A DNA stretch of 43,060 nucleotides from Chelativorans sp. YIM 93263 (GTDB lineage Bacteria > Pseudomonadota > Alphaproteobacteria > Rhizobiales > Rhizobiaceae), in contig NZ_JAKCWP010000014.1 of the NCBI RefSeq assembly GCF_028767125.1, positions 303 to 43,362 of the forward strand, read 5' to 3'. A program made the position numbers and the translations under genes. The notes below the pieces were generated by a model. The model was not told the DNA's origin and did not search any database. It saw nothing but the letters and a program-made list of their open reading frames with translations. Position 1 is the stretch's first letter, and each line of letters starts with the position of its first letter. Positions 1 to 43,060 of the stretch are shown here, in pieces.

Positions 1-51
1 CATTTCCACAATCCACCTCCTTGCGGCGAATGCTGACAGTCGCATCGCTCG

Positions 52-504
52 ATGGCAATATCAGCTAATGGAGCTCGAGAATTCTTAGCCGACGATTGGC
101 CGTGGGTGCAGGAGTGGTTTCAGGACCCGCTCCTGAATCGCGAACTTGGGCCCATGGACCAGGAGTGGCTTGAGGCAATCATTGCTGAAGACAACGGAGT
201 TCAGTTGGTCGTCTCTACCGGAGGCGAGCCTGTTGCCCTTCTCGGATGTGTTTGGGTACGGATCTACTACATCCCTCTCACTATATCACTGATATAGCCG
301 TACCCCTTAGCTTGCGTGGCCAAGGGTTGGGGTCGAGGGTCTTGCAACTTGTGATGGCTTGGCCAGGGCATCCGCCGACTTCAGTGGACTGCGTTCGTAA
401 ACCCGCGCAACTACCCAGTACAATCGCTTCTTAGAAAGGCCTCTTGGCAAGACGCTGGCCTGCCTGATGGTATGATGAAATTCGAAAGATCAATCGCTAG
501 CTAA
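52..504 (+). pseudogene. GNAT-family N-acetyltransferase, frameshifted
   Basis: The product would be a GCN5-related acetyltransferase of about 150 residues, but the frame breaks twice. The first frame covers the N-terminus (MAISANGAREFLADDW onward) to about base 250. The acetyl-CoA loop, seen as YITDIAVPLSLRGQGLGSRV, lies in a second frame to about base 365. The C-terminus (QWTAFVNPRNYPVQSLL, ending KFERSIAS) returns to the first frame and stops at 504. In the first frame the middle is closed by stops near 295 and 352. The R/Q-G-x-G-S/A motif and the NPRNxxxQSLLRKAGW-like end are typical of the family. The two compensating shifts could be true decay or sequencing error. The acetylation substrate cannot be told. 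Confidence 0.7.
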
Positions 505-1039
505 TTTTGGTCCGCATCCCACTACGCGGACCTAAGAGCCGCCTGTCAGCATTCCACCCATGCCGGTCATTCCGTCGAAGGAGTTCCCTTCCCTTGATGC
601 GGCGGCGGAGTTGGGGCCGGAAGGCGTCAGTCAGCTTTCTGGATGATGTCATTGTTTAGTGGCCGTTCCGTTTGTGATCTGAGCGGACTTGCACGCCTGG
701 GCCGGAATCCGGCGAAACCATTATCGAGGATAGCCCGGCATCCGCCTAGATCAGGAGATTAAGCTCTTGCGCCTGTCATCGGGTGTTCCCGGCGCATAGC
801 CGCTGATGTCGCACAACGATAAGGCGCGGAAACCTGGCCGCAAGTGCGGTAGCCGACAGTCCGCAAGTTCTTCGGCCTCATGGTCGAGCGAGGGCTGGTG
901 GTTGGCGGCAAGCCCGCTGAGAGCAAAGAAGCAAGTTGAACCTGGTGCAATCGCAGTTCCCAGCCAGCGCCGCGCGCCATCATTGATGAGGATGACTGGC
1001 GATGGCCTTTTCAAAAAGGATTACGCCGTCTCGTACCAA
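505..1039. other. Intergenic stretch with no supportable gene
   Basis: About 535 bases between the broken GNAT gene and the OYE gene. Short open frames exist on both strands, but none shows a recognisable domain, a credible ribosome binding site or a family-like motif. A weak, AT-stemmed inverted repeat at 1006-1019 sits just downstream of the OYE stop on the minus strand, but it lacks the GC stem of a clear terminator. The stretch may be decayed sequence. Confidence 0.5.
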
Positions 1040-2143
1040 TCAGTCTGTGCCCGCATAGGTCGCGCCGGGCCAGACCTTATCCGCTGCCCGCTGGTACTGG
1101 ACCGGCCGCTCAATCTCGGCACCCAGAGCGCGGGAAGCCGACCAACCCCAATGAGGGTTGTCGAGGAAGGCGCGCCCAAGCGCGATCATGTCGGCCCTCC
1201 CCTCGGAGATGATCGCCTCGGCCTGTTTCGGCGTGGAAATGAGGCCGACGGCGCGGGTCGAAAGCCCCGCCTCGCGTTTCACGCGCTCCGCGAAAGGTAC
1301 TTGGTAACCCGGCTCGATCCTGGGGACGGCATTCGGCGTCACACCGCCGCTCGACACGCAAACAAAATCAACGCCCTCCTGCTTCAGCCGATTGGCGAAG
1401 GCCACGGCGTCCTCCAGTTCGATGCCGCCTTCTATCCAGTCGCGTCCGGTGATCCGCAGGCCGAGTGGCCGGCCCTCCGGCCAGACCGCGCGCACCGCAC
1501 GCACCACTTCGAGCGGAAAGCGCATCCGGTTCTCCACGCTGCCGCCATAGCCATCTGTGCGGTGGTTGGAAATTGAAGAGAGGAACTGGTGGAGAAGATA
1601 GCCGTGCGCCGCATGGACCTCCAGCACATCTAATCCGAGGCGCTCGGCCCGGCGCGCGGCTTCCACGTGCGCGACCTTCACGCGTTCCAGATCGGCCTCG
1701 TCCATTTCGCGCGGCACATGCCAGCCTTCACCGAAGGCGAGCGAGGATGGTGCCATTGTTGTCCAGGGGTTCTCATCCGCGCCAAGCGCGCGGCCGCCTT
1801 CCCATGGCTTGTGCGCAGAAGCCTTGCGACCCGCGTGGCCGATCTGGATGCCGAGCCGGGCCGATCCGTGCGCGCGGCAGTGGACCAGAACGCGCGCCAG
1901 CGCCTCCTCATTGGCGTCATTGTAAAGGCCGAGATCGCCATGAGTTATGCGTCCCTCCCTTTCCACGGCGGTCGCCTCGACGACCAGCAACCCCGCGCCG
2001 GATGCGCTCAGCGTTCCCAGATGAGCGAGGTGCCAATCCGTCGCCGAGCCGTCCTCCGCGCTGTACTGGCACATGGGCGAGACGACGATCCGATTGGCCA
2101 GCGTCGACTCTTTCAGTGTGAATGGCGAAAATAGAGCGCTCAA
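1040..2143 (-). CDS. NADH:flavin oxidoreductase, Old Yellow Enzyme family (YqjM-like)
   Basis: A 367-residue FMN-dependent ene-reductase of the YqjM/NamA class, a cytosolic TIM barrel that reduces activated C=C bonds with NAD(P)H. The N-terminus carries SPMCQYS, with the redox-tuning Cys25 and Tyr27 typical of YqjM-type enzymes. Also visible are HAGRK (about 103-107), the substrate-binding pair HAAH (His177, His180), and DGYGGSVENR. The length is normal. The start is TTG, supported by a GGGAG site six bases upstream; no in-frame ATG fits better. It is the last gene of the minus-strand liv/hyu operon, 40 bases after the M20 gene. Its reaction in the pathway is inferred only from position; it may reduce an unsaturated intermediate. 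Confidence 0.9.
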   Translation of the reverse strand: MSALFSPFTLKESTLANRIVVSPMCQYSAEDGSATDWHLAHLGTLSASGAGLLVVEATAVEREGRITHGDLGLYNDANEEALARVLVHCRAHGSARLGIQIGHAGRKASAHKPWEGGRALGADENPWTTMAPSSLAFGEGWHVPREMDEADLERVKVAHVEAARRAERLGLDVLEVHAAHGYLLHQFLSSISNHRTDGYGGSVENRMRFPLEVVRAVRAVWPEGRPLGLRITGRDWIEGGIELEDAVAFANRLKQEGVDFVCVSSGGVTPNAVPRIEPGYQVPFAERVKREAGLSTRAVGLISTPKQAEAIISEGRADMIALGRAFLDNPHWGWSASRALGAEIERPVQYQRAADKVWPGATYAGTD

Positions 2144-2183
2144 TTGAATCTCCCAAGCACGCGGACGAAAGGTTCGGGGAGGA

Positions 2184-3365
2184 TCAGCCGATCGCCAGAT
2201 CCTGGAAATGACGCGACATCAGCATGGCATGCATCAACGCTGCCCGCGGGGCAACCGTGGATAGCAGAATATGCTCGTGAACGGCATGAGCGCCAGCACC
2301 GTTGCAGCCGAGCCCATCGAGCACCGGCCGACCGATGGCGGCTGCGAAATTGCCATCCGAGACACCGCCGCGCGAGGTTTCGTTCATCGGCAGGCCGAGA
2401 TGCTCCGCAAGCGCCCGCGTCGCCTCATAGAGCCTGACGACCTCGGCTGAACGCATGAAAGGCGGCCGGTTCATTCCGCCCTCGACCTCCAGGCGGACAT
2501 CCTCGCCGATCGGTCGGCGCGCCAGCATCCGTGCGACGAGGCGTTCGGCCGTCGCCATGTCTTCGGCGCGTATATCGACCTCGATCCGCGCTAAATCCGG
2601 CACCACATTGGCGCGCGTCCCTCCCATAACGGTGCCAACATTGAAGGTCGCCTTTTCTTCGGTCTCGTTCATCGCCTCGATTTCCATTATGTGGCGGGCG
2701 ATCTCGTGAATGGCGCTTCGCCCGTCGGTCCGGTTACCGCCGGCATGCGAGGAAACGCCATGGGCGATGAGCGAGAAACGTGCCCAGCCCTTGCGCGCGG
2801 TGATGACGGTACCCGGCGCCTCGAAGGCGGGTTCGGGAACGAGGACAAAAGCCGCCCCGGCGGCGAGTTTTTCGATCGTCTCGCGTGAGTTTGGGCTGCC
2901 GATCTCCTCGTCTCCATTGAGATAGACCCGGATCGGGCGCGGCGGCACAAGGCCTTTCTCAACGATCCGCCGCAGGGTTTCCGTCGCCAGGTAAGAGCCG
3001 GCCTTCATGTCGAATATGCCTGGCCCGTGCAGGCGGTCGCCTTCACGCTTCACCGGCCTTTCGGCGAGCGTGCCGGCATCCCAAACCGTGTCAACATGCC
3101 CCATCATCAGTGCCGGCTGCCCCTCGCAGCCCTCGGGCGCGTACTCGATGACGAGCTGGCCGCCACAGCCATCGCGCGAGGGGATGCGGCGTATCTCGAC
3201 CGGCAATCCCGAAAACGACTGCTCGACGTGATCGAGCAGCAGGTCGATCAAATCGGGGCGATCCGATGGCGTCTCCATCTCGACCCAGCGTATGATTCCC
3301 GCGAGGAGAGCCTCGGTGTCGATCTCCTCCGCGCGCGGCAGAGCCCGTTCGAAATTCTCAGACAT
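2184..3365 (-). CDS. M20 family metallopeptidase, glutamate carboxypeptidase (CPG2)-like
   Basis: A 393-residue zinc-dependent amidohydrolase of the M20/ArgE-DapE-CPG2 superfamily. The motifs appear in order: GHVDTVW (metal His and Asp), GPGIFDMKAG (bridging Asp), NGDEEIGS (catalytic and metal Glu), VPEP (metal Glu), the dimerisation-domain SSHAG, and VHEHI near the end (metal His). The ATG at 3365 is chosen because AAGGA lies just upstream and homology begins there; it overlaps the hyuB stop by 8 bases, so translation is probably coupled. CPG2-like members hydrolyse the C-terminal glutamate of folates or N-acyl amino acids. Here it probably cleaves an amide left after ring opening by HyuAB. 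A related enzyme is encoded at 14934-16097. Confidence 0.9.
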   Translation of the reverse strand: MSENFERALPRAEEIDTEALLAGIIRWVEMETPSDRPDLIDLLLDHVEQSFSGLPVEIRRIPSRDGCGGQLVIEYAPEGCEGQPALMMGHVDTVWDAGTLAERPVKREGDRLHGPGIFDMKAGSYLATETLRRIVEKGLVPPRPIRVYLNGDEEIGSPNSRETIEKLAAGAAFVLVPEPAFEAPGTVITARKGWARFSLIAHGVSSHAGGNRTDGRSAIHEIARHIMEIEAMNETEEKATFNVGTVMGGTRANVVPDLARIEVDIRAEDMATAERLVARMLARRPIGEDVRLEVEGGMNRPPFMRSAEVVRLYEATRALAEHLGLPMNETSRGGVSDGNFAAAIGRPVLDGLGCNGAGAHAVHEHILLSTVAPRAALMHAMLMSRHFQDLAIG

Positions 3366-5088
3366 CGATCCTTCCTTGCCCCATCGGGGATATTGCTTCC
3401 GCAGGCGCTGCGTGTTCCGGAACGTCCAGGCGGTAGACGTCGCGCGCCGTTTCGGGCGAGATGAAGCCGTCATCCAGGTCGCGCCGCACCGCTTCCCGGT
3501 CGCGTTCGGCCGGAGGTCCCCAGCCGCCGCCGCCCGGTAGACGGATCTCGACCAGATCTCCGGCCTTTAGCGGAAAAGTGCTCGTCGCGCCGAGTTCGAT
3601 GAGCTCGCCATCCCGCTCGACCGTGAGCCGCGCGCTGACTCCGTCACGGCCGCCCGCGCGTCCGCGCGGAGCAAGCCGGAAGCGGTCGGAATAAAGACTG
3701 AGCGTGACATCGTTCCTGAGGATACGGAAACGCCGGAAGATACCCTGTCCGCCATTGAATTGTCCCTCTCCCCAGGAATCGCGGATCAATCCGAACCCTT
3801 CTATGCGGACATGGGGGTTGAGCTGTTCGATCGCCTCGGACGGTGTCAGCCGGCACGAGGACAGGACGTGATCGGTGGCGTGGATGGCGTCATAGCCACT
3901 TGCCGCGCCCCAGCCGCCGCCGAGCACATCGAGATGGATGGCGATGCCGCCCTCGGGCCTGTTGTGAGCAAGAAAGAAGCCCGTCGTGGAATTGGCGCCC
4001 TCGCCGGGCACACGGCCGGGCAATGCCTCGGCCAGGGCATCGTGAACGGCATCGAGAGCGCGGCAGCAGGCAGTCGCCCGCGCCCGCACGGGCGCGCCGG
4101 GCCTGGGATTGAGCACCGAGCCCTCGGGAAAGATCATGGTCAGCGGCCGGTTGCAGCCATCATTGGCCGGCATCTCGGTGTCGCCGAGAATACTGCGCAA
4201 CGCCGTCACGGCGCCGGCTGTGCTGCTGGCCAGAGGCGAGTTGAACATCGTGCGCACTTGCGGATCGGTACCGGTGAAATCGAGCGTGGCCTCATTACCC
4301 GAAATTGTGACGTTTGCGGCGATCCGGATTGGCCTGCCGGTGGGCTCGCGCCCGTCGCTGTCGAGAAAAGCCTCGCCAGCCCAGCTTCCATCCGGAATCC
4401 TGGCGATCGCGGCGCGCATGCGCCGCTCCGAATAGTCGAGCGTTTCCCGCATGGCTGTACGTAGCGTGTCCGGCCCGTATCTCTCCGCGAGTTCGCGCAC
4501 GCGCCGCGCGCCGACATCATTGGCGGCGAACTGGGCATCCATGTCGCCCATGCCGATCTCCGGCGTGCGGATATTGGCGAAGATCAGGCGTTCAATCATG
4601 CCACCATGCCAGTCGCGGTCGATATCGAGCAGCAAGGGCGGGATGACGATCCCTTCCTGGATTAGTTCATGGGCGGCCGTGTTGACGCCGGCGGAACCGC
4701 CGCCGATGTCGAGATGATGGGCGGTGCTGCCGCTCCAGCCCAGAAGCTCGCCATCGTGGAAGATCGGCGTGAACAGGATGATGTCGTTGAGATGCTGGCC
4801 GCCGCTATAGGGATCGTTCGTGAGCACAAAGCTGCGTGGCCCCACGCCGGCAAGGTCAAGCTGCTCAGCCGCGGCGGCGAAGGAAGCGCTGAGCGCGGCC
4901 GTCTGCATGGGGATCATGTCGGCTTGGGCCACGACGTTGCCTTGCGAATCGAGCAGAGCGGTAGAGCAATCGCGCGCCTCGCGGACGACGGCGGAGAAGG
5001 CGGAGCGGATGAGATTGGCCGCCATTTCGTCAGTGGCTGCCTGAAGCGCGCGCGCCAGGATCACCATCAGCGTGCGATCGGTATTCAC
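3358..5088 (-). CDS. hyuB: Hydantoinase B / oxoprolinase family protein (HyuB)
   Basis: A 576-residue beta subunit of the ATP-dependent hydantoinase/5-oxoprolinase/caprolactamase family. The N-terminal half holds the family block around NDPYSGGQHLNDI and the HHLDIGG segment. The C-terminal half holds the glycine-rich GGGGWGPP near the end. The start is GTG at 5088: it overlaps the hyuA stop as GTGA and has GGAGG five bases upstream. A longer frame reaching 5139 has no such signal. HyuB works with HyuA in the cytosol. In this family HyuA phosphorylates the cyclic amide or lactam and HyuB takes part in hydrolysis. The substrate (hydantoin, 5-oxoproline, a lactam or other) cannot be read from the sequence. 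Confidence 0.93.
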   Translation of the reverse strand: MNTDRTLMVILARALQAATDEMAANLIRSAFSAVVREARDCSTALLDSQGNVVAQADMIPMQTAALSASFAAAAEQLDLAGVGPRSFVLTNDPYSGGQHLNDIILFTPIFHDGELLGWSGSTAHHLDIGGGSAGVNTAAHELIQEGIVIPPLLLDIDRDWHGGMIERLIFANIRTPEIGMGDMDAQFAANDVGARRVRELAERYGPDTLRTAMRETLDYSERRMRAAIARIPDGSWAGEAFLDSDGREPTGRPIRIAANVTISGNEATLDFTGTDPQVRTMFNSPLASSTAGAVTALRSILGDTEMPANDGCNRPLTMIFPEGSVLNPRPGAPVRARATACCRALDAVHDALAEALPGRVPGEGANSTTGFFLAHNRPEGGIAIHLDVLGGGWGAASGYDAIHATDHVLSSCRLTPSEAIEQLNPHVRIEGFGLIRDSWGEGQFNGGQGIFRRFRILRNDVTLSLYSDRFRLAPRGRAGGRDGVSARLTVERDGELIELGATSTFPLKAGDLVEIRLPGGGGWGPPAERDREAVRRDLDDGFISPETARDVYRLDVPEHAAPAEAISPMGQGRIDV

Positions 5089-7115
5089 GAAAACCTCCGC
5101 AAGATGAGGTCGCCGGTCGTCAGGCATTCCGCTTCCCATTCTGGCGGCACAACGGTCGTCGAGGTGGGTTCCGAAAGGATCGCGGGGCCGGAAACCTTGC
5201 CGCCGACGGCGAGATCATTGCGGGCGAGCGCCTTTGCTACGAGATCGGCGCCGGCGATCGAAATGGGGACTTCCTCCGGCACATTGCCCTTGCCCGCGGG
5301 CAGCGGCGTGGAAATCCGGGCGTCGGAGCTTGCCGTCAGGCGGATACGATAGGACACGACCTCGACATCCAGCCGGGCACGAGCATATCCGTAACTTGCG
5401 CGATGCTCGTCCTCGAAGAGCCGGCGCAGTTCTTCCTTCGCTCTCGCGCGCCCTTCCGTCCAGACCGTCAGCTCGAATGCCTGCCCCACATAGCGCATGT
5501 CGAGACCGATCTCGATCCCGTAGCCCCCCTCCTCGAGGCCATAGGTCCTGGCGAGTTCGTGGCAGCGCGCACGCAGATCGTTGCAGCGCGCGGCGTCCAG
5601 GCTCGTGTCGTTCAACCCGTGAAGATCGCTCTGGGCGGCGTCGATCAAGGTATCAGCGATCAGCAGGCCGAAGGCGCTCGCCAGACCGGGCGACCACGGT
5701 ACGAGCACCCGCGTGATGCCGAGCTCGCCGGCGACCATGGCCGCGTGCAGCGGCCCGCCACCCCCATAGGCGACGAGCGTGAAATCGCGTGGATCGATGC
5801 CGCGCCCGGTCGAGACAAGCCGGACGGCCGCCGCCATGTTGCTGTTGACGAGTCGAAGCACGGCGTCCGCCGCGCGGGTCGCATCGCCCCCGCTGTCGAG
5901 CGGCGCGAGCGCGGCTTTCGCTGCGCTGCCGGAAAGCTCCATCCTGCCGCCAAAGAATTGTTGCGGCCGCAGCAGGCCGGCGATCACTTGCGCATCGGTG
6001 ACGGTCGGCCGCGTGCCGCCGCGCCCGTAGCAGACCGGGCCAGGCACGGCTCCGGCGCTTTCCGGCCCCACGGCCAGGAATCCGCCCGGGTCGATGGTGG
6101 CGATACTACCGCCGCCAGCGCCTATCGTGGCCATGTCGACCGAGGCGGTACGCACGGGCAGGCCGTCGATCTTGAGCTCCGGGACCATGCTGGGAACGAG
6201 GCCCTGCGCAATCGCGACATCCGTGCTCGTTCCGCCCATATCGAGCGTGATGACGTCCTTGATCCCGTTGCGTTCGGCGAACCACATCGCCGCGCGCACG
6301 CCGGCCGCCGGTCCTGACAGAAGCATGCGAACGGCATTGGCGCCCGCCGCGTCCGCCGGCATGGCGCCGCCATTGGATTGCATGATTTTAAGGAGGCCGT
6401 TGTAAGCATCATCACGCAGACCGGCATCGAGGAGGTGGACATAGGATTCCACGACAGGCCCGACAAAAGCGTTCACCACCGTCGTGACGCTTCGCTCGTA
6501 TTCACGAAATTCCGGCGACACTTCATGGCTCGCCGAGACCGCGACATGCGGCGCGCGTTGACGGATCATGTCCGCCAGCGCTCTCTCATGCACGGGATTG
6601 CGATAGGCGTGGATCAGGCTGATGGCGATGCCTTCCACACCTTGCGAGAGGAAGGCCTCGACCTCGCGCCAGGCAGCTTCAAGGTCGAGAGGAACGATGA
6701 TCTCGCCATCGGGACCGATGCGCTCGGGAACTTCGCGGATCATGCCGCGCCGGATCGGCGGTGCCGGGCGGCGATATTGCATGTCGTAGACGCCGTGATC
6801 GCGGTCACCCCGCCCGACAATGACCACATCGCGGAAACCGTCGGTGGTCAGAAGCCCGGCCGATGCGCCTTTGCGCATGATCAGCGCATTCGTGGCGACT
6901 GTGGAACCATGGGTGATCCCGGCGACGTCGCCGAGCGGCATGCCGGCCTCGGAGATCACCGTCAGCACTGCTTCGTGGAGGGCGTCCGGCGTGGAAGGCG
7001 TCTTGCCCGTATGCAGCCGGCCGTCGGGGCCGGACCAGACAAGGTCGGTGAAAGTGCCGCCAATCTCGACGCCGATACGGTTCGCGCCGCTGCCTCCGCC
7101 GCCGAAATGCTTCAT
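5085..7115 (-). CDS. hyuA: Hydantoinase A / oxoprolinase family protein (HyuA)
   Basis: A 676-residue alpha subunit of the ATP-dependent cyclic-amide hydrolases. The N-terminal nucleotide-binding element GVEIGGTFTDL (about 15-25) and the second phosphate loop LDMGGTSTDVA match the ASKHA-fold ATPase of N-methylhydantoinase, 5-oxoprolinase and acetone carboxylase relatives. YGGGGPLHA is also present. The start at 7115 has only a weak Shine-Dalgarno sequence and begins with a glycine-rich leader, so a slightly shorter protein is possible. It follows livG by 52 bases and overlaps hyuB by four. Linkage to an amino acid/amide importer suggests that the imported compound is its substrate, opened at the cost of ATP. 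Confidence 0.93.
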   Translation of the reverse strand: MKHFGGGGSGANRIGVEIGGTFTDLVWSGPDGRLHTGKTPSTPDALHEAVLTVISEAGMPLGDVAGITHGSTVATNALIMRKGASAGLLTTDGFRDVVIVGRGDRDHGVYDMQYRRPAPPIRRGMIREVPERIGPDGEIIVPLDLEAAWREVEAFLSQGVEGIAISLIHAYRNPVHERALADMIRQRAPHVAVSASHEVSPEFREYERSVTTVVNAFVGPVVESYVHLLDAGLRDDAYNGLLKIMQSNGGAMPADAAGANAVRMLLSGPAAGVRAAMWFAERNGIKDVITLDMGGTSTDVAIAQGLVPSMVPELKIDGLPVRTASVDMATIGAGGGSIATIDPGGFLAVGPESAGAVPGPVCYGRGGTRPTVTDAQVIAGLLRPQQFFGGRMELSGSAAKAALAPLDSGGDATRAADAVLRLVNSNMAAAVRLVSTGRGIDPRDFTLVAYGGGGPLHAAMVAGELGITRVLVPWSPGLASAFGLLIADTLIDAAQSDLHGLNDTSLDAARCNDLRARCHELARTYGLEEGGYGIEIGLDMRYVGQAFELTVWTEGRARAKEELRRLFEDEHRASYGYARARLDVEVVSYRIRLTASSDARISTPLPAGKGNVPEEVPISIAGADLVAKALARNDLAVGGKVSGPAILSEPTSTTVVPPEWEAECLTTGDLILRRFS

Positions 7116-7167
7116 GACGCCTGATCCATGATGTTCGCTATCAGTGTATGCGTGCCCAGACCGTCGT

Positions 7168-7905
7168 TCAGCTGGCCTGCTCCTCGAGCGGTTCGCCGAG
7201 ATAGGCCGAGATCACCTTGGGGTCGGCCACGATCTCCTGGGGCGTTCCCTCGGCGATCTTCTGGCCGGCGTCGATCACGAGGATACGGTCGCATACGCTG
7301 GTGACCGCTTTCATGTCGTGCTCGACCAGCCACACCGTCGTGCCCCGCTCACGCACCTTGCGAAGACAGTTGACCATTTCCTCCGTCTCGATGGGGTTGA
7401 GGCCGGCGCAAGGTTCGTCGGCGAGAAGAAGCGAGGGCCGGGTGGCATAGGCGCGCGCGATCTCCAGCTTGCGAAGCGAGCCGACGGTCAACCCCTCTGC
7501 GGTGCGGTCGGCGAGCTCCTCCAGACCGGCAATGGCAAGCGCCTCGTTCACCACGTTTTTGGGCTGGCTTCCGCCCGGCCTGCCGAACATCGCGCCCACG
7601 CGCACATTTTCCCGTACCGTTAGGGCGGGGAAGGGTTTCGATATCTGGAAGGCCCGGGCGATACCTGCCTGGTTGCGTCGATAGGTAGGCAAGCCGGAAG
7701 TATCCTCGCCCTTGAACCGGATTTCGCCTCCGGTGAGCGGGTAATAGCCGGTGATGAGATTGAACAGGGTCGACTTGCCGGCGCCATTTGGGCCAATCAG
7801 CCCGAAGATGGCACCGGCCGGTATCTCGAAATCGACGTTCTCGATGGCGGTCAGCCCGCGAAAAGACTTCGTGACTCCGCGCCCCGACAGAATGACCTCT
7901 GTCAT
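7168..7905 (-). CDS. livG: Branched-chain amino acid-type ABC transporter ATP-binding protein (LivG)
   Basis: A 245-residue ABC ATPase. Walker A is GPNGAGKST (38-46). The signature region is the degenerate [12 protein letters not shown] seen in LivG-type proteins, followed by Walker B LLLADEP and the H-loop [10 protein letters not shown]. The C-terminal extension reading [19 protein letters not shown] is typical of LivG. It pairs with LivF (13101-13859) as the cytoplasmic motor of a HAAT-family importer. Its start overlaps the livM stop as ATGA. HAAT importers also carry amides and urea-like solutes as well as Leu/Ile/Val, so the name describes the family and not the cargo. Confidence 0.93.
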
Positions 7906-8882
7906 GCCCTTGCCTCCGCCTCGACCGGTTCAACCTGGTTTGCCTGGCGTTTCCGGGAGCGCAGGGCGCCGATGATGCCGCCAGGCATCAGAAGGATAAT
8001 CGCGACCACCATGGCGCCCGTGATGAGAAGGTGGATGTCGAGGAAGCGCGACAGCAGCACCTGTGTGATGAAGAGCATGACTGCGGTTCCGATGATCGGC
8101 CCAAACAGGGTGCCTATCCCACCAATCAGACAGAAGACGATCAGGTTCAGGGAGAAGTCCAGACGGAAGACGGTATAGGTCGTGAAATAGCCGACGCTGT
8201 AGCCGTAGACCGAGCCCATGATGCCGACGAGAGTGGCGGAAAGCACAAAGGCCATGATCTTGTAGCGCTCGGTCGCCACGCCCAGCATCATAGCGGTATC
8301 CTCGTCTTCACGGATCGACAGCAACGCGTAGCCGAAGCGGGAATTGCGCACCGCGATGGAGATCAGGAAGCACAGCAGGAGCAACCCGCCGAAGATGTAA
8401 TAGAAGAAATCTTCCGGGGTCGTGCCGCTGGGAACCGGTGTCTGCAAGAAGACCCCGATGCCACCCTGGAACCAGCTTACATTGTTCACCAGCTCGCCGA
8501 CGACCTGGCTCACGCCCAGCATGGCTATCGCGAAATAGATGCCCCGCAGGCGAAGAATCGGATAGGCGAGGATGGCGGCGAACAATCCGCAAATGAGGCC
8601 GGCGAGGAGGATCGGGACGATCATCGACAACGGCCCGTCGCCTAATGGGCCGAGCCTGTGCACGATATGAGCGGCGCTGAAGGCGCCCATTCCAATGAAG
8701 ACCGTGTGGCCGAAACTCCAATAGCCGGAAAAGCCACCGAGAATGTTCCACGCGATCGCCATGCCGGCGGAGAAGAAGAAGAGCTGGGCCACGCGCGTAT
8801 AGAAAGGTCCGATCCAGAGCGGCAGCAATGCCGCGGCAATGACTATGATCGCGCCGAGGACGAGAGCAAGCGTGCGGTTCAT
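7902..8882 (-). CDS. livM: Branched-chain amino acid-type ABC transporter permease (LivM)
   Basis: A 326-residue inner-membrane permease of the LivM type with repeated long hydrophobic segments, starting with [20 protein letters not shown]. The family motif around [16 protein letters not shown] is present, as is the cytoplasmic coupling region with [13 protein letters not shown]. The ATG at 8882 is preceded by GGAGA at a proper distance and overlaps the livH stop as ATGA. A longer in-frame extension to 9095 reads as arginine-rich antisense of livH and is not used. It forms the membrane channel with LivH. Confidence 0.93.
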
Positions 8883-9757
8883 CGGCTTTCTCCAAACGCG
8901 TTGCCGAGCAGCCCGCTGGGCCGCACCAGAAGCATCAGGACCAACACCAGGAACATGGCTGCCTGGGTGAGCGAGGGACCGATATATTGCGCCGTGAACG
9001 CATTGATCATCCCAAGAAGCAGCCCACCCACGAGCGCCCCGGCCGGACTGCCGATGCCGCCGAGCACGACGACGATGAAGGCATTGAGTGTCCATGCGAC
9101 CTCACTTGCCGCCGTGAAAGGCTGGACGATGCCGATGATGGCACCGGAAGCGCCGGCCATTGCCGCGCCAAGGCCGAAGGTGAGCCCATGTAGATTTCGC
9201 ACATTGAGCCCGGAAAGTTCGGCCGCCAGCGGCTGCTGGGCGGTCGCGCGGATCGCCCGTCCGAAATGCGTGCGAGCGAGAACCAGGGCGAGGACCACCA
9301 GCAGAACCAGGCTCGCCCCTAAGGCGACGAGCCGCACAACGTCCATACGAAGCGGACCAAGGGTCAGGCTCATGAAGCTGTATGCCGGCGTGATAGTATG
9401 CACATCCGGCCCGAATACGAGTTGCAATCCGTTGCGGGCCATCATTGCAACGCCGAAAGTGACGACCAGCGAGGCGACGAGCGAAGCACGCGAAACGGCC
9501 CATTGGATGATGGTGCGCTGATACACATAGCCGACGGCAAACAGGACCAGCCCGATCGGGATGATGGCCACAAGCGGGTCGATGCCAATCTGTCCAAAAA
9601 AGAGAAGGGCGCCATACGCTCCGGCGACCACGAAGATGCCGTGTGTCAGATTGACGATCCCGAGCACGCCAAAGACGAGCGAGAAGCCAACGGCAGCGAG
9701 CGAGTAAATACCTCCCAAAACGAGGCCGTTCAGCACTGTTTGGAGAAAGAGCGTCAT
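8879..9757 (-). CDS. livH: Branched-chain amino acid-type ABC transporter permease (LivH)
   Basis: A 292-residue LivH-type permease. The N-terminus TVLNGLVLGGIYSLAAVGFS and the following GVLGIVNLTHG are diagnostic of the family. About eight hydrophobic segments follow, and VVLGGIGSPAGALVGG is the conserved coupling-loop region. The ATG overlaps the stop of the upstream NodB-fold gene by four bases (ATGA). It works with LivM, LivG, LivF and the periplasmic binding protein at 11848-13071. Confidence 0.93.
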   Translation of the reverse strand: MTLFLQTVLNGLVLGGIYSLAAVGFSLVFGVLGIVNLTHGIFVVAGAYGALLFFGQIGIDPLVAIIPIGLVLFAVGYVYQRTIIQWAVSRASLVASLVVTFGVAMMARNGLQLVFGPDVHTITPAYSFMSLTLGPLRMDVVRLVALGASLVLLVVLALVLARTHFGRAIRATAQQPLAAELSGLNVRNLHGLTFGLGAAMAGASGAIIGIVQPFTAASEVAWTLNAFIVVVLGGIGSPAGALVGGLLLGMINAFTAQYIGPSLTQAAMFLVLVLMLLVRPSGLLGNAFGESR

Positions 9758-10602
9758 TGTGGTGAACCACCTCTACCGTTTTCGTTGGCGGCCCAGGCCG
9801 TGGCGACCTCTTCACCGGTTGCGAACCATACATTCGGGTAGCGGCGCATGAAGGCTATGAATTCACGCAGCATGGCAAGCCGGGAAGGTCTGCCGATGAT
9901 CTGCGGATGGGTGACTATGTTGACGAGCCCGCCCCAGCGATAAATCTCCATGAATTCCTGCTTCCAGATATTCAGGATGTGATCGTTGGTGTGGATCGGA
10001 CGCGGCGACTGGATGGCGAAGAGCGCGTAGGGCGCGTCGTCGACGCTCCAATGCCAAGGCAGTTCCACCGGCCCGCGCGATCCATCGGATAATTGATGCC
10101 GATAGGGGCTAACCTGATCCATAAGCGAGCTGTCATAGGCGAAGCCGTATTCGTGCAGTAGGGCGATCATGTTCTGCGATGTCTCGCCGGCAGGCGAACG
10201 ATATCCCTTCGGCTTGACCCCAACGGTGTCCTCCAGCGCTTCAAGCCCTTTTTCGAGCGCCTCGCGCTCCTTGTCGGGATGGTCGGGGTCGACCCATTCA
10301 TGCAGATAACCGTGATGGCCGATCTCATGCCCGGCGGCTGCGATCGCCTCGATCCGGTCGGTATATTTTTCGGCGGTCCAGCCCGGTACGAAGAAGGTGC
10401 CTTTCAACTCCTCTTCCCGCAGCAATTCGAGTATCTTCGGCACGCCGGTCTTGGCGCCGTAGATGCCCTGCGAGAGCACGCCGGGACGCCGCGCATTGTC
10501 GGGATTGCGCGACAGCCACAGCGTCTCGGCGTCGAAGTCGAAAGTCAGCATCACGGCGCAGCGCGCACCGCCCGGCCATTCGATCGGAGTCATGTCATCC
10601 AC
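9754..10602 (-). CDS. Polysaccharide deacetylase (NodB-fold) family protein, PgdA/PuuE-like
   Basis: A 282-residue carbohydrate esterase 4-fold protein without a signal peptide, so probably cytosolic. It shows TFDFDAET (metal and catalytic Asp), GHEIGHHGYLHE (metal-binding His pair), YRSPAGE, and the late THPQIIGRPSR motif seen in the HpPgdA- and PuuE-like cytosolic branch. Known members deacetylate peptidoglycan or, as in PuuE, open the allantoin ring. Position between a C45 hydrolase and the permeases, next to HyuAB, favours a small-molecule amide or ureide hydrolase over a cell-wall enzyme. GAGGAG lies 12 bases before the first ATG; a second ATG three codons in is an alternative start. Confidence 0.88.
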   Translation of the reverse strand: MDDMTPIEWPGGARCAVMLTFDFDAETLWLSRNPDNARRPGVLSQGIYGAKTGVPKILELLREEELKGTFFVPGWTAEKYTDRIEAIAAAGHEIGHHGYLHEWVDPDHPDKEREALEKGLEALEDTVGVKPKGYRSPAGETSQNMIALLHEYGFAYDSSLMDQVSPYRHQLSDGSRGPVELPWHWSVDDAPYALFAIQSPRPIHTNDHILNIWKQEFMEIYRWGGLVNIVTHPQIIGRPSRLAMLREFIAFMRRYPNVWFATGEEVATAWAANENGRGGSPQ

Positions 10603-10614
10603 GGGAGTTTCTCC

Positions 10615-11760
10615 TCAGGCAGCATCGGAACGGGTCTCTTCCGCATAAAGCGGGAAAGCTTGGAAGGGCGCCTCACAGGGCGGTCCGTCAGTGGCGTAGA
10701 GGACGCGCTCATCGAGATCGAGCAGAATGGCGGCCACCGTGATCACGCGTTTTTCCGGCGGCAAGGCCAGGTCGGGATGACGGCAGATCGCGGCCGGCGC
10801 AGAGAAATGATCGCAGATCACCTCTTCGATCTCCGCACGATCGATTGAACCGAGATGCCGCCTTAAAAGGCGCGCGGCACGCGGGCCGCGATAGAGCGTA
10901 TTGGGCGCGATGCGCTCCATCTGTGAGGTGGTGCGTGTTTCCTTCACCAGATGGTTGGCATGAACCACTAGCCCGTCGGCCGGCGTCAGATAGGCGCAAT
11001 GTTCCGGTGTTGCCTCGATATCGAGGATCTCGCCCTCCCCGTGGCCGACGAGATAATTGCTCGATGCGGTGCGGTCGGTCTGTACGACTGGCAGGAGTGC
11101 CTGGTCGAACCTCCAGGCATCGAGAATTTCCTTACAACGGACATGGAAGGGCTTACGCATGCCGGTGGTACCGTCGCGCGGCGTCACCAGTCCGTTGACG
11201 CAAAGTCCGATCCCGGCGGCGTTCACCCCCATTTTCGAGCCGACTATACCTGCCTCGCTGAAGCCGATGAAATCGGGCTTGTCTTCCTCGCGAGAGGTCC
11301 CGCGCCTGACACGCTGGACGAATGTGCGTCCCTGGACATTCGCGAGCCAGTCCCAGTTCTGGCACAGGATCGTGTGGCCGTTAGCGGTCGCCTCCGGCAA
11401 CAATCCGAAGGATGTGCAGCCTTCCTGCTCGAGCTTTGTTTCGGCGGCTCGGACCTCCTTGCCGAATGCAAGATAGGTGATCTCGTAGCGGGCGTTCAGC
11501 ATGGCGATTTCGGTGAGCGAGACGCCAGACGCTTCCGCGATGGCGGCCATCTCCTCGGCATATTCGCCATTATCGTTCCGGATGAAATCGAGCCAACCCT
11601 CGCTCTGCTTCAGGATCGTCGGGCGGTCGGCGCCGGCAGCCTCGAAACGCGCGAGATAAGTCTCTACATTGTCCCTGATCGCATCGGCCAATGTCGAGCC
11701 GTGGATACGGCCCCGCTCGCGCGGATCCGGGCCGAGTTCCAAGAGCGGAAGAGCTGCCAT
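10615..11760 (-). CDS. C45 family autoproteolytic hydrolase/acyltransferase (isopenicillin N acyltransferase-like)
   Basis: A 381-residue N-terminal-nucleophile hydrolase of peptidase family C45. The likely self-cleavage site is Gly114-Cys115 in EQEGCTSFG, which would expose Cys115 as the N-terminal nucleophile. This is equivalent to Gly102-Cys103 of fungal isopenicillin N acyltransferase. Family segments such as CQNWDW, GIGLCVNGL and SSNYLVGH follow. Bacterial homologues hydrolyse or transfer acyl groups on amide-linked amino acids. There is no signal peptide. It lies 12 bases upstream of the NodB-fold gene and after the binding-protein gene, separated from the latter by a hairpin. The start codon has only a weak Shine-Dalgarno sequence. 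Confidence 0.88.
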   Translation of the reverse strand: MAALPLLELGPDPRERGRIHGSTLADAIRDNVETYLARFEAAGADRPTILKQSEGWLDFIRNDNGEYAEEMAAIAEASGVSLTEIAMLNARYEITYLAFGKEVRAAETKLEQEGCTSFGLLPEATANGHTILCQNWDWLANVQGRTFVQRVRRGTSREEDKPDFIGFSEAGIVGSKMGVNAAGIGLCVNGLVTPRDGTTGMRKPFHVRCKEILDAWRFDQALLPVVQTDRTASSNYLVGHGEGEILDIEATPEHCAYLTPADGLVVHANHLVKETRTTSQMERIAPNTLYRGPRAARLLRRHLGSIDRAEIEEVICDHFSAPAAICRHPDLALPPEKRVITVAAILLDLDERVLYATDGPPCEAPFQAFPLYAEETRSDAA

Positions 11761-11798
11761 GCTGGGTTCGTGTACCTTTCAGCTAGAATTGGGAGGCG

Positions 11799-11825
11799 TG
11801 GCACCCGGCGATGCGCCGGATGCCA
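11799..11825 (-). terminator. Hairpin between binding-protein gene and C45 gene (partial terminator or RNA-stability element)
   Basis: An inverted repeat with a 12-bp stem (arms 11799-11810 and 11814-11825, one imperfect pair) and a three-base loop lies in the 87-base gap after the binding-protein gene. There is no U-tract, and the genes on both sides point the same way. It is therefore more likely to protect the binding-protein mRNA or to attenuate transcription than to end it. Confidence 0.6.
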
Positions 11826-11847
11826 CAGCTATGTTCAACACACCCGA

Positions 11848-13071
11848 TCAGGCGCGTTCTTCCCATGTCGGGGCCGGATAGATCGGTTCGGCAGAGGCCC
11901 CGTCGAGTGGCGCGATGACCTCCATCTCGCCTTCCTGGCGCTGGATCAGCAAGGGTCCCAGCAGGGACGCATCGCCGTCGCCGTCCTCGGTGAAACGTAC
12001 ATGCCCATAGAAACACTCAAAGTCGATCGCCGATAGCGCGTCGCGCACGGCGTCGACATCGAGCGAGCCGGCTCGCCTGGCGGCCTCAATATAGGCGACG
12101 ATGCACACCGCGCCGCTGGCCATGTGATAGGTTAGTTCGCGGTCGAAATTGGCCCGGAAATACTCCGCGAAATCTGCGGCCGAGCCGAAGTAGTCGCCCG
12201 AGAATGGTGCGCGCTCCGACCAGTAGGCCTGCGTGACGATGCCATTCGCATAATTGCCCAGCGCATCGCGGAAAGCGGAGGTCTGCGGGCCGAGCGTCTG
12301 ATAGAGCATAGGCACGTTGGTGTCGGACGACACCATCTGGCGTGCGATCAGGATCGAGGTCTGGTCATGCGTGGTACAGACCAGCACATCGGGTGTGTTT
12401 TCGCGAACCGAGGTCAGCACATTGGATACATCGCTGACTTCGGCCGGCAACCCGATGTAGTCCAGCACCTCGATACCCGCCTCCTCCAGGTTGGCACGGG
12501 CTCCCTCGGCCTGGAACTTCGAGAAAGCGTCATTGGTATAGATGATGCTTACGGTCTTCACCACCGGATCGAGACCGGTAAACATGTTTACCGAGGAAAC
12601 GAACTGGCGCGAGGCGCGCGGGAATATGCCGAAGACGCGCTTACGACCCTGGGTGAAGATCAGATCGGAACCACCGCCCGCCTGCACCATGATGCGGCCA
12701 GCCGCCTCGGTGATTGCGCAGGTGGGAAGCACAATGTTGGAGCCGAAGGAGCCGAGAAAGAAATTGATGCCCTCGTCCACCTGGCGCTGGATCAGAGTCG
12801 TGGCGCGCGCCGGGTCGGATGCATCGTCGAAGAGGTTGAGGGCGAGTTGGTAATTCTGGCCGCCGATTTCGACTCCGCCCATCTCCTCATTGATGAAGTT
12901 GACGGCGCATTGATAGCCTTGAAGCACGTTCTGGCCGGTCTCAGCCGCCGCGCCCGTCATCGGGACCGAACCGCCGAAGGTAATCGTATTGTCCTGGCCG
13001 AAAGCGAGCTTAGGCACAGCGCCAACGATCATCGCTGCCGTCGTTCCCTGCAGGAAAGTACGTCTTCTCAT
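11848..13071 (-). CDS. ABC transporter substrate-binding protein, LivK/branched-chain type
   Basis: A 407-residue periplasmic binding protein of the Leu/Ile/Val-binding (peripla_BP_6) family. The N-terminus MRRRTFLQG followed by a hydrophobic stretch to AFG (about 25) resembles a twin-arginine signal. The mature part starts with TITFGGSVPMTGAAAETG, the usual first strand and substrate loop of the fold, and later has VVKTVSIIYTNDAFS. GGGAG lies seven bases before the ATG. It is encoded between LivF and the C45 hydrolase and supplies the importer's specificity. Its relatives include amide- and urea-binding proteins, so the ligand need not be a branched-chain amino acid. Confidence 0.92.
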   Translation of the reverse strand: MRRRTFLQGTTAAMIVGAVPKLAFGQDNTITFGGSVPMTGAAAETGQNVLQGYQCAVNFINEEMGGVEIGGQNYQLALNLFDDASDPARATTLIQRQVDEGINFFLGSFGSNIVLPTCAITEAAGRIMVQAGGGSDLIFTQGRKRVFGIFPRASRQFVSSVNMFTGLDPVVKTVSIIYTNDAFSKFQAEGARANLEEAGIEVLDYIGLPAEVSDVSNVLTSVRENTPDVLVCTTHDQTSILIARQMVSSDTNVPMLYQTLGPQTSAFRDALGNYANGIVTQAYWSERAPFSGDYFGSAADFAEYFRANFDRELTYHMASGAVCIVAYIEAARRAGSLDVDAVRDALSAIDFECFYGHVRFTEDGDGDASLLGPLLIQRQEGEMEVIAPLDGASAEPIYPAPTWEERA

Positions 13072-13100
13072 CTGTTGTCTCCCATTGCGATTTCAGGCCA

Positions 13101-13859
13101 TCAGGCTAGCCCGAGATAGGCCTCCTTGACATTAGGATTCTTGAGCAGCGCCTGGCCCTCGCCCTTCTGAACAACCCTTCCCTTCTCCAGCACATAGGCG
13201 TAGTCCGCGATGGCCAACGTGTGATGGACGTTCTGCTCAACCAGGAGGACGCTAATGCCCTCCTCATTGAGCTTGCGGACAAGAGAAAATACCTGCGAGA
13301 CGAGAATGGGGCTGAGGCCAAGCGATGGCTCGTCCAGCACCAGGATGCGCGGCATGGTCATCAGACCGCGACCGATCGCCAGCATCTGCTGCTCACCTCC
13401 CGACAACGAGCCAGCATTCTGGCCCTGACGCTCCTTGAGCCTGGGAAACAGATCGAAAACGCGCTCCAGATTCTGTTGGCAGCGTTCGCGGGCGCGACGC
13501 ACGTGGCCGCTGAGGACCAGATTCTCACACACTGTGAGATGCTGAAAAACCAGTCGCCCTTCCGGCACCAGCGCGATGCCTAGTTCGACGGTCTGATAAG
13601 CCGGTATGTTTGTGATATCCTGCCCGTCGAGAATAATCCTGCCGGAACGGGGCCTGAGCGCGCCCGCGATCATCTTGACGCTCGTCGTCTTGCCTGCGCC
13701 ATTCCCGCCAATCAGCGCCGTGATTTTGCCGCGAGGGAGCTCCAGCGAGCAATCCGAGACGGCGCTTACGCCGGAATAATCGTAAGCCAGCCCCGAAACC
13801 TGAAGCAGCGTTTCGCCGGTCGGGCCGGCCTGTGACTGTTCGCTGAGTGCAGCGCCCAT
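13101..13859 (-). CDS. livF: Branched-chain amino acid-type ABC transporter ATP-binding protein (LivF)
   Basis: A LivF-type ABC ATPase of 252 residues. Visible motifs are Walker A GGNGAGKTT, signature LSGGEQQMLAIGRGL, Walker B ILVLDEPSLGLSP, and the H-loop VLLVEQNVHHTL with the usual LivF ending KEAYLGL. The ATG at 13859 is chosen because GGGGGAG stands ten bases upstream; in-frame ATGs at 13868, 13880 and 13886 are possible but poorly placed relative to that site. It is the first gene after the promoter at 13912-13941 and heads the transporter/hydrolase operon. Confidence 0.92.
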   Translation of the reverse strand: MGAALSEQSQAGPTGETLLQVSGLAYDYSGVSAVSDCSLELPRGKITALIGGNGAGKTTSVKMIAGALRPRSGRIILDGQDITNIPAYQTVELGIALVPEGRLVFQHLTVCENLVLSGHVRRARERCQQNLERVFDLFPRLKERQGQNAGSLSGGEQQMLAIGRGLMTMPRILVLDEPSLGLSPILVSQVFSLVRKLNEEGISVLLVEQNVHHTLAIADYAYVLEKGRVVQKGEGQALLKNPNVKEAYLGLA

Positions 13860-13911
13860 CAATTCCATGCTCCCCCACATTGACATCGCTGTGCGATACG
13901 ATTGTTGTGCC

Positions 13912-13941
13912 AGTTTAGATTTCCTTCTCCCGTAATGTCAA
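13912..13941 (-). promoter_or_regulatory. Candidate sigma-70 promoter of the liv/hyu operon
   Basis: On the minus strand a perfect TTGACA (-35, at 13936-13941) is followed after 18 bases by TAAACT (-10, at 13912-13917). The predicted transcript would start around 13905 and reach the livF start about 45 bases later. The position, between iclR and livF, fits a promoter separate from that of iclR. Confidence 0.55.
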
Positions 13942-13989
13942 CCAATGCTGAAAATGCCACCCAGCACAGCGGGAGCGACACCTCATCTC

Positions 13990-14802
13990 TCAAACAGGGC
14001 GCAAACCGGCGGCCGCAGCGGTGACGAGCGGCCCCGCCCGCGAAACAAACTCGTCGGGCTTCCATTCGGCAAGCGAAGCCGCGATATGAACGGCGCCGAC
14101 CGGCTGGCCCGCGCCGTCGAGCACTGCAGCGGCAACGGCAATCTCACCCACAAGAACCTGCTCGATGGCAAGCGAATAGCCGGTCTCCCGCACCTCCTCG
14201 ATGCGGGCGAGTATCTCGTCGATCTCCACCGTGGTACGCGGCGTGATCTTGCGCCGGTCGGAGCGGTGAAGGATATCGAGCACCGCTTCACGGTCGAGAT
14301 GACTGAGCACGGCGCGACCGCCCGATGTGCAGAATGTTGGAACGCGGCGCCCGATTAGATGGGCATATAATGTGTCCCGCTTGCTCTGCATACGCACCAC
14401 GTAAATCATTGAAAGATCATCGAAAAGGCTTAGATCGACACGTTCCTTGATGGACCGGCGCAGGTTGGCGAGGATTGGGACGGCTCGATTGACGAGCGGG
14501 CTGGAGCGCAGATAGTCGAAGGAACGTTCGAGAACGCGCCTGCTGGGCGCAACGCCCCCAGACGTCTTCTCCAGATAGCCGATAATCAGCAATGTGTGGA
14601 CGAGGCGCTGGACCGCGCTCTTGTCCAGCGCGGTTACCGCGGCGATTTCAGAAATCGACATCGGAGCAGGATTGTCGGCGAATGCCTCTAGCACGCGGAA
14701 GCCACGCGCAAGCGCTTCCACGAATAACCGGTCGTTCTTCGGTTCCCGCATTTCCGTTGGTGCCGCCGCGGCGTTCAGGGCACCAGTATCGCTTGCCGTC
14801 AC
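13990..14802 (-). CDS. IclR family transcriptional regulator
   Basis: A 270-residue regulator with an N-terminal winged helix-turn-helix (ISEIAAVTALDKSAVQRLVH, about 49-68) and a C-terminal effector-binding IclR domain with GRRVPTFCTSGGRAVLS and ETGYSLAIEQVLVGEIAVAA. The start is GTG at 14802, with AGGAGG five bases upstream. It is divergent from the M20 gene at 14934 and upstream of the liv/hyu operon, and is the obvious candidate to control both according to the imported substrate. A palindrome at 14851-14866 next to the M20 promoter is a possible operator. Confidence 0.92.
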   Translation of the reverse strand: MTASDTGALNAAAAPTEMREPKNDRLFVEALARGFRVLEAFADNPAPMSISEIAAVTALDKSAVQRLVHTLLIIGYLEKTSGGVAPSRRVLERSFDYLRSSPLVNRAVPILANLRRSIKERVDLSLFDDLSMIYVVRMQSKRDTLYAHLIGRRVPTFCTSGGRAVLSHLDREAVLDILHRSDRRKITPRTTVEIDEILARIEEVRETGYSLAIEQVLVGEIAVAAAVLDGAGQPVGAVHIAASLAEWKPDEFVSRAGPLVTAAAAGLRPV

Positions 14803-14850
14803 ACTTTCCTCCTAACCCGATTGTCTGGACCTGCCTTGCTTGCGTGCACC

Positions 14851-14866
14851 ACCGGACCGGTTCGGT
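14851..14866. promoter_or_regulatory. Palindromic candidate operator in the iclR/M20 intergenic region
   Basis: A 16-base palindrome centred on ACCGGT, matching its reverse complement at 14 of 16 positions, abuts the -35 box of the predicted plus-strand promoter. IclR proteins bind short palindromes in divergent intergenic regions, so this is a plausible operator. Assignment is by position only. Confidence 0.4.
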
Positions 14867-14895
14867 TGACGACCGTGAAAATCCCGTCCTATGAT
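14866..14895 (+). promoter_or_regulatory. Candidate sigma-70 promoter for the M20 gene
   Basis: TTGACG (14866-14871), an 18-base spacer and TATGAT (14890-14895) match the consensus closely. Transcription would begin near 14902, giving a leader of about 30 bases before the ATG at 14934. Confidence 0.55.
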
Positions 14896-14933
14896 GATAG
14901 CAATGTAACCGAATTGCATAGCGATACACAAGC

Positions 14934-16097
14934 ATGACAAAGCAGATTGCCGCGGAAATCGACGTGACGCAGCTTGCCTTTGATGCCAGCAGCATGGCGA
15001 CAGGATTGCGCGAATGGGTCGAGACCGAGAGCCCGACCTATGATCGTGCGGCAGTCAACCGCATGATGGATGTCGCATCGCGCCATCTAGCCATCCTCGG
15101 CGCCGAGATCCAGCGCATTCCCGGCACACTCGGCTATGGCGATTGCGTTAAGGCCAGCTTCGCGCATCCGCGCCGCGACAAACCCGGCATCCTCATTCTC
15201 GGACATCTGGACACGGTGCACCCGCTTGGCACGCTCGATCACTTCGGATGGCGCGATGAAGACGGGCTCTGCTACGGTCCCGGCACGCTCGACATGAAAT
15301 CCGGCAATTATCTTTCGCTCGAAGCGATTGGCCAGTTACGCAAGGCAGGCTTCGAAACGAAGCTGCCTGTCACCGTGCTTTTCACGAGCGACGAGGAAGT
15401 TGGAAGCCCGAGCACGCGGGCGCTCGTCGAGGCCGAGGCCGCGCGCCATCGTTACGTGCTGGTGCCTGAGCCTGCCCGCAGGAACGGTGGCGTGGTCACC
15501 GGACGTTACGCGATCGCCCGTTTCGAACTGGAAACGCGCGGCCTTCCGAGCCATGCCGGGCTGCGCCTGGGCGAAGGAGTCTCGGCAATCCGTGAAATGG
15601 CGCACCAGATCATCGCCATCGAAGCGATGACCGATGCCGATGCGGGCTATAGCGTGGGGGTGGTCAATGGGGGGCAATGGTCGAATTGTGTATCGACCAT
15701 ATGCCGGGCAAAGGCGTTGGTTTCTGCCACGTCAGACGAGAAGCTTGCCGAGGCGGACGAGCGCATGAGCAACCTGAAACCGGTTGGCGCCGATGTACAG
15801 GTCGACGTGAAACGCGACGTGGTCCGCCCGGTCTGGACGACGAGCGACGCATCATGGTCTCTCTACGAACATGCGGCGCGGCTCGCGCGTGGATTGGGCT
15901 TCGAGATTCCGCCACAGAATTCCGGTGGCGGCTCGGACGGGAACTTTACTGGGGCAATGGGAATCCCCACGCTCGACGGCCTTGGCGCCCGCGGCGACGG
16001 CCCTCACACCTTGGACGAGCATATCGTGACGGAAAGCCTCGCGGAACGCGGCCGGCTCATCGCTGCCCTTCTCGTCACGCTGGACGGCGTCGTCTGA
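14934..16097 (+). CDS. M20 family metallopeptidase, glutamate carboxypeptidase-like (second copy)
   Basis: A 387-residue M20 amidohydrolase with all metal and catalytic residues: GHLDTV (His91, Asp93), GPGTLDMKSG (Asp120), SDEEVGS (Glu154, Glu155), VPEP (Glu179), the dimerisation-lid LPSHAG, and DEHI (His363). It is clearly related to the enzyme at 2184-3365 (shared GGxSDGNF and LDGLG blocks) but is not a recent copy. It is transcribed alone, divergently from iclR, with a good promoter but no obvious Shine-Dalgarno sequence. It probably belongs to the same regulon as the liv/hyu operon and removes an amino acid from an N-acyl or peptide intermediate. The DNA after its stop is degraded. Confidence 0.92.
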   Translation: MTKQIAAEIDVTQLAFDASSMATGLREWVETESPTYDRAAVNRMMDVASRHLAILGAEIQRIPGTLGYGDCVKASFAHPRRDKPGILILGHLDTVHPLGTLDHFGWRDEDGLCYGPGTLDMKSGNYLSLEAIGQLRKAGFETKLPVTVLFTSDEEVGSPSTRALVEAEAARHRYVLVPEPARRNGGVVTGRYAIARFELETRGLPSHAGLRLGEGVSAIREMAHQIIAIEAMTDADAGYSVGVVNGGQWSNCVSTICRAKALVSATSDEKLAEADERMSNLKPVGADVQVDVKRDVVRPVWTTSDASWSLYEHAARLARGLGFEIPPQNSGGGSDGNFTGAMGIPTLDGLGARGDGPHTLDEHIVTESLAERGRLIAALLVTLDGVV

Positions 16098-16305
16098 CAC
16101 GAAGAATCGGCAAGTCGACTGCACGGGCCAGCGGCTCCCACTATATGCACAGCGCGGCTGCAGGTTTTCCGCTAGGCTCTGTCCGAGGGACGCGAGAAGG
16201 GGCCGAAAATTGCTATAGGCAGAACGCGACGAGTGCCAGAGGTTCTCGGGTTGGCTGCCGGTCAGTGCACCATGAGATCGACTTGTCAGGTCACCAGATC
16301 ACGGC
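16098..16305. other. Intergenic, nothing recognised
   Basis: No gene, tRNA-like fold or promoter could be supported between the M20 stop and the decayed reading frame that follows. Together with that frame and the repeat cluster it forms an 860-base non-coding stretch before the integrase. Confidence 0.4.
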
Positions 16306-16530
16306 TTAGTCGTTCCTGAGCAGAACTTCGCCGGTTGTCTCACCGTTAGGCATCCGTATCCAGACGAGCGGCCGACCTTATCGATCGCGAACGCCCACAT
16401 ATTCACCGGCGCATCCTCGCGCAGCAGTTCTTCGAGCCTGAGCTTTGCTTGCCCGCCCGATAGCTTTTCGCGCGGACACTCGGCGGAGAGGGAGATGCAG
16501 GTAGAATGTCTCCTCACAACAGAAAGTTGC
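16306..16530 (-). pseudogene. Decayed small hypothetical reading frame
   Basis: The minus strand encodes AKLRLEELLREDAPVNMWAF then AIDKVGR. After a one-base shift near 16370 it continues LVWIRMPNGETTGEVLLRND to a stop at 16306. The join reads smoothly, which suggests that a short protein once existed here. I do not recognise the family. The upstream end is undefined. Confidence 0.3.
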
Positions 16531-16752
16531 ACTTCGGTTCCGCAGCACTATGCCGGGTTTTGGACACTCACAAATCGGCTGGAATGACCGTGATGGGGCG
16601 CAAAGCGGCCGGAGTTGAGGCTCCGTGAAGGGCACGATCTGTCGATTCCATATCCCAGTCCCCTGCCCCGGCTTACCGAACCGGGTACCGCACCGCCGCC
16701 GATCCACTCATTCGATACCAGGTCGTGCCACTCCGTGGCTGTGCATGTTCTT

Positions 16753-16824
16753 GCGTGATCAAGAGCGACCGAACGTGATCCACAACCACCCCACTTACCC
16801 TATTTCGATCACGCTTGATCACGC
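16753..16824. repeat. Nested inverted repeats with four GATCACG/CGTGATC words
   Basis: A perfect 11-base inverted repeat (arms 16753-16763 and 16814-16824, GCGTGATCAAG and its complement) encloses a second pair, CGTGATC at 16774-16780 and GATCACG at 16807-16813. The block lies about 135 bases before the integrase start. It could be integrase arm-type binding sites, an excisionase or regulator site, or part of the attachment region. No matching core repeat was found on the far side. Confidence 0.5.
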
Positions 16825-16959
16825 TCAAGCCTGTTGAAACATAATTGTTTTCTGGCTTGCGTACTGGGTGCTGCTTTGGCAAACTGGGGGCTGTTTAAGG
16901 GGTAGCGCACGGCATCCAGATCCCGAGCGCTGATCCCAGTTGCCGAGGGGGAATACGCC

Positions 16960-18201
16960 ATGCCGAGCCTTACCGACACAGCCATCCGGCAAACGCTAAA
17001 GCACGTGGAGAACAGCCGAAAGCAGGAGAACCTGGTCGACGGCGAAGGGCGCGGCACCGGCCGGCTCGTTCTCGTTCTCAAGCCAATGCCAAAGCGCGTC
17101 ACGGCCGATTGGATGGCGCAGCAATGGCGAGACGGAAAGCGGACGAAGAAGAAGCTCGGCTCCTACCCGTCGATGTCGCTTGCCCAGGCCCGCGAGGTGT
17201 TCAAGCGGGACTACGCCGACCTGATCCAAAAGGGCCGCAGCATCAAGATTGCGACGGACACTCGACCTGGGACCGTCGCCGATCTGTTCGAAGGCTATGT
17301 CGCGGCGCTGAAGGCAGCGGGGAAGCCATCCTGGAAGGAGACGGAAAAGGGTCTGAACAAGATCGCCGACACGCTCGGTCGCAATCGACTCGCGCGCGAA
17401 ATCGAGTCGGAGGAAGTCGTCGAACTGATCCGGCCGATCTATGACCGCGGGGCCCGATCGATGGCGGACCATGTGCGAGGCTACATTCATGCCGCCTACA
17501 GCTGGGGAATGAAGTCCGACAACGATTATCGCTACACCTCCCCTCGCCGCTTCCGCATTCCGTACAATCCAGCCTCGGGTATTCCGACCGAACCCAAGGT
17601 CCAGGGCACCCGCTGGCTCAGCGAGGAGGAGTTCGTTAGGCTCTATCGCTGGCTCGAATGCCCGGACACACCTGTTCATCCCTCCTATCCACGCGCGGTG
17701 CAGCTCATCATGCTGACTGGCCAACGGGTCGAGGAAATCGCCCGACTGCATGTTGACCAGTGGGATGCAGAGGGGCGGATCATCGACTGGTCCAAGACGA
17801 AAAACCTGCAGCCCCATGCGGTTCCAGTCCCCTCGCTCGCAGCCGAGCTCATCGAGTCGATCAAGCCGAACGAACACGGCTGGTTCTTTCCCTCAGCGAA
17901 GGATCCGTCGAAGCCAGTCAGCCACGGCACGCTCTACAGCTTCGTCTGGCGGCAGCGCGATCGCGGCGTCATCCCCCACGCCACCAATCGGGACCTGCGA
18001 CGGACCTTCAAGACGCTCGCCGGCAAAGCGGGCGTTTCAAAAGAGATCCGCGATCGACTTCAGAATTATGCGCTCCAGGACGTCAGCTCTAAGAACTATG
18101 ATCGTTGGAACTACATGCCCGAGAAACGCGCCGGCATGACAAAGTGGGACAAGTTCGTGCGAGCGATGCTCGCTAGGAAGAGGCTGGATGCGGCAGCTTA
18201 A
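16960..18201 (+). CDS. Tyrosine-type site-specific integrase, P4-like
   Basis: A 413-residue integrase. An N-terminal arm-binding DUF4102-like domain includes KPMPKRVTADWMAQQWRDGK and LGSYPSMSLAQAREVF. A core-binding domain and the C-terminal catalytic domain follow. The first catalytic Arg is in LTGQRVEEIARL, the second in NRDLRRTFKTLAG, and the nucleophile is probably the Tyr in SKNYDRWNYM. The box that usually reads HDLRRT here reads RDLRRT, and the usual LNH-like box reads LQNY, so both accessory His positions look altered. The ATG has GAGGGGG nine bases upstream. It marks an integrative element or its remnant. No tRNA target was found beside it. Confidence 0.92.
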   Translation: MPSLTDTAIRQTLKHVENSRKQENLVDGEGRGTGRLVLVLKPMPKRVTADWMAQQWRDGKRTKKKLGSYPSMSLAQAREVFKRDYADLIQKGRSIKIATDTRPGTVADLFEGYVAALKAAGKPSWKETEKGLNKIADTLGRNRLAREIESEEVVELIRPIYDRGARSMADHVRGYIHAAYSWGMKSDNDYRYTSPRRFRIPYNPASGIPTEPKVQGTRWLSEEEFVRLYRWLECPDTPVHPSYPRAVQLIMLTGQRVEEIARLHVDQWDAEGRIIDWSKTKNLQPHAVPVPSLAAELIESIKPNEHGWFFPSAKDPSKPVSHGTLYSFVWRQRDRGVIPHATNRDLRRTFKTLAGKAGVSKEIRDRLQNYALQDVSSKNYDRWNYMPEKRAGMTKWDKFVRAMLARKRLDAAA

Positions 18202-18665
18202 AACAGCGAAATTGGAATAGCTTGCGGCGGCATGCAAATATAATGCTTGTGGACCAGAGCTGAGCTGTTCTGACCTTTCTGCCTCGTCGCGTCCTGCCCC
18301 CGGCAGCAAGTGTTTGTTGTGGGAGGCCCTCTAACCTCAGCGGGAGGGTCGCGGCCCACGGCAGCGCCGGATCGGTTGCGGAGGCGCGCAACCGTCATAC
18401 CGACATTCAGTTTCGGTGTCTGTATGACTGACTCGGGGCCGTTTCCAGACAGTCTGGTTTCCGGCAATCTTGCGATAAGCGGCCGCTCCGCAACCGACCT
18501 CTCAGCAGACCTTCGCGGCTCGCCGGCAGTGGAGATAGGACGAAGGTCAGAGACTGCTGGTTCGCTGGCAAACTGTCTCCGCGGCCGCAGAGACGAACTC
18601 TACACCGCCATGTCGTCCTTCGATTCGGCGCCCGCCTCTTCGCTATTCCCGGCCGCGGTCGTCCC
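18202..18665. other. Intergenic, nothing recognised
   Basis: About 460 bases after the integrase. An open frame on the plus strand (18310-18783) has no ribosome site or recognisable motif and runs antisense into the MFS remnant, so I do not call it. No terminator-like hairpin with a T-tract was seen. Confidence 0.4.
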
Positions 18666-18885
18666 TTACGCTGGCCTCAACGCCGCCAGCCCGAGCCCGG
18701 ACCGGGCACCAGCATCACGAAAACACATTGCGGTCCGGTGGTTACAAGCACCCAGGCAAGTAGCGCGATCAAAACGATCGTGATCGAGAAGCCGATACAA
18801 TTGGCGATCGCCAGCGCCGAGCCGACCAGCCTCGGCGGGGCGAAACGGGCGTTGAACGTGGAGATCCGGCTATGTCGGCCTAGTC
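18666..18885 (-). pseudogene. C-terminal remnant of a major facilitator superfamily transporter
   Basis: On the minus strand the sequence reads STFNARFAPPRLVGSALAI, then ANCIGFSITIVLIALLAWVL. After a small frameshift near 18697 it reads GLGLAALRPA and stops at 18666. The APPRLVGxALAIANxIGF block followed by a hydrophobic helix and a PGPxLGLxALRP tail is typical of the last two helices of MFS transporters. An in-frame stop near 18887 marks where the coding sense ends. The rest of the gene is missing. Confidence 0.6.
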
Positions 18886-18913
18886 TCTAGTAGGAGTCGA
18901 GGTCGATGAAGCT

Positions 18914-19170
18914 ATGCTGTCTCTGCACTCTTGCCGACCACTCGTGGCGCAGAACTTCGGTTCCGCTGTCCAGCTTCTGGCCTTCGCTACCCACGATATC
19001 TTCACACCCCTCGACACGCTGGCGCGGACCGGCTTCGCGCCACTGCCCATGAGTGCGAGCCAGACATCAGCAAGCGTGGGCAACTGGTCTATGCACGTTG
19101 GCAAGGCGGCCCACAGGCGGTGCTTCAGACCATCGATATCGGTGATCGGGCGGTATATCGATAAACAGTT
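18914..19170. pseudogene. Unclear remnant: HPPD/dioxygenase-like (+) or transposase-like (-)
   Basis: On the plus strand, about 18945-19056 reads FGSAVQLLAFATHDIF then TPLDTLARTGFAPLPM. This resembles the C-terminal domain of 4-hydroxyphenylpyruvate dioxygenase-like proteins (consensus GVQHIAFATDDIF with L, G and LP at matching spacing). On the minus strand, 19060-19165 reads IYRPITDIDGLKHRLWAALP and then TLADVW, which recalls the C-terminus of IS630/mariner-like transposases. Neither is intact. Both may be fragments of different origin lying side by side. Confidence 0.3.
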
Positions 19171-19234
19171 CTTTGCCGAGACCGTAGCCAATCAATCATC
19201 GTTGATGTTGCATGACGGCCTGTGCCGCCGGTCA

Positions 19235-20164
19235 TCATTGAACGCGGTTGACATTGGAAGCGAAGTCCTGAGCCTGTTCCAGAACTCGCTCGCCGCTGTG
19301 GACGTAATGGTTGCCTCTCAGCTCGATGATCACGGCCGTCCCTTCACGAACGGACAGCACACCGGCAAGCCGCTGGAAATCGATGAAGCCGTATCCCCCG
19401 GGCGCATGCATGTCGCCGACGCCGTAGAAAAGCCGCTCGCCTTCATTGTCCCACTGCATGGTCGCGGGCACGCCGGTGGAATCGGAGAAATGGATATGGC
19501 CGACAAACGGCGCCAGTTGACCTACCTGCTCGAAAAGGTCGTAGCCCTGAAGCCCGGCCCCCTGTTTTGCGTGGCTGACATCGAGGCACGCGACGATACG
19601 CTCGTGGTTCACCGTACGGAGCTGATTGGCAAGGGCGGCAAGGTCGAGCGCGTAGGAGGTTTCGGTGCCCGCAACAATGCGGCGGTTGGGGCTCATATTC
19701 TCATAGGCAATGCGCACGTTTCCCAGCGACGCCGCCCGGTCTCCCAGCATTGCCAGAGCTTCCGCCTCTCGGGAAAGGAGCTGGCGCGAGCGGTCCACCC
19801 ACACGGAAGGATGGACACGGCCCGGATGAAACACCACCGTGTCGGCGTTGCATTCGCTAGCCAATTCCAGGCTGGCCTCGGCGGCGCGGTACTGAAGGTC
19901 GAAATGCGCCTCGTCCATGAGGTTGACCGGAATGGGCGCATGCATCGTGTAGCGGATCGAATGTCGTTGCAGCACGGCCTTAAGCGCCGACACCCGGTTC
20001 GGGATCAGCCGGCAGGCGGCCACGGCATCAAGCCGCCAGGCCGCGATCTCGCAGACCGTCGCGCCCATTTCCACCTGCTCGGCGATGCGGTGGTCGAGGC
20101 CGTCGAGATCGCCCGACAGGCCGAAATCGGCGGCGTTGAAGCCTACATGCGTTATCGCGCTCAT
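19235..20164 (-). CDS. Sugar phosphate isomerase/epimerase-like TIM barrel protein (1)
   Basis: A 309-residue AP-endonuclease-2/xylose-isomerase-like TIM barrel. The expected metal ligands are visible: Glu in IAYENMSPN, Asp and His in ACLDVSHAKQGAG, His in HIHFSD, and Glu in AVIIELRGNH. The early HAPIPVNLMDE and VVFHPGRVHP also match the fold. The ATG at 20164 overlaps the previous gene's stop (ATGA). An upstream in-frame extension to 20350 is arginine-rich antisense-like and is not used. It is last in the Dpp-type operon and paralogous to its neighbour. Such proteins isomerise, epimerise or dehydrate sugars, polyols and keto acids; the reaction here is unknown. Confidence 0.88.
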   Translation of the reverse strand: MSAITHVGFNAADFGLSGDLDGLDHRIAEQVEMGATVCEIAAWRLDAVAACRLIPNRVSALKAVLQRHSIRYTMHAPIPVNLMDEAHFDLQYRAAEASLELASECNADTVVFHPGRVHPSVWVDRSRQLLSREAEALAMLGDRAASLGNVRIAYENMSPNRRIVAGTETSYALDLAALANQLRTVNHERIVACLDVSHAKQGAGLQGYDLFEQVGQLAPFVGHIHFSDSTGVPATMQWDNEGERLFYGVGDMHAPGGYGFIDFQRLAGVLSVREGTAVIIELRGNHYVHSGERVLEQAQDFASNVNRVQ

Positions 20165-21126
20165 TCTGCCGCTTCCTTCCGTGCATCGCCTCCGAGCGCG
20201 GTTTCGAGATCGATATCGCCATTCCAATAGTCGGCAAAACGCTGCGCCGTGTCGGCCACCATGGCCTCGACGCCGCGATAGCGGCCTTGCAGTTCGATCA
20301 TGGCGTAGGTGCCCTGGCGCAGCCGCATGGACGGCAGAACCTCCTCCCATAGAATGCGGCCCCAGCCCATCGGCATGTGCAGATCGCCGACGCCCATGGC
20401 CACGCGGTCGCCGCTGTCACCGACGGCGCCGGTGTCCGGGATGCCGCAATTGTCGTGCAGGTGCAGATGCCAGACCTGCTCGGAGAAATCGGCCACCGCC
20501 GCAAGGAAATCGAAACCGAGGACGGGGGCCGAGAGGAAGGCGTGGCCGAAATCCAGACAGCCGCCGAGCGCGGGGTGATCGACAGCCACGATCTGCTCCG
20601 CCACCGCGCGCGGATCAGCGCCCGAGCACACCTTCTTGCCCTTGGGATCGGCGATCAGGTTTTCGAGCGCCAGTTGCGTTCCGGCTATTCCGGCGAGATC
20701 GGACAGGCGCTTCAGATCCTCGCGCTCCTGCTCGATCAGCGTCTTTCTGGAGGCAAGCCACACATCGGCGGGCGCATGACCCGAATGGATGACGATGGAC
20801 GGCATCTTCATGCGTTCGGCAAGCTTCACGGACGCCTCGGCCACGGCCCAGTGCATGGCGTGATTGGGACGGTCCATGAAGTTGATCACGTGATTGGCGT
20901 GCAGGACCGGCGTCATCTCATAGTGCGACAGGATCTCCGCCACCGCTTCGACGCGCTGTTCGATGATGCGGCCGCCGGCGATCATGTCGAGCCGGCGCGC
21001 GCTCACCTCCACGTGGCTGCAGCCGATCTGCGCGTAAGCGGCGAGCATCCGGTCGAGTGCGGTCATATCGCAGTTGGCTAGCGATGTGAGATTGAGGCCG
21101 GAGCCCAGCACCTTTTTTCCTGTCAT
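20161..21126 (-). CDS. Sugar phosphate isomerase/epimerase-like TIM barrel protein (2)
   Basis: A 321-residue xylose-isomerase-like TIM barrel with metal-ligand positions in LALENLIADPKG (Glu), GGCLDFGHAF (Asp, His), WHLHLHDN (His) and AMIELQGRY (Glu). HANHVINFMDRPNHAM and SIVIHSGHAP align with the equivalent segments of the next gene, showing an old duplication. The ATG at 21126 lies four bases after the permease stop and has AGGA-like bases upstream. The pair may act as a hetero-oligomer or catalyse successive steps on the compound brought in by the adjoining ABC importer. No sugar kinase or dehydrogenase is present to narrow the substrate. Confidence 0.88.
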   Translation of the reverse strand: MTGKKVLGSGLNLTSLANCDMTALDRMLAAYAQIGCSHVEVSARRLDMIAGGRIIEQRVEAVAEILSHYEMTPVLHANHVINFMDRPNHAMHWAVAEASVKLAERMKMPSIVIHSGHAPADVWLASRKTLIEQEREDLKRLSDLAGIAGTQLALENLIADPKGKKVCSGADPRAVAEQIVAVDHPALGGCLDFGHAFLSAPVLGFDFLAAVADFSEQVWHLHLHDNCGIPDTGAVGDSGDRVAMGVGDLHMPMGWGRILWEEVLPSMRLRQGTYAMIELQGRYRGVEAMVADTAQRFADYWNGDIDLETALGGDARKEAAE

Positions 21127-21130
21127 TGAA

Positions 21131-22030
21131 TCAGTCCTGTAACGAGGGATCGAAGCGGGTCCTGAGCCAGTCGCCGAAGATCGACATGGACAGGGTTGTG
21201 AGAAAAATGATGGTGCCGGGTATGACGGCCAACCACCACGCGGTGACCAGGTAGTCACGTCCTTCGCCGAGCATCTGGCCGAGAGAGGTCATGGGCGGGC
21301 GGATGCCGAGTCCCAGGAAGGACAGAGACGTTTCGAACAGGATCGTCTCGGGGAAGTTGATCGTCAGCTGCACGATCAGCGGCGACATGATGTTGGGCAG
21401 AACGTGCCGGCGGTAGATGACGGCCGGCCGGCCGCCGAGCGCCTCTACCGCGCGCGCATAGCCCTGCTCGCGCGCCGCGAACACCAGTCCTCGCGTGATG
21501 CGCGCATAGCGCTCCCAGCCGTAGAGCCCCATGAGAAGGAGGAAGACGAGCATGGAATTGCCCATGAACGCCAGAATGGCTAGGGCGATGATGAACCACG
21601 GCATGGCCGCCTGAAAGTCAACCAGTGTGGAAATGGCTTCGTCGACCCAGCCGCGGAAGTGCGCGGCGACAAAGCCGAGGAGCGTTCCCAGAACGGCACC
21701 GATGAGCGTCCCCAGCAGGGCAAGGAGGATGGAGGTCTGGGTGGCGATCATGAGACGCGAGAGGACATCGCGCCCCAGCTTGTCCGTCCCCAGCGGATGT
21801 GTCCAGTCGAAACCCTCGAGCGGAAAGGGCGGCGCCAGCCGCGCCCGCAGGTCCATCTGGTCGAACTCGAAGGGTATCAGCCAGCGCGCGAAAACGGTGA
21901 CCAAGGCCATGATGACCAGGACGACCAGCGATAGCCGAACGCTGACCGGCATGCCCGTGGTGAGACGCCGGATGCGGTCCGTCTTCGTGCGGCGAGGGAC
22001 GGCGGCGGCGGTATCGCTGACGGCGCTCAT
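21131..22030 (-). CDS. Dipeptide/oligopeptide-type ABC transporter permease (DppC-like)
   Basis: A 299-residue inner-membrane permease of the DppC/OppC family: a cytoplasmic N-terminus with basic residues, a first helix at VRLSLVVLVIMALVTVFARW, then the conserved HPLGTDKLGRDVLSR. The EAA-type coupling loop is in EALGGRPAVIYRRHVLPN, and FLGLGIRPPMTSLGQML is family-typical. The ATG at 22030 overlaps the dppB stop as ATGA. It forms the translocation pore with the following entry. The cargo may be peptides, opines, glycosides or other solutes handled by family 5 systems. Confidence 0.93.
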   Translation of the reverse strand: MSAVSDTAAAVPRRTKTDRIRRLTTGMPVSVRLSLVVLVIMALVTVFARWLIPFEFDQMDLRARLAPPFPLEGFDWTHPLGTDKLGRDVLSRLMIATQTSILLALLGTLIGAVLGTLLGFVAAHFRGWVDEAISTLVDFQAAMPWFIIALAILAFMGNSMLVFLLLMGLYGWERYARITRGLVFAAREQGYARAVEALGGRPAVIYRRHVLPNIMSPLIVQLTINFPETILFETSLSFLGLGIRPPMTSLGQMLGEGRDYLVTAWWLAVIPGTIIFLTTLSMSIFGDWLRTRFDPSLQD

Positions 22031-22968
22031 CGCGCCGCCTCCGGCGTGCCGTCCGCGCGGATGCGCGGGTCCAGCCACCCATAGAGAATGTCGACCACGA
22101 GATTGGAAACGACCATGGTGAGCGCGATAATCATGAGGATGCATTGCACCACCGCCAGGTCGCGAGCGGCGACGGAGAAGGTAAGCAGCCGGCCGATGCC
22201 CGGCCAGGCGAACACATTTTCGGTGATCACGGCGCTGCCGATCAATTCCCCCATCTTCAGCCCGATGATGGTGATCAGCGGGATGGCCGCGTTGGGCAGC
22301 GCATGGCGGTAAAGCCGCAGGAGGTCGCCCGCCCCCTTGGATTCGGCGGTGCGCATGTAGGGCTTGTTCAGCACGTCGATCATGGCCGAGCGCGTGTAGC
22401 GGGCGATCTGCGCGCCGAAGGCGGTGCCCAGCGTGAAGGCCGGCATGATGAGATGCTGCCAGCTGTCGGAACCGGACGAGGGCAGGATGCGCAGATGCAG
22501 CGAGAAGGCGAGGATAAGCAGAATGCCGAGAAAGAAGTTCGGCAGGCTGAAGCCGAAAACGGCGAACCCGACCACGAAGCGGTCGACGGCGGTGTCCTTC
22601 TTGAGCGCGGCGATCACGCCGAGGGGAATGCCGAAGACGAGCGCAAAGACGAGCGAGACAAACCCCAGAAGCGCGGTCTTGGGCAGGCGCGACAGCACCA
22701 GTTGCAGCGCATCCTGATTGTCGCGGAAGGAGATGCCGAAATCGCCCTGGGTGAGGGCCACCATATAGCGCCAGTACTGCACGAGGATCGGCTGATCGAG
22801 CCCCCAGAGGTGGCGGTAGAAATCGATCGTGTTCTGGTCGACGTCATCAGGCAGAAGCTGGGCGACAGGGTCTCCCGTGAGGCGCAGGACGAAGAACACG
22901 AAGGTAACAACCAGCCACATTGTGAGGATGGCGCGCAGCGTCTTCCAGAGGAGATATGTCGGTCTCAA
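22027..22968 (-). CDS. Dipeptide/oligopeptide-type ABC transporter permease (DppB-like)
   Basis: A 313-residue DppB/OppB permease. It starts with a membrane helix after LRPTYLLWK, has the periplasmic loop GDPVAQLLPDD with RHLWGLDQPILVQYWRY, the block GFSLPNFFLGILLI, and the coupling loop RTAESKGAGDLLRLYRHALPN. No ATG fits; the start is the TTG at 22968, which overlaps the upstream ATPase stop as TTGA and has GGAGG seven bases upstream. The open frame continues to 23496 only as antisense-like sequence inside the ATPase gene. Confidence 0.92.
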   Translation of the reverse strand: MRPTYLLWKTLRAILTMWLVVTFVFFVLRLTGDPVAQLLPDDVDQNTIDFYRHLWGLDQPILVQYWRYMVALTQGDFGISFRDNQDALQLVLSRLPKTALLGFVSLVFALVFGIPLGVIAALKKDTAVDRFVVGFAVFGFSLPNFFLGILLILAFSLHLRILPSSGSDSWQHLIMPAFTLGTAFGAQIARYTRSAMIDVLNKPYMRTAESKGAGDLLRLYRHALPNAAIPLITIIGLKMGELIGSAVITENVFAWPGIGRLLTFSVAARDLAVVQCILMIIALTMVVSNLVVDILYGWLDPRIRADGTPEAAR

Positions 22969-23999
22969 GGGGCGACCTCCGCGAAGTGGCAGGCCACGCC
23001 GTGCGCGCCTTGCAGGGTCAGGCGCGGCTCCTCGCTCGTGCAGCGCTCCACCTTCAGCGGACAGCGCGTGTGGAAGCGGCAACCGGGCGGCGGCGTGTGC
23101 GGGCTGGGCGGGTCGCCCGAAAGCAGCCGACGCTGGCGCCGTCTTTTCGGGTCCGGGACCGGCACGGCGGAGATCAGCGCGCGCGTATAGGGATGGGCAG
23201 GATCTGAGAAAACCGTCTCGGACGGCCCGCTTTCCACGATCTGGCCGAGATACATGATGGCCACATGATCGGCGATGTGACGCACGATGCCGAGATCGTG
23301 TGAGATGAAGATCATGGAGAGGCCGAGCCGCGACCGCATGTCCTGGAGAATGGAAATGATCTGCGCCTGGATCGACACGTCCAGAGCGGCCACCGGCTCG
23401 TCGCAGACAAGCAGACGCGGCTTGAGTATAAGCGCGCGGGCAATAACCACGCGCTGCTGCTGCCCGCCCGAAAGCTCGCCCGGCACGGAGCCCCACATGT
23501 GCCGGCCGAGCCGGACGGCATCGAGCATTTCCTGTGCCGCTTGAACGCGGCTTTCGGGCGTGCCGATGGCGTGCAGGTCAAGCGGCTCGCGCACCTGCTC
23601 CTCGATCGGGAGACGAGGGTCGAGCGAGCCAGCGGTGTCCTGGAAGATTACCTGTATGTCGCGCCGGCTGGCACGCCAGGCCTGGCCGGAAAGCGAGGAG
23701 AGGGAAAGGTCCGCAAAGGTGGCCGAACCCGCGTCCGGGCGTGCCAGCCCGCTCAAAAGGCGGCCAAGCGTGGACTTGCCGCAGCCCGATTCACCGACGA
23801 TGCCCAGCGTCTCACCCTCGCGCAGGGTGAGCGAGACGTCGTCGACGGCGCGGAAGCGGGCCTCGCGCCGCAACAAGCTCCCGCGGCGGTAGACAAAGGA
23901 GCGGCTGAGGTTCTCGGCTGCAAGCAGGGTGGGTGACGACACGGCATCGCGGTGTCGCGGCGTCCCGATTTCCGCCTTTTCGATGACAAGGCTGCTCAT
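22965..23999 (-). CDS. Oligopeptide-type ABC transporter ATP-binding protein (DppF/OppF-like)
   Basis: A 344-residue ABC ATPase with Walker A GESGCGKST, signature LSGGQQQRVVIA, Walker B LLVCDEPVAALDV and the H-loop IFISHDLGIV. The C-terminal oligopeptide/HPY domain has CRFHTRCPLKVERC, whose cysteines in related proteins bind an Fe-S cluster. The ATG overlaps the dppD stop as ATGA. It is the second ATPase subunit of the importer, with DppD next door. Confidence 0.93.
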   Translation of the reverse strand: MSSLVIEKAEIGTPRHRDAVSSPTLLAAENLSRSFVYRRGSLLRREARFRAVDDVSLTLREGETLGIVGESGCGKSTLGRLLSGLARPDAGSATFADLSLSSLSGQAWRASRRDIQVIFQDTAGSLDPRLPIEEQVREPLDLHAIGTPESRVQAAQEMLDAVRLGRHMWGSVPGELSGGQQQRVVIARALILKPRLLVCDEPVAALDVSIQAQIISILQDMRSRLGLSMIFISHDLGIVRHIADHVAIMYLGQIVESGPSETVFSDPAHPYTRALISAVPVPDPKRRRQRRLLSGDPPSPHTPPPGCRFHTRCPLKVERCTSEEPRLTLQGAHGVACHFAEVAP

Positions 24000-24973
24000 G
24001 CCGCCTCCCTTTCAGGCAGGGAATTGAAACAGGAGAACGCGTGGTCGGACCCGCCTAGCATAACCGGGGCCTCCGCACGGCAGCGCGGCAGCGCCCGGGC
24101 GCAGCGCGGCGCGAAGGCGCAGCCGGCGGGCATGGCGTTGATCGGCGGCACCTGCCCCTCGATGATGGCCAGTTCCCTCGAGACGCGGTCGACACGCGGC
24201 AGCGCGTCGAGCAGACCGCGGGCGTAGGGGTGCCGGGGTGTTGCGAAAAGCGACTCCACGTCGGCGCGCTCCACCACGCGACCGGCATACATGACGGCGA
24301 CATGGTCGGCATATTCGGCAACGAGGCCGAGATCATGGGTGACCAGCAGGACCGCCATGCCGATCTCCCGCTGCAGATCGGCGATCAGCGCCATGATCTG
24401 CGCCTGGATCGTCACGTCGAGGGCGGTGGTTGCCTCATCGGCGATCAGGAGCTTGGGGCTGCCGGCAATGGCCAGCGCGATCATGGCCCGCTGGTTCATG
24501 CCGCCGGAAAGCTGGTGCGGGAACTCGCGCATGCGGCGTTTCGGCTCCGGCATGCCGACGCGCCTCAACAGGTCCAGTGCACGTGCATGCGAGGCTTTCC
24601 ACGAGGCACCCTCGCGCAGCCGGACGGCCTCGGCGATCTGCCAGCCGATGGGTTTGACGGGGTTGAGCCCGTTGGTCGCATCCTGAAAGACGAATGCGAT
24701 GTCGCGACGCCGCACGAGCCGCATGGCCTTGCGGTCGAGTACCGCCAGTTCGCGGCCGTCGAGCATCACGCTGCCGGCACTGATGTTGGCGCGCTTCGGC
24801 AGAAGCCCGGCCACGGCAAAGCAGGTGATGGACTTGCCGCACCCCGACTCGCCCACCAGCGCCAGCGTCTCGCCGGCGGTGACGCTGAAGCTGCCATTGC
24901 GCACCGGTTTGACGGCTTCGCCGGAACGGGCGGCGATGGTCACTTCGAGATCGGAAACCTGGAGTAACGGCAT
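23996..24973 (-). CDS. Oligopeptide-type ABC transporter ATP-binding protein (DppD/OppD-like)
   Basis: A 325-residue ABC ATPase: Walker A GESGCGKS, Q-loop AFVFQDATNGLNPVKPIG, signature LSGGMNQRAMIA, Walker B LLIADEATTALDV, H-loop LLVTHDLGLVAEY. The C-terminal HPY domain has CAFAPRCARALPRC. AAGGA stands six bases before the ATG. It follows the binding-protein gene after a 61-base gap that contains a hairpin. Confidence 0.93.
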   Translation of the reverse strand: MPLLQVSDLEVTIAARSGEAVKPVRNGSFSVTAGETLALVGESGCGKSITCFAVAGLLPKRANISAGSVMLDGRELAVLDRKAMRLVRRRDIAFVFQDATNGLNPVKPIGWQIAEAVRLREGASWKASHARALDLLRRVGMPEPKRRMREFPHQLSGGMNQRAMIALAIAGSPKLLIADEATTALDVTIQAQIMALIADLQREIGMAVLLVTHDLGLVAEYADHVAVMYAGRVVERADVESLFATPRHPYARGLLDALPRVDRVSRELAIIEGQVPPINAMPAGCAFAPRCARALPRCRAEAPVMLGGSDHAFSCFNSLPEREAA

Positions 24974-24984
24974 GGAATATCCTT

Positions 24985-25015
24985 CACGCAGCAGCGTCGG
25001 AAACGCTGCTGTGTG
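24985..25015 (-). terminator. Hairpin between binding-protein gene and dppD-like gene
   Basis: Arms 24985-24996 and 25004-25015 pair over 12 positions, including one G-U, around a seven-base loop. No T-tract follows. As the genes on both sides are co-directional, it probably causes partial termination or stabilises the upstream binding-protein message. Confidence 0.55.
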
Positions 25016-25034
25016 GGGTTGGGTTGAACGTGCG

Positions 25035-26603
25035 TCAGTTGCTGGCGGCGCTGCCGAACTGCAGATTCTCCGGACGGAAATCCATGTAGTAGAGCGACAC
25101 GGGGCGCCACTGGATGTCCGCCTTCACCGCATAGGTTTCCAGCGGGTTGTAGAGCATCGTGCCGGGCGCTTCCTCGTTCCAGATGTCGAGCGCCTCGCGG
25201 TAGGCCTGCTTTCGCTCCTCGGTGGAGGTCGAGGAAGTCAGGACGTCCTGCAGCTCGTTGAAGCGCGCGGGCGCCTTCCACGAACGTTCCGGCAGGTCGT
25301 TGTTGTTCTGGATGCCGGAAGCCTTACCCCATTGCGGCACGAAGGAGCCGAGCGGGTCGGGAATGCGGTGCGTGTTGGACCAGGGGCGGACGTGGACCGG
25401 CGCATTCGGGTCCGTGACCTGGGTCCAGTTCTCCACCGGCTCCAGCTTCACATTGAGGCCGACCTCCTGCCACATCTGCTGCATAGCCTGTGCCGCTTCC
25501 AGCGAAAGCAGGTAGTAATTGAGCGGCATCTTATAGACGATTTCCTCGCCATTGTAGCCGGCTTCCTCCAGGAGCTCCCTGGCTGCCTCGGGATCGTAGG
25601 CGAAATCCGGATAATTGGCCAGGTAAAGGCCGTAGGAGGGAAGCTGATGGCCGTTCGGCGTGTAGTTCTTGTCGCCCCAGAGCGCTTCACGCAGTAGGTC
25701 GCGGTCGATGGAAAGGGACAGCGCGCGGCGAACGCGGCTGTCGGCCAGCGGCCCGATGGGGAAGAACACGAGCACGTGCGTGTTGTCGAGCACCACTTGC
25801 TTGACGGCGACGTCATCATAGCCCTCAAGCACCGGCACCTGGTCCGGCGGGACGTTGACGATGATGTCGTACTCGCCGGAGACGAGGCCGGCGATGCGCG
25901 CGGAGACTTCCGGCACGGCCCTGAAGGTGATCGACTTTGCCGTGGGCTTGCCGCCGAAATAGTCGTCGTGCGCGACCAGCCGAATATACTCGCCGTCCAC
26001 CCACTCGTCCATCTTGTAGGGGCCGGTGCCGACCGGGTTACGGGCAAAGGCGTCCTTGCCCTTCAGCATGTATTCGCGCGCGTTAACGATCCACATTGCA
26101 TAGCCGGCGAGGCGCTGCTCGAACAGCACGTCGGGCTCCTTGGACACGATGCGCACGGTGTATTTGTCGATCGGCTCGACGTGCGACAGGGTCAGCATCA
26201 GGCGGCGGGCGGAGCCGATCAGCGGGTTGTAGCCGTGGCCGCGCCCGGGATTTAGCGAGAACACCACATCGTCGGAGGTGACCTCGTCACCATTGTGAAA
26301 CTTGACGCCTTCGCGCAGCTTCAGCTCGACAGTGCGGTCGTCTATCTTCGTCCAGCTTTCGGCGATGCCGGGAATAAGCTCGGACGACGAGCCCTCTTCA
26401 TTTGCCAGAAAATTGCGGCGGATCAGAGGGTCGAACATGGAGTAGGTGATGCGGACGGCTACATTGCCCATCTCCTCGATAGACTCCAGACTGCCTGGCA
26501 GCCCGTTCACCGCCACCACCAGGTCCGGCCGGTCATCCGCATTTGCGGAGACGGCGCCGAAAGCCATGAATATGGCCGTCAGCAGAGCTGTCAGAATTCT
26601 CAT
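25035..26603 (-). CDS. ABC transporter substrate-binding protein, family 5 (DppA/OppA type)
   Basis: A 522-residue periplasmic solute-binding protein. The Sec signal runs from MRILTALLTAIFMAF to a likely cleavage after ANA (residue 22). The mature chain shows family 5 hallmarks: LKLREGVKFHNGDEVTSDDVVFS, NPVGTGPYKMDEW, and SRVRRALSLSIDRDLL. It is the first gene of the Dpp-type operon and defines its specificity. Linkage to two TIM-barrel isomerase-like proteins hints at a sugar- or opine-like ligand. The Shine-Dalgarno sequence before the ATG is weak (GGGTAG). Confidence 0.92.
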   Translation of the reverse strand: MRILTALLTAIFMAFGAVSANADDRPDLVVAVNGLPGSLESIEEMGNVAVRITYSMFDPLIRRNFLANEEGSSSELIPGIAESWTKIDDRTVELKLREGVKFHNGDEVTSDDVVFSLNPGRGHGYNPLIGSARRLMLTLSHVEPIDKYTVRIVSKEPDVLFEQRLAGYAMWIVNAREYMLKGKDAFARNPVGTGPYKMDEWVDGEYIRLVAHDDYFGGKPTAKSITFRAVPEVSARIAGLVSGEYDIIVNVPPDQVPVLEGYDDVAVKQVVLDNTHVLVFFPIGPLADSRVRRALSLSIDRDLLREALWGDKNYTPNGHQLPSYGLYLANYPDFAYDPEAARELLEEAGYNGEEIVYKMPLNYYLLSLEAAQAMQQMWQEVGLNVKLEPVENWTQVTDPNAPVHVRPWSNTHRIPDPLGSFVPQWGKASGIQNNNDLPERSWKAPARFNELQDVLTSSTSTEERKQAYREALDIWNEEAPGTMLYNPLETYAVKADIQWRPVSLYYMDFRPENLQFGSAASN

Positions 26604-26701
26604 GATTGCTACCCATCATTAAATTTGCTGTCGATGGGGGGCGTGTAGGCAATTAGTGCTTCAGCGGAATGTCGCCCAAATGAAGCTTTTGTGAATCAAT
26701 C

Positions 26702-27130
26702 ATGGGGGTGATTAAGGATCTACCGCCAAGGCCTCGCCGACACTTGCTGATTGCCGAAAAGGCAGGGATCGGACGTGCGACGCTCTACAAGTACTTTGCC
26801 GACGTGGCGGCCATTCTGCGTGCCTGGCACGCACGACGATATCGGGCCATCTTGAGCATCTCGCCGAGGTGCATAGTCGGCCGGGCAGCGCCAGCCAGCG
26901 ACTTGCCGCCATCCTGGATGGCCTTCGCCTTCATTATCCGTGAAAGCCACAGGCAAAGAGGACATCATGATATGGAGTTTATGGCGTCCCTGCATCGGGA
27001 CGAGCGGGTCAGCGCGGCGCGACAGCGGCTTAGCGATGGCGAGAGAAGCCGCGGTAGCCGGCAGGCGCATCGGCCTGGTTTCTGCACCCACGCCGAGCAC
27101 GGGGAACCGAGTTCCGCACTGATCCGCAGC
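26702..27130 (+). pseudogene. TetR family regulator, truncated and frameshifted
   Basis: The recognition helix region IAEKAGIGRATLYKYFADV is intact, but the first HTH helix and usual N-terminus are missing. From about 26845 the sense continues in another frame as GHLEHLAEVHSRPGSASQRL then AAILDGLRL. It returns to the first frame as RESHRQRGHHDMEFMASLHR. At least two shifts therefore interrupt the C-terminal domain. It lies divergent from the Dpp-type operon but is unlikely to be functional. Confidence 0.65.
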
Positions 27131-27271
27131 CATGCATATAATGTGACGCGAAAACTCCCGAACAGCAAGCTAGGGAGTATCCGAAGCCGCCAAGCGGCCC
27201 CGGATGCCACCGATCTAATACTTCAGCCCACATGCTGACGGATGGCGGGAGATGGGGTAACGCCGGTCAAC

Positions 27272-27685
27272 TCAGCCTTGAACATAGCTCCCGAAATTGT
27301 TCAGGATCGCCTGCCAGCCGTCGCGCTGCATCTCGATGGAGTTCTGCGTCTCCGCATCGAATGTGATCGCCACATTCGTACCCTCCCCTGCGTCTTCGAA
27401 AGTTGTACGCGCCTTGCGCCCGTCGTTCATGGCCAATGTGATCGCCTTGTACGGCTCGACCTCTTCGTAGACAGCGTCGAAATCGAAGCCGAAGCTGCCG
27501 TCCTTGGCTTCCATGCGCGCCTTGTAGGCGCCGCCCACCCTCAGGTCGGCCTCGGCACTCGGGCAGCACCAGTCGTCGGAAGCGAAGTTCCACTGCGTGA
27601 TCTCAGCCGGCGTCGTGTAGGCTTCCCAGACGCGTTCGACCGGCGCGGCGATCGTGGTGGCAACAGTGATCTGCTGGTTGGTCAT
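27272..27685 (-). CDS. SRPBCC/AHSA1 domain protein (1)
   Basis: A 137-residue START-like (activator of Hsp90 ATPase C-terminal type) protein. The N-terminal strand VATTIAAPVERVWEAYTTPAEIT and the following W-N-F/DDWCCP region are typical of small bacterial AHSA1-like proteins, as is the ending GWQAILNNFGSYV. The fold forms a hydrophobic ligand cavity; function is unknown. AAGGA precedes the ATG. It follows a second SRPBCC gene and a VOC gene on the same strand, a cassette commonly seen with an ArsR-type repressor, though none is present here. Confidence 0.88.
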   Translation of the reverse strand: MTNQQITVATTIAAPVERVWEAYTTPAEITQWNFASDDWCCPSAEADLRVGGAYKARMEAKDGSFGFDFDAVYEEVEPYKAITLAMNDGRKARTTFEDAGEGTNVAITFDAETQNSIEMQRDGWQAILNNFGSYVQG

Positions 27686-27730
27686 TTCTGGTTCCTTGTT
27701 GTCTCAGTTGGATGAGATCTCGCCGACGGC

Positions 27731-28174
27731 TTATTGCGTGATTTCGGGCTCGACGAGCTTGGCAAGCTTACGCAGGGATTCCTGCCAGCCGAGGTAGCAG
27801 GCTTCGCGCGGGATCACATCCGGAATGCCTTCCTGCTCGATGCTCACTTCCGTTCCGACTGAAACGGCCTTCAGGGTGACCGTCACTTTCATTTCGCCCG
27901 GAAGGTTCGGATCATCGAACACATCGCTATAGACGAGCGTCTCGCCGGGAACGAGTTTCAGATATGTGCCGCCGAAGGAATGGCTTTGCCCGGTCGTGAA
28001 GTTTCGGAAGGACATTCTGTGCTTGCCGCCTTCCTTCGCCTCAAGCTCATGGACCGTACAGGTAAAACCGAAGGGCGGGAGCCAGTTCGCAACCGCGTCA
28101 GGCTCGACAAATGCGCGGTAGACCTTCTCGGGCTTGGTAGCGAAGACCCGGTGCAGTTTGACAGTGCTGGGCAT
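27731..28174 (-). CDS. SRPBCC/AHSA1 domain protein (2)
   Basis: A 147-residue AHSA1-like protein. It shows LHRVFATKPEKVYRAFVEPD, then WLPPFGFTC, GGTYLKLVPGETLVYSDVFDD, and a C-terminal GWQESLRKLAKLVEPEI. The ATG at 28174 is chosen because GGAG lies six bases upstream; an ATG at 28186 would include that site in the coding region. It is distantly related to the next gene in the operon, 45 bases on. The biochemical role is unknown. Confidence 0.88.
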   Translation of the reverse strand: MPSTVKLHRVFATKPEKVYRAFVEPDAVANWLPPFGFTCTVHELEAKEGGKHRMSFRNFTTGQSHSFGGTYLKLVPGETLVYSDVFDDPNLPGEMKVTVTLKAVSVGTEVSIEQEGIPDVIPREACYLGWQESLRKLAKLVEPEITQ

Positions 28175-28224
28175 GATCATCTCCATTCATTGAGCTCACC
28201 AAAGGCGTCATTGCCTTGGGCGGG

Positions 28225-28701
28225 TTAGCCTACTGCTGCCTCCAGCGCAGCTATATCAATCTTCTTCATCGTCATCATCGCCTCGAAGGCACGCTTGGCC
28301 TTGGCGCGGTCGGCACTGGTCGTCAGTTCCATCAGCCGCTTCGGCGTGATCTGCCAGGAAAAGCCCCAGCGGTCCCTGCACCAGCCGCAGGCGCTCTCCG
28401 CGCCACCGTTTCCGACGATTGCGTTCCAGTAGCGGTCGGTCTCTTCCTGGTCTTCGGTCAGCACCATGAAGCTGACGGATTCGTTTGCCTTGAAATTCGG
28501 ACCGCCGTTCAGGCCCAGAAACGACTGACCGAGCACCGTGAACTCGACGGTCAGTTCATTGCCTTCCTTGCCGCCGGGATAGTCGGATGCGGACGCATTC
28601 ACCCGATCCACATGACTGTCCGGAAAGGTGGCGGCATAGAACTCCGCCGCCTTACTTGCTTCGCCATGGTCAAACCACAGGCAGGGCACAAGTTTGGTCA
28701 T
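28225..28701 (-). CDS. VOC/PhnB-like family protein
   Basis: A 158-residue glyoxalase-fold protein of the PhnB/3-dmu-9_3-mt group: [55 protein letters not shown] and [14 protein letters not shown] are family blocks. The ATG at 28701 has GGAG seven bases upstream; a TTG two codons earlier is less likely. It is first in the VOC-SRPBCC-SRPBCC cassette. Members of this group often lack a proven enzymatic activity. Confidence 0.88.
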
Positions 28702-28916
28702 ATCCAATCTCCTCGGTACTTGGGGCTATTTACCTACACCGCATCTGCGGAGGGAACTTGGGCTTTGGCAGCATCCCGTCTTCCTGGCGCATTGGCGGGG
28801 CTACTTTCTTAAGACGAACGATCGTACCGCCTCCCGACACACCCGATAAAGTTTTCAGTCAGTCATTCGGGCGTAAGCTCCCGTCCGTGGAACGACAACG
28901 GCGCGCCAGCGAGATC

Positions 28917-29131
28917 TCAGTCAACCCAGCCCTTGGGCGTCTCGCCGGCCAGGAACGGTCCGAGAACTCCATCATAAGGTCGGCCTGGCCGATCAGCGCG
29001 GTGTGCGACGTGGCGGGCAGGATCGCGAGCCGCGAGGCGGGAAGCGGTTTGCCCATGTCGCCCATCGCGCCACCCCCGAGCAGCCGGAACATCTCGACAT
29101 TGTGCTCGAGCGTCGACCCGTCGGCGTCGCC
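28917..29131 (-). pseudogene. C-terminal remnant of an alpha/beta hydrolase
   Basis: The minus strand reads GDADGSTLEHNVEMFRLLGG, then LPASRLAILPATSHTALIGQ. After a one-base shift near 28960 it reads PFLAGETPKGWVD and stops at 28917. The Asp (GDADG) and His (ATSHTA) match the last two catalytic-triad positions of alpha/beta hydrolases. The N-terminal two thirds, including the nucleophile, are missing at a junction near 29131-29144. Confidence 0.65.
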
Positions 29132-29143
29132 CTTCGCGCAGCG

Positions 29144-29814
29144 CTTCCGAGCCTGGCCGCGAAGGCCCAACGCTTCGGGTCCGTCTGCAGCGGCGGCTTC
29201 CTTCTCGCCGCGCTAGGCCTGCTCGACGGCTATCGCATTGTGAACCACTGGGATTCCTGCAGACCGCTTGCCGAGACCTTTCCGGCCATCACCGTCGATC
29301 CGGATGCGCTCTACGTGGTCGACGGGCGGTTGTGGACGTCGGCCGGCGTGACCACCGGCATCGACATGGCGCTGACGATGATCGCCAACGACCTCGACGC
29401 CACTGTCGCCGGAGAGGTCGCGAAACGGCTGATCCTCTATGCCCGGCGCCCCGGCTACCAATCCCAGTTCAGTCCGGTCCTCAAAGCGCAGGTCAAAGGC
29501 GACAGCGCGTTTGCCGACCTGATCGGATGGATATAGGCAAATCTCGACGGGCCGCTGAACGTGCCCTCGCTGGCGGATCGCGCCGGCCTGACCGAGCGCA
29601 CGTTTCAGATTCGGCAGCGACAGGAGAGACTCCTGCCCGGTTCATCGAAACAGCCCGGCTCGACGCTGAACGCATGCTGCTCTCACGCGGCCTTTCGCTC
29701 AAAACGGTGGCAGCGCAAGTCGGCCTGTCCCCGGCTGCGTGTCTTTCGGAAGCCTTCGAGCGCCGTTTTGGCGTGGCGCCGAGACTATTCCGCGATATGC
29801 ATGCCGGACTTTAA
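29144..29814 (+). pseudogene. GlxA-type regulator (DJ-1/PfpI plus AraC HTH), truncated and interrupted
   Basis: The plus strand reads AQRFGSVCSGGFLLAALGLL, with the Cys of the amidotransferase-like DJ-1/PfpI domain, then DPDALYVVDGRLWTSAGVTT. After an amber stop at about 29534 the same frame continues with LNVPSLADRAGLTERTF, the first AraC helix-turn-helix. A shift near 29610 leads to LKTVAAQVGLSPAACLSEAF and a stop at 29814. The first part of the DJ-1 domain is absent. With a missing N-terminus, one stop and one frameshift it is non-functional. Confidence 0.7.
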
Positions 29815-30239
29815 GGACCTGCTGTTTAGTAGCAGTAGAACAACATTCACGATCCGCTCCGAGAGGTGGGCTTCCGATGGGCGGCAACAGTCCACGCCAG
29901 CAAGTTGATGAGCACACCGTCTGAAGCAATCGTCGCTACTCAGGGCCCCAGGCACACCATCCAGATAAGCTGCGCATTCTGCCAGATCGCCCTACCGATA
30001 TTAGCGAAGGGCCAGCACGGATCGCTTCGGCTGGTTCCCAGGAGTATTCCCCCGGGAATATTGCATCGCTTTTAGACACGTATCGCCGTTGGGCAGAATT
30101 GAACCTGGAACTTGCAAGCGGTTCGGGTCGGAAGCGAAACGACAGCTCTCAGGGTCAATCTGACGAAGCGGCCGAGCAGCATAGGGGAGCTAGCATTACA
30201 CGGCGCGATGTCCACCGACCGCAGGCCGGGACCGCGGCT
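29815..30239. other. Intergenic, no gene recognised
   Basis: Only a short GC-rich inverted repeat stands out (30045-30060, seven-base arms around a two-base loop). Open frames on either strand have no domain-like composition and no ribosome site. Probably decayed sequence between two pseudogenes. Confidence 0.4.
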
Positions 30240-30500
30240 TCACCGACTCCTTGCCCAACGCGCAGTCACGATCCAGGCGCGCGAGTCAAAGAGCACACCA
30301 TCTGCAGTCAAATGCGCGTCCAGCACGGCGCGCAACCGCCGAAGCGCCTCATCAGTCGCCGAGATCGTATCGGCACGCTGATCCTTCGCAAGGAACAGTT
30401 CGACTACAGCGTCATGGGCCGCATCGACATCCGAACCATAGAAGACCGGTTCGTGCACGTCGGCAAAAGATCTTTCTTCAACAACTACCGACCGGAACGA
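30240..30500 (-). pseudogene. C-terminal remnant of a SAM-dependent methyltransferase
   Basis: The minus strand reads FADVHEPVFYGSDVDAAHDA, later EALRRLRAVLDAHLTADGVL and FDSRAWIVTARWARSR to the stop at 30240. This is the usual tail of class I (UbiE/Methyltransf_11-like) methyltransferases, where an FGxDVxxA segment and a GVxFxSxAWxVTAR strand end the protein. The SAM-binding N-terminal part is not found upstream, so the gene is truncated. Confidence 0.5.
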
Positions 30501-30819
30501 CTGCGGGACTTCGTCGCGCTTACCCTGCGTCGCCATTCGCAACTGGCAGGTGTGCCGCCGGGCCCAAGTTGCCGCCGAGAGACTGCCCGCTTTTAGAAAT
30601 CGGCAAGTACGCCGCGAATGACCAGAATGCGGCGCGTTCCTGCCCGTAAGTTGACCGTCAGCTTTCGGCGCCGGGAGGCGAATAGCGGACATTTGGCTTC
30701 TCCGATGCAGCCTCGTTCGTTTGTGCCACCTTCTGCATATTTGCCGAGACCTCCCTCCCGGGTGTCGGAACCGAAGCAGTTCATGCGCGTCCTTCGGATG
30801 TCAATCAAGGAGACATTCC

Positions 30820-31203
30820 ATGAATGCACTCAACGACAAGTCTTCCTCGGCAATTGTCGCGGTGAGCGACATCGATCGGGCGAGGCGTTTCTACAGTGAT
30901 ATGCTGGGACTGGAACTCAACGACGAAGGCATGGAAGGCGTGCTGGTCTACAAGACGGGTGCGACGTATCTCGTCGTCTATCCTTCGGAATTGTCCGGCA
31001 CCAACAAGGCCAATGCCGTGGTGTGGGACTGCGGACCAGATATCGACGCCATCGTTGCCGACCTGAGTGCCAAGGGTGTGACGTTCGAGCGCTATGAGAT
31101 GGAGGGCGTGTCATACAAGGACGGGGTCCACGACGCGAACGGGTTTAAGATGGTCTGGTTCAAGGACCCTGACGGCAACATCCTCCATCTGAACAGCGCA
31201 TGA
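30820..31203 (+). CDS. VOC family (glyoxalase/bleomycin-resistance fold) protein
   Basis: A 127-residue single-domain VOC protein: AIVAVSDIDRARRFYSDMLG at the N-terminus, ATYLVVYPSE in the middle, and KMVWFKDPDGNILHLNSA at the end with the conserved metal-ligand region. AAGGAG stands seven bases before the ATG. It is intact and lies between a degraded stretch and the cupin gene. The substrate is unknown. Confidence 0.9.
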   Translation: MNALNDKSSSAIVAVSDIDRARRFYSDMLGLELNDEGMEGVLVYKTGATYLVVYPSELSGTNKANAVVWDCGPDIDAIVADLSAKGVTFERYEMEGVSYKDGVHDANGFKMVWFKDPDGNILHLNSA

Positions 31204-31368
31204 ACCCTCGACGTCGGAAGGATGGGACGACCAGATAGTGCGCTTTGCCGCCAGATATCCAGAGATTGGAACGCGATGCAGGACTATTCGGGTCGCGGCC
31301 CTGGATACGCCGGGCGGACTTCATACTGAACTGCGAGATACAGAGATGGACCATTCGCGAGAGATGAC

Positions 31369-31758
31369 ATGACGCGCAATGATTTCGACGTCAATTCGAT
31401 CAGGCCAAGCGGAAGGGCGCCTGCTCAGGCAACGCTTTTCGACCCAGGTGCTGAAGGTCCCTGGCGTGGCTCTTTGCCGGGTGAAGCAGTCGGGGCACCG
31501 GTGACCGTGCTCGCTTACGGTACCGACCGCACTGGCGAAGGCCCACGTCTTCACGTGCATCCCTATGACGAGGTGTTTGTCGTGACCGAGGGTCGGGCCC
31601 GCTTTTTCGTTGGAGACACAGTTCTCGACGCGACTGCCGGTCAGGTTGTGTTTGGCCCGGCCGGCATCCCACACCGGTTCGAAAATTTGGGACAAGGGCG
31701 CTTACAGACGATAGACGTCCACCATTCGCCGCGTTGGATCCAGACCGATCTCGACTAG
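31369..31758 (+). CDS. Cupin domain protein
   Basis: A 129-residue small cupin. Motif 1 is HVHPYDEVFVVTEG, with two His and a Glu as metal ligands; motif 2 is PAGIPHRFEN, with the last His. The remaining beta strands are visible around GRARFFVGD and GQVVFGP. The ribosome site is weak (GAGAG). Co-orientation with the VOC gene 166 bases upstream may mean co-transcription. No specific reaction can be assigned. Confidence 0.88.
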   Translation: MTRNDFDVNSIRPSGRAPAQATLFDPGAEGPWRGSLPGEAVGAPVTVLAYGTDRTGEGPRLHVHPYDEVFVVTEGRARFFVGDTVLDATAGQVVFGPAGIPHRFENLGQGRLQTIDVHHSPRWIQTDLD

Positions 31759-31826
31759 ATGTCCCGGCACTTTTGGGGTGTAGATCCTTGAGATGAAAAG
31801 GCTCAACGGCCACTGAGGGGCCGAAA

Positions 31827-31874
31827 CGGAATGGCAGCTATCGGGAACGAAGTCACCAACAAGCTGCCATTCCG
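31827..31874. repeat. Perfect 13-bp inverted repeat between convergent genes
   Basis: Arms 31827-31839 and 31862-31874 are exact reverse complements around a 22-base loop. They lie between the convergent cupin and isoaspartyl-peptidase genes in an otherwise empty 246-base gap. A bidirectional terminator is possible, but no T-tract follows; a dispersed repeat unit is the other option. Confidence 0.5.
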
Positions 31875-32004
31875 CTCCGGGTCCGACACAGCGCCCATGG
31901 CGTCACCTAACGGCCATTCGTAAGCTCGTCATGGTGGACGTTGCCGCTCAGTGGAGATTCTGCTGGCATCCGGATTTGACGACGCAGTGGTCTCGCGCAA
32001 ATTC

Positions 32005-32936
32005 TCAGTCGGCGAAAATACGAATGAAGGGCTCTTCTCCTTCGCACTGGGACGCACGGTACATTCCCAGAGTGTTGAAGGTAAGGACTGGATGCCCGGT
32101 CGTCCCGACTGCAATGACGCCGCCGGCGCCGCCCACCTCCGGCAACTCGACCAGAAGCTTTCGACTCACTGCTTCGGCGAGGTCCAAGCCCAGGTATTCG
32201 ACCATTGCGGCTATATCGCGTGCGACCGTGAGGCGAATGAACATCTCGCCATGACCTGTAGCGGAGACGGCACAGCTCCGATTACCGGCATAGGTACCCG
32301 CACCGATCAGTGGCGCGTCACCAACGCGGCCGGGTTGCTTGTTGGTCATGCCGCCGGTGGAGGTCGCGGCGGCTAAACTGCCCGAAAAATCGCGTGCAAC
32401 GGCGCCCACTGTTCCGTATTTCCCGTCATTGTGGTCCAACATGACCGTCGACGCTTCGCGAGCCTTTTCCAGTTGTTCGCGCCGATGATCCGTTAAGAAC
32501 CATGCGGGATCTGCCGTCTCGGCACCAATGTGTCTTGCAAAGGCTTCAGCTCCTTGAGTGCCAATACGACATGGTCACTCTTGTCCATCACCTGGCGGGC
32601 GAGGCGCACCGGGTTGCGAACCGTCTTCAACCCGATCACCGCGCCAGCATTCAATGAGCAACCATCCATGATGGCCGCGTCCATTTCGACGGTCGCCTCA
32701 GAGGTGAGGACGGAGCCACTGCCAGCGTTGAACAGCCGGTTTTCCTCAAGGGCGACGACGGTTTGCTCGACCGCCTCGACCGCTTCCCCGCCGTTTTGCA
32801 ACACTTTTCTTCCGCAGCTAAGGGCGCCGGCAAGACCTTGATAAAAGTGCACTTGTTCCGCTTCAGGCATCTTCCCGGGCAACATCGTGCCCGCGCCGCC
32901 GTGCAACGCTAGCGCCCATGGCACCTTGTGCTTCAC
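32005..32936 (-). pseudogene. iaaA: Isoaspartyl peptidase/L-asparaginase (Ntn hydrolase), single frameshift
   Basis: The N-terminal part reads WALALHGGAGTML and RLFNAGSGSVLTSEATVEMD, normal for the plant-type asparaginase family. Near 32550 the frame shifts. The following frame gives EAFARHIGAETADPAWFLTD, then DGKYGTVGAVARD with the autocatalytic Thr nucleophile, TSTGGMTNK, GAGTYAG and a normal C-terminus ending at 32005. Apart from the shift the protein is full length (about 310 residues) with all key residues, so the break is recent or a sequence error. The intact enzyme would release aspartate from isoaspartyl dipeptides. It overlaps the racemase gene by 74 bases at its start. Confidence 0.8.
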
Positions 32937-33666
32937 GCCTGTTCTCCTTTTTGTTTGTAGCCAGGGAATTTGCAGAAGCTAACCGCTCGCCGTCGGCAAT
33001 CATCCGCAAGACCGCCTCCTCGGCCAGGGCCTGCGTAGCATCGACGAGGCCTTTGCTTTTCGGGGCAACGAGAGGCAATTCGGTACAAGCGAGCACAATC
33101 CATTGCGCGCCGTCCGCAATGAGTGTTTCCACCACATCTCGCAATACATCTGTGGCTTGCCCAAGGCGCCCGGCTTTCACGTAGCCGATCACCGCGTCGA
33201 TAAGGCAGCCCTGGGCGTCTGTTGGCTGGTGTTGCATGAAGCCGGCAGCGCTTAGGCGGGTGCGGTAGAAACCGGATTGGATCGTGCCCCGGGTCGATAA
33301 TACGACAACCCGATCTGCCGGCTTGATTCCATTCGCGCGCAGTCGCGCGATCACAGCATCCGCGATATGAACGAAAGGAAGCCGGACTTCGCGTTCCAGC
33401 TCCTCGACCCAGTGATGGGCGGTGTTGCAGGGCATGACGCAACGCTGTGCACCCAGCTCCTTCAGACATCGGGCTGCCTGTGCGAGTCCTGGATAGGGCG
33501 AGGGCCCGGTTCCCATGATCGCCGCCGTTCGGTCCGGGATCTGCGGCACGTTCCACACGATGACGGGCAAGTGGTCCTGATCGCGTTCAGCCCTGGTCGC
33601 CAGCGTCAACTTGCGCATGAAATCTACGGTTGCAAGCGGCCCCATCCCACCCAAGATGCCCAGCAT
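32863..33666 (-). CDS. Aspartate/glutamate racemase family protein
   Basis: A 267-residue PLP-independent amino acid racemase. It starts MLGILGGMGPLATVDF and has both catalytic cysteines, in CVMPCNTAHHW and VLACTELPL, so two-base racemisation is expected. The ATG at 33666 is preferred over an in-frame TTG at 33708 because homology begins there. The C-terminal 25 or so residues (after ASANSLATNKK) are basic and unlike the family; they are encoded where the gene overlaps the start of the next one. In this cluster it would convert released D-Asp or D-Glu to the L form, or the reverse. Confidence 0.9.
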   Translation of the reverse strand: MLGILGGMGPLATVDFMRKLTLATRAERDQDHLPVIVWNVPQIPDRTAAIMGTGPSPYPGLAQAARCLKELGAQRCVMPCNTAHHWVEELEREVRLPFVHIADAVIARLRANGIKPADRVVVLSTRGTIQSGFYRTRLSAAGFMQHQPTDAQGCLIDAVIGYVKAGRLGQATDVLRDVVETLIADGAQWIVLACTELPLVAPKSKGLVDATQALAEEAVLRMIADGERLASANSLATNKKENRREAQGAMGASVARRRGHDVAREDA

Positions 33667-33744
33667 GAAGGCGCCCCCGTTCTCGTTGCGCCCATTGTGC
33701 TCATGCAAAAAAATTCCGCCAATGCCGAGTTACTCACGGTCATG

Positions 33745-34794
33745 TCAGCCGGGCATAGCGGGCGTATCCTCCTTTGGTGTCAGGTGCGTGCGGAAGGACG
33801 GCAGGAGGCTGCCGTCATAGGCCGACATTGGAGTGGCATGCCAGAGGGCGTTGAGGATCGCCTCCTCTGTCGCCTCTACCGCCGCCTTGAAGAAGGCATT
33901 CATGCGGCTTTCGCAAAGCCGAAGTGTGGCGTGGGTGTTGGCGCTGTCGCGTTCGAAAACGTTCGCGGTCGAAAAGGCCAGCGCAATATCGCCGCTTTGA
34001 TGCCCGAGATAGCTGCCGAGGCGACCGAGCGCCGCACCGCTCCGGCGAGACAGGCGGCCAAGTTGGCGCGAGTCCATTGGTGCGTCTGTCGCCATGACGA
34101 TGATGATGGAGCCCATGTCCTCATCATCAAGGTCCGCGCGAGGCGTGTCGGGAAAAAGGCGGCCGAACACCCGCAGATCTGCTTGCTGTCCGAAGTTTGA
34201 AAGAACGAGCGCCCCCACCGAGTAGATGCTGTCGCCGGAAAGCTTGACCTGCCGTGAGGCGGACCCGACCCCTCCGGCAAAGCCGAAAGTTTTCATGCCG
34301 CTACCCGCACCGACGGTGCCCTGGTTGAATTCACCATCTGCATTGGCAATCGCCGTCTCAGCGGTGATCTCCGTTACGCTTAGCGCTTGAATATCGTTCA
34401 CCTGTCCGTCATTGCATTCGAGCACGAGCGGATTGACGGTCGCGCTGCGCCGGCCGATCTTCGGGTTCTGCCCAATGGCGCGCTTGATGAGGGTCGTCGC
34501 GCAGGCCGGCACACTAAAGGTATTGGTGAGCAGGATCGGTGTCTCTATCTCGCCAAGTTCCATGAGTTGCACTAGACCGATGCTTTTGCCGAATCCATTG
34601 AGTATGGCGGCGGCGGCCGGCACTGGCCGGCGGTACAAATCGCCGGCATGGGGCAGTATGGCAGTGACCCCCGTGCAGGCCCCCTCCGCGTGAACGGATT
34701 CGTGCCCTACGCGAACGCCATCAATATCGCAGATCGTGTTAGCTGGGCCCGTCGGCAATTGCCACCAGCCCTTATGTGGGATTGTATCTCGCAT
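33745..34794 (-). CDS. P1 family peptidase (DmpA/BapA-like L-aminopeptidase/D-esterase)
   Basis: A 349-residue Ntn-type aminopeptidase of family P1 (DmpA of Ochrobactrum, beta-peptidyl aminopeptidase BapA). The N-terminus has TICDIDGVRVGHESV; GTVGAGSGMKTFGFAGGVG is the conserved substrate segment. The self-cleavage site should be Gly-Ser in DMGSIIIVMATDAP (residues 228-229 from this ATG), making Ser the nucleophile. The family removes N-terminal residues from D-amino acid amides, beta-peptides or small peptides. The ATG at 34794 is used; a TTG four codons earlier overlaps the permease stop as TTGA and is an alternative. No signal peptide is seen. Confidence 0.92.
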   Translation of the reverse strand: MRDTIPHKGWWQLPTGPANTICDIDGVRVGHESVHAEGACTGVTAILPHAGDLYRRPVPAAAAILNGFGKSIGLVQLMELGEIETPILLTNTFSVPACATTLIKRAIGQNPKIGRRSATVNPLVLECNDGQVNDIQALSVTEITAETAIANADGEFNQGTVGAGSGMKTFGFAGGVGSASRQVKLSGDSIYSVGALVLSNFGQQADLRVFGRLFPDTPRADLDDEDMGSIIIVMATDAPMDSRQLGRLSRRSGAALGRLGSYLGHQSGDIALAFSTANVFERDSANTHATLRLCESRMNAFFKAAVEATEEAILNALWHATPMSAYDGSLLPSFRTHLTPKEDTPAMPG

Positions 34795-34802
34795 GTCTGG
34801 AC

Positions 34803-35702
34803 TCAATTATCGTCTAGCTTCGGATCGAGCGCATCGCGCAGTCCGTCACCCAGTATGTTGAAGCAAAGCACAGTGAGGAAGATGGCCAGACCCGGAAAGA
34901 AGGTCAGATGCCACTTTCCAGCCAGCATGTATTCGCGTCCCGTCGAAAGCATCGCGCCCCATTCCGCGATGGAGGGTTCCACGCCTAACCCAATGAACGA
35001 AAGACTGGTGGCTGTCAGGATGGAAGTGCCGATGCGCATGGTGAAATAGACTATGACCGCACCCAGACCCCCGGGCAGGATATGACGGAACATGATGATG
35101 ACGTTCGATGCTCCCGCAGCGCGTGCTGCTTCAACGTAGGTTGTCTCTTTGAGGCCGAGGGTACCGGAGCGCACGATGCGTGCGAATGCAGGAACGCTAA
35201 AAACGGCAACTGCTATGATGACATTGGTTAGGCCTGCACCGAGGATCGCAACAATGCCGATGGCAAGCAGGATACCCGGAAATGCGAAAAGCACGTCGGC
35301 AACACGCATCACGATCGAATCGAGCCAGCCGCCATAATACCCCGCCAGAAGCCCGGCGATGACACCGATGACGGCGCCGATGGTCACCGACACGAAGCCG
35401 ATGAACATCGAAAGCTTCGCTCCGTTGAGGATGCGGGCAAAGATGTCGCGACCAAATTCATCCGTACCTGCCCAGTGAATGGCGGAGGGGGCACTTAGTG
35501 TGTTCTTGTAGTCGAACTCGTCAGGACCAAAGGGAAGGATCCAAGGCGCGGCCAGCGCTACCAGGAGCATGACGAGCAAGAAAAAGCCGGCGGCGAGCGC
35601 GCCTAAGCGCGTGACGAAGCGTCGCCTGAACTCGCTAAACGGCGAGCGCGCGATCCTTTCCGTTTTCTGCCCGGCCGCCGGTGCGTCGGAAACGAGAGCC
35701 AT
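34803..35702 (-). CDS. Dipeptide-type ABC transporter permease (DppC/GsiD-like)
   Basis: A 299-residue permease with a first helix at GALAAGFFLLVMLLVALAAP, the conserved HWAGTDEFGRDIFARIL, the coupling loop EAARAAGASNVIIMFRHILP, and SFIGLGVEPSIAEWGAML. AGGA lies eight bases before the ATG. It is nine bases downstream of its DppB-type partner. It forms the pore of the second family 5 importer in the window and is not closely similar to the copy at 21131. Confidence 0.93.
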   Translation of the reverse strand: MALVSDAPAAGQKTERIARSPFSEFRRRFVTRLGALAAGFFLLVMLLVALAAPWILPFGPDEFDYKNTLSAPSAIHWAGTDEFGRDIFARILNGAKLSMFIGFVSVTIGAVIGVIAGLLAGYYGGWLDSIVMRVADVLFAFPGILLAIGIVAILGAGLTNVIIAVAVFSVPAFARIVRSGTLGLKETTYVEAARAAGASNVIIMFRHILPGGLGAVIVYFTMRIGTSILTATSLSFIGLGVEPSIAEWGAMLSTGREYMLAGKWHLTFFPGLAIFLTVLCFNILGDGLRDALDPKLDDN

Positions 35703-35711
35703 TTGCGGATC

Positions 35712-36632
35712 CTATTTGTATCGAATGGCAGGGTTGATGAAGCCGTACAGCATATCCACCGCCAAGTTGATCAGAAGGAATTGTAGGGAGAACAGCATGA
35801 TCTCCGCCTGCACGACTGCATAGTCGCGGAAGTTGATGGCATCGAGCAGCAGCGAACCAAGGCCCGGCCAACGGAAGACCTTCTCCACCACGATTGAGCC
35901 TCCGAGTAGAAAGCCGAACTGGAGACCCGCCATCGTGACGACAGGGATAAGCGCGTTGCGCAGGGCGTGCTTCCAGATCACAATGCGCTCGCGCAGGCCC
36001 TTGGCGCGTGCGGTTCGGATAAAATCCTCTCGCGCGACATCGATGACTGCCGAGCGGGTGAACCGGGCCATAACGGCAGCAACGCCTGCGCCCAGCGTGA
36101 TGGAAGGCAGAATGAGGTCGGACGGCTCGTCGAAACCGCTCGTGCCAAGCCAGCCCAGATGGACAGAAAAGAACTGCATCAGAAGCAGGCCGAGCCAAAA
36201 ATTGGGCATCGAAATGCCCGAGACAGCTAAGAACATGCCCGCGTGATCTCCGGCGCTGCCGCGGCGCACCGCTGACACGACCCCCGCAACCAGACCAAAG
36301 ACCACCGACCAGGCGAGCGCGCAGACTGACAGCCAGAAGGTGGGCATGAACGCCCGGCCAATCATCGTGGCGACGGGCTCACCGGTGCGCAGCGAAATAC
36401 CCAAATTGCCGGTGGCCAGGTTCTTCAAAAAGTCCACATACTGCGCAAACAGCGGACGATCCAGATTGAGCGCCTTTCGGATCGCTTCCACTTCCTCCTG
36501 CGTGGCGGATTCGCCGGCAAGCAGCCGTGCCGGGTCACCCGGCAGCGCATGGATGAAGAGGAACACGAATATCGAGATCAGGAAGAGGACTGGCACGAGC
36601 GCTGCCAGCCGTCGCAAAAAGTACTGCAACAT
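35712..36632 (-). CDS. Dipeptide-type ABC transporter permease (DppB/GsiC-like)
   Basis: A 306-residue DppB-type permease: first helix LAALVPVLFLISIFVFLFIH, periplasmic ALPGDPARLLAGESATQEEV, the block GISMPNFWLGLLLMQ, and the coupling loop RTARAKGLRERIVIWKHALRN, ending with NLAVDMLYGFINPAIRY. The Shine-Dalgarno sequence is weak, and the gene begins just after a strong hairpin that follows the binding-protein gene. Confidence 0.93.
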   Translation of the reverse strand: MLQYFLRRLAALVPVLFLISIFVFLFIHALPGDPARLLAGESATQEEVEAIRKALNLDRPLFAQYVDFLKNLATGNLGISLRTGEPVATMIGRAFMPTFWLSVCALAWSVVFGLVAGVVSAVRRGSAGDHAGMFLAVSGISMPNFWLGLLLMQFFSVHLGWLGTSGFDEPSDLILPSITLGAGVAAVMARFTRSAVIDVAREDFIRTARAKGLRERIVIWKHALRNALIPVVTMAGLQFGFLLGGSIVVEKVFRWPGLGSLLLDAINFRDYAVVQAEIMLFSLQFLLINLAVDMLYGFINPAIRYK

Positions 36633-36649
36633 GGGTTTTCATCCGGTGC

Positions 36650-36673
36650 CGGTCCGGCGCAAGCGCCGGACCG
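36650..36673 (-). terminator. Hairpin between binding-protein gene and dppB-like gene
   Basis: A perfect 11-bp GC-rich inverted repeat (36650-36660 and 36663-36673) with almost no loop lies in the 52-base gap between the binding-protein stop and the permease start. No T-tract follows. It probably protects the upstream transcript or causes partial termination, giving more binding protein than membrane components. Confidence 0.6.
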
Positions 36674-36684
36674 TGGTCAATCGG

Positions 36685-38217
36685 CTATTCGTATGCGGCC
36701 TTGGTGAACTGCATCGTTCCGTCCGGCATCTGGAACACGCCGGTAAGCCCCGCCTTCCGGCCTGCCATCTTGTTCTCGATCGCAAGCCAGACGGCGGGCT
36801 CGTCCTTCCATATCTGCTTCTGCGCAACCGAATAGGCCTCACGCCGCTTCTCCGGGTCGGCGGTGTTGAGGGCGTCCTGGATCGCCTTGTCCACCGTCTC
36901 GTTGGAATAAAAGGCCATATTGTAGATCTTCGGAATCCAGCCCTCTGTCGCATAGACCGGGCGCAGGTGCCAATCGGCGTCACCTGTGGAGGGGGACCAG
37001 CCGCCGAGCAGCATATCGAACTCGGCGTTCTCAGGCACCATTGAGGAGAATACCTTCTCTGAGCGTGTCGCACCTTCCATGGGAACGATTTTTGCCCGCA
37101 CATTGATCTGAGAGAGCTGCTGCTGCAGGAACTGCAACATGCGCACGCCGGTGGAGTTGTTGATGCCCCAGATGGTGACGTCCAGGCCATCTTCGTGGCC
37201 GGCTTCGTTCATCAGGCGGCGCGCTTCATCAATGTCGGTGCGTGGTGGCTGCTGGCTTTCGTAGAAGCGGGTGTCGGGTGCAATCGGCGAATCCGGCACC
37301 ACGCCGTGACCCGAATAAACCACGTCTACAAAAGCCTCCTGGTCGACCGCCAGATTAAAGGCACGGCGCACCCGCTCATCCTTGAAATGCTCCTTGAGCA
37401 TGTTCATGGCTGCCGTCCAGACAGTGATGCCTGGCACTTCCAGCACTTCATAATCGCCGCTCGCCTCCACCGATTCGGCAAGCTCGGCCGGCAGAACGTG
37501 GATGAACTGGACCTCGTCGGAAAGCAGCATTGAGACGCGGGTTGAGCTTTCGGTGACGGGATAGAATGTTACCTGTTCGACCTTCGGCCATTCACTGTCC
37601 CAGTAGTCCTCGTTCTTTTCCAGGACCAGCCGCTCGCCCGGAATCCACTGCTTGAACTTGAAAGGCCCGGTGCCGACGGGATGCTTTTCGACGCCCTTCC
37701 CCATCTCTTCCAACGCCTTGGGGCTGTGGATCACCACGGAGGGATGAGCCACGGTATTGATCATTGCACCAAAGGGCTCCCTCAGCTTGAGGACCACCGT
37801 GGTGTCGTCCGGGGTCTCCACTGTGTCCACGACCTTGAAAAGGCTGTTCTTGGCAAGATTTTGCGACTGATCCGCGAGACGGTCGAAATTGGCCTTCACA
37901 GCAGCCGCGTTGAAATCCGTCCCGTCGTGAAACGTCACGCCTTCGCGCAGCTTGAAAGTAAAGGTCTTCGCGTCGTCGCTGCCTTCCCAACTCGTCGCTA
38001 ACTGCGGCACCAGCTTCATATTGTGGTCGAAGCCGATCAAGCGCTCAAGGACGCCGCTGGCCGCTGAGTAATCCACATTGTAGTTGGAGTTATGTGGATC
38101 CATCTTCTGGAAGATCTGATCCATCGCAATAGCCAAATCTGCGGTCATGGCCGGAGTAGCCAGAATGCTACTGGCAAGCAGTGCTGCGCTGTAGGCGGCG
38201 CGTTTGAAGAACGTCAT
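36685..38217 (-). CDS. ABC transporter substrate-binding protein, family 5 (DppA/GsiB type)
   Basis: A 510-residue periplasmic binding protein. A Sec signal (basic MTFFKR, hydrophobic YSAALLASSILAT) ends near residue 23-26. Family motifs are FKLREGVTFHDGTDFNAAAV, KHPVGTGPFKFKQWIPGE and DERVRRAFNLAVDQEAF. GGGAGG precedes the ATG. It lies between the fused ATPase and the permeases. Given the neighbouring peptidases the ligand is likely a short peptide or D-amino-acid-containing peptide. Confidence 0.93.
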   Translation of the reverse strand: MTFFKRAAYSAALLASSILATPAMTADLAIAMDQIFQKMDPHNSNYNVDYSAASGVLERLIGFDHNMKLVPQLATSWEGSDDAKTFTFKLREGVTFHDGTDFNAAAVKANFDRLADQSQNLAKNSLFKVVDTVETPDDTTVVLKLREPFGAMINTVAHPSVVIHSPKALEEMGKGVEKHPVGTGPFKFKQWIPGERLVLEKNEDYWDSEWPKVEQVTFYPVTESSTRVSMLLSDEVQFIHVLPAELAESVEASGDYEVLEVPGITVWTAAMNMLKEHFKDERVRRAFNLAVDQEAFVDVVYSGHGVVPDSPIAPDTRFYESQQPPRTDIDEARRLMNEAGHEDGLDVTIWGINNSTGVRMLQFLQQQLSQINVRAKIVPMEGATRSEKVFSSMVPENAEFDMLLGGWSPSTGDADWHLRPVYATEGWIPKIYNMAFYSNETVDKAIQDALNTADPEKRREAYSVAQKQIWKDEPAVWLAIENKMAGRKAGLTGVFQMPDGTMQFTKAAYE

Positions 38218-38260
38218 GTCTTATCCTCCCAGGATTGCTGCAGTCATTGCATTTTTCGCA

Positions 38261-40120
38261 TCAAGCGGCGCGGATTGCCTGTGATTGCGGTGTGGTGCGC
38301 TGACGCGCGACGTAGTGGCCGGCACCCACTTCTATCATTTCGTTGATGGGCGGAGGGTTGCCGATGGGGTGGACGGGGCTTGGTACCTCGCCCGTTATCA
38401 GCGCACGATCACGGTCCCGCATTCGAGGGTCAGGCATTGGGGCAGCCGCCATAAGCCGCTGGGTGTAGGGGTGGCGTGGATCTTCGAAGACCGCCCGCCG
38501 CGGACCCGTTTCCACGATCTGGCCGAGATACATCACCGCGACGCGGTGGCTGACGCGCTCCACTACAGCCATGTCGTGCGATATGAAGAGATAGGCGATG
38601 CCAAAGCGCTTCTGCAAGTCCATGAGCAGGTTAATCACTTGGGCCTGCACTGAGACGTCCAGCGCCGAGACGGCCTCGTCTGCGATAATTAATTTTGGGT
38701 CGGTGCCCAGCGCGCGCGCAATGGCGATGCGCTGGCGCTGACCGCCTGAGAAGGCGTGCGGATAGCGATTGGCGTGCTCGGCCTTAAGTCCCACCTGCTC
38801 AAGAAGCCAAACCGCCTTGTCGAAAGCGCTTTGCCTATTCTCCAGACCGTGGAGGAGCATTGGCTCGGAAATGGAGTACCCGACGGTCAGCCGTGGATTC
38901 AGTGAGGCGTATGGGTCCTGGAACACAAACTGGATTTGCCGCCGGAGCTTCCGCAGGTCATGCTTTGACAGGCCAGACAGGTCTTCGCCGTTAAACCGGA
39001 GCTTCGTTGCTTCCGCCTCGACGAGGCGGAGGATAGATCGGCCGGTGGTGGATTTCCCGCAGCCAGACTCGCCCACCAGCCCCAGTGTTTCGCCTGGCCA
39101 GAGGTCGAGGTTGAGATGCTCCACCGCATGCACCCGCTTCGTCACGCGACCGAAAAGGCCCTGGCCTATGTCGAAACGTGTCGTCAGGCCATGGACGGAA
39201 AGAAGCGGGTCTTGCGTGTAGTCGATCGCCTGCACCGGTACGCTCTGTTCAGATGCTTCATCGTCGCCCGGTACTGGAAAAGGCACGGGGTTATCCGTCC
39301 CTTTCATCGCGCCCAGATGCGGAACGGCCTTAAGGAGCGCACGCGTATAGGCATGCTGCGGAGCGCGGAAAACCGTCTCCACATCTCCTTCCTCCACCTT
39401 CTCGCCGCGGTACATCACGACGACACGATCCGCGACTTCGGCAACGACGCCCATGTCGTGTGTAATAAACAGGACAGACATCGCCTGCTGATCCTGCAAC
39501 TCTCGGATTAGCCGAAGGATCTGCGCCTGGATTGTCACATCGAGCGCTGTGGTCGGCTCATCCGCGATAAGAAGTTGAGGCCGGCAGGAAAGGGCCATCG
39601 CGATCATCACCCGCTGCCGCATGCCACCGGAAAGCTGGTGCGGGTGGCGCTTCATGGCCTGGACGGCATCGGGTATGCGCACCCGGTTCAGCGTTTCGAG
39701 AGCCACGGCGGCAGCATCAGATCGGCTCTTTCTCTGATGGGTGACGATGGCCTCTATGATCTGGTCGCCAATGGTGAAGACCGGGTTGAGGGACGTCATC
39801 GGCTCTTGAAAAATCATGGCGATCTCGTTGCCACGCATCAGACGAGCCTGCTCCGGATCCAGGCTGCCGATATCGATCACGCTGTTCTCGCGGGTCCTGA
39901 ATGCGATGCTTCCGCCTACGATCCGGCCGCCGCCGAATTCCACCAGACGCATGACCGAAAGCGCGCTCACGGATTTCCCGGAGCCGGATTCGCCAACGAT
40001 CGCGACGGTTTCGCCCTTCTTCACGTGCAGGTCCAGCCCGCGGACGGCCTGCAGAGCATACTCGCCATGGCCAAAGCAGACATTGAGGCCTTTGATGTCG
40101 AGCAGGTTCTTTGCGTCCAT
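38261..40120 (-). CDS. Fused dipeptide ABC transporter ATP-binding protein (two ATPase domains, GsiA-like)
   Basis: A 619-residue protein made of two ABC domains in tandem, the fused DppD-DppF form. The first has GESGSGKS, LSGGMRQRVMIA and LLIADEPTTALDV; the second has GESGCGKST, FSGGQRQRIAIA and LIIADEAVSALDV. Each H-loop (FITHDMGVV, FISHDMAVV) is present, so both sites look active. The ATG at 40120 has AAGGA seven bases upstream; an in-frame ATG six codons earlier would lie before that site. It is the first gene of the minus-strand transporter/peptidase operon, divergent from the LysR gene. Confidence 0.93.
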   Translation of the reverse strand: MDAKNLLDIKGLNVCFGHGEYALQAVRGLDLHVKKGETVAIVGESGSGKSVSALSVMRLVEFGGGRIVGGSIAFRTRENSVIDIGSLDPEQARLMRGNEIAMIFQEPMTSLNPVFTIGDQIIEAIVTHQRKSRSDAAAVALETLNRVRIPDAVQAMKRHPHQLSGGMRQRVMIAMALSCRPQLLIADEPTTALDVTIQAQILRLIRELQDQQAMSVLFITHDMGVVAEVADRVVVMYRGEKVEEGDVETVFRAPQHAYTRALLKAVPHLGAMKGTDNPVPFPVPGDDEASEQSVPVQAIDYTQDPLLSVHGLTTRFDIGQGLFGRVTKRVHAVEHLNLDLWPGETLGLVGESGCGKSTTGRSILRLVEAEATKLRFNGEDLSGLSKHDLRKLRRQIQFVFQDPYASLNPRLTVGYSISEPMLLHGLENRQSAFDKAVWLLEQVGLKAEHANRYPHAFSGGQRQRIAIARALGTDPKLIIADEAVSALDVSVQAQVINLLMDLQKRFGIAYLFISHDMAVVERVSHRVAVMYLGQIVETGPRRAVFEDPRHPYTQRLMAAAPMPDPRMRDRDRALITGEVPSPVHPIGNPPPINEMIEVGAGHYVARQRTTPQSQAIRAA

Positions 40121-40247
40121 TCCACGTTCCTTCCCCACCGGAAGACCCCGACAGCCTGCCGCGATCTTTCTGGACGCTTCTTTCGGCGTGTTACGTACAA
40201 GTGAAGCGGTCGCGGCGTGCTCTGGCCAACGCCGTTTTGGTATAAAC

Positions 40248-40280
40248 TATGCACAATAGGCATAACCCACTTCTTGTGCA
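40248..40280. promoter_or_regulatory. Candidate LysR operator between lysR and the transporter operon
   Basis: Two inverted repeats overlap here. TATGC (40248-40252) and GCATA (40260-40264) form a T-N11-A box of the LysR type. TGCACAA (40250-40256) and TTGTGCA (40274-40280) are perfect seven-base arms 17 bases apart. The site is in the divergent intergenic region, about 30-60 bases before lysR, where LysR regulators normally bind. Confidence 0.5.
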
Positions 40281-40308
40281 GACTCGAAAAGCATGATCGA
40301 TTTCCGGT

Positions 40309-41259
40309 ATGGACATGAAATGGCTGGAAGACTTTCTGGCGCTTGCACAGACGCGAAACTTCTCCCGAGCATCTGAAGAGCGCAACGTCACACAGCCGGC
40401 TTTCAGCCGCCGAATTCGGGCGCTGGAAAGCTGGTTAGGCGCTTCGCTATTCGACCGACGGACATATCCGGTTACATTGACGGCGGAAGGCCGCGCCTTT
40501 CGCGAGACCGCAGAAGACGTCATCGCGGCGCTCTATACGGAGCGGGCCCAGTTCCAAGAGCGATTGCATGTCAACCGACCGGACTTGAGAATCGCTGCCG
40601 CCACTACCCTCAACCTCAACTTCATCCCCGGCTGGCTGCACGGGCTGGAATCGGAAACTGGCCATCTAACGACGCATATCTTCACGGAAAACTTTCACGA
40701 CATGGTCCACCACCTTGCCGAGGGCGAAACAGATCTCGTTTTGCAATACGCACATACGGACGTTCCGTTGCTGTTTGAAGCCTCCCGTTTCGATTCCCGG
40801 GTTCTTGCCGACGAGCCGATGGTTCTGGTTTCCCCAGTAGATAATCAGGGTCGCGCCCTACACGACCCTACTCGCGCTGGCGGGGGCGCTACATTCCCGT
40901 ATATGGGCTATTCGCCCGATGGCTACTTCGCGGAGGTAGAAAAGCTGCTTCTCGGCAGGCGTCAGGGACAAGGCTTGATGATGCAGCGGCTGGGCGAGAG
41001 CCCGACCTCGGAAGTGTTGAAGCGCATGGCGGTCAGATACGGCGCGCTGACGCTCCTGCCCGAAAGCTGCGCGCGTGACGCCGTTGAACGCGGCGAGATG
41101 GTAAGCGTCGGAGGCCTGGAATGGCAGGTGCAGTTGGAAATAAGGCTCTACCGCATGCGCGATTCGCGGCGACCGGCATTGCGCAAACTTTGGGCAGCGC
41201 TAGACAAGCAGGAGCAGGCGGATACCGCCCCACTGGAAATTAGCGAGAGGCAGACATGA
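40309..41259 (+). CDS. LysR family transcriptional regulator
   Basis: A 316-residue LysR-type regulator. The N-terminal winged HTH reads WLEDFLALAQTRNFSRASEE, then NVTQPAFSRRIRALESWLG and LFDRRTYPVTLTAEG. A periplasmic-binding-like effector domain follows. The RNFSRASEERNVTQPAFSRR block resembles the HypT/YjiE branch, but the effector cannot be inferred. There is no clear Shine-Dalgarno sequence; an ATG two codons later is an alternative. It overlaps the D-aminopeptidase gene (ATGA) and diverges from the transporter operon, which it probably controls. Confidence 0.93.
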   Translation: MDMKWLEDFLALAQTRNFSRASEERNVTQPAFSRRIRALESWLGASLFDRRTYPVTLTAEGRAFRETAEDVIAALYTERAQFQERLHVNRPDLRIAAATTLNLNFIPGWLHGLESETGHLTTHIFTENFHDMVHHLAEGETDLVLQYAHTDVPLLFEASRFDSRVLADEPMVLVSPVDNQGRALHDPTRAGGGATFPYMGYSPDGYFAEVEKLLLGRRQGQGLMMQRLGESPTSEVLKRMAVRYGALTLLPESCARDAVERGEMVSVGGLEWQVQLEIRLYRMRDSRRPALRKLWAALDKQEQADTAPLEISERQT

Positions 41260-42077
41260 AGATCTTCATTTCAGTGGACATCGAGGGCGTAGCCGGCGTG
41301 TGCGAAGCTGTACAAGGTCAGCGCGGTAACCCGGAATATGAGACCGCGCGACGACTGATGACTGAAGAAGCCAATGCCGCCATACGTGGTGCCTTCGCCG
41401 CTGGGGCAAGCGAGGTGACGGTCGCGGACTCCCACGGCCCCATGCGCAACATGATGGCCAACGAACTCGACCCGCGTGCAATGCTTGTTGCAGGAAAGCC
41501 ACGTCCCCTTTCAATGATCGAGGGGGTTCGTGAGGATGATGCCGGCGTCGTGCTAATCGGTTTCCATGCGGCCGCCGGACACCTGGGCGTGCTTGCCCAC
41601 ACGATAAGTGGGCTGGCCTTCAGCCGCATCGAAATGAACGGCGTTGTGGTGGGGGAGCCGACCCTTTTCGCCGGCCATGCTGCCGAAATTGGCGTGCCGC
41701 TTCTCGCTGTAAGCGGCGATGATCGGCTGGGCCGGGAAATCCGGGAGCAATTCCCGAATACACGGGTGATCGAAACTAAGACAGCGCTCGGCGCCAGCGC
41801 GGTCCGCAGCCTTTCGCCACAAGCTTCGTGCAAGTTGATTGAGCTGAAAGTAAAGGCAGCTGTCGAGGGGGCCGCAGGTCAACAGCCCCATGCTCCATGC
41901 CGACCGCCGCTACAGGTCGCAGTAACGTTTAACAAGCAGTTGTTCGCCGACGCCGCCTGTCTGCTGCCCACCATCTCGCGTAAGGGCACTACGGAAGTTG
42001 CATTCACCGCCGGAAGTTATGCTGAAGCGATCGGCACGATCTCGGCATTCTCGCTCATCGCGCAGGGGCTTACGTGA
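41256..42077 (+). CDS. dppA: M55 family D-aminopeptidase (DppA-like)
   Basis: A 273-residue zinc peptidase of family M55, whose type member is the self-compartmentalised D-aminopeptidase DppA of Bacillus subtilis. The ligands sit at the same positions as in that enzyme: Asp8 and Glu10 in SVDIEGVAG, His60 in ADSHGP, His104 in GFHAAAG, the catalytic His115 in LAHTISG, and Glu134 in VGEPTLF. The known activity is release of N-terminal D-Ala-type residues from peptides. The ATG overlaps the lysR stop and has GAGAGG upstream, so the two are translated together. Downstream, 116 bases without a gene lead to the IS element. Confidence 0.92.
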   Translation: MKIFISVDIEGVAGVCEAVQGQRGNPEYETARRLMTEEANAAIRGAFAAGASEVTVADSHGPMRNMMANELDPRAMLVAGKPRPLSMIEGVREDDAGVVLIGFHAAAGHLGVLAHTISGLAFSRIEMNGVVVGEPTLFAGHAAEIGVPLLAVSGDDRLGREIREQFPNTRVIETKTALGASAVRSLSPQASCKLIELKVKAAVEGAAGQQPHAPCRPPLQVAVTFNKQLFADAACLLPTISRKGTTEVAFTAGSYAEAIGTISAFSLIAQGLT

Positions 42078-42193
42078 AGATAAATCGCGGTCGAAGGGAC
42101 CGCAACGGCATCTTCAAGCGGGCGCGTGAGGTCACCTTCTCCCGATCATGCCGTTCCGCCGGCTTCAGCAGGCCGGTCACAAGCCTGTCGTCC

Positions 42194-42211
42194 GGTTCTG
42201 TTGCAAATTTT
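42194..42211 (+). repeat. Left terminal inverted repeat of the IS6 element
   Basis: GGTTCTGTTGCAAATTTT, the canonical IS6-family end with the TGTTGCAAA core. It differs from the right end at two positions. Confidence 0.8.
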
Positions 42212-42246
42212 CGTCCGGGTACAGAAACTGCCGGGCGTTAAGGGCT

Positions 42247-42948
42247 TCACGCCGCAGCGATGATTTCAAACTGTTCAGCAATCGACGGGTTCGGATTGTA
42301 GGCGTACCTCGCCTGTCGTTTGCGCATCATGTGGATCATCTCGACTCCGGCCAGGGTTGCAGTGGCACTTGCGAATGACTTGAAACCGAGCATCGGCCGT
42401 ACCCGGCGTTTGATACGCCGATGATCCTGCTCGATGCAGTTGTTGAGGTATCGGCTCTTGCGGATGCGAATCCGCTTCGAAGCGCGCCGGGAGAGATGGC
42501 GCAGTCGGTTCTCGGTATCGCAGAAGACAATCGCCTCACGGTTGGTCTGGCTGCCGTCAATGACGACCCGCTCGGGCCGGCCATGGCGGCTAAGCGCTTT
42601 ATGGAAAAACCGCTTGGCCGCCGGCAGGTCCCGGTGTTTGCTGAACCAGAACTCGACGGTGTCGCCGGCGCTGTCAATCGCGCGATAAAGATACATCCAC
42701 TTTCCGTGAACCTTGATGTAGGTCTCGTCGAAATGCCATTTTCTGGTCACGGCGCACTTGCGCCGATTAAAGCGCTCCAGCAGCCAGGGCGAGAAGTGAA
42801 CGACCCAGCGATGGATCGTCGAATGGTCGACTCCGACGCCGCGCTCCGCCATCATTTCCTTCAGGTCGCGTAGGCTCAGGCCATAGGCAAGATACCAGCG
42901 CACGCACAGCAGGATTACTGATTGGTCGAAATGGCGGCCCTTGAACAT
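42247..42948 (-). CDS. IS6 family transposase
   Basis: A 233-residue DDE transposase. It begins MFKGRHFDQSVILLCVRWYL and has the HTH-like LSLRDLKEMMAERGVGVDHS. The catalytic residues are Asp in WHFDETYIKVHGKW, Asp in VIDGSQTNREA and Glu in CIEQDHRRIKRR. The ATG at 42948 is supported by GGAGAG six bases upstream and by the family's usual length; the frame runs further out to 43056 across the inverted repeat, but this is not coding. All three catalytic residues are present, so the gene looks active. Confidence 0.92.
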   Translation of the reverse strand: MFKGRHFDQSVILLCVRWYLAYGLSLRDLKEMMAERGVGVDHSTIHRWVVHFSPWLLERFNRRKCAVTRKWHFDETYIKVHGKWMYLYRAIDSAGDTVEFWFSKHRDLPAAKRFFHKALSRHGRPERVVIDGSQTNREAIVFCDTENRLRHLSRRASKRIRIRKSRYLNNCIEQDHRRIKRRVRPMLGFKSFASATATLAGVEMIHMMRKRQARYAYNPNPSIAEQFEIIAAA

Positions 42949-43001
42949 GAACAACTCTCCGGCAAAATGCCGGCCACCTATGACGCGCCAGCCGTAAGCG
43001 A

Positions 43002-43019
43002 AAAGTTTGCAACGGAACC
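43002..43019 (-). repeat. Right terminal inverted repeat of the IS6 element
   Basis: On the minus strand this reads GGTTCCGTTGCAAACTTT, matching the left end at 16 of 18 positions. The remaining 41 bases to the window edge hold nothing recognisable. Confidence 0.8.
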
Positions 43020-43060
43020 GGGGCGGACCGTTACTGTTCGCGGCCATTTTCGCCATCCCG

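Follow-up and report, generated by a model that had tools for sequence, protein, structure and literature searches.

We favor, with moderate confidence, the view that 13 adjacent genes in the window (the whole 43,060-nucleotide stretch of Chelativorans sp. YIM 93263 DNA that was analyzed) form an inducible regulon that imports and dismantles a small carboxylate bearing N-acyl groups, cyclic amide groups or both. The substrate itself is probably a small carboxylate with groups of either kind. A preliminary description had listed a Liv-type importer, HyuAB, a C45 amidase, a NodB-fold hydrolase, two CPG2-like M20 enzymes, an ene-reductase and an IclR regulator. All of these members are present as one block, each at the window position given for it, and the block does contain four different C-N hydrolase folds. 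As that description also held, no fully matching pathway is evident, in that a search of open-licence papers did not find this gene set as a known pathway. The features are as follows.

1040..2143, minus strand: OYE-family ene-reductase (PF00724); apparently accessory
2184..3365, minus strand: M20a metallo-hydrolase, CPG2-like; predicted core; start set from orthologs
3358..5139, minus strand: HyuB (PF02538); apparently accessory
5085..7115, minus strand: HyuA (PF01968, PF05378); apparently accessory
7168..7905, minus strand: LivG-type ATPase (PF00005 and PF12399)
about 7902..8882, minus strand: LivM permease (PF02653); start inferred from ortholog length
8879..9757, minus strand: LivH permease (PF02653)
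9754..10602, minus strand: cytosolic NodB-fold hydrolase (PF01522) with conserved metal site; predicted core
10615..11760, minus strand: C45 autoproteolytic amidase of the AAT family (NF040521); predicted acylase slot
11848..13071, minus strand: LivK-type solute-binding protein (PF13458)
13101..13868, minus strand: LivF-type ATPase; start placed at an ATG that follows GGGGGAG, on the downstream side of the operator
13885..13899, minus strand: putative IclR operator of the main operon, GTATCGCacaGCGAT; from palindrome conservation among related loci
13912..13941, minus strand: sigma-70-like promoter of the main operon, TTGACA-18-TAAACT
13990..14802, minus strand: IclR-family regulator
14866..14895, plus strand: sigma-70-like promoter of the divergent M20b gene, TTGACG-18-TATGAT
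14913..14927, minus strand: putative IclR operator on the M20b side, GTATCGCtatGCAAT; from palindrome conservation among related loci
14934..16097, plus strand: M20b metallo-hydrolase (NF005678); predicted core

Conservation separates a core from accessory genes

One genome of the same genus contains counterparts of all 13 genes at 90-97% identity, and one scan located the block in the same order at 68-94% identity in seven named genomes, so the grouping is more than a chance arrangement. HyuAB is absent from three of those seven genomes and the ene-reductase from two. Among 11 close loci, the importer, the NodB-fold hydrolase and both M20 enzymes are always present (11/11), C45 is found in ten, and HyuAB and the ene-reductase are seen in seven each. 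For the ene-reductase, one of the stretches surveyed (L121) ends 0.4 kb past M20a. The four cases without HyuAB are most simply explained by three separate losses. Given these patterns of presence, conservation supports a predicted core of import, NodB hydrolysis and M20 hydrolysis, and HyuAB and the ene-reductase look accessory. The original proposal of stepwise action by all of the enzymes on a single compound is not supported, since HyuAB and the ene-reductase are each missing from 4/11 close loci and C45 from 1/11.

The genes might instead constitute a loose amide-scavenging kit, in which the hydrolases have different targets (peptide fragments, N-acyl amino acids, lactams) and nothing but one IclR inducer that signals organic nitrogen brings them together. 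We consider this rather unlikely. It gains from the HyuAB-M20a pair, which travels with an Opp importer, a racemase and a TPP enzyme, with an SSADH nearby, on Agrobacterium pAt2 and Aminobacter p1; from NodB relatives, which in other loci accompany SDRs, a P450, TauD or luciferase-like enzymes; and from operator-bearing IclR relatives, which adjoin clusters of the M81-Opp-M20-M20b type, one in the genome of the window and the others on two plasmids. However, the core genes stay together in 11/11 close loci, and the NodB gene lies within liv genes in three further loci (L063, L070 and L107), which suggests one shared core substrate. Separate conservation in unrelated contexts, which had been named as a finding that would count against a joint function, is partly seen, in the loci that lack HyuAB, the ene-reductase or C45 and in the HyuAB-M20 genes that occur apart from the rest on the two plasmids. 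The survey of NodB relatives covered the best 80 loci of 496 relatives, and neighboring families were assigned by Pfam on one or a few members each, with the others named through clustering.

A shared putative operator links two transcription units

The palindrome GTATYGCnnnGCRATAY occurs upstream of both transcription units, and both positions are kept in 9/9 loci. Allowing at most two mismatches, 47 of the 57 related IclR genes have it upstream, compared with 0.15 in shuffles, and it was not found within that limit at the other 10. The exact 17-mer occurs at eight places in 11 other genomes of the operon family, seven of which are the operon. The case for the operator is one of conservation across related loci that were gathered by similarity and are not independent; within the window by itself, two copies of the 13-mer against an expected 0.64 do not amount to a significant excess (16/100 shuffles reach 2). 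Each putative operator follows closely on the best promoter-like site of its unit, giving the two units a similar promoter layout. The earlier claim of one regulon is therefore supported at the level of the DNA sites, because the operator is shared and conserved and the promoter layouts are similar; the IclR-family protein and its putative sites would link the main operon with the divergent M20b gene.

Seven 15-mer operator sites are present in the genome, with two in the window, two on contig C12 and one each on contigs C25, C2 and C21, the C2 copy lying inside a long predicted frame. A wider interpretation, which is possible and which we advance only tentatively, is that one IclR subfamily with this 17-bp operator governs, in Alphaproteobacteria and perhaps more widely, a whole family of regulons that break down amides and are modular in make-up. 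In each of them, amide hydrolases that can replace one another (C45, cytosolic penicillin acylase, amidase-signature, NodB, M20, M81 or HyuAB) would accompany an importer of the Liv, Opp or another type, and the window would represent a branch for a cyclic-amide carboxylate outside known pathways.

The importer and HyuAB bear on the nature of the substrate

The HAAT (Liv-type) importer is complete, with a Peripla_BP_6 protein, two BPD_transp_2 permeases and two ATPases. LivK fits the branched-chain amino acid model PRK15404 poorly by score (71.2 bits; cut-off 477). At position 237, which we take to be the place of the alpha-ammonium contact in LIV-binding proteins, the LivK of the window has Gln and some orthologs have Glu or Ala, which means that the ligand could still be an ordinary amino acid. 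Recognition of Leu/Ile/Val alone, the other finding named beforehand as counting against the proposal, is thus neither borne out nor contradicted by these observations. In the stretches examined, no match to NodB, M20 or HyuAB accompanies seven LivK matches at 33-34%, which were kept out of the ortholog count, or one at 51% (G330).

By sequence, VIA-align and Foldseek alike, the best solved relative of LivK is SAR11_0655 with L-pyroglutamate (8wch). This suggests a pyroglutamyl or N-acyl-pyroglutamate pathway, in which LivK would import a 5-oxoproline derivative, HyuAB would open the ring, yielding an N-substituted glutamate, with glutamate then freed by a CPG2-like M20 enzyme. The proximity of the M20 enzymes to CPG2 is consistent with such a pathway, as is HyuA, whose best matches among solved proteins are an N-methylhydantoinase and 6yra (labelled 5-oxoprolinase). 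However, LivK is only 20% identical to 8wch, with other folds close in Z (41.2, 38.8), and LivK is retained in the 4/11 close loci from which HyuAB is gone. Furthermore, a long fused HyuA-type frame, presumably as in 5-oxoprolinases, is located elsewhere in all 11 genomes tested, and PxpA is present in five of these. We therefore regard this pathway as unlikely. The fused frames also led us to reject HyuAB as a housekeeping 5-oxoprolinase, and opening pyroglutamate is probably not the sole purpose of HyuAB. For the earlier suggestion of a pyroglutamyl ligand, LivK gives a weak hint.

HyuAB scores over the cut-offs for PF01968, PF05378 and PF02538, and HyuA-like genes give 2 to 15 matches per genome across the 11 genomes. 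Caprolactam degradation by a caprolactamase was rejected, as the NCBIfam models give 464.1 bits for CapA and 239.6 bits for CapB, with a cut-off of 1000 for each. The N-methylpyrrolidone pathway was also set aside; a literature search for it listed only the caprolactam paper.

A pathway for hydantoins or ureides on the pattern of HyuA-HyuB-HyuC, in which the ring is opened to an N-carbamoyl acid that an M20 carbamoylase then processes, would account for the M20 gene carried by all 8 NodB loci with HyuA of at least 45%. It would also fit the Asp/Glu/hydantoin racemase family gene near HyuAB in locus L087, Agrobacterium and Aminobacter. However, the M20 enzymes score far better on CPG2-type models than on the hydantoinase/carbamoylase model TIGR01879, for which M20a reaches 42 bits and M20b is not among the best 25 listed. 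Moreover, a racemase was not found in the window operon, the one 17 kb away belonging to another cluster. These results make this pathway quite improbable.

The C45 and NodB-fold hydrolases

C45 passes NF040521 (214.9 bits; cut-off 85), and its predicted nucleophile Cys115 is invariant in 8/8 aligned sequences. In three more distant loci, a penicillin-acylase relative is present and C45 is absent, and this conservation supports a model wherein C45 occupies an acylase slot that the other enzyme fills in those loci. No locus with both was found among the best 80 of 496 (C45 in 10, penicillin acylase in 9), which is not significant given an expected overlap of about 1.1. C45 and penicillin-acylase relatives act on antibiotic-like amides in other organisms, as would suit a system that detoxifies foreign amides, for instance antibiotics or signal molecules, and does not feed on them. 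We consider this very improbable, since a dedicated importer and IclR control would better fit nutrient use.

The NodB protein passes PF01522 and carries the HP0310-type metal site (Asp, Asp, His, His, His), of which H101 is invariant in 22/22 aligned sequences and absent in 3cl6. The preliminary wording of a cytosolic NodB/PuuE-fold hydrolase was right as to fold and location; identity as a PuuE allantoinase was rejected by score (TIGR03212, 93.6 bits; cut-off 424.6) and by the metal triad, which is kept here and is lacking in PuuE. Cyclic-imide hydrolases (imidases) exist; in the literature searched, none was found tied to the NodB fold, and an imidase function for the NodB protein is a guess.

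A possible route and its implications

In the regulon that we favor, IclR would repress transcription until an inducer binds, and LivFGHMK would import the compound. The C45 Ntn amidase would take off an acyl group, and the NodB protein, as a member of the HP0310/PuuE small-molecule group, would open or cleave an amide or imide. The M20 enzymes would then cut the amide beside the freed carboxylate to release an amino acid. Where a strain meets a stable lactam or hydantoin, HyuAB may spend ATP to open it, and the ene-reductase may saturate an activated C=C. This order of steps is a guess because HyuAB and the ene-reductase are often missing.

If these proposals are right, the operator would let anyone list the regulon genes of each genome. 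They would also help to assign functions to orphan groups such as metal-keeping NodB small-molecule hydrolases, cytosolic C45/penicillin-acylase relatives and HyuA-like genes. The core (LivK, NodB and two M20 enzymes) narrows the search for the substrate to a single binding assay plus a handful of hydrolase assays.

Comparison with known systems

HyuAB belongs to the same two-subunit family as CapAB of Pseudomonas jessenii and other HyuAB-type ATP-dependent lactamases and hydantoinases. HyuB has the D-H-D-H metal motif, and its H-D (3) and H-H (25) spacing matches. To our knowledge, CapAB has no NodB, C45 or M20 partner.

HP0310 (HpPgdA) and PuuE, of the small-molecule NodB1.2 group, are among the five closest solved folds to the NodB protein, the first being 3rxz. 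The metal site of HP0310 is conserved in the NodB protein, which has no visible secretion signal, whereas the second metal His is absent from PuuE. PuuE is described as non-metal-dependent and HP0310 as inactive on every compound that its authors tested.

Among solved proteins, carboxypeptidase G2 (CPG2) comes out as the best match to M20a, whose orthologs start at an internal Met (393 aa), and to M20b alike. M20b passes the model for PRK07473 M20 hydrolases (NF005678, 561.4 bits; cut-off 386), and M20a falls below it (303.6 bits). The description of these enzymes as CPG2-like is apt as to kinship but not as to identity: the NCBIfam glutamate carboxypeptidase model gives 206.5 bits (M20a) and 184.9 bits (M20b) against a cut-off of 349, and the CPG2 Lys, which we take to be residue 208, is not conserved.

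Finally, IclR/M81/Opp/M20-aminoacylase/M20b clusters in Nitratireductor thuwali, Sulfitobacter SK025, Paracoccus AK26 and on contig C25 of the window's own genome resemble the window in having an M20b relative (55-58%) and an IclR relative. These clusters carry an Opp importer and, in three of four, M81, whereas the window has Liv, NodB, C45 and HyuAB instead. The Paracoccus AK26 stretch lacks a full operator site, and the other three have the same operator as the window.

Organization of the gene block

The presumed catabolic block comprises 13 genes, and Pfam and NCBIfam searches largely returned the same names as the preliminary description, upholding its gene-by-gene reading. The following features of the window were annotated.

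14802 down to 1040, minus strand: 12 genes, namely the IclR regulator, LivF-type ATPase, LivK, C45 amidase, NodB (a cytosolic NodB-fold hydrolase), LivH, LivM, LivG-type ATPase, HyuA, HyuB, M20a (a CPG2-like hydrolase) and OYE ene-reductase
14934-16097, plus strand: M20b, the second CPG2-like hydrolase, divergent
16960-18201: tyrosine integrase, next after M20b
19235-26603: Dpp/Opp-type importer (two permeases, two ATPases, binding protein) with two xylose-isomerase-like (AP_endonuc_2) proteins
32005-42077: second amide/peptide cluster (Asparaginase_2 piece, Asp/Glu/hydantoin racemase, S58 peptidase, Opp importer, LysR regulator, M55 D-aminopeptidase)
42247-43056: DDE_Tnp_IS240-type transposase, close to the right end of the contig

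Neighbouring minus-strand genes are separated by ~120 bp at most, and several overlap. Ortholog lengths and local sequence were used to move the starts of M20a (to 3365), LivM (to about 8882) and the LivF-type ATPase (to 13868).

A putative operator at both transcription units

Alignment of the IclR-M20b gap from nine loci revealed a block, GTATCGCnnnGCAAT, adjoining M20b, and the same motif occurs in the IclR-LivF gap. In all nine loci it is present in both gaps, with no more than one mismatch. The stretch from G011, a genome with a close copy of the block, has three further copies elsewhere, one exact and two with a single mismatch. Taken on the window alone, the short form of the operator is not significant. 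Two promoter-like sites with 10/12 matches (8 such sites were found in 17 kb versus 3.9 expected) stop 13 and 18 bases short of the two putative operators, a spacing that would fit repression near the start site. The earlier proposal of a single regulon is well supported by the comparative evidence, namely conserved putative operators at both transcription units, to which IclR presumably binds.

Distribution of the block

Genome searches with C45, NodB and LivK show the block to be rare and patchy in distribution. Among 61 genomes (its own included), the C45 gene has, besides itself, one close match, in G011 (93%), and four further matches only at 32-34%. G011 carries all 13 block genes at 90-97% identity; the tyrosine integrase has no match in the 40 kb around this copy. 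A NodB alignment scan over named genomes gave 496 relatives, and among the best 80 of these, whose loci were analysed, seven (L029-L035) share the gene order of the block, with HyuAB missing in three and the ene-reductase in two. Their hosts are Mesorhizobium xinjiangense, Nitratireductor arenosus, Nitratireductor alexandrii, a Phyllobacteriaceae MAG, Pseudaminobacter arsenicus, Pseudohoeflea sp. and Rhodobacteraceae HLUCCA12. LivK has 11 matches at E <= 1e-60 in 397 genomes of the order, four of them close (its own, two at 77% and one at 51%); near the 51% match, NodB, M20 and HyuAB were not found.

Constant and variable genes

Eleven close loci were compared (the window, G011, L029-L035, L120 and L121). 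All 11 have NodB, both M20 genes and the five importer genes; IclR and C45 are present in 10 each, and HyuAB in 7. The ene-reductase is also found in 7, its absence being less sure in L121, where the stretch stops 0.4 kb past M20a. From the block, the L120 stretch contains only the importer, NodB and both M20 genes, and no C45 match was found in that genome. The preliminary description had placed all of the enzymes in one pathway acting stepwise on a single compound; this reading is not well supported. The constant core is the importer, NodB and the two M20 hydrolases.

Three losses would be the simplest account of the HyuAB distribution, because the HyuAB-less loci (L030 with L031, L034, and L120) fall in three places in a tree of eight concatenated proteins, and the outgroups L084 and L091 carry HyuAB. 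Elsewhere in the four genomes concerned, no HyuA match exceeds 40%. Separately, HyuA-like matches number 10 to 15 per genome in G011, G091, G128, G433, G434 and G436, versus 3 in the window's genome.

A possible acylase slot

Three more distant loci (L084, L087 and L091; LivK identity 64-73%) have no C45 match in whole-genome searches, and in each a penicillin-amidase family gene adjoins NodB. The position of this gene in genomes without C45 suggests that C45 and penicillin acylase may occupy one acylase slot. Across the 80 loci the two never coincide (10 with C45, 9 with penicillin acylase), a zero overlap no better than chance. The L084 and L048 acylases were assigned with PF01804, and the remaining family members were named by clustering. 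The penicillin-amidase family is usually periplasmic. Its members in NodB loci mostly lack a signal peptide by eye, with the L091 start being unreliable; those with none visible include L084, L087, L048, L051, L056, L060 and L102.

The putative operator beyond the operon

The other 73 NodB loci contain the 13-base core six times in 142 kb of intergenic DNA and seven times in 1,256 kb of coding DNA, and 5 of the 6 intergenic sites lie 42-109 bp from an IclR, liv or SDR gene start. Eleven genomes (those of L029-L035 and L084, plus G011, G091 and G128) were searched for the exact 17-mer GTATCGCNNNGCRATAC, from which each of the window's own two sites differs by one base. The 17-mer is present in 7 of them, at 8 places, of which 7 belong to this operon when coordinates are checked against locus ranges. 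The eighth lies in G128, whose reduced operon has no adjoining IclR. There it belongs to a second cluster, which encodes an IclR (65% identity to that of the window), NodB, a Liv importer, an amidase, two SDRs and a luciferase-like monooxygenase paired with an FMN reductase. In the NodB cluster at L149 (8025-15621), a site of this operator type lies between NodB and the gene for FMN reductase; the cluster further includes a luciferase-like monooxygenase, an amidase, SDRs and a DUF2848 protein.

A search of 117 stretches (2.39 Mb) for the 17-mer GTATYGCNNNGCRATAY or its half-relaxed mirror gave 17 sites, and 8 of these lie within 300 bp of an IclR start; the reversed control gave no site. Within 260 bp upstream of IclR genes of at least 40% identity, 26 of 57 have a copy at one mismatch or fewer and 47 of 57 at two or fewer, against means of 0.0 and 0.15 in 20 rounds of mononucleotide-shuffled segments; the loci are related and were collected by similarity, so these operator counts are not probabilities.

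Related modules in other settings

Among the best 80 of the 496 NodB relatives (NodB identity 63-91%), 44 loci have an IclR of at least 45% and 59 have SDRs, while others carry a P450 with ferredoxin reductase, TauD or luciferase-like oxygenases. In Sulfitobacter indolifex, a penicillin acylase adjoins an IclR, an Opp importer, NodB, two SDRs and an ene-reductase, with an operator copy upstream of both the importer and the acylase. C45 (45%) adjoins NodB (31%) in Natronococcus AD-5, with two HyuAB pairs less than 15 kb away; this arrangement lies on a haloarchaeal plasmid (L024, 12226-36415), where one pair is beside an AMP-binding enzyme. The HyuA-HyuB-M20a module recurs at 64-72% on Agrobacterium pAt2 and Aminobacter p1, accompanied by an Opp importer, a racemase and a TPP enzyme, with a succinate-semialdehyde dehydrogenase a few genes off. 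Finally, on contig C25 of the window's own genome (L150, L152), an IclR paralog (49%) with a perfect palindromic operator is accompanied by M81, an Opp importer and relatives of M20b (58%) and M20 aminoacylase. Three genes of this predicted sister regulon match a Nitratireductor thuwali plasmid cluster at 77-85%.
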